IMG/VR virus record: IMGVR_UViG_3300037140_000154
Coordinates: 1-32,685 of that record
Reading direction: 5' to 3' (one strand)
Length of the DNA stretch: 32,685 nt
Source: a virus
Shown: positions 1 to 32,685 of the stretch, piece after piece
Position numbering within the stretch: position 1 is the first letter of the stretch
Layout: each line of letters begins with the position of its first letter
Notes under the pieces: generated by a model
What the model was told of the DNA's origin: nothing
Databases searched by the model: none
What the model saw: the letters and a program-made list of their open reading frames with translations, nothing else
Translations under genes and position numbers: made by a program

Positions 1-18
1 TGGTCCAGTGGTTCATTC

Positions 19-273
19 CTACTTCTCCAGAATCTTCTCCATGCTCCGCACGAGAGACTGATCCTCGACCGGCCCCACCAGCACGTCGCCGTGCTTGAAG
101 CTGGAGTGCCCCTGCTCGCCGTCGTGAGGCAGGAGGCTGTGGCCGCGACTCTTGCTCTCGTCGAGCATCGGCCAAGGCGCTTCGGGATCCGGATTGTCGC
201 GCCAGTCCTGCATCTCATAGTGCGCTTCGAGACCGAGTTGCGCGTAATTCTTGCCAACGGGGTTACTGTTCAT
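19..273 (-). CDS. small hypothetical protein at end of capsid operon
   Basis: An 84-residue acidic, hydrophilic protein that I do not recognise. The ATG is preceded by a good ribosome site (GGGAGG, about 4 bases upstream) that lies just after the TAG stop of the gene at 283-1524, so it is the next cistron of the capsid operon. It has no signal peptide, membrane segment or cysteine motif. The central part is rich in His, Ser, Gly and Asp. Position after the virion genes suggests a minor structural or assembly role, but that is inference from neighbourhood only. Confidence 0.6.
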   Translation of the reverse strand: MNSNPVGKNYAQLGLEAHYEMQDWRDNPDPEAPWPMLDESKSRGHSLLPHDGEQGHSSFKHGDVLVGPVEDQSLVRSMEKILEK

Positions 274-282
274 AAAGCCTCC

Positions 283-1524
283 CTAGTAGGAAAAGTCAAC
301 CGCAGAAACCGCATGACTGAGCGAGAACTGGCTGTTCGCCCCGATCAACGGGAACATCGAATCCAGCATCGACTTGTAGTCCATGATAGCCCGGTCCTCA
401 TCTCCGATTAGAGCATCTTGCAGTTGTTGCTGCGCCTTCATGTCGAATTGCTGCGAAAGCTTGGGATCAAAGAATGGATCGTCCTTGCTCAACTTGTGCA
501 TCAACCCCTCGGCGATCGCGAAGTTCGTGAAGATCGTAGGCTCCAAGAAGAACGGCGGAAGATCCTCGGGGTTCACCAACTCCGGCCACTGGAGCGTAGC
601 CAGCACTTTGATCTGCCGCGCGCTCGTCGGGCACGGCCAGACCTCCCACTGCATATTGCCGTTCGGATTCGGCCAGGCGCTCACAAAGCACAGCGGATCA
701 CTATTGTCAGTGCGCTGCGGATCGGTGATGTCCAACTCCTGCTGAGTGCGCCTCACGTCCAGCGGGATGCCCTGCTGCTGATCGACTACGCCGATGATCT
801 TGCGAATGTTCGGGAACAGCGTGTAGTACATCTTCAGGATGTAGTAATCCACGGCCGTTCGCGGCGTACCTCCCCACGTATTGTCCAGTATCAGGCCTTG
901 GTATCCGTTACTGCTCCACGGGAAGTTGGCCGTCGTCCACGCCTGCATGAGCTGGGCCCAAGTTAAAGTGACATTGGACACCGCGAGAATTGTGAATATC
1001 GGATCGTTGTATCCGGTTCTTAGTTGCTGCTGGACTAAAGAAGACTGGGTGACGGTCGCTCCAACGGGATGCGCGAATTGAAAAGCTCCAATAATCGTCG
1101 TTAGCCCGAACCCTCCGGTGTTGATCCGCATCACCGGCACCGCCTCGGCGCTCGGAGTCCCGTCATCGATCCACAGGATACTGTCCTGCGTTACGCCCGC
1201 GCTTGAAGCGAGTGCAACCTCCTGATACCCCGGCCCAAATACCGGATCCGCGAGAGTCGTATTGACGACGTCATTGGTGGGCCAGGATGCCCCTGATCCT
1301 AGCGCAATATTACTACCGGGCGTGAGACTGATGTTTCCGGAGATGGTCTGATTTGGAACCGGGATCACGCCGAGCTTGCGAAGCTCCACCCAGTACGTAC
1401 GCTTGTTGATGACGTTTCGGATGGCGTTGTTTACCCACTGACGAATTTGTTCTTCGCCGGCCAGGGGGCGCGCGGCTCTCACGCGGCCAACGAGACTATA
1501 GAGATTGTCGCTATAGAGTGCCAT
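283..1524 (-). CDS. putative virion protein, head-tail adaptor-like
   Basis: A 413-residue protein. The N-terminal 45 residues form a helical block (EEQIRQWVNNAIRNVINKR, then a Trp/Leu stretch) of the type that opens many phage neck and head-completion proteins. The middle is beta-rich with many Thr, Gly and Asn. The last third (about 290-390) has the pattern of Trp-Pro-rich strands followed by helices that is common in neck/adaptor proteins. It lies downstream of capsid and two small virion genes, where head-tail joining proteins are expected. There is no recognisable Shine-Dalgarno sequence: the ATG sits 11 bases after the right arm of a terminator-like hairpin. The structural role is well supported by context; the exact role is inference. 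Confidence 0.6.
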   Translation of the reverse strand: MALYSDNLYSLVGRVRAARPLAGEEQIRQWVNNAIRNVINKRTYWVELRKLGVIPVPNQTISGNISLTPGSNIALGSGASWPTNDVVNTTLADPVFGPGYQEVALASSAGVTQDSILWIDDGTPSAEAVPVMRINTGGFGLTTIIGAFQFAHPVGATVTQSSLVQQQLRTGYNDPIFTILAVSNVTLTWAQLMQAWTTANFPWSSNGYQGLILDNTWGGTPRTAVDYYILKMYYTLFPNIRKIIGVVDQQQGIPLDVRRTQQELDITDPQRTDNSDPLCFVSAWPNPNGNMQWEVWPCPTSARQIKVLATLQWPELVNPEDLPPFFLEPTIFTNFAIAEGLMHKLSKDDPFFDPKLSQQFDMKAQQQLQDALIGDEDRAIMDYKSMLDSMFPLIGANSQFSLSHAVSAVDFSY

Positions 1525-1535
1525 AAAACCAAAAA

Positions 1536-1561
1536 CCCGCCCGCCTTTTCAGACGGGCGGG
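1536..1561 (-). terminator. rho-independent terminator-like hairpin
   Basis: Perfect 8-bp GC arms (CCCGCCCG at 1536-1543 and CGGGCGGG at 1554-1561) with a 10-base loop. On the minus strand the hairpin is followed by TTTTTGGTTTT, which is the layout of an intrinsic terminator. It follows the stop of the gene at 1590-2219 and ends 11 bases before the next start codon at 1524, so it probably lowers rather than abolishes expression of the downstream gene. Confidence 0.75.
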
Positions 1562-1589
1562 AATAGGAGAGAAACAAAAGGACCAGACG

Positions 1590-2219
1590 TTAGAGCCCTG
1601 TATGCACCCGATACGTGAGCTTGCCGATCAGGCTCCCGGCACCGGTAATGAAATCCGCGGTTGGGTTGGCGAAGGCCAATCCCTTATTCAAAACATTGCT
1701 CGACAGATTCGTGGCCAAAGCGCCGGCCGCCATGATCATCTGGTTGGCTGCGGGCGAAGTGAGGAATGTAGCAGCGACGGTCGCGGAGGCCAGGACACCG
1801 GTTGCGTCCACACCGTAGTACAGCGCTAGCGCTCCACCGTTGGCGAACGCCGCGGTCAGGTAGACATTCTCCAGGACGAGGCTGACAACCTCGATCAGCG
1901 TACCGGCTCCCTGTGCGGGAACGATAATCAGCGGAGCGGAGTTGGTCGCCTTTAGCTGAGTGTTATTCAGCGCGAAGCCCATGCGCGTATCGCCGCCAAC
2001 AGCGGTCCACACGCCTTGCGGTACCGCCGCAGTGCCGGCCGTTACGCATAGCCAGCGCTCTGGTCCGCCCGTAACGGGAGTCACGTTGATGACCACATCG
2101 CCTACATTGACCGGCACCCCCACCATGTCGCTGGCCGCGACCGGCGGACCAAATCCGTAATGTACGCGGTGGCCTTCGCCCCTAAGATCGCTCTGCGGTT
2201 CGACGATTGCGCCTGTCAT
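1590..2219 (-). CDS. putative virion (decoration/minor capsid) protein
   Basis: A 209-residue protein when started at the ATG at 2219, chosen because GGAGGG lies 5 bases upstream; the frame stays open further to 2282 without a comparable ribosome site. Composition is Ala, Gly, Val, Thr rich with alternating hydrophobic residues, typical of beta-rich virion proteins, with no cysteine motif or membrane segment. It lies between the capsid/small virion genes and the adaptor-like gene, and is followed by a terminator-like hairpin. I do not recognise the family. A decoration or minor head protein is the likeliest role from position. Confidence 0.6.
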   Translation of the reverse strand: MTGAIVEPQSDLRGEGHRVHYGFGPPVAASDMVGVPVNVGDVVINVTPVTGGPERWLCVTAGTAAVPQGVWTAVGGDTRMGFALNNTQLKATNSAPLIIVPAQGAGTLIEVVSLVLENVYLTAAFANGGALALYYGVDATGVLASATVAATFLTSPAANQMIMAAGALATNLSSNVLNKGLAFANPTADFITGAGSLIGKLTYRVHTGL

Positions 2220-2331
2220 TAAAACCCTCCTGCTAACGTGGAGTGGGTGACGGCTGACGTGAATTTCGCCAAACGCCACCACACTCCAGATGAATTCCTT
2301 AACGTCATAAAGTCTGTGTACGAATACCGGG

Positions 2332-2820
2332 TCAGGCCGGGAGCGAAAACGTAGTGCTCACATCAACCCATAGCAAACTGATAGCCACAGCACCCGCCGT
2401 CAACTGCGCAAGCGTGCCGCCGGTAGGCGTGAATGCCGCCACCAACTGAGTTGCCGAATACTGGCCAAGCTTAAAGCAGGCAGTTTCCTGGAGTGCGGTA
2501 TCGCTAACTGCTTGAAAAATATCGAACGCGCTCGTGAATCGAGTCACCGCTCCCGTCACGCCCAGCGACACAGTCATCGCCGTCAACGGCCCGGCGCCGG
2601 CAAATGCGATGGAGTGCTTCACTGAGACGCCGAGGATCTTCCCGTTCACCGCAGTAGGGTTGTTCGGGATGAAGAACTTCGAAGTCGGGTTCGTCTGATC
2701 GGCGAGCGTGATGTTCTGCACGCCGGAGCCCGCGATCGGGGTCAGGTCCACGTACGAGATCAGAAACTGCGTGTAGCGGATACGGCCGCCGAGTTGAGCT
2801 GCGATGTCCTGTTTTACCAT
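2332..2820 (-). CDS. putative virion protein downstream of capsid
   Basis: A 162-residue, beta-rich, Ala/Thr/Val-rich protein. Its ribosome site AAGGAG overlaps the TAA stop of the major capsid gene, so translation of the two is probably coupled. A small gene directly after the capsid gene in phages is often a decoration or head-stabilising protein, and the composition fits. No family is recognised with certainty. It shares its general style, but no clear repeat, with the gene at 1590-2219. Confidence 0.6.
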   Translation of the reverse strand: MVKQDIAAQLGGRIRYTQFLISYVDLTPIAGSGVQNITLADQTNPTSKFFIPNNPTAVNGKILGVSVKHSIAFAGAGPLTAMTVSLGVTGAVTRFTSAFDIFQAVSDTALQETACFKLGQYSATQLVAAFTPTGGTLAQLTAGAVAISLLWVDVSTTFSLPA

Positions 2821-2830
2821 GGTCGTCTCC

Positions 2831-3814
2831 TTAGAACAGAATACCGGCAGTGCTTGTCAACTTGGCGCAGGAGCGGGGGTTGGGCAGCAAGAACTGCGTT
2901 CCCACCAGATACTGACCGGCGTAGTCGATGGAGTTCGCGGCTTCCTTGAAGCCAGTGAAGCCCCACATGAACAGCGGCACCTGCGAGAAGTACCACTCCA
3001 CGTACTCGCTGTTGATCAGCCACATCGCCCCGGTCGTGCCGGTCGGCGCGTAGCGGTCCATGACAACGTCCGCCGCGTTGAAACGGAACGCCTGGAAGCC
3101 GGCCTTGCCGACGTCGGTGTTCGTCATGTCCGGGTAGCGCTGCAGCGGCTGCAGCGAGTTCCAGAACAGGTTCCAGCCGTTCGGCGTGGCCGTGATCAGA
3201 TCCGGGTGATCGGCGCCCCACGATGCTTGCGTGTAAGCGTTTTGCACCGCAGCGAGTTGGAAACTCGTCAGGTTGGCCGTGTAAGCGTTCAGTCCGCCAG
3301 GGGTTCCTACCGCCATCACGTCCGAGCGCGTCACGCCGCCGATGGTCGGATACAGGTTTCCGTCATCCACCCATGCGTTCAAGCCCTCGATCTGCAGCGA
3401 GCGGCCCGGATCCTGCGATGACAGGAATAGAGCCGTCCCCAGAAGCTCGGCCATGCGGAGAGCCGCGTTCTTGAACTTCAACTCGATCTGGCTGAACACG
3501 GCCTCCGGGCCGGTGTTCAACATCGCGTCGAACCCGTACATCGTCAGGTTGACGACGTAGAGTTGCATATTCAAACGCAGCGCCGTTTCCGTCGTCACAT
3601 AGTCGATGTCGAATGCCTGGCCGCGACCGACAGCATCGCCCCAGAGCTTACCAACGGTGATGACCCGCTGGATCTGCGTTCCGCCCTCGAACTTCTGGGC
3701 ACGCCGCGTACGCAAGCGCGTGAAGGTCGGAGAGTTTTTGTACACGACTTCCGTCGCCACGGGAGCGATGTAGGTCTTCGTGATCGCGTTTACGTCTGTG
3801 ATGGGGAGAGCCAT
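2831..3814 (-). CDS. major capsid protein
   Basis: A 327-residue protein with the features of an HK97-fold major capsid protein. An N-terminal arm (residues 1-50) is followed by a strand region around IQRVITVGKLWGDAVGRG, a long helix with ALRMAELLGTALFLSS (about 120-140), a segment on template-like DNA-free solvent loops (about 150-200), and a C-terminal domain ending in a NPRSCAKLTSTAG strand typical of phage capsid proteins. Length is usual for the family. It follows a coiled-coil scaffold-like gene, and its ATG has an AGAGGA ribosome site. The preceding gene's TAA stop is in frame with this ATG, only three codons upstream. Assignment rests on fold-like features and on its position after the scaffold gene. 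Confidence 0.8.
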   Translation of the reverse strand: MALPITDVNAITKTYIAPVATEVVYKNSPTFTRLRTRRAQKFEGGTQIQRVITVGKLWGDAVGRGQAFDIDYVTTETALRLNMQLYVVNLTMYGFDAMLNTGPEAVFSQIELKFKNAALRMAELLGTALFLSSQDPGRSLQIEGLNAWVDDGNLYPTIGGVTRSDVMAVGTPGGLNAYTANLTSFQLAAVQNAYTQASWGADHPDLITATPNGWNLFWNSLQPLQRYPDMTNTDVGKAGFQAFRFNAADVVMDRYAPTGTTGAMWLINSEYVEWYFSQVPLFMWGFTGFKEAANSIDYAGQYLVGTQFLLPNPRSCAKLTSTAGILF

Positions 3815-3823
3815 GTTTTCCTC

Positions 3824-4711
3824 TTATTGGACGGTGGTTTTCAGATCTCCGGCCTTGTAGGCCGCTGCGATATTCCTACTGAGGTGCCCGCTTCCAAACT
3901 TCGCATCGCCGTTCATCTTGTCGATGGGGTTTTCGCCGGGGTGATCTTCGCGCATCTGGTACGGCGCGACATTCCCGCCGCCTTGATCGTCGGTCGGCGA
4001 AGGCACATGCGTTTTCTTCGTCTCCAACTCCGTGCGTTCGGTGGCCAGCGCAGCCCGTTCGATGTCGAGCTTCTTGCGCTCGGCTTCCAGCCGCATCGGC
4101 GCCACGTACTGATCGTAGGCCTTGTCCGGGTCCTTCAGGAGTTCTCCCGTGGGATCGGCGAGCATCACCTGGAAAACTCCCGGCAGAAACTTACCGTCCA
4201 CATCCCCGAATTCCTTCGCCGCCCGCATCGGCAGATGAGCCGTACGCGTGTACAGGTACTCGTAGTTCGCGCCCTGCGTGTCGAGCTTCGTCCCGATCGC
4301 CTTCAAGTCGTCGGCCTTGGCGACGTCGCCGGCCTTCACATAACCCTGAGTTTTCAAATGGGCGTCGATCTCTTCGAAAGTCATTGTTCCATCTCCTAAA
4401 AATCCGCCCGTGGCGGCCATCTCCGCTACCTTGGCTTCGGCCTGCGCCGCGCGTTGTTCGGCGGCCCACTGCGCCTTCGTCATCTGGTGCTCAGCGTCCC
4501 ACGCCGTAGCCAACCACCCATCCTTGGGATCGTTCCACTTGGCTAGTTTGGTCTTCGTGTCGGTGAGTTGCGACTGAATGACCTGCACTTCCTGAGCATC
4601 GGCGATGTGCGAGTCCAGGTCTGGATACTTGGCTGTGATCGCGGTGATCGCCTCCAGGTCCTCCGGGGCTACTTTCACTTTCGCGGTCAAGATGTCTGCG
4701 AATCTCGCCAT
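3824..4711 (-). CDS. putative capsid scaffold protein
   Basis: A 295-residue highly charged protein with predicted coiled coil at about residues 35-105 (many Ala, Gln, Lys, Glu) and 205-235 (AERKKLDIERAALATERTEL). The C-terminal tail is basic and short, as in scaffolds that bind the inner capsid surface. It directly precedes the major capsid gene, the classic scaffold position. Ribosome site TAGGAG overlaps the TAG stop of the upstream gene. The TAA stop is followed by GAG GAA AAC and then the capsid ATG in the same frame. No protease motif is visible, so a scaffold-protease fusion is unlikely. Confidence 0.7.
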   Translation of the reverse strand: MARFADILTAKVKVAPEDLEAITAITAKYPDLDSHIADAQEVQVIQSQLTDTKTKLAKWNDPKDGWLATAWDAEHQMTKAQWAAEQRAAQAEAKVAEMAATGGFLGDGTMTFEEIDAHLKTQGYVKAGDVAKADDLKAIGTKLDTQGANYEYLYTRTAHLPMRAAKEFGDVDGKFLPGVFQVMLADPTGELLKDPDKAYDQYVAPMRLEAERKKLDIERAALATERTELETKKTHVPSPTDDQGGGNVAPYQMREDHPGENPIDKMNGDAKFGSGHLSRNIAAAYKAGDLKTTVQ

Positions 4712-4719
4712 CGTTTCTC

Positions 4720-5106
4720 CTACGCCGCCGCCGGCATTGCGTCAGTTGGGGAAGGGGCGCCCTGTGGCTGCACCGGCTGTGCCCCCATCTGCTGCTGCTG
4801 TTTCTGGACTTCCTCGTCGACGTCCTTCTCCATGGCCTTGCCGATCTCTACCATCTTGGCCACGTGCTGCATGAGAGAGGGCATCGAAACTTCGGACATC
4901 CGGGCGATCTTAAGAACGGAATCGCCGAGCCGGCCGATCTCTTTCTTCATTTCGTTGAGCCCGAGCTTGCCGTAATCTTCCCCGCCCTGCCCCTGTTGGC
5001 CCATCGGACCCTGTTGGTTCATGCGGGATATCATGCCCTGCTGCTGGGGAGGTGGTGCCGCTTGCACGGCGCCGGGAGGGGGAGGAGGTATGCCGACTGT
5101 CGCCAT
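4720..5106 (-). CDS. Pro/Gln-rich small head-assembly protein
   Basis: A 128-residue protein with a Pro-rich N-terminus (five consecutive prolines near residue 7), a Gln/Gly stretch, a helical centre (about 45-95, with Met-rich heptads) and a Gln/Pro-rich tail. It has no cysteines. It sits between a small acidic protein and the scaffold gene in the capsid operon and is probably a head-assembly accessory protein, though no family is recognised. Its ATG lies one codon after the TAA stop of the upstream gene, in the same frame. Its own TAG stop lies inside the ribosome site of the scaffold gene. Confidence 0.6.
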   Translation of the reverse strand: MATVGIPPPPPGAVQAAPPPQQQGMISRMNQQGPMGQQGQGGEDYGKLGLNEMKKEIGRLGDSVLKIARMSEVSMPSLMQHVAKMVEIGKAMEKDVDEEVQKQQQQMGAQPVQPQGAPSPTDAMPAAA

Positions 5107-5109
5107 TCG

Positions 5110-5421
5110 TTAGTCTGTGGCCTGAGGCGATTTGATATTTCCAGCCTGCGTCTCCCAGGCAAAGTCGTCTCGGTTGTGCGCACTACGAATCTCTTCTACC
5201 TGATCGGCTCCGCCCGACTGCATCTCGCCGTTGACCGGGTTGCTGTACGGTGGCCGAATCGAGCGGGTACCGAGTTCGCCGATATCATCCGCTCCGCCCA
5301 TTTGGTAGTTGGGCGACTTCCTCTCCGCCTGATCGGACGGCCGGTCCATCCCGCCCTTGAGCGGCTCTTCGTCGCTGGAGGTTTGAAATGATCCGCCCTT
5401 GGATAACGATTCTTCTCTCAT
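5110..5421 (-). CDS. small acidic hypothetical protein, first capsid-operon gene
   Basis: A 103-residue protein rich in Ser, Asp, Glu, Gly and Asn, probably disordered, with no known domain. GAGGAA precedes the ATG. It is the first full-length cistron after the promoter and structured leader at 5422-5665. Its stop is TAA, followed by CGA and then the in-frame ATG of the next gene, so readthrough would fuse the two proteins. Function unknown; it belongs to the capsid operon by position. Confidence 0.55.
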   Translation of the reverse strand: MREESLSKGGSFQTSSDEEPLKGGMDRPSDQAERKSPNYQMGGADDIGELGTRSIRPPYSNPVNGEMQSGGADQVEEIRSAHNRDDFAWETQAGNIKSPQATD

Positions 5422-5435
5422 CGAAATTCCTCACT

Positions 5436-5453
5436 CAGTCCAGAATTGGACTG
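5436..5453. repeat. variant copy of dispersed SPELD palindrome
   Basis: CAGTCCA GAAT TGGACTG: 7-bp perfect arms around a 4-base centre. Differs at one position from the 16-base consensus AGTCCAGAACTGGACT. It lies in the leader just upstream of the first capsid-operon gene. Read on the minus strand in the frame beginning ATG TAC at 5458, it would give SPILD followed by TGA. Confidence 0.8.
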
Positions 5454-5510
5454 TACATCAATTTGAAGTGACCTCCGGTAGTCTCGCGGACCCCGGAGGC
5501 CACAGCGCGG

Positions 5511-5567
5511 TTAGCCGCGCGCTTTCTTATGCCGTTTGCGGTTCGCAACTTTTCCGAAGGAAAGCAT
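5511..5567 (-). CDS. tiny basic leader peptide candidate (18 aa)
   Basis: A short ORF, MLSFGKVANRKRHKKARG, with an excellent ribosome site (AAGGAG, 9 bases before ATG). Half of the residues are Lys or Arg. Its TAA stop lies exactly in the loop of a GC-rich hairpin. It lies between the promoter at 5636-5665 and the capsid operon. It could be a regulatory leader peptide whose translation controls the downstream hairpins, or a real micro-protein. Too short for homology arguments. Confidence 0.45.
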   Translation of the reverse strand: MLSFGKVANRKRHKKARG

Positions 5568-5635
5568 GACGTGTATCTCCTTTCCGGCGTTAGCCGAGGC
5601 CCGATCCGTCGTCGCACAGGGCCTTTATCGTTACG

Positions 5636-5665
5636 AGGATACGCTTAAAATTCCTCCTATGTCAA
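5636..5665 (-). promoter_or_regulatory. sigma70-type promoter for capsid operon
   Basis: On the minus strand, -35 TTGACA (5660-5665), an 18-base spacer and -10 TATCCT (5636-5641). The predicted start is near 5629, giving a leader of about 208 bases before the gene at 5421. It is divergent from the HNH gene at 5748. The -35 is perfect; the -10 matches at four of six positions. Confidence 0.6.
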
Positions 5666-5729
5666 ACAAAAAGTTTATAGTTGCACGTTTTTGTCTACGG
5701 CAATACCCCATTTTCGTTGACTTTAATTA

Positions 5730-5738
5730 TGAGATAAT
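5730..5738 (+). promoter_or_regulatory. extended -10 promoter for HNH gene
   Basis: TGAGATAAT is an extended -10 element (TGn plus GATAAT, one mismatch from TATAAT). It ends 9 bases before the ATG at 5748, so transcription would start at or very close to the start codon and the mRNA would be nearly leaderless. No convincing -35 and no ribosome site are seen. Confidence 0.45.
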
Positions 5739-5747
5739 ACAACCAAG

Positions 5748-6191
5748 ATGCCGTACAATTACCGAAAAGACCCTCTGTATAAATCGACACACGGATCGTG
5801 GCGAAATATGCACTATCGGTGCAAGAATCCAAACTATCCTTGGTTCCGCGACTACGGCGGTCGTGGTATCAAAGTCTGCGAGCGTTGGAATAGTTTTGAA
5901 AACTTTCTAGCAGACATGGGCATCAAGCCTGCTGGCCTGACTCTTGAGCGCGAGCACAACGACCGCGACTACGAACCAGGTAACTGTCACTGGGCAACAT
6001 GGGACGAACAGGGGAGCAACAAGCGGAATACTCGCTTCGTAGAATTTCGTGGAGAGACTATCAGCCTACCTGACTTTTCTAGGAATGTTGGTGTGGCGCG
6101 GAAGAGAGTCACCGAGCGCTTACGCCGTGGGTGGACGACGGAAGAGATCGCTATTGCCGGGAACGCCAAATACCGGCCTGCGTCTGTCTAG
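5748..6191 (+). CDS. HNH-type homing endonuclease-like protein
   Basis: A 147-residue protein with the phage HNH/AP2-type signature: W..M..RC.NP, then YGGRGIKVCERW (about 36-48), F..DMG.KP (about 50-62), and LEREHNDRDYEPGNCHWAT (about 64-83), which matches the ββα-metal region. A C-terminal helix-turn-helix-like segment (about 100-135, PDFSRNVGVARKRVTERLRRGW) probably contacts DNA. It is on the opposite strand to all neighbours and sits exactly between portal and capsid operons, with its stop overlapping the portal stop. It is related to the protein at 8050-8694 but lacks that protein's N-terminal Cys-rich domain. Probably a free-standing mobile endonuclease. Confidence 0.75.
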   Translation: MPYNYRKDPLYKSTHGSWRNMHYRCKNPNYPWFRDYGGRGIKVCERWNSFENFLADMGIKPAGLTLEREHNDRDYEPGNCHWATWDEQGSNKRNTRFVEFRGETISLPDFSRNVGVARKRVTERLRRGWTTEEIAIAGNAKYRPASV

Positions 6192-8047
6192 GCGGCCTGG
6201 CCGGTTCTCTGGCCGCGTGTCGTGCGCGGTGTCCTGCCGGCCGCCTGGCCCCCGACTAATCCGGCCTCTCGCTCTTTCATGATGAGCTTGATCTCCGCCG
6301 CGACATCGCCGATGTCGGATTTCTTCAGCAAGGTTTCAAGACTCAGGGCGCCGCTTCGGAACAGCGTGAGAGCTTTAACTTGATCGTGATATTTCGCAGC
6401 GCCATGCAACGATCCGGGAGCGACGATCAATCTGAATCTCTTCCAGAAAGATTCACGAGCTTGATTCGCCGGCACCATGTTGCTGCAATCCATTTCGTAA
6501 TCTTGCAGCGTTACGCCATCGATTCCTAGCGCATTAAATCGATCTTTGCGATTGAAAAATTGGATGTAGTGACTTACTGCAATTTTCCCAGCGTCCCGCA
6601 GAAACGCTTCGGTGTACGACCCTTCCAGCCTGATCGGAGCCGACTGCGAGTCTCGGATCTGCTCGATGGTATCCCCGCCCGGAACCTGCTTCTTCTTCAT
6701 CAGACTGTTCGGGTCCATCGATCCCGCGTGCCGATCGAACATCGACAGGATGTAGCGCGAGAACTCGAACACGTACGCCGGCAGGTTCGGCGGGTCGAGC
6801 GCGCGCACGTCGCGAATATCTCCGGTGTTGTTGAGCATCATCTTCTGCCCCGGGATCTCGGGGAAGAATCGCTCCCAGTCCGCCGGTAGGACCGAGCCGC
6901 GCTTGGCGACGTACGCTTGGTTGATGGCTTTCTTTACCGTGTCGAAGACGCCGGCGGAGATCTCGTTGATGCCCTTGTTGATCGGCAGGAGTGCGCGGTA
7001 CTTGGAGAGCCCGCCGGCTCCCCATACGATCGGGTCAAGCACGAGTTGCGCGAACGGGAACCCGTCGAACCAATACGGGGTGGTGCTGTCGTAGAGGTCG
7101 TAGTCCCCGCCGAAGATCATGAGGCGCTTCCGCGGATACATGCGCTCGCCTGGCTTCACGCGGTACCAGTAGTTGTGATCGTTGATCGAGAAGCGCGGGT
7201 CTTTGACGATGACTTCCTTCTGGCTCTCATTCACGCTGAAGTCGTCGATCCAGTACTCTTCCAGTTCTGATACCGGGAAGATGGGGGCCATCGTCGATCG
7301 CTGCCACTCGGCCGCCATATCGCGGTTGACGTAGCGCATCGACGGGGAGAGGCGGTTCCAACTGTACTCGTTCATGCCGAGCGGGGCGAACGATGAATTG
7401 GACTCTGGTTGATCGCGGCGGTATTGCTTCGAGGAGCGCAGCACCTTCTCGGCGATCTCCTTCCCCCAGCGCGCGTGGAAGTAGGACACCGGCTTGAAGG
7501 TTCGGTACAGGATCGCGCTCGACAACTGGAGCTGGCCTGGATTGTTGATCGGCAGGCACGTGTCCATGCCGCAGGTGCCGACGCTGACGCGGCCCGAGGC
7601 GCCGTTCACTTTCCAGTAGCCGACTGAGAGTAGCCCGTGGTCTAAGACTTCCGCCAGGCGAAGATGAAGGTCCTCGGTGATCCAGGTGTGCTCGCAGAGC
7701 TTCTTTAGGATCTCTGCCTGGGATATGAAGTCCTGGTGAGCGCTGACTGAGATCGTGGGGCGCACGTCCATGTACTGCGCCAGGGTCTCTTTGCGCGCCC
7801 GGCTCATGTGGTTGTCGACGTAGCCGGAGCGGAACTTCGGGCGGTCGCGGGGCCACATTCGGCCTTCTATGGCCGAGATGTAGGACTGTAGGTTGGCCCA
7901 CTCTTTATTATTTTTCTGCTCCCGGAAAGCCTGCTCCCTAGCGGACTGCCTGAAAGTGGCGAGCTTGGTCCGGTAATTGTCCGTGAAGTCTGTCGTTCCA
8001 GATTTTATTCGGATGATGGGGCCGCGTGGTGCCTCGACTGGGACCAT
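6188..8047 (-). CDS. portal protein
   Basis: A 619-residue protein. Features include an early helical segment (YRTKLATFRQSAREQAFREQ), a Trp/Pro-rich stem-proximal part (EGRMWPRDRPKFRSGYVDNHMSR, discussed by its key W and P residues), a beta-rich wing with many aromatic residues (about 250-350, ending GFPFAQLVLDP), and a long helical stretch with ALLPINKGINEISAGVFDTV, which matches portal proteins of the P22-like group (partner linking by 'lp.q..iN'). Length fits. The Gly/Arg/Ala-rich tail is variable. It lies between terminase and scaffold/capsid genes, as expected. It is flanked on both sides by HNH endonuclease genes. It forms the dodecameric DNA channel of the head. Confidence 0.75.
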   Translation of the reverse strand: MVPVEAPRGPIIRIKSGTTDFTDNYRTKLATFRQSAREQAFREQKNNKEWANLQSYISAIEGRMWPRDRPKFRSGYVDNHMSRARKETLAQYMDVRPTISVSAHQDFISQAEILKKLCEHTWITEDLHLRLAEVLDHGLLSVGYWKVNGASGRVSVGTCGMDTCLPINNPGQLQLSSAILYRTFKPVSYFHARWGKEIAEKVLRSSKQYRRDQPESNSSFAPLGMNEYSWNRLSPSMRYVNRDMAAEWQRSTMAPIFPVSELEEYWIDDFSVNESQKEVIVKDPRFSINDHNYWYRVKPGERMYPRKRLMIFGGDYDLYDSTTPYWFDGFPFAQLVLDPIVWGAGGLSKYRALLPINKGINEISAGVFDTVKKAINQAYVAKRGSVLPADWERFFPEIPGQKMMLNNTGDIRDVRALDPPNLPAYVFEFSRYILSMFDRHAGSMDPNSLMKKKQVPGGDTIEQIRDSQSAPIRLEGSYTEAFLRDAGKIAVSHYIQFFNRKDRFNALGIDGVTLQDYEMDCSNMVPANQARESFWKRFRLIVAPGSLHGAAKYHDQVKALTLFRSGALSLETLLKKSDIGDVAAEIKLIMKEREAGLVGGQAAGRTPRTTRGQRTGQAA

Positions 8048-8049
8048 GG

Positions 8050-8694
8050 CTAATACTCTAACGCAGTGGTGGACCGAGTGCGCACCGGAGTGGTAATTGC
8101 TGTCTCTGGTGCCCAGCCATCATAAATCCTAGTGAAGACTGTAAATTCGTTCAAGCCACGTTCCCTCGCCCATTCGGTGACAGTCTTTGTTTCCCCGCCT
8201 ATGGTTACTAGATGATTGGTTCTCCGGTTCCTGGCTTGGTCCGTCTGGGTAGCCCACCTCACGTTGCCGGGCTCGTAGTTGCCGTTGTTGTCGATGCGGT
8301 CGAGGGAGTGGGCGGGGGAGGGCTTACGGCCCACGCAGTTAATAAATTCTTGAAATGAACTGAAGAGGAATTTAATTCCACGACCGCCGTAGCGGAAGTA
8401 GTCTTTGCAGTTCGGGTCAGTGCAGCGAACTCTTGCTCTTCTAAATACCCGGTATTCCACTGTCTGAGTATCGTTGGCACAATGCCCATGCTTGGCGTTT
8501 GCGCGCATTCGCGCTTTCGTTAAGCATCCACAACTCTGTTGCTTTCCTCCGGTCAATGTCCCTGATCTAACCTTCTCCGTGGTATTGCCGCAATCACAGA
8601 GACATAGCCATAATGACGAGCCGAACTTATCGCGTCCAGCGCGCCGTATCACCGTCAACATTCCAACTCGTATCCCGCTCAGATCTTTAAACAT
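8050..8694 (-). CDS. HNH-type homing endonuclease-like protein with Cys-rich N-terminus
   Basis: A 214-residue protein. Residues 1-60 form the zinc-type module seen in many phage HNH proteins (LSGIRVGMLTVI, then WLCLCDCG and SCGC). Residues about 85-150 hold the HNH-like region (RC.DPNC..Y..YGGRGIKF, then LDRIDNNGNYEPGNVRWAT). A helix-turn-helix-like tail follows (about 165-200, TEWARERGLNEFTVFTRI). It overlaps the upstream zinc-protein gene by 8 bases and ends 3 bases before the portal start. It is on the same strand as its neighbours and is related to the 5748-6191 protein. Likely a homing-type nuclease with the portal region as target. Confidence 0.75.
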   Translation of the reverse strand: MFKDLSGIRVGMLTVIRRAGRDKFGSSLWLCLCDCGNTTEKVRSGTLTGGKQQSCGCLTKARMRANAKHGHCANDTQTVEYRVFRRARVRCTDPNCKDYFRYGGRGIKFLFSSFQEFINCVGRKPSPAHSLDRIDNNGNYEPGNVRWATQTDQARNRRTNHLVTIGGETKTVTEWARERGLNEFTVFTRIYDGWAPETAITTPVRTRSTTALEY

Positions 8695-9151
8695 TAGCGG
8701 CCTGATCAGATTTTTCCTTGAGGACTTCTTGGCTATTTGCCTCTCTCATATCTTTAGCTTCGGATTCGGCTATTGGAATGAAATCCCTGCCATTTGGGGA
8801 AATCCTACCTGGAGAACAGTCCTGCGGCAACCCTAATCCTTCCGCCTTAGCGTACTCCCTTTGCTCCTGAAAAGTAGTGATGAGTTGCGGCTCCGGCTTG
8901 CCGCTCTTTGTCCCGTTACGTCTCCAGACCCAATGGCTTCCATCCCCGTGCCCGCCCTCTACTGATCGGTCTAGGTACTTGGATGTAATTGGTCCCGTCC
9001 AGACTATTCCGAACCGGCTCACTCTCCGCTCCATCGGATATCCACATGCCGGACAGTCCAGTTCTGGACTGTCAAAGCTACGCGCGAACCATTCAACGAC
9101 CTTGTCGAACTCCGGGCACTCCGGAGTAATGCAGGAGCTTTCATAGGTCAT
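8687..9151 (-). CDS. zinc-ribbon protein with SPELD insertion
   Basis: A 154-residue protein with an N-terminal zinc ribbon of FmdB type: C7 and C12 (CITPEC), then C33 and C36 (CPAC), followed by a charged, probably flexible tail. The palindrome at 9052-9073 encodes SPELDC at residues 28-33, so the element lies inside the ribbon and supplies one of its cysteines. The ATG overlaps the TGA of the upstream gene by four bases (ATGA). Function unknown; small zinc ribbons of this kind are common in phage head operons. Confidence 0.6.
   Translation of the reverse strand: MTYESSCITPECPEFDKVVEWFARSFDSPELDCPACGYPMERRVSRFGIVWTGPITSKYLDRSVEGGHGDGSHWVWRRNGTKSGKPEPQLITTFQEQREYAKAEGLGLPQDCSPGRISPNGRDFIPIAESEAKDMREANSQEVLKEKSDQAANV
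9052..9073. repeat. dispersed SPELD palindrome, longest copy
   Basis: Perfect 10-bp arms, GACAGTCCAG (9052-9061) and CTGGACTGTC (9064-9073), around a 2-base TT centre. Core AGTCCAGTTCTGGACT. Lies inside the zinc-ribbon gene at 8687-9151, where the minus strand reads D-SPELD-C. Confidence 0.9.
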
Positions 9152-9426
9152 CCGGGGATATTACCATCTCCTTGCCAGTAATCGTTACCATCTGAGCCTT
9201 CGACGTGCGAACTATGCGGCGTCAATGCCAGCAGGATTGTTCGGCAAGCCACCTGAAAAGCGTAGGTCATCTCCTGCGTCGGGAGGTACATCAGACCCAT
9301 TACGGGTGCAACGTCCAATCCCATCTCTTTAGCCTGCTTCACGAGAGCGCCGAAGGCCACTTCCGTGGCAAATTGAGCCCGCCCATAGTCGGTCAGCTCT
9401 GGTTTCGGAATTTCAATTTCCGGCAC
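9148..9426 (-). CDS. small hypothetical protein
   Basis: A 92-residue protein started by GTG, whose first base follows the TA of the upstream TAG stop (TAGTG). It is mostly helical with two moderately hydrophobic stretches (about 43-70, VMGLMYLPTQEMTYAFQVACRTILLAL) that are too polar to call membrane segments with confidence. The last 20 residues are acidic and Gly-rich. Its TGA overlaps the next ATG. No recognised family. It is part of the terminase-to-portal series by position. Confidence 0.55.
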   Translation of the reverse strand: MPEIEIPKPELTDYGRAQFATEVAFGALVKQAKEMGLDVAPVMGLMYLPTQEMTYAFQVACRTILLALTPHSSHVEGSDGNDYWQGDGNIPG

Positions 9427-10040
9427 TAACTCACCGATGTCGTCTGCTGCGTGTTGGCGGTGTCGAAAATCCCGTCGTCGGGATTGTCGTCTTCTTCGTC
9501 ATCCTCATCGTCGGGCTGTACGGCAGCCGACTTCCGCAGCCGGTCCATGATGTCGGCGGAGGTGAAGTCTTTGTTGCCGAGAATCTTGGCGGCTTCGGCC
9601 TCATCCTCGCGATTCAGGAAGACGATCTTCATATCGACCGCGATGTCGTAGAAGTAACCGAGCGCTACGAACTGGCTCATGGTGTCCGATATTAGGTGCT
9701 GCACGCTCACGCCCTGCGTCAAGGCCCTATCCCGCAGGGGCTGTGTCAGCGCCGGGTCAGTCGGCCACCGGATGACCATCTCGCCACCGTCGACTCCGGA
9801 GCCCGCCCCCACCGCTTCAATGATGTTCTCTTCCGAGTCCAGTTCTGGACTGATGTCGAGCAACCGATCTACGGCTCCCGACGACAAGATCATGGCGCCG
9901 GCGATCACCTGGCCGATGACCTCATTGACGAAGGCGTCGACCTTGTTCGCTGGCGGTGCGTCTCCCTCGACCATTTCAAGGATTTTGCCGAGCTGGGCTT
10001 CGTCTTTGAGTTCTACCGTGACTGGAACTTTAATGGACAC
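9426..10040 (-). CDS. hypothetical protein with SPELD insertion and acidic tail
   Basis: A 204-residue protein when started at the GTG at 10040, which has GGAG seven bases upstream and overlaps the upstream gene by 11 bases. The frame is open to 10121, but that extension lies wholly inside the previous gene. A helical centre (about 10-65) is followed by SPELDS at 64-69 encoded by the palindrome at 9836-9851, a second alpha/beta part (about 85-160), and a very acidic tail with runs of Asp and Glu. No recognised family. Confidence 0.6.
   Translation of the reverse strand: MSIKVPVTVELKDEAQLGKILEMVEGDAPPANKVDAFVNEVIGQVIAGAMILSSGAVDRLLDISPELDSEENIIEAVGAGSGVDGGEMVIRWPTDPALTQPLRDRALTQGVSVQHLISDTMSQFVALGYFYDIAVDMKIVFLNREDEAEAAKILGNKDFTSADIMDRLRKSAAVQPDDEDDEEDDNPDDGIFDTANTQQTTSVS
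9836..9851. repeat. dispersed SPELD palindrome
   Basis: Exact 16-base copy (AGTCCAGTTCTGGACT on the plus strand) with 7-bp arms around TT. It lies in the gene at 9426-10040 and is read on the minus strand as SPELDS. Confidence 0.9.
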
Positions 10041-10485
10041 TCGATGACTCCTTCGGCTCTTTGACGGTGAGGCTTTGGTCGATAACAGTGTCGGCGGTTT
10101 CGGCGCGAGTGATGTTGCCAATGGCGTCCACGGTGAGCGTGCCGCTGGAGAATGACGCTGCCGGAACCGACCCAGTATTTGTTATCCATCCATTTCCGTT
10201 ACACGCATAGAGATGGCTCGCGTACTGGCTGGAATCCGGCACCAGCGCCCGAAAGTCCGCCGAGAACTGGATCTTCTCCCATCCGGCTATAGCCTTCCCG
10301 TTCTCTTGCGTATAGGTCTTGGCGACCTCAATCTTTACGTCTTCCCAGCGCTTCAGCGCGTCCTTATATTCGCGGTAGGCTTTGGCCAACTTCTGCGAGT
10401 CCGAACGCTCAACGATCATAATCTTGGCCTCTTGCGCGAAGCAGGGGCTCAGGGTTGCAAATAGCGCTATCAGGATGGTCTTCAT
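10030..10485 (-). CDS. putative secreted or periplasmic protein
   Basis: A 151-residue protein when started at the ATG at 10485, preceded by AAGGAAAC. This start gives a clear signal peptide: MKTILIALFATLSPCFAQ, with cleavage likely after CFA. The longer frame to 10533 overlaps the terminase gene. The mature part has a helical, charged first half (about 25-75) and a Ser/Thr/Gly-rich second half with one CNGNGW motif. A secreted protein right behind the terminase gene is unusual. The style resembles host exported proteins, so it may be an accessory gene. Function unknown. Confidence 0.6.
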   Translation of the reverse strand: MKTILIALFATLSPCFAQEAKIMIVERSDSQKLAKAYREYKDALKRWEDVKIEVAKTYTQENGKAIAGWEKIQFSADFRALVPDSSQYASHLYACNGNGWITNTGSVPAASFSSGTLTVDAIGNITRAETADTVIDQSLTVKEPKESSSVH

Positions 10486-10495
10486 TTTAGTTTCC

Positions 10496-13400
10496 TTAAA
10501 GGTCATCATAGTTCGGAATCCCCGCTTTAGCAACCTCTCGTTCTTCGAGTTGCTCCGGGTTGATCCTGGCCACGGCCTTGGTGCTTACTCCCTTGCGCCG
10601 GGCGCTGAGCATAATTGAACCGCACTTCTCGCATCTGACATTTGGTGGATTGCTCGGCCGCGGACACTCGTGGTGTTCGAACTTGAAGCCACACGATAGG
10701 CAGGTGAGATCGAAGTCTTTCTTCGGGCCTTCCTCCTGTTCGTCTCCAGGTTGAGGATTAGCCGGCCGAACATCGTACACCTGGTCGAGTTCGTGGGCGC
10801 AGTGCACTGAGATCATAGCCGCGATCAGTTCGTCGTCTTTGAATCCAGAACTGGCCTCTGCCTTCTTCTCGCTGTCTTCGTCTTTCTGAAACATCTTCAT
10901 CTCTGTGAGTAGATTTGCGGAGCGCGGTATCCACGTTTGCTGGCGAAGTCTTCGGACTGCTTGGCCCCACAACTTAGGTTTAGAATCTCCTTGCGTGATC
11001 CAGTGCCACTTCGTTGTCATCACGTTAACGGAGTCCAGGCTTTTCCAGCGGTAAATATTCGGATAGGAGAATCTGATTCTGACGTCATCGGCGCACGTCT
11101 GGTAGGTGTTGTACTCGATACACACCATCGCCCAGTTGTACCATTTCCCCAATTGGACCACCGGTACAGCCAGGTCGTAGTGGTTGATTTCGTTAGAGCG
11201 CCAGGTGGCCGCCTGAACATCCGGGTTCAGCCCCTTGCCTATGCGATTGAGGACGATAACGGAGTAGTCGTGTTTGCCGCCCAAACCTTCAGCAACGTCG
11301 ACGCCCTCGGAATATTCATGATCCTTCATCGGAATTTCCCAGATCTTCAGGGGAGCATCATCCCACCGATGATCTTCAGTGCACCACGTCTGAAAACAAA
11401 CCGAGCCACATACTTGTCCTGTGATTGGATCTCTTTTCAGCTTGGTCATCGCATGGACTCTACCGTCCTTATCCAGGAAGCCCTGCATGATCGGATCACG
11501 CACGTTCTTCTCGACGAAGTCCAGGCAGTCAAGTGGGAATACCGGATCACCAGAAAGCTGAAAACATTCGTCAGCCGTGGCTGAGTTATGAGCCAGTATT
11601 CCGTTTGCTCCGAAGCATAACGCTTCCGGAACGGAGATGTCATACACGTCGGTCTCGCCAGCGGGCTCTACCGATTTGACCTCATCTTCCATGGGATTGC
11701 GCCCGGCCCAGTGCATGTTGCGCCCCGGTGGGCGCCTGCATCCGGATCGCTTTCTCGTGCTGATAAAACCAACCTCATCTTGGAAGAGATTTGAGGACGC
11801 CGAGTTGATGCGCAATTCGTTACCAAGATACTGATACTGCTTAAAGTTTTTTCGATTACCCCCAAGCTTGACTACCCTATTCACTACTGAGTTGATACCG
11901 AACCCCAACAGCAGTAACTGTATGTGGGCCATGAAATCTGAATACTTGGTAAAGAAGAGAGTTCTTGGAGCATCCTTTCCGGCGTGTCCGTCGCACTCGA
12001 AAAGACCGGATAGGAATTCCTTCACGATCCGCTTGGGACTTTTGAGAATCACGTCCGGGACTCTGACCTTTCGCTTCCATCCCTGACCGTTGTCGGTGTT
12101 CTGCAGTGCACCAAAAGCTTGAAGTATTTCGCGCCATCGTTTATCAAAAGATGTCACGAGTGTCATGCCCCCTCGTTTATAGGTATTGGGTATCCGGCCG
12201 ATGATGCCAGCTATTAAGCGAGAGACGTCTTCAACTACATCTTGATCCTTATGGTCGCAGGCGATATGGACACAGTTCTGATTGAAACATCCGTCCCCCA
12301 TGAAATAACCGAGGAAGCGAGCTACGTCCTCTGTTATCTCAATCGAGGATTCCACGGCTGGAACTGGATGCCATCTTAGGGTGACCATGCGTTCGGAGAA
12401 GCGAGGAGGAGAAAGCTTTATTCTGTCGCCAGGTTTCAATGCGTCGGCTCGCGCCCATGTTCCATCCACTAAGGCCATACCGTGGTCCGGCGTTACGTCA
12501 ATCGTTCGACCGAATTTGGTGGTTACCTTGACTACTGGCTTCTTCCCCTTCGGAAACCATTTAGCCACCTTCCCGGTGTCCGTCCATTCGATACCGGCGG
12601 CGCTACGCAGTTCCAGAAATCCTTGTTCGCTGGAGATTAAGGCGTCTCCTGAAACACAAAGTTCCTGCTTCAGCTCTTTAACCGAGTCCGCGCCCTTGCG
12701 TTCGGCATTCTTCCGCTTCTTCTCCATGAAACGCAGTTGTTCATCGCTCAACACGTACGGGTGTAAGGTTCCGAGTTTACAGTGCGGGCATGTAGTTTCC
12801 GCCAGCGGCACGCCAAGTTCAAGCGATTCTCTCCACCTGCCGCACGCTTCGTTGTCGCAACGCACCCACTGGTTCTGGATCTGTTCGCGCATCAGGAGAT
12901 CTGGCTTGCCCGGGCGCCATCCCATCGGAGGAGCTTCGACGCGAGTCTTCTCAAAGAAGAACGGAAGGAATATACAACGCCAGTCACAGTCCTCCCCGGC
13001 TTCGATGTTAGTTCTCCAGAGATCGTGGTAGTAGGTGCCAGCGCCCTTGGCCGTAGACTCGATGATGGCGAAGGTCATCGGAGACTTCTCGGCGAGCGCG
13101 TTACCAAGATCGCCGTCGATTGCTTCGCGCGCCACGCCCTGCTGCCATCCGCCCAACTCTGAAACGTGGAGAGCCGTCAGTCGGATTCCTTCACCGATGC
13201 CGCTGTACTGGCTGGCGGTTTGCAGTTCGATTCGGGAGTTCAATCCTGGGCGCACGCGGCGCTGGTTGACGTCGGGGTTATTGAAGAACAGACCTTCTTT
13301 GAATTCGCGGTTGGCTACGAGCGGCTTCAACCACCACGGCATCTGATCGTAGATGTGAAGCATGATCGAGAACAAATACTGGGTGCGTTTGATCTCGGGT

Positions 13401-14254
13401 CCCACCACCACGGCGTTGATGTTCGTGTTGAACATCGTGGACCAGGCGATCATCGCTTCGATGAGCGTGGAACAGTTGTGCGTCACCATCCCTTCCGCGA
13501 TGAAGGTTCCCGTGCTCGTTCGGATGTCCACCATTCGGCGATCTCCGATGGGGGTCACTGACGATACCGTGTTGTATCCCTCGACGGCCGCACCTCCATT
13601 CGATCTAGCTAACTTGTCCCCGGACTGCAAGTGGAGCACGGTGGCCCAGTCGTCGTTCCGGAGGAACGGATGGTCGTCGCTAGCAATGAGCGGATTGCGA
13701 TCTTCAAAGTCCACGCGGAATCCAGGCTTGGTCACTTCCCACCAGTCCAAAACCGTGGCTTGGCGAATCTTTCTGCCGCCGGATTCTGGCGAGAATTCAT
13801 CGACCGATAGCAAAGTATCTCCGGGCCTCAGGTCCTTTATCGCAACCCACCGCATGTCATCCGTTAAGACTTTGGTCTCAGGATCGAGGCTGCCCAATTG
13901 TCTTGCTTTGAGTATTATGAACTTCTGCGCGAGCCCCATCGCGCGCACTTTCAAGATTTCTTCGAGGATCAACTCCTGCGATTCCCACAGCGAGAATAGT
14001 TGATCACCAGTATCTTTGTTGGTGATCATGAAATAGTTCTTTGCGGCGTAGACGAAGTCCGCCTGGCAACGCAGAGTCTCCTTCTCGATGAGATTCCAGT
14101 CTCCGGAACTGAGAGCGTCGAAGTCCCCGTATGAACTAGTGGGAGTGGTGATTAGGAATTTAGGCTGATCTAGGTATTCGATCAGTTCTACTATGCCGGT
14201 ATCTCGCTTCCAGCGAGCTGTCGCCTGGAACTCACTCGATATCATCTGAGGCAT
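10496..14254 (-). CDS. terL: terminase large subunit with two inteins
   Basis: A 1252-residue precursor; the spliced protein would be 755 residues. It is the DNA-packaging motor and nuclease. ATPase: P-loop KARQLG (116-121) continued after intein 1 by CSTL (261-264); Walker B-like LHVSELG (362-368); coupling motif IIESTAKG (397-404). A zinc-ribbon insertion has C466, C471, C489 and C492. Nuclease: VDVAEGLGGKHDYSVIVL (985-1002, acidic D986), CIEYNT (1045-1050, E1047) and KDDELIAAM (1139-1147). A second C-terminal zinc ribbon has C1185, C1188, C1208 and C1211. Intein 1 occupies 122-260 and intein 2 533-890. The possible small subunit overlaps its start by 23 bases. Zinc ribbons recall GpA-like terminases. 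Confidence 0.9.
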   Translation of the reverse strand: MPQMISSEFQATARWKRDTGIVELIEYLDQPKFLITTPTSSYGDFDALSSGDWNLIEKETLRCQADFVYAAKNYFMITNKDTGDQLFSLWESQELILEEILKVRAMGLAQKFIILKARQLGSLDPETKVLTDDMRWVAIKDLRPGDTLLSVDEFSPESGGRKIRQATVLDWWEVTKPGFRVDFEDRNPLIASDDHPFLRNDDWATVLHLQSGDKLARSNGGAAVEGYNTVSSVTPIGDRRMVDIRTSTGTFIAEGMVTHNCSTLIEAMIAWSTMFNTNINAVVVGPEIKRTQYLFSIMLHIYDQMPWWLKPLVANREFKEGLFFNNPDVNQRRVRPGLNSRIELQTASQYSGIGEGIRLTALHVSELGGWQQGVAREAIDGDLGNALAEKSPMTFAIIESTAKGAGTYYHDLWRTNIEAGEDCDWRCIFLPFFFEKTRVEAPPMGWRPGKPDLLMREQIQNQWVRCDNEACGRWRESLELGVPLAETTCPHCKLGTLHPYVLSDEQLRFMEKKRKNAERKGADSVKELKQELCVSGDALISSEQGFLELRSAAGIEWTDTGKVAKWFPKGKKPVVKVTTKFGRTIDVTPDHGMALVDGTWARADALKPGDRIKLSPPRFSERMVTLRWHPVPAVESSIEITEDVARFLGYFMGDGCFNQNCVHIACDHKDQDVVEDVSRLIAGIIGRIPNTYKRGGMTLVTSFDKRWREILQAFGALQNTDNGQGWKRKVRVPDVILKSPKRIVKEFLSGLFECDGHAGKDAPRTLFFTKYSDFMAHIQLLLLGFGINSVVNRVVKLGGNRKNFKQYQYLGNELRINSASSNLFQDEVGFISTRKRSGCRRPPGRNMHWAGRNPMEDEVKSVEPAGETDVYDISVPEALCFGANGILAHNSATADECFQLSGDPVFPLDCLDFVEKNVRDPIMQGFLDKDGRVHAMTKLKRDPITGQVCGSVCFQTWCTEDHRWDDAPLKIWEIPMKDHEYSEGVDVAEGLGGKHDYSVIVLNRIGKGLNPDVQAATWRSNEINHYDLAVPVVQLGKWYNWAMVCIEYNTYQTCADDVRIRFSYPNIYRWKSLDSVNVMTTKWHWITQGDSKPKLWGQAVRRLRQQTWIPRSANLLTEMKMFQKDEDSEKKAEASSGFKDDELIAAMISVHCAHELDQVYDVRPANPQPGDEQEEGPKKDFDLTCLSCGFKFEHHECPRPSNPPNVRCEKCGSIMLSARRKGVSTKAVARINPEQLEEREVAKAGIPNYDDL
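11585..12658 (-). other. intein 2 of TerL, with LAGLIDADG endonuclease
   Basis: Precursor residues 533-890 (358 aa). Splice junctions: QEL before C533; N890 followed by Ser+1 (SATADECF), so extein joining gives QEL-SATADECF. Block A begins CVSGDALISS; block B has TPDH at 588-591; block F/G reads VYDISVPEAL ... GILAHN. LAGLIDADG motifs are FLGYFMGDG (647-655) and FLSGLFECDG (747-756), so a homing endonuclease is present and looks intact. The insertion point is between the ATPase and nuclease domains at a conserved terminase motif (E-F-SGD). Confidence 0.9.
13475..13891 (-). other. intein 1 of TerL, mini-intein in the P-loop
   Basis: Precursor residues 122-260 (139 aa). Starts Ser1 (SLDPETKVLTDD), ends THN with Cys+1 (CSTL). 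Block B reads SDDHP rather than the usual TxxH. No LAGLIDADG or HNH block is present and the length is that of a mini-intein. It splits the terminase Walker A element between KARQLG and CST, so the ATPase cannot work before splicing. Confidence 0.85.
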
Positions 14255-14696
14255 TGACTGGCTCCATCCGCAGCGGAGGGCCTTCTTTAAGCCCTACGTC
14301 GATAACCCTATTCTGGCTCAGTGCTGAATTCCTGATGATGGATTCAAAGCTCCGGTGCGTAGCGTTATCCGCGGTCGCCGCGTTCACATTATTTTGGTTG
14401 ACGCTGATACCAGGTCCGGACTTCAGGGCCTCAAACGTCTTCAGTGTGGTCTCGGCCGCCCGGATGTCACCGGTGTTCATCGCGTGCCGCAGCGTCTCCA
14501 GGGCCTCGGGGACCATGTGCGGTGCGTACGCTGCCAGCAGTTGGCTGACAAACCGCTTCATCCCGGAGACGGTGACCTTTTTCTTCGTCAGTAGCGGAGT
14601 CGTCACCGGCTGCAGACGGATACGGCCGCGCTTGACTGTCTTCAGATGCGAGCGCTTCTTGGCTTCTTCCGGAGTGAGGGGCTTGCCCTTGCTCAC
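14232..14696 (-). CDS. possible terminase small subunit
   Basis: A 154-residue basic protein. The first 40 residues are Lys/Arg-rich; a helical middle (about 45-95) contains FVSQLLAAYAPHMVPEALETLRHAM; the rest is polar and Asn-rich. It overlaps the large terminase start by 23 bases and immediately precedes it, the usual position of a small terminase. I do not see a definite helix-turn-helix signature, so the call rests on position, size and charge. Its ATG overlaps the stop of the upstream gene (ATGA-type). Confidence 0.45.
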   Translation of the reverse strand: MSKGKPLTPEEAKKRSHLKTVKRGRIRLQPVTTPLLTKKKVTVSGMKRFVSQLLAAYAPHMVPEALETLRHAMNTGDIRAAETTLKTFEALKSGPGISVNQNNVNAATADNATHRSFESIIRNSALSQNRVIDVGLKEGPPLRMEPVNASDDIE

Positions 14697-15076
14697 GAGG
14701 GGTCGAAGTCCCCCGTGAGATAGTCGCCGCTATTGTCGGCGTCCACGAAGTAATCTCCGAGGCGATAGGCGAGCGCCTGTTGCGAGTTGTCCAGGGTGAA
14801 GGTGTCACCAGGGTCCAGATAGAAGATCACGCCGAGTAGCGTGGTCTTGTTCATGGTTTGGAGCCCGACGTAGATCCGCCCGACGTTTCCAACTACGTTG
14901 CCGCTTGCGGTAGGGGACCTGAAGTCGATGCGTCGGGCTCGCGCCTCATCCATGTTATTGGAGAGTTTGATCGGGGTGGAACCAGAGATCTGCGTTGCGG
15001 TCGTGAGGTTGACGGGCACGCCCGACGTGGTGACTACACACATACCGAGGGGACACGGCCTGATGGGTACGTCCAT
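14693..15076 (-). CDS. small beta-rich hypothetical protein
   Basis: A 127-residue protein with Thr, Gly, Asn and Val-rich strands and an acidic C-terminus (YFVDADNSGDYLTGDFDPS). It resembles small virion proteins in composition: single-domain beta, no membrane segment. Its stop overlaps the ATG of the next gene by four bases. It lies upstream of the terminase genes, where a head-fibre or minor structural protein is possible, but there is no motif to prove it. Confidence 0.55.
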   Translation of the reverse strand: MDVPIRPCPLGMCVVTTSGVPVNLTTATQISGSTPIKLSNNMDEARARRIDFRSPTASGNVVGNVGRIYVGLQTMNKTTLLGVIFYLDPGDTFTLDNSQQALAYRLGDYFVDADNSGDYLTGDFDPS

Positions 15077-15088
15077 GAAGGAACGATA

Positions 15089-16000
15089 CTACTTAGTGGC
15101 CGTAGCGTCAAGTTCTGGATACTGCAGCGGTTCGTCCGCGTCCTTAAATTTCATCGGAGGAGCTTCGGCTCTACGCCTCGGATCGTTTATTGCGCTAGAC
15201 ATCGCTCGGTGCGCTCCGTAGAGATCCGGTCCGCTTGGGGCTTTCCCCTCGATCGTCGCCGGCCGCGCCTTGTACATCTCCGCCGCCTGTGCTTGGATCT
15301 GAAGCAGGACGTCTCCCACAATCGGGTACCCTTCTTCGACGTCTCCCACGCGGATGCCAACGCCGACCTCCATCGTCGAGTCCATCTTCGGGTGCTTGTA
15401 GCAGATCTTGGCCACCGACTCTTTCTCGTTCTTGCGGCCCTCGCCCTGGCAGGGGATGGCGTAAACCTTGCGGTCGAGGATGATCTCCTGGTCAATCCCC
15501 TTGGGATGCACTTTCAATTGCAGAGGGAAGCTGTTTACGATCCACCCCATGACGTCTTCTATCTTGACCTTCGTCGATCCGCCGCGCATGAAGACGCTGC
15601 GCACGCGTGGCTTGCGCGTTTCACTTACCGCACGGTCGATGTCGGAATCGCTGGATGCCAGGACTACGAGGTTGTCGGAAGGTGGCGGGGGTGGCGTGCG
15701 CGGAACCTGGACCGTCTTCACTACGATGGGTTCTGGCTCTGGTTCCGGCTCTGGCATCGGAGGAACGTCCGTGACGCCGGATTCTTGAACCGCGGCGGGG
15801 TTCGGCGGCGGAGGCATGGCCGACGAGTCCAGTTCTGGACTACCGGAGTTATTGGCAGGGACAGTGCCGTTCATGGACTTCTGCAGCTCCATCGCCATCT
15901 CGATCGCCATGAGCACGCTCTCGGTTACCTCTGGCACGGACTTGCCTTCTGAGCGCCGGATGCCCATGCGGATTGCGGAGGCCATTGTGTCGCGCGTCAT
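15089..16000 (-). CDS. hypothetical protein with Pro-rich linker and SPELD insertion
   Basis: A 303-residue protein. An N-terminal helical part (1-45) is followed by a long Pro/Glu linker (about 50-115, with EPEPEPEP and a run of five prolines), a folded alpha/beta part (about 140-240) and a charged tail. The exact palindrome at 15826-15841 encodes SPELDS at residues 54-59, in the linker. Near the C-terminus YPELDA is encoded by a degenerate copy (15105-15120, 12 of 16 bases), in the same frame. No recognised family. Overlaps the next upstream gene by four bases. Confidence 0.6.
   Translation of the reverse strand: MTRDTMASAIRMGIRRSEGKSVPEVTESVLMAIEMAMELQKSMNGTVPANNSGSPELDSSAMPPPPNPAAVQESGVTDVPPMPEPEPEPEPIVVKTVQVPRTPPPPPSDNLVVLASSDSDIDRAVSETRKPRVRSVFMRGGSTKVKIEDVMGWIVNSFPLQLKVHPKGIDQEIILDRKVYAIPCQGEGRKNEKESVAKICYKHPKMDSTMEVGVGIRVGDVEEGYPIVGDVLLQIQAQAAEMYKARPATIEGKAPSGPDLYGAHRAMSSAINDPRRRAEAPPMKFKDADEPLQYPELDATATK
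15826..15841. repeat. dispersed SPELD palindrome
   Basis: Exact 16-base copy, AGTCCAGTTCTGGACT on the plus strand. It lies in the proline-rich linker region of the gene at 15089-16000 and is read as SPELDS. Confidence 0.9.
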
Positions 16001-16356
16001 AGGCGGAAGGTCTCATCCCGATATGCCTGTGCGACAGCAGCGCCTATAGTACCGTCACCAAATCCTTCACGGCTGGTGCGCCGCTCCTCAAGGATCTCCC
16101 TGGTGTCGGCCGCGAGCTTCTCGGGATTGAGGGTCATGACCGCTCGCTGCGCTCCCGGTGATCCCTGGACAGACACTTGCACGATAATCTTCCGCTGCTT
16201 GAAGATCGCCTTGAAGTGATCCCACCGCGAGATCCACACCGTGGTTGTGTTGTGAACGAAGGGATCGTGAATCGCTTGGGTCTTCACGATCTTGCCGTCG
16301 ACCGTCACTTCTACCACAAACTGCTCAGTGCCTTCTTTCCCAAGTTGTACGTCCAT
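15997..16356 (-). CDS. small hypothetical protein
   Basis: A 119-residue protein. The first 75 residues have alternating hydrophobic and charged strands with a Trp-rich centre (TTTVWISRWDHFKAIF); the C-terminal 40 residues are helical and charged. The pattern of an N-terminal strand pair then helix is common in phage accessory proteins of unknown role. Its TGA overlaps the ATG of the next gene by four bases. No motif recognised. Confidence 0.6.
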   Translation of the reverse strand: MDVQLGKEGTEQFVVEVTVDGKIVKTQAIHDPFVHNTTTVWISRWDHFKAIFKQRKIIVQVSVQGSPGAQRAVMTLNPEKLAADTREILEERRTSREGFGDGTIGAAVAQAYRDETFRL

Positions 16357-16357
16357 A

Positions 16358-16801
16358 CTACCCCTCCAGATTAAAATTCGAATACGCCCGCTGGCGCTTC
16401 AGTTCTAACTCTGACTCTTGCCGCGACAGACCATTCTCGTTCATGATCCTGGTCACCTCATCGTTATCCGCGATGTCATCGAAGTGCCCCTTGCCGGGAG
16501 TGTCCACCCCGAAGTTTAGGCGGGTGAAGGCCGTCACCGCGGACTCCAGCCCGAGTGTGGCCTTAACTTGCTCCTGCGCTACACCTAGCTGGCCCTTCAG
16601 AAACTTCTCGAAGGTGGCGACTGATTCACCCATCTGCTTCAGGAGTTCCATCGGCTTCTCGAAGTCGAGTGCGTTCTCCTGCATCTCTTTAAGACGCGCC
16701 TCCGTCTTGAACAGGAACCATACCAACCCCGCGAGTAACGCGGATGTGAGCAGCAGGACCAGGAGTATTGCGTAGACGGCGATGAGGATTGCTATTGGCA
16801 T
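16358..16801 (-). CDS. single-pass membrane protein with coiled coil
   Basis: A 147-residue protein from the ATG at 16801; the frame is open to 16840, but those first residues would overlap the TnpB gene end. One strong membrane helix covers about residues 2-33 (MPIAILIAVYAILLVLLLTS and on to WFLF), followed by a charged helical part (about 35-90, coiled-coil-like) facing the cytoplasm by the positive-inside rule, and a polar tail. It could be a membrane-attached accessory protein; holin or spanin function cannot be shown. Confidence 0.65.
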   Translation of the reverse strand: MPIAILIAVYAILLVLLLTSALLAGLVWFLFKTEARLKEMQENALDFEKPMELLKQMGESVATFEKFLKGQLGVAQEQVKATLGLESAVTAFTRLNFGVDTPGKGHFDDIADNDEVTRIMNENGLSRQESELELKRQRAYSNFNLEG

Positions 16802-16812
16802 TATCTGTAGTC

Positions 16813-17934
16813 CTATTCTGTTGTGGAACTTGCATAGCATTCTGAAGGCACAAGGCCCGCAAGGCTCATCCCGAGCCCTTTGATGTTTAGCGCCGCGTTA
16901 TGGTCTCGATCTAGCGATGCTCCGCAAACGCATACGTGCTGCCTGACGGCCAACGTCTTCGGCACGTTAGCCCCGCACTGTGAGCATCGAATCGAGGTCC
17001 CTTTGGGGTTTACTGGAACGGCCCACTTACCAGCGTATTCTGCTTTGTAAGTGATCTGCCAGATCAATTCTCCCCAGGCGGCGTCGAGGATGGATTTGGC
17101 CATGCGGCCGCGGACCATCCCCTTGATGTTCAATTTTTCAAAAGCAATAAGATCATAGGTACCCACTAGAATCTTAGAGACATGGTGCGTGAAGTTGCGT
17201 CTAGCATCGGCTGCGCGCTGGTGGACACGACGGAGTACTTCCTTCGCGCGTAGCCGATTCTTGGAATGGCGCTGCTTCCGCGCTAGCGCGCGATTCGCCG
17301 CTGCGATCCTTGCCTCATGCTTGCGCGTCCAGCGGGGGTTGTCGATCGACGTGCCGTCGCTCAGGGTGACGAAGTTGGTGAGGCCGAGGTCGATGCCGAT
17401 AGGGTTGGAGATAGCGCACTTCTCGGGAGCCGGGCCGATGTCGCAACACAGCATAACGAGCCATTTCTTCCCTATTAGTTTAATGGTGGCTACCTTGGGT
17501 ACACCATAAATCTGCTGGCTATTTTTAAAATTGCACCAACCCAGGTTAGGGATCTTAATGGACGACCCGCGAAACACGATATTTTTATCACCAAATGCGA
17601 ATGACTTATACCGTGACTGCGATCTGAATCTTGGCGCGCCACATTTCCCTCCCAGTTTCAGTCGGCGAAAGAAATCCTTAAAGGCTCGGTCAACACGACG
17701 TAGTGGCTCTCTCTGTATCTCAACGCCAATAGAAGCGTACAGCGGATCCTTCCGTAGCTGCGTGAGTTGGCGGAATTGGTCGAACATCGTAACGCTTTTT
17801 CGCTGTAGCTTCCACGCCTCTTTGCGCTCCTGCAAGGCGGCGTTGTAGGTCTCGCAGGAGTCCGCGAGGATATACTCGAAGGCGGCGGCTTGGGGTTTTG
17901 TGGGACGGAGACGAAGAGTGAAGGTACGCAGCAT
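16813..17934 (-). CDS. tnpB: TnpB, RNA-guided transposon nuclease (IS200/IS605-type OrfB)
   Basis: A 373-residue full-length TnpB. N-terminal OrfB helix-turn-helix region (LRLRPTKPQAAAFEYIL), then the RuvC nuclease: IGIDLGLTNF with D182, IAFEKLNI with E266, and LDRDHNAALNI with D344. The four-Cys zinc finger is C317, C320, C335 and C337. All catalytic residues are present. No tnpA is near. It reads with the surrounding phage genes and ends only 11 bases before the next ATG, leaving little room for a usual right end. Known TnpB proteins use an omega RNA from the 3' end of the gene to cut DNA; the same is likely here but no omega RNA can be proved. Confidence 0.9.
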   Translation of the reverse strand: MLRTFTLRLRPTKPQAAAFEYILADSCETYNAALQERKEAWKLQRKSVTMFDQFRQLTQLRKDPLYASIGVEIQREPLRRVDRAFKDFFRRLKLGGKCGAPRFRSQSRYKSFAFGDKNIVFRGSSIKIPNLGWCNFKNSQQIYGVPKVATIKLIGKKWLVMLCCDIGPAPEKCAISNPIGIDLGLTNFVTLSDGTSIDNPRWTRKHEARIAAANRALARKQRHSKNRLRAKEVLRRVHQRAADARRNFTHHVSKILVGTYDLIAFEKLNIKGMVRGRMAKSILDAAWGELIWQITYKAEYAGKWAVPVNPKGTSIRCSQCGANVPKTLAVRQHVCVCGASLDRDHNAALNIKGLGMSLAGLVPSECYASSTTE

Positions 17935-17968
17935 ACTTTTCGATTACTTAAAGTCTATCCCAAATTGG

Positions 17969-17998
17969 TTGACGGTAAGTGGCTGAGTCAAGTACACT
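17969..17998 (+). promoter_or_regulatory. promoter for small RHH-like gene (leaderless)
   Basis: -35 TTGACG (17969-17974), 18-base spacer, -10 TACACT (17993-17998). The ATG at 18006 starts 7 bases after the -10, exactly where transcription should begin, so a leaderless mRNA is predicted. No ribosome site precedes the ATG. Confidence 0.6.
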
Positions 17999-18005
17999 GA
18001 CACGC

Positions 18006-18200
18006 ATGGAAGCAGCAACCGCAGAACAGCCACGGTCCGGAAGACCTCCGCTGCCAGAAACGAAACGACGGGCTCCGCTGTACGCCAAGGTCTCGCCCTC
18101 TACTTTGGAATTTCTTAATTCTCTGGGCGAGGACAATCTCGGCCGGGCCGTGGACAAGCTCGTCATACTTCACCGCCAACTACGGAAGCGTAAAGCTTAG
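18006..18200 (+). CDS. small putative DNA-binding protein
   Basis: A 64-residue basic protein from the ATG at 18006; the frame is open from 17979, but that ATG lies upstream of the -10. An N-terminal Arg/Pro stretch is followed by a strand (APLYAKVSPS) and two helices (TLEFLNSLGEDN, LGRAVDKLVILHRQL), the order of a ribbon-helix-helix fold. It reads against all its neighbours and its last 38 bases overlap the end of the zinc/HTH gene (tail-to-tail). A promoter fits immediately upstream. It may regulate the nearby leftward genes; target unknown. Confidence 0.55.
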   Translation: MEAATAEQPRSGRPPLPETKRRAPLYAKVSPSTLEFLNSLGEDNLGRAVDKLVILHRQLRKRKA

Positions 18201-18750
18201 GCGTACGACCTATCTTGCGCGCTGCCGCCGAGATCTCGATCTTTTCCCGCGCTATCTTTTCTCGCCCCTTCTGCGTTAGCTGAAACGACCCCCGCTCGAC
18301 CATCAGATCAAAAGCCTTTTCGATCCTCTGGTAGAACGCCTGGCGCCGGATCTTCAATTCGTCCGCCATCTCCATGCCCGTCATCTCCGAACGGAAGAAC
18401 TTGTCGGCCAGGCGGAAGTTGATGTCCCGCTGCCGGCGGCGAACAGGAGTCAACGTAGGAAGATCGCGGGGAACGCCGATGTATTTGTAGAGCTTCAACC
18501 GTACAAGTTTTTGCATCCGTCCTGGGGTGAAACGGTTCCCTTCTAGGATCTTAACGTCCTCGACACGCGGCGCCTGCTTGGGCTTGTCCTCGGTGATGTC
18601 CCGCTTGCAGTGCGGACACCACTGGACCTCCCGGTTGCGCTTAGGGTGCCAGCGCCATTTGCAGTGCGGGCAGCGCATCTTCAGTCGGGTAGAGACCTTC
18701 TTTACTCTCGCCAGTCTCTTCAGAACCTGCTTGTGATTTTCGAGGCTCAA
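18163..18750 (-). CDS. zinc-ribbon / helix-turn-helix DNA-binding protein
   Basis: A 195-residue basic protein started by TTG, which overlaps the TGA of the ParB-like gene (TTGA). Ribosome site GAAGGA lies upstream. A double CxxC zinc ribbon (C27, C30, C45, C48) is followed by a helical region with a likely helix-turn-helix at about residues 118-140 (MTGMEMADELKIRRQAFYQRI), preceding a winged segment. Next to ParB-like and HerA-like genes it is probably a DNA-binding partner or regulator. No named family. Confidence 0.6.
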   Translation of the reverse strand: MSLENHKQVLKRLARVKKVSTRLKMRCPHCKWRWHPKRNREVQWCPHCKRDITEDKPKQAPRVEDVKILEGNRFTPGRMQKLVRLKLYKYIGVPRDLPTLTPVRRRQRDINFRLADKFFRSEMTGMEMADELKIRRQAFYQRIEKAFDLMVERGSFQLTQKGREKIAREKIEISAAARKIGRTPKLYASVVGGEV

Positions 18751-19556
18751 GCCTTAGCTTCCTTCGCCGCCGGACCTTCGATGACCAACAATTGCACGCC
18801 ATCCTTGCGCTTGACCGATACGCCCGTGCATTCCATGCTCATCTTCTTTTCGCCGCGCACCAGCACCACCTTGTGAGGCGTCTTCGGGATCAGGACCGGG
18901 ATGTGCGAGCCGGACTCGAACGCGGACACAACATTCGGCCATTCGATGAAGCCGCTGTCGACCCAGGACTTGAAAGTATTGACCCGCTCATCGTTGTCGT
19001 CGCTAACAGGATCGGCCACGGCATCCGGGATCTTCGACTTCGGCTTGCGCTTGTGTGCGGTGACGTCCGTAGTGTTGTCGACGTTCGCCAGTTCGTAGCG
19101 AACTTCCTTCACGAGTTGCGGGCTCACGCCAACCATCTTGGCGATCGGGCGGTCCCCCTTACGCTTGAGAGTGGCGTTCTGTAGGATCATCACCACCGCA
19201 TTCCTTTTGTCCGCGCGCGACAGCGGCAGACCGTGCTTACCGTTTCGCTCGCAGCTAAACTCGATGGCCTCGGCGATGGCGTCCCCGGATTCAGCTTCGT
19301 GGATGTTGACTTCGATCTTTAGGATCTCGCGCTCCTCGAAAGCAAGGATGCGATGCCAGCCGTCCGCCAGGATGATGCGCTCCTGCTTTACGCCCTCTAC
19401 CTCTATCGTGTCGGTGAAGGCATCCACCGGGTCGAACTTAACTCCGCTTTCCATCGATTCGATGTACTGATCGATGGTCTGCTTTGAGACCTTAGTTCGA
19501 ATCTGAATCTCAGCAAGGCGCTGGATGTCTTCGATCTTTACGAGTCTAGTTTCCAG
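18747..19556 (-). CDS. ParB-like nuclease/CTPase-domain protein
   Basis: A 269-residue protein if started at CTG (19556), which has AGAGGAG seven bases upstream. The first ATG (19454) would cut off the start of the ParB domain. From CTG the domain is complete: VKIEDIQ, IRTKVSKQTIDQYIESM, then DGWHR (about 65-69), the ParB/sulfiredoxin signature. A helix-turn-helix (about 135-160, IAKMVGVSPQLVKEVRYEL) follows a HGLPLSRADKRN segment typical of ParB. The C-terminal part (about 190-269) is a separate unknown domain. It could act in partition or regulation. No ParA is seen. Overlaps its neighbours by 11 and 4 bases. Confidence 0.75.
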   Translation of the reverse strand: METRLVKIEDIQRLAEIQIRTKVSKQTIDQYIESMESGVKFDPVDAFTDTIEVEGVKQERIILADGWHRILAFEEREILKIEVNIHEAESGDAIAEAIEFSCERNGKHGLPLSRADKRNAVVMILQNATLKRKGDRPIAKMVGVSPQLVKEVRYELANVDNTTDVTAHKRKPKSKIPDAVADPVSDDNDERVNTFKSWVDSGFIEWPNVVSAFESGSHIPVLIPKTPHKVVLVRGEKKMSMECTGVSVKRKDGVQLLVIEGPAAKEAKA

Positions 19557-19986
19557 TGGTGTTCTCCTCTTTGGCAGTCAGTGATTTGATGTAGTCGGCT
19601 AAGAATTTCATGGCTCGGGACTTGGCGGCGACCAAGGTATCCAGATAATCTTTTTGCTCAAGTATGCCTTCCCATGGCATGTTCAACCAGTCCACATCGA
19701 TCGCTTCTCCGTAGTGAAGCAACTGCACCTTGAGCGCGGCGTCTCCCAACTTGGGGACCACGATGTAACCGGCTTCTTTGCGATCTTCTTTCCGGGCCAG
19801 GCACATCCCAACAAGATCTATATTATTGGGAGATGAGACATATCCCCGGAAGAATAGCTTGAAGTCTCCGATCACCAATTCCGGATCCTGGATGGAGGAT
19901 GCACGGCAGGCGAAGTTAACGGCCTCAAGTATGGATTCACTGGTCTCGAACTCTGTCGCGCAGTGGGGACACTTAGTGGCAGGCAT
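19546..19986 (-). CDS. small zinc-binding hypothetical protein
   Basis: A 146-residue protein starting with a CxxC knuckle (KCPHC, residues 5-9). A second cysteine pair is not evident, so the metal site may be completed otherwise. The rest is alpha/beta, with a helical Lys/Glu-rich C-terminus. Its ATG overlaps the TAA stop of the HerA-like gene (TAATG) and AAAGGA is upstream. Its stop lies in the ribosome region of the ParB-like gene, so the three genes are likely co-translated. Function unknown. Confidence 0.6.
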   Translation of the reverse strand: MPATKCPHCATEFETSESILEAVNFACRASSIQDPELVIGDFKLFFRGYVSSPNNIDLVGMCLARKEDRKEAGYIVVPKLGDAALKVQLLHYGEAIDVDWLNMPWEGILEQKDYLDTLVAAKSRAMKFLADYIKSLTAKEENTTGN

Positions 19987-22913
19987 TAGTTAAGTCCTTT
20001 AGGAAATAGCATCGGCGTTGCAATCGCCGTCTTAGTGCTCGGGTAATCCAGGAACCCAAGCGTGCGCAGCTTAGACACCGAGTTGACGAATCCTTTGCTG
20101 GCGAGGTTGGTGTACCCAGACTTCGCCCCCAACTCCGTCCGCTCGATCTCATCCGGGTACGCGTCGATCAGAACGCGCAGGATCTTGCCGTGCGCCGGTC
20201 CCAGGGTGCTGATGATCTTTTGGTGCAGCTCGCGCAGCGACCGTGGCGACTCCACCGGGTTAGCGTGCTTGCGCCCTTCGCTGGTGAAGGAGACCGAATC
20301 GGAGTTCGGGTAGTCGATCAGGCCGGCCGTCCGCAGACTGCTCATGGAGTTCACAAACCCCTTGCTCGCCAAGTTCGTGTAGTCGGCCATTAACGCCACT
20401 TGCACGCGCGGCGGCTTGTCTACGCCGATGGCTTCCATCTCCGCGATGGCATCCAGGATCTTCTGCTCTACCGGGCGGAGGTGGCCGTTGGGGGATGCTC
20501 GTTCTTTGGAGGGTTCATTCCTGTGAACGTATTCCATTGATGGCGATAGTTTTGGTGCTGGCGGTATGATCGGTTCGTCCTTAGCCGCCGCTATGATCGA
20601 GTCCAGTTCTGGACTGCCGGATACGATCTCCGGGAAATTCTTCATACTCTGCTCGATTTCGTTATGTACCCGCAGGAGAGAGAAGCGGGCACCCTCAATC
20701 ATCTCCACTGCGGACTTGCGGTAATTCCTAATTTGCTTACCGAGTTCCGCCTTCACCGACCGGGCGCCGCGCTCGAAGGCCTTATCAATATCGCCAGCGT
20801 AGTTCTTGGTGACAGTGGGTGGACCTGGCTTCGCGAGGAGTTCTTTCCGTAACTCAGCAATCTGCTTGCGGAGTTCCTTGGGATCGTCGGCCTTCTGCTT
20901 CTCAATAGTTTCCTGGATCTGCTTCGACAATTTACTCTTGTCGATCTCAGCGAATGCCTTAGGAGTGATGAGCTTCTGCCCGATCTTGGGAGTCGCGCCG
21001 CTATCGAAAGTGCTGCGCAGGTAGAAGTTCGCCTTCATGAACTTCCCCAGGAACGAAGGAGACCAGAAGTAGCCCACCCCGTTCGGGAGATCGGCCACAT
21101 CCGCCATCATCTTGTTCCGCTCTTCCTGCGTGCCCTTAGCCTCAACCCACTCGTCGATGGCCCTGCGGTCATGCTTTCCGATAGTTCGTAGGCATATCAA
21201 AGTCTCGCACTGAGTACGCAGCGTAGTGCTGATCGGCGCCGGGCGTTGACCGATGATCGTCATACCTAAGCCGCGCGTGCGCCCAAGTCCGGTGATATCC
21301 TCCAAGGCTCCCAGGCATCGCGCAGCATCCGGCCCACGATCCTTAATAATCTGCGGAGCGAATCGCGCCACTTCATCGCAGAACACCATGAGGGGTTCGC
21401 GGTTTCGGTGATAGAGAGTCTCCGCGAAGGCGGTGACGAACTGGACTTGCTGGTATTTCCGCATCAACTTGAGGTCGAGGACGATTGGAACGCGGTTTTC
21501 GACAACAAAGTTGGCTACCACTTCTCCGGCCGTGGGCTCCAAGGGAACGTCAGCGTACTCTCCGCCGAACACGTATACCGGCAATCCTGGAGACTTACCG
21601 TCCGCCGAACTCTTCAGGCCATGCCAGCTACCGGTAGGGTCGATGATACACACGGGTTGACCGGCGCGTATGATCCCCTCGGCCATGACTGCTCCGACGT
21701 TGCTGTTGTGTGTAGGAATGCAGGCTCTACCGGCTAGGTACAGGTGACTTGGAGAATCAACCTGAATGCATTTTACCGGTACGCTATCGATTTGTTCGGC
21801 AGCAACTATCATGCGCTTGTTGTGGCGCCCGCGCTGACCTCTGTCGAACGATAATCGCTCTGCTTTCCGCCGGATTCGAAATATCTGATGATCTGGGACG
21901 AATCTTATTTCGTAACAGTCCTTGTGGCGCTTGCCGTTAAGTATGGCGACTTTTGTTCTTGTTCTATAAATACACCCGAGGGAGGATAGAAGGTCCTGGA
22001 AGCCGGTAGCCAGTGCGGAGCTGGTCGTGTAATAGCTACAACTATTTGAATTCTTTGGAACCGTGCCATCAGTATCCATCAGACCAGAAAGGAGAGCGCG
22101 CCGCTGTTCTATGCTGGCCCTAAGGTAGATACCAGGGATATGCTTGTTGGACACAAGGCCCATCTGCTTTAATTTGTACAGGAGAGAGTGAATGCGCCCA
22201 GCGCCACGAGTAGCGGCTTTACCGCTCACGTAATAGCCGGATGCAGCGCCCTTATACTGGACTCGCTTTGCGGTGAATCCAGCCGCGTCCAGTTGTTCCA
22301 AAACTTCTATATCGGCAGTGGTTATGACTGCGTTCGCAGAGGTTCCATCGCCGAGCCATAGGCCGAGGACATAAGGATCGATCGGGAGCGCCGCATCGGG
22401 GAGCATGAATGGCTTAGCCGCTTTGATGCTGTGGTTTAAATCGCCCCTTTTGCCCCACATTAGACTCGAAGCAATCTCCAGGGTGGTATTTATCGAAGGG
22501 AAGGATGTAACGACACACTGCGGTCGCTCCTGGAATTTTAGAGTGTCGTGCAAACGCTTACGGCCTTTTGCTCGCCTGTTATAAAAGCTTGCGCGGACTA
22601 ATCCTGTTTCGGTAAGCCACTCGTGTTCGGCGTCAGCAACTATTTGCGATCCATCGGAAAACGTTATCCGAAAACACGGGCGCCCAACCTGTACTTCGGT
22701 AACGCCCACAACCAGGCATGGGTTCCCTTCTTCGTCGATGAGGAAGTCTCCAACGCTGGCCTCTATCATAGTCGTCCAACCAAATGGGGTCGGAAGCGGC
22801 GTATCTAGAGCGAGAGCTTTTCCGGAACCCCTGATTCCGAAGATCGCGAAGGTGTTGGTAATCGCCTCCAGTGGGAGCGAAAGACCGGGAGCGATATTGA
22901 TGGTATGTTTCAT
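19986..22913 (-). CDS. HerA/FtsK-type ATPase with class 3 intein
   Basis: A 975-residue precursor from the ATG at 22913 (604 after splicing). The frame is open to a TTG at 22952, but MKHTINIAPG is the natural HerA-type start. Walker A is GIRGSGK (26-32) continued after the intein by SNVG; Walker B is LMVFCDE (about 508-514); a TIIGQRPAPIS strand follows. A coiled-coil stretch (about 660-700) leads to SPELDS (767-772, palindrome at 20600-20615). The C-terminus has two similar winged-helix repeats, each with YTNLASKGFVNS (about 843-880 and 932-967). It probably moves DNA or protein along DNA, with ParB-like and zinc proteins encoded just downstream. The ribosome site is weak. Confidence 0.8.
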   Translation of the reverse strand: MKHTINIAPGLSLPLEAITNTFAIFGIRGSGKALALDTPLPTPFGWTTMIEASVGDFLIDEEGNPCLVVGVTEVQVGRPCFRITFSDGSQIVADAEHEWLTETGLVRASFYNRRAKGRKRLHDTLKFQERPQCVVTSFPSINTTLEIASSLMWGKRGDLNHSIKAAKPFMLPDAALPIDPYVLGLWLGDGTSANAVITTADIEVLEQLDAAGFTAKRVQYKGAASGYYVSGKAATRGAGRIHSLLYKLKQMGLVSNKHIPGIYLRASIEQRRALLSGLMDTDGTVPKNSNSCSYYTTSSALATGFQDLLSSLGCIYRTRTKVAILNGKRHKDCYEIRFVPDHQIFRIRRKAERLSFDRGQRGRHNKRMIVAAEQIDSVPVKCIQVDSPSHLYLAGRACIPTHNSNVGAVMAEGIIRAGQPVCIIDPTGSWHGLKSSADGKSPGLPVYVFGGEYADVPLEPTAGEVVANFVVENRVPIVLDLKLMRKYQQVQFVTAFAETLYHRNREPLMVFCDEVARFAPQIIKDRGPDAARCLGALEDITGLGRTRGLGMTIIGQRPAPISTTLRTQCETLICLRTIGKHDRRAIDEWVEAKGTQEERNKMMADVADLPNGVGYFWSPSFLGKFMKANFYLRSTFDSGATPKIGQKLITPKAFAEIDKSKLSKQIQETIEKQKADDPKELRKQIAELRKELLAKPGPPTVTKNYAGDIDKAFERGARSVKAELGKQIRNYRKSAVEMIEGARFSLLRVHNEIEQSMKNFPEIVSGSPELDSIIAAAKDEPIIPPAPKLSPSMEYVHRNEPSKERASPNGHLRPVEQKILDAIAEMEAIGVDKPPRVQVALMADYTNLASKGFVNSMSSLRTAGLIDYPNSDSVSFTSEGRKHANPVESPRSLRELHQKIISTLGPAHGKILRVLIDAYPDEIERTELGAKSGYTNLASKGFVNSVSKLRTLGFLDYPSTKTAIATPMLFPKGLN
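20600..20615. repeat. dispersed SPELD palindrome
   Basis: Exact 16-base copy, AGTCCAGTTCTGGACT on the plus strand, in the linker before the winged-helix repeats of the HerA-like gene; minus strand reads G-SPELDS. Confidence 0.9.
21705..22817 (-). other. class 3 intein in HerA P-loop
   Basis: Precursor residues 33-403 (371 aa, counting from the ATG at 22913). N-terminal residue is Ala (ALALDTPLPT) and the C-terminal junction is THN followed by Ser+1. The class 3 WCT set is visible: W99 in block B (ADAEHEW), C382 in block F (VPVKCIQVD), T401 in PTHN. LAGLIDADG motifs YVLGLWLGDG (181-190) and ALLSGLMDTDG (273-283) show a homing endonuclease. It splits the P-loop exactly between GSGK and S. Confidence 0.9.
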
Positions 22914-22962
22914 TCTTAAAAAATTCAGGGAGCGGTCTCCCCCTAGTTGCAATCATCCTTTC

Positions 22963-22975
22963 GGATAAGTTATCC
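22963..22975. promoter_or_regulatory. perfect 13-base palindrome upstream of HerA-like gene
   Basis: GGATAA G TTATCC, 50 bases upstream of the HerA-like ATG. A perfect palindrome directly before a start region is a candidate operator. No clear promoter was found around it. Confidence 0.35.
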
Positions 22976-23056
22976 AGGGACCGCCCCCCTATCCTCCGCA
23001 CGGACCGGTAAAGGTATACGGAGGAGCCAGCAGGTCATCGCTTTGGTCGAACAACC

Positions 23057-23078
23057 GGGATTGATTTCGGCCAATCCC
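23057..23078. repeat. hairpin between repeat protein and HerA-like gene
   Basis: GGGATTG (23057-23063) and CAATCCC (23072-23078), 7-bp arms with an 8-base loop. It follows the stop of the gene at 23103-23810 on the minus strand and could end or pause that transcript, but there is no T-run. Confidence 0.35.
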
Positions 23079-23102
23079 TCGACCGCGGCTCTCTGCTAGA
23101 AG

Positions 23103-23810
23103 CTAAATTTGCTTCGTGAACCCGCTTGCGCGAGCTGCGTTTTCCTCGCCAGGGTTATCCACGATGAGGTTCCCGCGCTTGGCCGGAGTCGAATCCGCCA
23201 GAGTCTTCGGGAAACCGGGAGCCATCGGGCCTGTGCCCGTAGCTGGCCTCGATCCCGGGTTCGGATTCGGGTTCTGGTTCGGGTAACCGGCCTGGCCAGG
23301 GTTCGGGTTCTGATTACCGGGTTGGCCAGGGTTCTGGTTCGGGTAACCGGCGTTGTATCCAGGTGCACCGGGATTCGGTGCACCGGGGTTGTAACCAGGT
23401 TCCCCTGGGTTCGGTGATCCGGAATTGTAACCGGGCGTTCCGGGATTCGGGTAACCGGCGGCTCCAAACGGAGGTCTCACCGGATTGCCGGCCTGATCCA
23501 ACGTCGGATTGCGGTCGGCTCTCATCGGATTGCCGGACGCATCGTATGCGGGCCTCGGCGGATTCGGGTCGGGGCTTAGCGGACGGCCCGCCTGATCAAA
23601 TCCGGGTCTTGCCAGAACTCCGGCCTGATCCTGCCTTGACCTGGTGTTCGCCGCCTGGCCTGGGTTTTCCAGTTCCGCGATCGCCTCATCCAATTGATGA
23701 AGCTTCAGATCCACCACCGAGTTCCCAGGGAACTGCGAGTTTATGTCGTTCTTCAATTCCGCTATCCGATCCTTCAGGGATCGCATAGGAACTACTGTTG
23801 CTGATGACAT
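23103..23810 (-). CDS. Pro/Gly/Asn repeat protein
   Basis: A 235-residue protein. An N-terminal helical segment (about 8-50, coiled-coil-like: LKDRIAELKNDINS, LDEAIAELEN) is followed by about 150 residues of imperfect repeats: first DxAGxPxRP units (65-115), then NPGxPGYNxG and PNQNPG units (115-195). A charged tail ends the protein. Repeats are low in charge and probably extended or disordered. GAAGG precedes the ATG. It has its own strong promoter. Collagen-like and elastin-like repeats occur in phage fibres, so a fibre or spacer protein is possible; it is not a collagen Gly-X-Y repeat. Confidence 0.6.
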   Translation of the reverse strand: MSSATVVPMRSLKDRIAELKNDINSQFPGNSVVDLKLHQLDEAIAELENPGQAANTRSRQDQAGVLARPGFDQAGRPLSPDPNPPRPAYDASGNPMRADRNPTLDQAGNPVRPPFGAAGYPNPGTPGYNSGSPNPGEPGYNPGAPNPGAPGYNAGYPNQNPGQPGNQNPNPGQAGYPNQNPNPNPGSRPATGTGPMAPGFPKTLADSTPAKRGNLIVDNPGEENAARASGFTKQI

Positions 23811-23858
23811 AGTGCCTTCTTTCTGGACTCTTGGTCCACCTCAATTATTTCACTTTGA

Positions 23859-23900
23859 AAGATTCTGTGGAGCCCAGCCAGTTCTCGTAAACAGAATCTT
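23859..23900. promoter_or_regulatory. 10-bp inverted repeat at promoter, operator candidate
   Basis: AAGATTCTGT (23859-23868) and ACAGAATCTT (23891-23900), perfect 10-bp arms, 22-base gap. On the minus strand the right arm overlaps the -10 of the promoter at 23896-23924 and the left arm lies in the early transcript, so it could be a repressor site or an RNA hairpin. Confidence 0.5.
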
Positions 23901-23924
23901 ACGTTATCCCGATTAAGTTGTCAA
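23896..23924 (-). promoter_or_regulatory. strong sigma70-type promoter
   Basis: On the minus strand, -35 TTGACA (23919-23924), 17-base spacer, -10 TAAGAT (23896-23901). Close to consensus. Drives the repeat-protein gene at 23103-23810 with a leader of about 79 bases, and perhaps the HerA and ParB genes beyond. Confidence 0.7.
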
Positions 23925-24122
23925 TGCTTTTTCGGAAAGAATCTTCTCGACGCGCTCGCGGACGAACTTGGAGTTTCGCCTCCGCCTGTTCTTGAGTGCG
24001 TCGAGTAGAGCCCTGGCGCGCATCTCGGACGCCTCGCGTTCCCTCTTCGGGAGCCAGGGCTTCTCCAGGAACGGGCGCAGTTCTTCGCTGGCTGCGAGAG
24101 TTATGGCTTGTGCTTGGGTCAT
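23913..24122 (-). CDS. small basic hypothetical protein
   Basis: A 69-residue, strongly helical, Arg/Lys/Glu-rich protein from the ATG at 24122 (ribosome site GAGG). The longer frame to 24284 overlaps the previous gene. Central segment FLEKPWLPKREREASEMRARALLDALKNR. It may bind nucleic acid but has no named fold. It follows two small zinc or acidic-motif genes in a coupled series and ends over the -35 of the downstream promoter. Confidence 0.55.
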   Translation of the reverse strand: MTQAQAITLAASEELRPFLEKPWLPKREREASEMRARALLDALKNRRRRNSKFVRERVEKILSEKALTT

Positions 24123-24124
24123 GC

Positions 24125-24388
24125 CTACCTCGGGTGAACGTATCCCCAACTGCCATTGCCTTCGGGGACGACATCGAATTGCCCTTGCAGGCGGATCAGG
24201 GCATCGGGAGTCCAGCTGCAGCCAACCTGCGCGCGGTAGGGATGCGGCCCTCCCTCGCCGATTGTGCCCTGGCAACTGGCCCATGTCCGCACGCCTGGGA
24301 TTGTGTTCAGGTATTCCACCATATCGGCGATGCCCAAGTCGGCATCAATCCAGACCTGGACTGGGCGGGTTTCGTGGGGCAAGCTCAT
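24125..24388 (-). CDS. small phage protein with SCQGT motif
   Basis: An 87-residue protein from the ATG at 24388 (AGGAGAG upstream). Pattern VQVWIDADLGIADMV, YLNTIPGVRT, ASCQGTIGEGG, then a Trp-containing end. I recognise the pattern as a recurring small phage protein of unknown function. Its start overlaps the stop of the upstream gene (ATGA). A degenerate SPELD-like palindrome (14 of 16) lies at 24347-24362, read here in another frame (VQVW). Confidence 0.65.
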   Translation of the reverse strand: MSLPHETRPVQVWIDADLGIADMVEYLNTIPGVRTWASCQGTIGEGGPHPYRAQVGCSWTPDALIRLQGQFDVVPEGNGSWGYVHPR

Positions 24389-24549
24389 GCTTCTCTCCTG
24401 TATCTCCGGCACGCTTCTAGCCACTCGCTATAACATTTTTCCCGGTACCCGTCTTCGTCGATTCCGCCATCTGCAACCCATTCGTCGGCGGCTATCAATT
24501 GAGCGCGGGCGTGGCGAAGTTGTTCGAGAGGGTCAAGTCCTGTGATCAC
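24385..24549 (-). CDS. small hypothetical protein
   Basis: A 54-residue helical, charged protein, started by GTG that overlaps the TGA of the upstream zinc gene (GTGA). The longer frame begins with TTG at 24585 inside that gene. Sequence includes LEQLRHARAQLIAADEWV and ECKS-type charged helix with RYRREA end. Its stop overlaps the next ATG, so translation is coupled on both sides. Function unknown. Confidence 0.5.
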   Translation of the reverse strand: MITGLDPLEQLRHARAQLIAADEWVADGGIDEDGYREKCYSEWLEACRRYRREA

Positions 24550-24812
24550 GCCGGTTTCTTTCTGAATTGTTCGGCGTTCGGGCAATCAGCAAAGTGCGAA
24601 AGCCCCGTCATTGAGTACGGATGCGGCGCCTTCCCTGGCATCTTCACCCAGCAGATAGGAGCGCGACAAGCCCGGCACTCGCCGGGATCGCTGATATTCT
24701 TCATGAGCCGCGCCATCACTTCGCGCTGAACCTCGACGCAGTCGCGCTCGGGCAGATGCGGAATACCGCAGCGCCCACACGGTGCGCGTTTTATTCCGCC
24801 GGTAGTTCCCAT
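24546..24812 (-). CDS. small zinc-binding phage protein
   Basis: An 88-residue protein with two metal knuckles: C12 and C15 with C25, and C46, C49, C54, H73, C77. The segment CRACRAPICWVKMPGKAPHP, then SHFADCPNAEQFR, is a pattern found in many phage small proteins. It is likely a zinc protein in a DNA-related accessory complex, but the function is not established. It overlaps the 24791-25147 gene by 22 bases and the next gene by four. Confidence 0.65.
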   Translation of the reverse strand: MGTTGGIKRAPCGRCGIPHLPERDCVEVQREVMARLMKNISDPGECRACRAPICWVKMPGKAPHPYSMTGLSHFADCPNAEQFRKKPA

Positions 24813-25147
24813 TTGATTTCCACCTTGCCTCTATACTTCTTATCTATTTTGGCGCTGGCCGCCTCGACGGCCGTACTGATCCTGGATACCTGGCGGCCGG
24901 CGAGAAGATCGGATCCCTTTGTGTTTCCGTTCACGACAAACGCTTGCAGTGTGCCCGTCACTCCAAGGGAATGTTTGTCGCGGCGCTCAACCCGGATAGT
25001 AGTCTCTGTTAAAATACTCCGCTTCCGCGGGCTCCATCTCTTCCGCCTCGCGGTAAAGCTTCGCCCAGTCCCGGCTAGCAATATGCGCCTCCCCGGGCGC
25101 ACTACCGGCGACGGTAAATCCGCTGTCCCGATCCATCCGCGGCTCAA
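24791..25147 (-). CDS. small hypothetical protein, start unresolved
   Basis: The frame is open from 25147, but its upstream part lies in the RHH gene and reads like a shadow. The convincing part starts near 25015 (TTIRVERRDKHSLGVTGTL, then FVVNGNTKGSDLL and KVEIKWELPAE). No ATG precedes that part; the only usual alternative start is GTG at 24961. The protein is alpha/beta and basic. A rare start codon or coupled reinitiation after the RHH stop (24987) is possible. No named family. Confidence 0.45.
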   Translation of the reverse strand: MSRGWIGTADLPSPVVRPGRRILLAGTGRSFTARRKRWSPRKRSILTETTIRVERRDKHSLGVTGTLQAFVVNGNTKGSDLLAGRQVSRISTAVEAASAKIDKKYRGKVEIKWELPAE

Positions 25148-25571
25148 CCTCTTCTATATTCGCCCCGGTTTTGATCCCCGGTTTCGCCGCCAATTCTGCC
25201 GCCGTTTTCCGCCCGTTCACCGCCGGCACATTCTCCGCGGCCACCACCGGCGCACCCAACTTCGCAGGCCCCTTCCCGGCCGCCGGCTCCTGTTCGAAAA
25301 TGTCATCGTCTTCCGCTCGCTCCAACCCACCATAAGGTTGATCCGAAACCCCGCTCCGCATCCCCGCAATTGCTGCCGGTTCCGGATGCACACCCACGGC
25401 CGGCTTCGGCACCTTCCGCCCCGACGCTCTCGGCGCCGTCTCCTCCGCCATCGTTATTAATGCCCGCCTCGACCAGTCCGAAATTGTCCGCTCCACCCGC
25501 TTCGCCGCGGCCTCGATCGCATGGAACTCGTCATCATCAACCCTTAGTTGTATTACGTTGTCACGCGGCAT
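24987..25571 (-). CDS. ribbon-helix-helix regulator with long tail
   Basis: A 194-residue protein from the ATG at 25571 (the frame opens at ATG 25592). Residues 1-45 are a ribbon-helix-helix fold: NVIQLRVDDDEF strand, HAIEAAAKRV helix, SDWSRRALITMAE helix. The remaining 150 residues are Pro/Ala/Glu-rich, with a charged C-terminus. The start is preceded by an inverted repeat (25589-25605) and lacks a ribosome site, so autoregulation is plausible. It is the first gene of the leftward series, next to the palindrome-rich region. Confidence 0.65.
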   Translation of the reverse strand: MPRDNVIQLRVDDDEFHAIEAAAKRVERTISDWSRRALITMAEETAPRASGRKVPKPAVGVHPEPAAIAGMRSGVSDQPYGGLERAEDDDIFEQEPAAGKGPAKLGAPVVAAENVPAVNGRKTAAELAAKPGIKTGANIEEVEPRMDRDSGFTVAGSAPGEAHIASRDWAKLYREAEEMEPAEAEYFNRDYYPG

Positions 25572-25588
25572 TTGTAGTTCAATGTACC

Positions 25589-25605
25589 ACATTGTATTGC
25601 AATGT
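25589..25605. promoter_or_regulatory. operator candidate upstream of RHH gene
   Basis: ACATTG TATTG CAATGT: perfect 6-bp arms, 5-base centre. It is flanked by direct repeats CAATGTAC at 25580-25587 and 25600-25607. A minus-strand -10-like TACAAT (25591-25596) lies in it. Layout suits autoregulation by the RHH protein. Confidence 0.45.
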
Positions 25606-25607
25606 AC

Positions 25608-26053
25608 TACTCTTTTCTTTATTGTTTGTTGTTTCCTTTTTGAAAAGGGGCGGACGCGGGGCCGTCACCCCGCCGGCCCGGTGCCACCAACGGGGGCCAC
25701 CCCCTGTGCCTTCCTAATCCCGCGCGCGTCGTCAACGGTATCGGTCTAAGCTCCTGATACCGGGCCGCTTCATGACGCGCGCGCGTTGCGCACAATGGCG
25801 CGGGTGACGCGCGCTCACACGTAGCGCGCGGGATACCTGTCCGTTGGCAATCTGGACACAATACCGGGACACACGCAAACTAAAAACAGAATGGAATCAA
25901 CGGAGTAGAAAATAACACTTGACGGAATGAAACGGGATACTGCAAAATGGGAACCGCCGGAGGTTACGGCAGAACTGGAGAATGAATCTATGGCAGACAG
26001 AACGGTTAAGCAGGGCGAGAGGGAAAGCAGAGGGAGGACGGGAGGTTATAGCC
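25608..26053. other. non-coding region between divergent gene sets
   Basis: About 450 bases separate the leftward RHH series from the rightward series. Contents: an AT-rich tract (25608-25645), then nested GC-rich palindromes at 25721-25830 (separate entry), then an A-rich stretch (25875-25925). A weak TTGACG (25919-25924) lies on the plus strand. The start of a short ORF, MADRTVKQGERESRGRTGGY and on (25990-26067), with GGAG upstream, is also visible; I rate it uncertain. Confidence 0.4.
25721..25830. repeat. nested GC-rich palindromes, origin or control candidate
   Basis: Outer arms CGCGCGCGTC (25721-25730) and GACGCGCGCG (25774-25783); inner arms CGGTATC (25736-25742) and GATACCG (25756-25762). 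A separate hairpin follows: CGCGCGCT (25808-25815) and AGCGCGCG (25823-25830) with a 7-base loop. All lie at the switch in gene direction. Confidence 0.6.
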
Positions 26054-26278
26054 ATGAAACGTTGTGAGATGTGCTGGTCGCCTTTGAACGTGCGCCAGAT
26101 GGCGAATGGGGGCTATCGGTGTAGTGTATGCCAGGATTCGATGTCAAGCCCGCTGCATACTTGGGCCTTGGAGCGCAATGCCGGTGCGGATCGGCGCGAA
26201 GTGCTGGGAACCATTGCCGCATGGGCTCTAATAGCCTTCGCGGTGTTCCTGTTCGCAGTGGCGTATCTGGCCGGTTAG
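26054..26278 (+). CDS. zinc-ribbon membrane protein
   Basis: A 74-residue protein from the ATG at 26054, with GGAGG upstream; the open frame before it (25982) lacks a ribosome site. A CxxC pair (C4, C7) and a second pair (C23, C26) form a zinc ribbon; residues about 51-73 are a membrane helix (LGTIAAWALIAFAVFLFAVA). It has the form of a small membrane-anchored zinc ribbon. Function unknown. It is the first clear rightward gene. Confidence 0.6.
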   Translation: MKRCEMCWSPLNVRQMANGGYRCSVCQDSMSSPLHTWALERNAGADRREVLGTIAAWALIAFAVFLFAVAYLAG

Positions 26279-26333
26279 CGGCACGCGCTAGGGGAGTCCA
26301 AGCACGTCCCAAGCCCCTACAATCCCCCTGCTA

Positions 26334-26387
26334 GGTTGCGCCTTCGGCGCAATGCCAGAATAGCGGAGAAACGCGTAAGGCGCAACC
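26334..26387. repeat. alternative stems, structured RNA candidate
   Basis: TTGCGCC TTC GGCGCAA (26336-26352) is a tight 7-bp hairpin. GGTTGCGCC (26334-26342) can instead pair with GGCGCAACC (26379-26387). The same left arm can thus form two mutually exclusive stems, as in switch-like RNAs. Confidence 0.4.
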
Positions 26388-26523
26388 GTGACGGCTTCCC
26401 GCTACCTAGAATCCTCCGCCTGCCGTGCGATTGCGCTACGCTTGCCGGATGCAATCCCGAAGGCCTTCGGACAATAGCGAACCATTGCAAATTGGCCTAA
26501 GCACGTAACATATGCGGTCTAGG

Positions 26524-26560
26524 TTGACCGTGGCTAGGGATTCGGATACTCTGACCGTGG
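26524..26560 (+). promoter_or_regulatory. promoter bracketed by direct repeats
   Basis: -35 TTGACC (26524-26529), 17-base spacer, -10 TACTCT (26547-26552). Direct repeats TGACCGTGG lie at 26525-26533 (over the -35) and 26552-26560 (from the -10 end to the start site), 27 bases apart. Probable operators for the rightward gene series beginning at 26768. Confidence 0.55.
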
Positions 26561-26626
26561 TCGAATTCCGCCATTGTACGATGTCGGAATGGGTCCGACG
26601 TGCGCGACGTGCGCGTTAGGGTATCG

Positions 26627-26642
26627 GGTCCAGAACTGGACT
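26627..26642. repeat. dispersed SPELD palindrome, intergenic copy
   Basis: GGTCCAGAACTGGACT, 15 of 16 bases as in the consensus. Orientation is opposite to the four coding copies, and here it lies in non-coding DNA, downstream of the promoter at 26524-26552. Confidence 0.85.
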
Positions 26643-26767
26643 GCCGCTACCCGCGTGAGAGGCGACCAGGCGGCGAGCTGGCCGGCGCCTAACGTGTGTG
26701 CGTGGTCCCGGTGTGCGTGACGCGCTTGAAGGACATTCGGGTTCGCCCGGTGTGCTTCAAGGGCTAC

Positions 26768-26968
26768 ATGCCCACAGGAGAAACGCTATGGCAGATACGA
26801 AATCGGGTGATGGACGCGCTTGAGAGCGGCGAGGACTCGATGGGGTTCTGTGTCGAGTGCGGCGCGGAGGCGTATGGCGTCGAGCCCGATGCTCGCAAAT
26901 ACGAGTGTGAATCGTGCGGCGCCCGCGCGGTATACGGGGCCGAAGAATTGCTGCTGATGATGGCCTAA
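26768..26968 (+). CDS. small zinc-ribbon phage protein
   Basis: A 66-residue protein from the ATG at 26768 (AAGGG upstream). The longer frame from 26696 has no such site. The sequence FCVECGAEAYGVEPDARKYE then CESCGARAVYGAEELL is a well-known small phage zinc ribbon (C28, C31, C47, C50), common in tailed phages with unknown function. First gene after the promoter at 26524-26552. Confidence 0.7.
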   Translation: MPTGETLWQIRNRVMDALESGEDSMGFCVECGAEAYGVEPDARKYECESCGARAVYGAEELLLMMA

Positions 26969-26976
26969 GGGGGATT

Positions 26977-27174
26977 ATGAACGCACTCGAACTGAGCCAG
27001 CAGGAAGTCCAGAATTGGGAGCCTAAGACGCAGGCGCTTGCGAAGCTATTGGACGCCCACTTCGATGTCTTCAACGCGATGGAGGCAGCGAAGGGCAAGC
27101 GCCAACGGACACGCCTTCGGAAGGCGCTCGGCACGATCTACCGGGCCGCTGTTTACTTACGGGTGACCGCATGA
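26977..27174 (+). CDS. small helical hypothetical protein
   Basis: A 65-residue protein from the ATG at 26977 (GGGGGAT upstream). Mostly helical: MNALELSQQEVQNWEPKTQ, then KLLDAHFDVFNAMEAAK and a basic end. A degenerate SPELD palindrome (27006-27018) is read here as VQNW. Its stop overlaps the next gene start (ATGA). Function unknown. Confidence 0.55.
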   Translation: MNALELSQQEVQNWEPKTQALAKLLDAHFDVFNAMEAAKGKRQRTRLRKALGTIYRAAVYLRVTA

Positions 27175-27524
27175 GCTACGAAATCGAAATCACCGTGCAG
27201 GTATCCATCCCGGTTTCGCTGATATTCGACGCGAAGCCGACGCTGGCGGAGATGCGCAAGGCCGCGATAGAGAACTTCCTGGACCATCCCGCGATCAAGC
27301 CCGGCGCGGATGGCGAGCGCGATCACGATGTCGAGCTGTATCTGGACTACGTGGGGAATCTGGCCGACAAGTTGGATCTCACCCACGTATGCGAGGCGTG
27401 TGACGGCAAGGGTTGGGTACTAGCTGATGATCGGATCTATCGCTGCGAATCGTGCGAGGTATTCGACACGGACGCCGCTGCTGTCCGATACGTGGCTGAG
27501 AAAGCGGCAGGCGGCGTTCGATGA
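27171..27524 (+). CDS. hypothetical protein with DnaJ-type zinc pair
   Basis: A 117-residue protein. The first 70 residues form an alpha/beta domain (strands EIEITVQVSIPVSLIF, helix AEMRKAAIENFL, strand VELYLDYV). The end has C74, C77, C92 and C95 in CEACDGKG, then YRCESC, like the DnaJ Cys-rich type. Its ATG overlaps the previous stop and its TGA overlaps the next ATG. It is a small phage accessory protein; no function is established. Confidence 0.6.
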   Translation: MSYEIEITVQVSIPVSLIFDAKPTLAEMRKAAIENFLDHPAIKPGADGERDHDVELYLDYVGNLADKLDLTHVCEACDGKGWVLADDRIYRCESCEVFDTDAAAVRYVAEKAAGGVR

Positions 27525-27691
27525 CCGGCCGCATCGTAGCGGGCGTGATGGTGCTCTACATCATCGCGCTGCTGGCTGGGTCCAATCAGGGCAAGATGGG
27601 AATGGCTAGACCGGGTGTGATCCTGGTCACGCTGGCGGCGGCGCTCGCCGTGTTCTTCGGGTGTTTGGCTGCTTGCGGGAGGATTCTGTGA
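27521..27691 (+). CDS. small two-helix membrane protein
   Basis: A 56-residue protein with ATGA overlap at its start and GTGA overlap at its end. Two membrane helices: about 4-20 (RIVAGVMVLYIIALLAG) and about 32-51 (GVILVTLAAALAVFFGCL). The short loop is Lys/Gly-rich. Strong translational coupling on both sides makes it a real gene despite its small size. A holin is possible by size and topology but is not shown; no lysin neighbour is seen. Confidence 0.55.
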   Translation: MTGRIVAGVMVLYIIALLAGSNQGKMGMARPGVILVTLAAALAVFFGCLAACGRIL

Positions 27692-28056
27692 CGACATCGA
27701 CGAAGGCGCGTGTGGCGGTGTTGGAGGAATACTGGTGCGTGAAAGGCGACTCGCAGCGGTTCGAGACGACCCACAACGGCGAGATTGAGGCGCGTGCTCG
27801 GGAGCTGTATCCAACCGACGACGCGCTGAGAGCGGCGATCCTCGCGACCGGGCGCTGTTCTGAATGGCTGCTCGACAAGGGTCGTGTCCGGTTTCTGTGT
27901 TGGTCGGATACAATAGTGGCCCGTGTCGCGCGGCTACTATTCCTTGGTTCGGCGCAAAGCGCTGCGTCAGACTCTCTCGTTTTGGAACATCCATCAAAGT
28001 TGGACTTACGGCGCGTCTGCCATCGTTGGGGTGATTATGCTGCTATACAAGCCTGA
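27688..28056 (+). CDS. small hypothetical protein with possible altered C-terminus
   Basis: A 122-residue protein started by GTG at 27688, with GGGAGG upstream and overlapping the previous TGA. Residues 1-75 (TTSTKARVAVLEEYWCVKG, AILATGRCSEWLLDKGRV) are convincing. The last 45 residues overlap the next gene's frame by up to 134 bases and have no clear character, so the original C-terminus may have been replaced. No named family. Confidence 0.5.
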   Translation: MTTSTKARVAVLEEYWCVKGDSQRFETTHNGEIEARARELYPTDDALRAAILATGRCSEWLLDKGRVRFLCWSDTIVARVARLLFLGSAQSAASDSLVLEHPSKLDLRRVCHRWGDYAAIQA

Positions 28057-28657
28057 GCTATCAATAGCTACCGTTGTGAGATTGGTCGAGGCGTCCACTC
28101 TCAGTTGGTGTATGGGATGGGCTGGGACTTTTGTCTTTAACCTCGTCCGCGCACCAAAGCTGCTCCACGATGAACTCGCGGGGGACCTCGCGATAGTGAA
28201 AGCCGAGCTAAAAGCAAAGTCGGCCAACCTGGATTTGACGATCCTGGAGGGGATCTTTGTCGATACTTCACCATTGCAATTACTCCTGCTGGTGCGGGCC
28301 GTTAACAAAGGTGTGCGCGTCACTGTCCGTGACTGGGAATTGCTACTAGATCCGGGCGGGTTTGCTCACTCACCCGCTCCGATACCGCATAGCTTGAAGG
28401 TTAAACGTGATTTCCCATCCGATGACGAGGAACCACTAGAAGCGATTCCACAAATTGATCGCATCGCTAGATCCACTGCGTTAGAAACTAATGTCGGAGT
28501 CGAGGGGTGGCTGCTTTTTGCCGTTCGCGGAAAGCTCTCCCTGGAACAAGCGATGGATTCTACTTTGACGCTGAAGGCACAAGACGACCTCGGCCAACCG
28601 CACGCCGTAACCGTTCGCAGGTCAGACTACATTCTGAGCACCGGAACAATCATTTAA
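27923..28657 (+). CDS. putative membrane-associated protein, 244 aa
   Basis: Opens with GTG at 27923; an alternative ATG at 28038 has GGGGTGAT upstream and overlaps the preceding gene by 19 bases. Hydrophobic stretches at about residues 29-44 (YGASAIVGVIMLLY) and 60-75 (WCMGWAGTFVFNLV) suggest two membrane helices if the first start is right. The C-terminal 160 residues are soluble, alpha/beta, with a Val/Leu-rich core (about 105-130). Its TAA is followed, in frame, by eight codons and the next gene's ATG. Function unknown. Confidence 0.5.
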   Translation: MSRGYYSLVRRKALRQTLSFWNIHQSWTYGASAIVGVIMLLYKPELSIATVVRLVEASTLSWCMGWAGTFVFNLVRAPKLLHDELAGDLAIVKAELKAKSANLDLTILEGIFVDTSPLQLLLLVRAVNKGVRVTVRDWELLLDPGGFAHSPAPIPHSLKVKRDFPSDDEEPLEAIPQIDRIARSTALETNVGVEGWLLFAVRGKLSLEQAMDSTLTLKAQDDLGQPHAVTVRRSDYILSTGTII

Positions 28658-28678
28658 AAAATAGGAGAAAAGATCATC

Positions 28679-29197
28679 ATGTCCAAAGAATCATTGACTG
28701 TGACGAGCAAAGATCGTACACTAGACGTGGATATGGAATCGGGCCTCAAGAGGTTGCTTGACCGACGCGAAGCGTTGCGAAGGCAAAAACTCGCAGCCGA
28801 TCAGGAATTGGAGGCCATCGACAGGGCTCTCAACATTATGGAGTTCAAAGTCGATGATCCCGACTTTGTTGAGATTGAGGATAAGTACCGAAAAGAGAAG
28901 CCGTTCAAAAGTTCATCTCTGGCTGAGGCGTGTTCGGCGATCATGTACGACTGTGCCTCATCCTCGATCCTGCCTATATGGTTGGACAAGAACGAAGTCG
29001 AGCACCTTCTGGAAGTGGGCGGGTACAGGTTCGGCAAGGGAGATGCGACAAACTCAATCGAAGTGACCTTGCGCCGTCTGGCGGCTGCTGGCAAGTGTGC
29101 TGTACAGAAGCGCGGGGGGCCTCACGGCAGTAAGTACAGCGCGAAGGGCGCAGAGGAAATAGAAGATGACGTAAATTCGAGGGCCACCAAGAAGTAG
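28679..29197 (+). CDS. winged-helix-like hypothetical protein
   Basis: A 172-residue protein; AGGAG precedes the ATG. The N-terminal 55 residues are a charged coiled coil (SGLKRLLDRREALRRQKLA and on). The C-terminal part (about 80-160, LAEACSAIMYDCASSSILP, then VEHLLEVGGYRF, and TLRRLAAAGKCAVQKRGG) has the helix-strand order of a winged helix, as in small regulatory proteins. It ends seven bases before the tRNA gene. Possibly a DNA-binding accessory protein. Confidence 0.55.
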   Translation: MSKESLTVTSKDRTLDVDMESGLKRLLDRREALRRQKLAADQELEAIDRALNIMEFKVDDPDFVEIEDKYRKEKPFKSSSLAEACSAIMYDCASSSILPIWLDKNEVEHLLEVGGYRFGKGDATNSIEVTLRRLAAAGKCAVQKRGGPHGSKYSAKGAEEIEDDVNSRATKK

Positions 29198-29204
29198 GTT
29201 TTGT

Positions 29205-29290
29205 GCGGGTGTGGCGAAACAGGCAAACGCAGCGGTCTTTAGAACCGCCGATCCGGCTGGGTCTTGTGGGTTCGAGTCCCGCCGCCCGCA
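29205..29290 (+). tRNA. class II tRNA (Leu-type) with anticodon TTA, predicted ochre suppressor
   Basis: 86 bases. Acceptor GCGGGTG (29205-29211) pairs with CGCCCGC (29283-29289), one G-U; discriminator A. D arm GCG/CGC. Anticodon stem GCGGT/ACCGC (five pairs) encloses the loop CTTTAGA, with T33 and anticodon TTA at 29239-29241. A long variable arm (GATCC/GGGTC) and T arm GTGGG/CCCGC with loop TTCGAGT follow. Class II shape, A73 and the D-arm sequence TGGCGAAA are Leu-like. The anticodon 5'-UUA-3' reads UAA, a stop. A shift by one base to read UAG would destroy the stem. CCA is not encoded. Confidence 0.8.
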
Positions 29291-29303
29291 TTTCAAATTA
29301 ACC

Positions 29304-29336
29304 GGCCCGCTGGTAGCTAGAAACTACCAACGGGCC
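29304..29336. terminator. strong hairpin after tRNA
   Basis: GGCCCG (29304-29309) with CGGGCC (29331-29336) and TGGTAG (29311-29316) with CTACCA (29324-29329), loop CTAGAAA, one C-A mismatch. It is followed by TAAATCC, not a T-run, so it may be a processing or weak termination signal. Confidence 0.45.
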
Positions 29337-29344
29337 TAAATCCA

Positions 29345-29398
29345 CACAGCCGAAGCCGTAAGGACCTTTTCAACTCCATTATCGGCTTACCGGCTGTG
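29345..29398. repeat. inverted repeat before transposase gene
   Basis: CACAGCCG (29345-29352) with CGGCTGTG (29391-29398) and AAGCCG (29353-29358) with CGGCTT (29383-29388). Ends 23 bases before the transposase ATG. It could be a transposon end or a hairpin that masks the start. Confidence 0.45.
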
Positions 29399-29420
29399 AA
29401 TCGCAAGAGGAGATTCACAG

Positions 29421-30362
29421 ATGACGTGCCACAACTGCAAAACTAGCTGCGGGCGCTACGGGCGCGACCGCTACGGGCACCAGCGGTATCGCTGCCGTCA
29501 GTGCCATAAAACTTTCCAGGATGCGCGGGATAGGCCGCTGGAGGGCATGTACTTGCCTCTCCCGAAGGCTGAGAGCATTCTGAAACTCTTGGTGGAGGGG
29601 TGCTCGATCCGCAGTATTGAGCGGCTGACGGACGTGAACCGCGATACGATTCTTCGGCTCTTGGTCGTGGCCGGTGAAAAGTGCGACCGGCTTCTATCAG
29701 ATCGGATTCGCGGCCTGGAAGTGTCGGACGTGCAAGCTGACGAAATTTGGGGATACGTGTGGTGCAAGGAAAAGAACCGGCCCACGGATAGCCCGTTCAT
29801 TGGGGACAGCTATTGCTTCGTCGGAATCGAGCGGAACACCAAACTGATTTTGGCCTGGCACCTGGGACGGCGTACAGCGCAACATACGATGGAGTTTACA
29901 GAGAAACTTCGCGTGGCGACTAGCGGAAGATTTCAGATCACCACGGACGGGTGGCCGTCCTACAAGGATTGCGTTCCCTACAGCCTAGGCAAGCGCGTAG
30001 ACTTCGCAACGCTGGTAAAGGTCTATAGATCCGACCGCGAAGGCGAAGCGCGTTACGCGCCACCAGAAGTGTCTGCCACGGTCATTACTCCGATCCATGG
30101 CAGACCCGATCAAGCCCGCGTGTGTACTTCGCACGTCGAGAGGCAGAACCTTTCGATCCGCATGGGAATGCGCCGCATGACGCGGCTGACGAATGCTTTT
30201 AGTAAAAAGTGGGAGAACCTGAAAGCCGCCTACGCGCTATGGTTCGCGTATTATGACTTTTGCCGGGTCCACCAAACCCTGCGGGTTACTCCCGCGATGG
30301 AAGCGGGCATAGCGGATCATGTGTGGGAGATTGGCGAATTGCTGGGGGCGGCTTCTTTATGA
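29421..30362 (+). CDS. IS1-type transposase, single ORF
   Basis: A 313-residue transposase combining an InsA-like zinc finger (C3, C6, C25, C28; YRCRQCHKTFQD) and helix-turn-helix (about 58-80, CSIRSIERLTDVNRDTILRL) with an InsB-like DDE domain (D107 in VQADEIWG, D176 in TTDGWPSY, E240 in SHVERQNLSIRM). GAGGAG precedes the ATG. In classical IS1 these parts come from two ORFs joined by frameshifting; here they are one ORF, as in some IS1-family members and free-standing relatives. No terminal repeats or target duplications are resolved. Confidence 0.8.
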   Translation: MTCHNCKTSCGRYGRDRYGHQRYRCRQCHKTFQDARDRPLEGMYLPLPKAESILKLLVEGCSIRSIERLTDVNRDTILRLLVVAGEKCDRLLSDRIRGLEVSDVQADEIWGYVWCKEKNRPTDSPFIGDSYCFVGIERNTKLILAWHLGRRTAQHTMEFTEKLRVATSGRFQITTDGWPSYKDCVPYSLGKRVDFATLVKVYRSDREGEARYAPPEVSATVITPIHGRPDQARVCTSHVERQNLSIRMGMRRMTRLTNAFSKKWENLKAAYALWFAYYDFCRVHQTLRVTPAMEAGIADHVWEIGELLGAASL

Positions 30363-30461
30363 ATCAAATCGGCGTACACAACAGGATCAACCACCCACCC
30401 CGAGACATCGGCAACACTTTTGGCAACACGAAGCCCGTATAATTTCACGAAGGTTAGGAAT

Positions 30462-30836
30462 ATGACTGTATCGACTGAAGATGCGCTGGGATTCCTGCGA
30501 ATGCTCGTCAATAGCTCGTCTACGGTAGTCGCGATATTGGCGGGGGACTTCGGGAAGCTATACTTCCGATGCCGCGTCACCGAGGTAACCTCAGATGTAT
30601 TAGTGTTGGACGATGATCCTGAAAACTTGGTCCCAGGGGACGCGCCCGATCAATCCTGGGAAATTTCAATAAACGCTGCCGTCGATTTTGCGTATGGTGA
30701 CAAGCGAGAAGCCGCGCCCAAAGATCGCGACGAATTAGAGGAACCATTTGGCCCGATTCTTGGCGTCCTAACGATTCGCTTTCCTGGAGCGTCTCTCGTG
30801 ATCGTCGAACACGCCGAATCTGATACGGAGACTTAA
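30462..30836 (+). CDS. hypothetical protein
   Basis: A 124-residue acidic protein from the ATG at 30462 (TTAGGAAT upstream; the earlier frame start at 30420 lacks one). Mixed alpha/beta: helix TEDALGFLRMLV, strands VVAILAGDFGKLYFR and VTSDVLVLDDD, then a helix-poor acidic tail. No known motif. Ends 63 bases before a terminator, so it is a short transcription unit after the transposase. Confidence 0.5.
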   Translation: MTVSTEDALGFLRMLVNSSSTVVAILAGDFGKLYFRCRVTEVTSDVLVLDDDPENLVPGDAPDQSWEISINAAVDFAYGDKREAAPKDRDELEEPFGPILGVLTIRFPGASLVIVEHAESDTET

Positions 30837-30899
30837 CTTGCATCTGGCATACCTCAAGCGATAGAATCACGTTGGGTATACGAGATAGAGATTCAAGAG

Positions 30900-30928
30900 G
30901 GCCCGCCTGCCAGCGGGCCTTTTGCTTT
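30900..30928 (+). terminator. rho-independent terminator
   Basis: GGCCCGC (30900-30906) and GCGGGCC (30913-30919), 7-bp stem, 6-base loop, followed by TTTTGCTTT. Ends the transcript of the gene at 30462-30836. Confidence 0.8.
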
Positions 30929-30949
30929 GATGCTAGCATAGCTAGCAAC

Positions 30950-31294
30950 ATGCGCATCATTGCCCTAGCGCTTCTGCTCTTGGCCGTGGCATTCGCAAAA
31001 GAGAAGCCTGTCTATCCAAACCACGGAACGGTCGTTTCGATGAGAACCGAGCGCGAAACCCACGGTGGCGGAGTCTATACCGATCCGTACGGGAAGACTC
31101 ATGGCGGCGTGGTCAGCACCCGCAAAATTCCCGTATTCACAATTCGCACTGAAAATATAGACTACGAGATTGAGGGACGGCGTGATCTTCCCGTCGACCA
31201 AGACGTACGCTTCAGGATCGACAATCGCCGCATCTACGTCCAGAATGGCGACAAAGAGGATCGGTACGATATTGTCGGCGAGGAAAAACGCTAA
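30950..31294 (+). CDS. secreted hypothetical protein
   Basis: A 114-residue protein from the ATG at 30950. It begins with a signal peptide (MRIIALALLLLAVAFA, likely cut after AFA). The mature part is beta-rich with Gly/Thr repeats (GVVSTRK, GGGVYTD) and ends in a strand-rich domain with RIDNRRIYV, NGDKEDRYDIVG. I have seen this kind of small exported protein in Acidobacteriota but cannot prove it here. Starts 21 bases after the terminator region, with no clear ribosome site; it looks like a host-type gene. Confidence 0.6.
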   Translation: MRIIALALLLLAVAFAKEKPVYPNHGTVVSMRTERETHGGGVYTDPYGKTHGGVVSTRKIPVFTIRTENIDYEIEGRRDLPVDQDVRFRIDNRRIYVQNGDKEDRYDIVGEEKR

Positions 31295-31314
31295 CTTAAC
31301 GCTCTGTTAGGACA

Positions 31315-32052
31315 CTACCGAAGTGGCTTTATAATCCACTGAAAGCCATCAGTAAAAGTTATCTTGCAAACATGAACGTGGCCACCGATCCCCTCGCACC
31401 TTGGGTCAATCTGGAGTGCTTCTGGATCTTTGAGCGCTGCAACCACTTTTTGAGAGGTTTTTATCGCTTCGGACATCGTTTCGATTCCGTTTAGTCTAGC
31501 TCGATAAGCAGCCAGCGGCCCATGGCCCGTTACCCTATCGAGGATGTTAGCTACTTTTTCTGGGATCACTCCAAGCACTGTGCCAGATTTGAAGTCAGCC
31601 GATACTTCCGGCTCTTGTAGCCCATCGTTGAAGAACGTAAGGCGGACCCGTTTGGGCCGCCCATCATGGTAGCCTTCTAAAAAAATCATGGTCTCCTGAG
31701 GAGACGATTCAAAAGTGCTCAGTGCTTGTCTTGCCTGTTCCGGGAGCGGCCAAAGAATATCACGCAAGGCTTCAGCGTAGTGCCACAGACTTTTGTACCT
31801 ACGGGCCGCCAAGACGTCCGTTGCCTGCAAGGTTTCATGGATGAAGTCAAACATTACTTCACCGCTGCCTCTTGGAGTGATCTTATCCGTTCCGGCGAAG
31901 GAATAGGCAAGTTCTCCCTGTGGATGGCTCACGGGGTGAATCTTCTGGACTGAATCGTTAACCACCGTCTTGGTTTCCATCTGGAGTTCCCGCCCATCTG
32001 CTGCGATTACGAATCCTTCCGGAGTGTAGATGCTGACAATGGCCGTTGGCAT
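31315..32052 (-). CDS. Ntn-hydrolase-like (proteasome-fold) protein
   Basis: A 245-residue protein from the ATG at 32052, chosen because a promoter lies just upstream (32066-32094). The N-terminus is MPTAIVSIYTPEGFVIAADGRE, the pattern of the first strand of proteasome beta/Ntn-hydrolase proteins (T3 could be the exposed residue). Following segments alternate strands (YSFAGTDKI, TMIFLEGYHDG, GTVLGVIPE) and helices. Whether it is self-processed is unknown. It reads against its neighbours. The earlier frame start at 32094 lies in the promoter. Confidence 0.6.
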   Translation of the reverse strand: MPTAIVSIYTPEGFVIAADGRELQMETKTVVNDSVQKIHPVSHPQGELAYSFAGTDKITPRGSGEVMFDFIHETLQATDVLAARRYKSLWHYAEALRDILWPLPEQARQALSTFESSPQETMIFLEGYHDGRPKRVRLTFFNDGLQEPEVSADFKSGTVLGVIPEKVANILDRVTGHGPLAAYRARLNGIETMSEAIKTSQKVVAALKDPEALQIDPRCEGIGGHVHVCKITFTDGFQWIIKPLR

Positions 32053-32065
32053 TGAAATAGGAAGT

Positions 32066-32094
32066 ACTATAAGCCAATCATTGTAGAAAACCAA
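32066..32094 (-). promoter_or_regulatory. promoter for Ntn-hydrolase-like gene
   Basis: Minus strand -35 TTGGTT (32089-32094), 17-base spacer, -10 TATAGT (32066-32071). The predicted start lies about 7 bases before the ATG at 32052, so the transcript is nearly leaderless. No ribosome site is seen. Confidence 0.6.
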
Positions 32095-32250
32095 TTTGTG
32101 CCTTCTTCCCGCTCGGCCATAATTTCAGGTAGACTGATAGCCGAGCATAGAAGAAAGGGCCTTGCGGTGCGTCACCACTCACGGGGCCGGAAGCTATGCG
32201 AAGATTCCGAAGGGTTGATCCTGCGGGACTTGCTTTGTCCTAAGTTTTAT

Positions 32251-32643
32251 TCAGTCCTTTCGCTGCTTCTGCTGTAACAGCCAGATGAAGGCTCCTGTGA
32301 ACATCGAAATGCCGAGCCACTCGGTAAGCAGGAGTTCGACGTTTAGGTTCGCCTTCGTTATTAGTTGATCTCCCCCGTCACGGACGGCCTTATACGGACG
32401 CCTAAATGTCCATCCGTATGCGTTGTACGGGGTCTCATCCAGGGGACTACATACATTTCCCCGGTCTAGCCGATCACTCCAGTGATCCCAAGTTTCATCT
32501 CCGCGCGGACTGCCACGGGCAGACCGAGTTTCGCACTCCCGGACGGCCCACGGCACATACAAGCACGTCGCCACAAGCAGTAGCAGGCCGATACCCAGTG
32601 CTATCTTTTGAAGAGTGTTGAGCAACAGGGATATCATATCCAA
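32251..32643 (-). CDS. two-helix membrane protein
   Basis: A 130-residue protein. Membrane helix one is about residues 10-33 (LQKIALGIGLLLLVATCLYVPW), helix two about 105-125 (LLTEWLGISMFTGAFIWLL). A soluble loop with many Arg, Asp, Gly and two Cys lies between them. The LYVPW end of the first helix resembles small Acidobacteriota membrane proteins; this is pattern memory, not proof. The 5' side ends 42 bases from the window end. Confidence 0.55.
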   Translation of the reverse strand: MDMISLLLNTLQKIALGIGLLLLVATCLYVPWAVRECETRSARGSPRGDETWDHWSDRLDRGNVCSPLDETPYNAYGWTFRRPYKAVRDGGDQLITKANLNVELLLTEWLGISMFTGAFIWLLQQKQRKD

Positions 32644-32685
32644 AAACTACTCGCCCCCACCAACACAGAAACCGGACACGACCGA

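Follow-up and report, generated by a model that had tools for sequence, protein, structure and literature searches.

We analysed a window of viral DNA comprising 32,685 nucleotides (IMG/VR record IMGVR_UViG_3300037140_000154, positions 1 to 32,685), in which a 16-bp palindrome recurs in genes of unrelated function and in intergenic DNA. The results suggested that the palindromes are dispersed operator- or centromere-like sites for a phage-encoded helix-turn-helix (HTH) dimer acting as a silencer or organiser, a reading to which we assign a probability of roughly 0.55.

In a scan of the window, AGTCCAGAACTGGACT was found exact on the minus strand at four places, and 16 strand-wise matches with no more than 3 mismatches were observed against 0.25 expected from shuffles. 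When scored by its arms (AGTCCAG-NN-CTGGACT), the palindrome occupies nine window sites with at most 2 arm mismatches, four of them exact and five with 1-2 mismatches; dinucleotide shuffles of the window contained almost no such sites. The nine sites are as follows.

4612-4627: 2 arm mismatches, in gene 3824-4711 (minus strand), reads YPDLD; place kept in the relatives G015/G023
5437-5452: 1 arm mismatch, intergenic; gene 5110-5421 (minus strand) starts 24 bp downstream of its centre
9052-9073 (core 9055-9070): exact with 10-bp arms, in the zinc-ribbon gene 8687-9151 (minus strand), reads SPELD immediately ahead of the second Cys pair
9836-9851: exact, in gene 9426-10121 (minus strand), reads SPELD
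10842-10857: 2 arm mismatches, in the terminase gene in a different frame, reads ASSGF
15826-15841: exact, in gene 15089-16000 (minus strand), reads SPELD; the G013 orthologue aligns ungapped
20600-20615: exact, in the HerA-like ATPase gene 19986-22952 (minus strand), reads SPELD
24347-24362: 1 arm mismatch (AATCCAGACCTGGACT), beyond the genes accepted in the analysis
26627-26642: 1 arm mismatch, intergenic

These results confirmed the four exact copies reported in the first-pass annotation, including the 10-bp arms at 9052-9073, their common SPELD reading in four minus-strand genes, and the near-exact copies at 5436-5453 (the 5437-5452 site) and 26627-26642, each with 1 mismatch. The sites at 4612-4627, 10842-10857 and 24347-24362 were added by arm-based scoring. 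A degenerate copy reading YPELD had also been listed at 15105-15120; it has 4 arm mismatches, and it was assigned to the background because about 10 other places in the window are equally mismatched. The AA/TT centre has no fixed orientation and is found either way round in the joined genome described below.

Contig IMGVR_UViG_3300037140_000062 (G001, 44.3 kb) ends in 127 bases that recur without a difference at window positions 1-127, and therefore the two were taken as adjacent pieces of one phage genome. G001 contains tail genes, an early region with dnaB and the gene of the candidate binder; it carries 12 sites, and the joined genome of about 76.8 kb carries about 21. Relatives were gathered via the major capsid protein and via the palindrome itself, and several of these records are fragments. 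A comparison of GenBank phages with window positions 8001-16000 gave no match besides one short stretch. Palindromes with 7-bp arms of whatever sequence around a 2-bp centre were searched for, and the consensus arms were picked from the data. This search revealed one dominant dispersed palindrome per site-bearing genome, far above shuffles, in which the top arm mostly counted 3-8. The arms and sites were as follows.

Window plus G001: AGTCCAG, 21 sites
G004 (G003 is the same phage): ASTCCAG, 25 sites
G013: TRTCCGA, 29 sites
G014: WGTCCAR, 10 sites
G015/G023: AGTCYAG, 4 sites, short fragments
G016: TGTCCGR, 22 sites
G017 and G018: TGTCCAG, 9 and 12 sites
G019: NGTSCAA, 32 sites with at most 1 mismatch; a loose pattern, 46 versus 14.5 in shuffles at up to 2 mismatches
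G020: WGTCTTG, 15 sites
G021: CRTCTTG, 23 sites

All of the lineage-specific arms share one register, namely a 16-bp dyad of 7-bp arms and a variable 2-bp centre, and the arms differ despite 87% identical capsid proteins in related phages. Some GC-rich motifs of G013 and G016 had equal or higher raw palindrome counts, with the dispersed family ranked next, and these motifs probably come from local repeats. Such a dispersed palindrome family was not found in lambda, N4 or the most distant relative, G022. G002, whose kinship to the group extends little beyond the terminase, carries AGTCCAG-NN-CTGGACT 10 times with at most 2 mismatches, 4 of them exact. Another palindrome-like arm (TCGACGT, centre of 2 bp) scored 8 copies in G002, and at several sites of G004 the palindrome reaches about 26 bp (AATYASTCCAGNNCTGGASTRATT), most clearly in intergenic copies. 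The palindrome can serve as a sequence handle to join metagenomic fragments of these phages.

A site recurs just inside one tail-protein gene: it lies 35 nt past the start in three phages (G001, G013 and G014) and 31 nt past it in G016, reading AGTCCAGTTCTGGACT in G001, TGTCCGAGTTCGGATT in G013, TGTCCATGGTTGGACA in G014 and TGTCCGGATTCGGACA in G016. Both arms were altered jointly, toward each phage's own consensus, as a site does when it follows a dimeric binder that is itself diverging. Most other sites lack positional conservation, indicating that sites turn over.

The location of the sites was evaluated family-wide, using gene calls that were crude longest open reading frames. The results indicated that 37/208 sites were intergenic against 12.2 expected, and that 54/185 lay within -100 to +50 of a gene start against 24.9 expected (P=2e-8), these pooled counts coming from genomes that share ancestry. 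The remaining sites, mostly intragenic, span the whole genome at a mean spacing of 3-11 kb. The spacing was slightly over-regular relative to random placement (combined P=1.4e-4), an effect driven by G004.

Among the phage proteins, the families common to all near-complete genomes include dnaB, a DEAD helicase, a coiled-coil protein and a small HTH protein. The first three are conserved to the same degree as the last, and none of them is obvious as a site-specific binder. The HTH protein appears to be the best candidate binder of the palindromes; its gene lies outside the window:

G001 5528-6217 (plus strand): candidate binder, 229 aa, helix-turn-helix, early region near dnaB

This protein was present in 8/8 genomes holding the early region, with the motif G-x-S-R-S-x-x-Y-E. 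In G002, the top match of the HTH profile was a similar-sized protein with the same motif (a 42-column match, hhalign E=4e-4); thus the HTH protein is probably also encoded by this otherwise nearly unrelated phage, which bears the same palindrome. No significant sequence match was obtained in Pfam, PHROGs, NCBIfam or the PDB. The predicted model was nearly all-helical, and that of the domain was confident, with a pLDDT of 91.8. In the structural comparison, ParB/Spo0J/Noc structures took ranks 1-4 when the whole protein was compared (Z 6.3-7.1, the next entry reaching 4.6) and ranks 2-9 and 11 for the domain (Z 4.8-6.0); all these values are modest for a helical protein. Foldseek gave no significant PDB match for the whole protein or the domain, and a viral structure library returned weak matches to uncharacterised and DUF3102 phage proteins. 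With modest Z and non-significant Foldseek scores, the likeness to ParB/Spo0J/Noc is a lead, short of proof. Previous work reported that ParB residues G170, K171, S172 and R173 touch parS (PMC7383237). In the phage family, the G, S and R are mostly retained in a similar-looking G-x-S-R motif, as compared by eye. Changes in the recognition helix did not significantly track those in the arms across 8 genomes (P 0.06-0.19), and in Mantel tests the arms were not significantly correlated with the divergence of HTH or DnaB. A CTP-binding ParB N-domain was not found by phrog_1033 or PF02195 in G001 or G004, both of which encode the HTH candidate.

In the mechanism that we propose, a dimeric phage-encoded protein would bind the palindromes, and this binder would be the early HTH protein, with a central ParB/Spo0J/Noc-like domain and without a CTP-binding domain. 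Roughly 10-30 bound dimers per genome might work jointly. Sites close to gene starts might then act as road-blocks or repressors, in the manner of KorB or stoperators, and the others as spaced genome-wide anchors that organise or mark the phage DNA, in the manner of Noc. Coding sites would persist where the peptide (SPELD, SSxGL) does no harm, so that the shared peptide would be a by-product. ParA (PF13614) and a tyrosine integrase (PF00589) were both without a match in 11 records, some of which are fragments; thus neither partition as a plasmid nor lysogeny of the ordinary integrative kind is supported. Still more tentatively, an apparently lytic phage family could be organising or silencing its genome via a Noc/ParB-like domain whose CTP clamp was lost or never existed, through 10-30 spaced palindromes that co-evolve with the protein in each lineage. 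If true, this would place beside KorB, Noc and stoperators a system of lytic phages that apparently works without CTP, and it would provide a natural series of at least 8 co-diverging site/protein pairs for studying the evolution of DNA-binding specificity.

The first-pass annotation had named ParB-like, RHH and zinc/HTH proteins of the window as possible binders. The RHH and zinc/HTH genes fell outside the families common to all near-complete genomes. The ParB-like protein is encoded as follows.

18747-19550 (minus strand): ParB-N-like protein, first ATG at 19454 and homology to 19550, 235 aa, phrog_1033 E=2.6e-5 and 5e-10

It is unlikely that this protein binds the sites as part of a partition-type system. 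Besides the phrog_1033 match, orthologues occur in G013, G014, G016, G018, G019 and G023, and proteins of the ParB type bind palindromes. However, the protein was not found in the site-bearing G004 (86 kb), G017 (95 kb) or G021 (78 kb), and ParA was in none of the searched records. As a universal binder it was dropped as the first choice because of its absence from these three genomes.

We compared the phage sites with known systems. KorB operators (OB) have a dispersed layout. The phage sites resemble KorB/OB of plasmid RK2, in which a ParB-type protein combines repression and partition (PMC11790492). KorB differs in being a CTP-dependent sliding clamp, a domain that the phage candidate lacks, and the phage sites are more numerous and mostly intragenic. 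Noc binds 16-bp palindromes (NBS, PMC8429893) at many dispersed sites (about 70, PMC4331003), and the phage sites, like those of ParB/parS and Noc, are 16-bp palindromes in multiple copies. Noc/ParB specificity can be shifted by few changes (PMC7383237), and the modelled domain of the candidate appears to align best to the ParB/Spo0J/Noc DNA-binding domains. In contrast to Noc/ParB, the phages have other site sequences, no ParA in their genomes and about one site per 3-11 kb; furthermore, ParB, Noc and KorB rely on the ParB N-domain (PMC8429893, PMC11790492), and none was recognised in the phage candidate. In their mode of action the palindromes come closest to stoperators, the operators of KorB or the sites of Noc, but they differ from each of them in part. 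The suggestion of the first-pass annotation that DNA-binding sites are scattered through operons in the manner of stoperators appears right in kind.

The stoperator parallel raises the reading that the sites are operators of a lysogeny repressor, which we judge equally unlikely as binding by the ParB-N-like protein. About 20 dispersed copies, a consensus drifting by lineage and the enrichment at gene starts are in its favour, as are parallels with Cluster A mycobacteriophages, whose stoperators form about 24 dispersed sites with a lineage-specific consensus (PMC5712189), and with SPBRE, an element repeated over the SPbeta genome and bound by one phage repressor, MrpR (PMC10516654). The phage palindromes too have many copies and a lineage consensus. 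However, Cluster A stoperators are asymmetric (GGTGGc/aTGTCAAG), mostly intergenic and aligned with transcription, those of L5 lying in one direction, whereas the phage sites are palindromic and mostly intragenic (37/208 intergenic). SPBRE lies in promoter regions, and MrpR has a tyrosine-recombinase fold, for which PF00589 gave no match in the 11 records.

It is somewhat less probable that a host protein, either a chromosome-organising or a regulatory factor, binds the sites. Phages can bear host-regulator sites, as reported for CtrA in alphaproteobacterial phages (PMC9437464). However, the arms differ between phages with 87% identical capsid proteins, and bacterial genomes held mostly a single palindrome per contig, across many phyla, among the matches listed. 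Among those matches, the bacterial scan is uninformative on host use. In addition, parS is strongly conserved and does not match the palindrome. A Mitsuokella multacida contig (NZ_GG697141.2) had at least 4 exact AGTCCAGNNCTGGACT matches, unlike most bacterial contigs.

A role in recombination, replication or packaging, with the palindromes as Chi-like or processing sites, is consistent with their genome-wide, somewhat regular spacing and with the helicase and resolvase-like genes in the early region. We consider it improbable, since the sites are enriched at gene starts, their dyads are symmetric and non-directional, and lineage-specific change would be unusual for such sites.

The remaining readings concern the coding copies. 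The first-pass annotation had proposed that the palindrome was inserted in frame, and the alignment with orthologues was used to look for clean gaps. Gaps were found in 15.8% of 303 site-orthologue comparisons versus 16.2% for random windows. At the four SPELD sites, the alignments had no site-confined gap, and SPELD takes the place of homologous residues, as in the zinc ribbon, where the window protein has SPELDC and the G004 protein SPDPEC. Orthologues of the window's SPELD proteins lack SPELD at those places; the G014 orthologue of gene 9426-10121 has its own SPELD site at another position, in the C-terminal tail. At the level of sequence comparison, these results demonstrated that copies arise when bases are substituted, both within genes and between them. 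The reading frames of coding sites were divided 68:67:32 family-wide (P=0.0005), and the rare frame reads VQxWT when the arms are AGTCCAG; thus the window's 4/4 SPELD readings are no more than a few cases of a frame that is tolerated. The common SPELD frame largely reflects which frame proteins tolerate. The chance of 1 in 216 calculated earlier for a shared orientation and frame was arithmetically right, but it was post hoc and treated as equal frames that are unequally tolerated.

Selection on the SPELD peptide or on an RNA hairpin is very improbable. Four proteins of the window contain SPELD, as does one of G014, yet copies elsewhere are intergenic or in other frames, and orthologues lack SPELD at corresponding places. 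Unpaired transitions on the coding strand were G-T in 70 cases versus A-C in 57 (P=0.29), so that G-U is not in excess and an RNA-pairing bias is absent. Selection on the DNA can thus cast its shadow as a peptide that recurs in proteins of no kinship. A mobile palindrome of the Rickettsia type, suggested earlier by the identical 16-mer within the reading frames of four unrelated genes, can practically be dismissed, since Rickettsia palindromic elements are insertions of about 150 bp (PMC10969869), whereas the phage sites are in-place substitutions with ungapped orthologues, arms that drift symmetrically by lineage while staying palindromic, and copies in every frame and in intergenic places.

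Several other features were observed in the window. The large terminase gene (10496-14254) is apparently interrupted by two inteins. One, at residues 562-890 (Intein_splicing 2.6e-15), includes a LAGLIDADG endonuclease, and a second, smaller and probable, begins near residue 122. In the HerA-like ATPase (19986-22952), an intein-like insert with a LAGLIDADG domain directly follows the Walker A GSGK. A TnpB/OrfB_IS605-like gene (16813-17934) lies within the structural operon and has a 51% identical relative at G013 20399-21571. Two related small proteins (5748-6191 and 8050-8694), without a Pfam match, resemble HNH/AP2-type homing endonucleases and have relatives at G014 9423-10184 and G013 10812-11879. 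Inverted repeats of 28 nt (27880-27907 and 32656-32683, 96% complementary) flank a segment of about 4.8 kb that includes an IS1-family transposase (29421-30362), and at its right end the window may consist of transposon instead of phage DNA.
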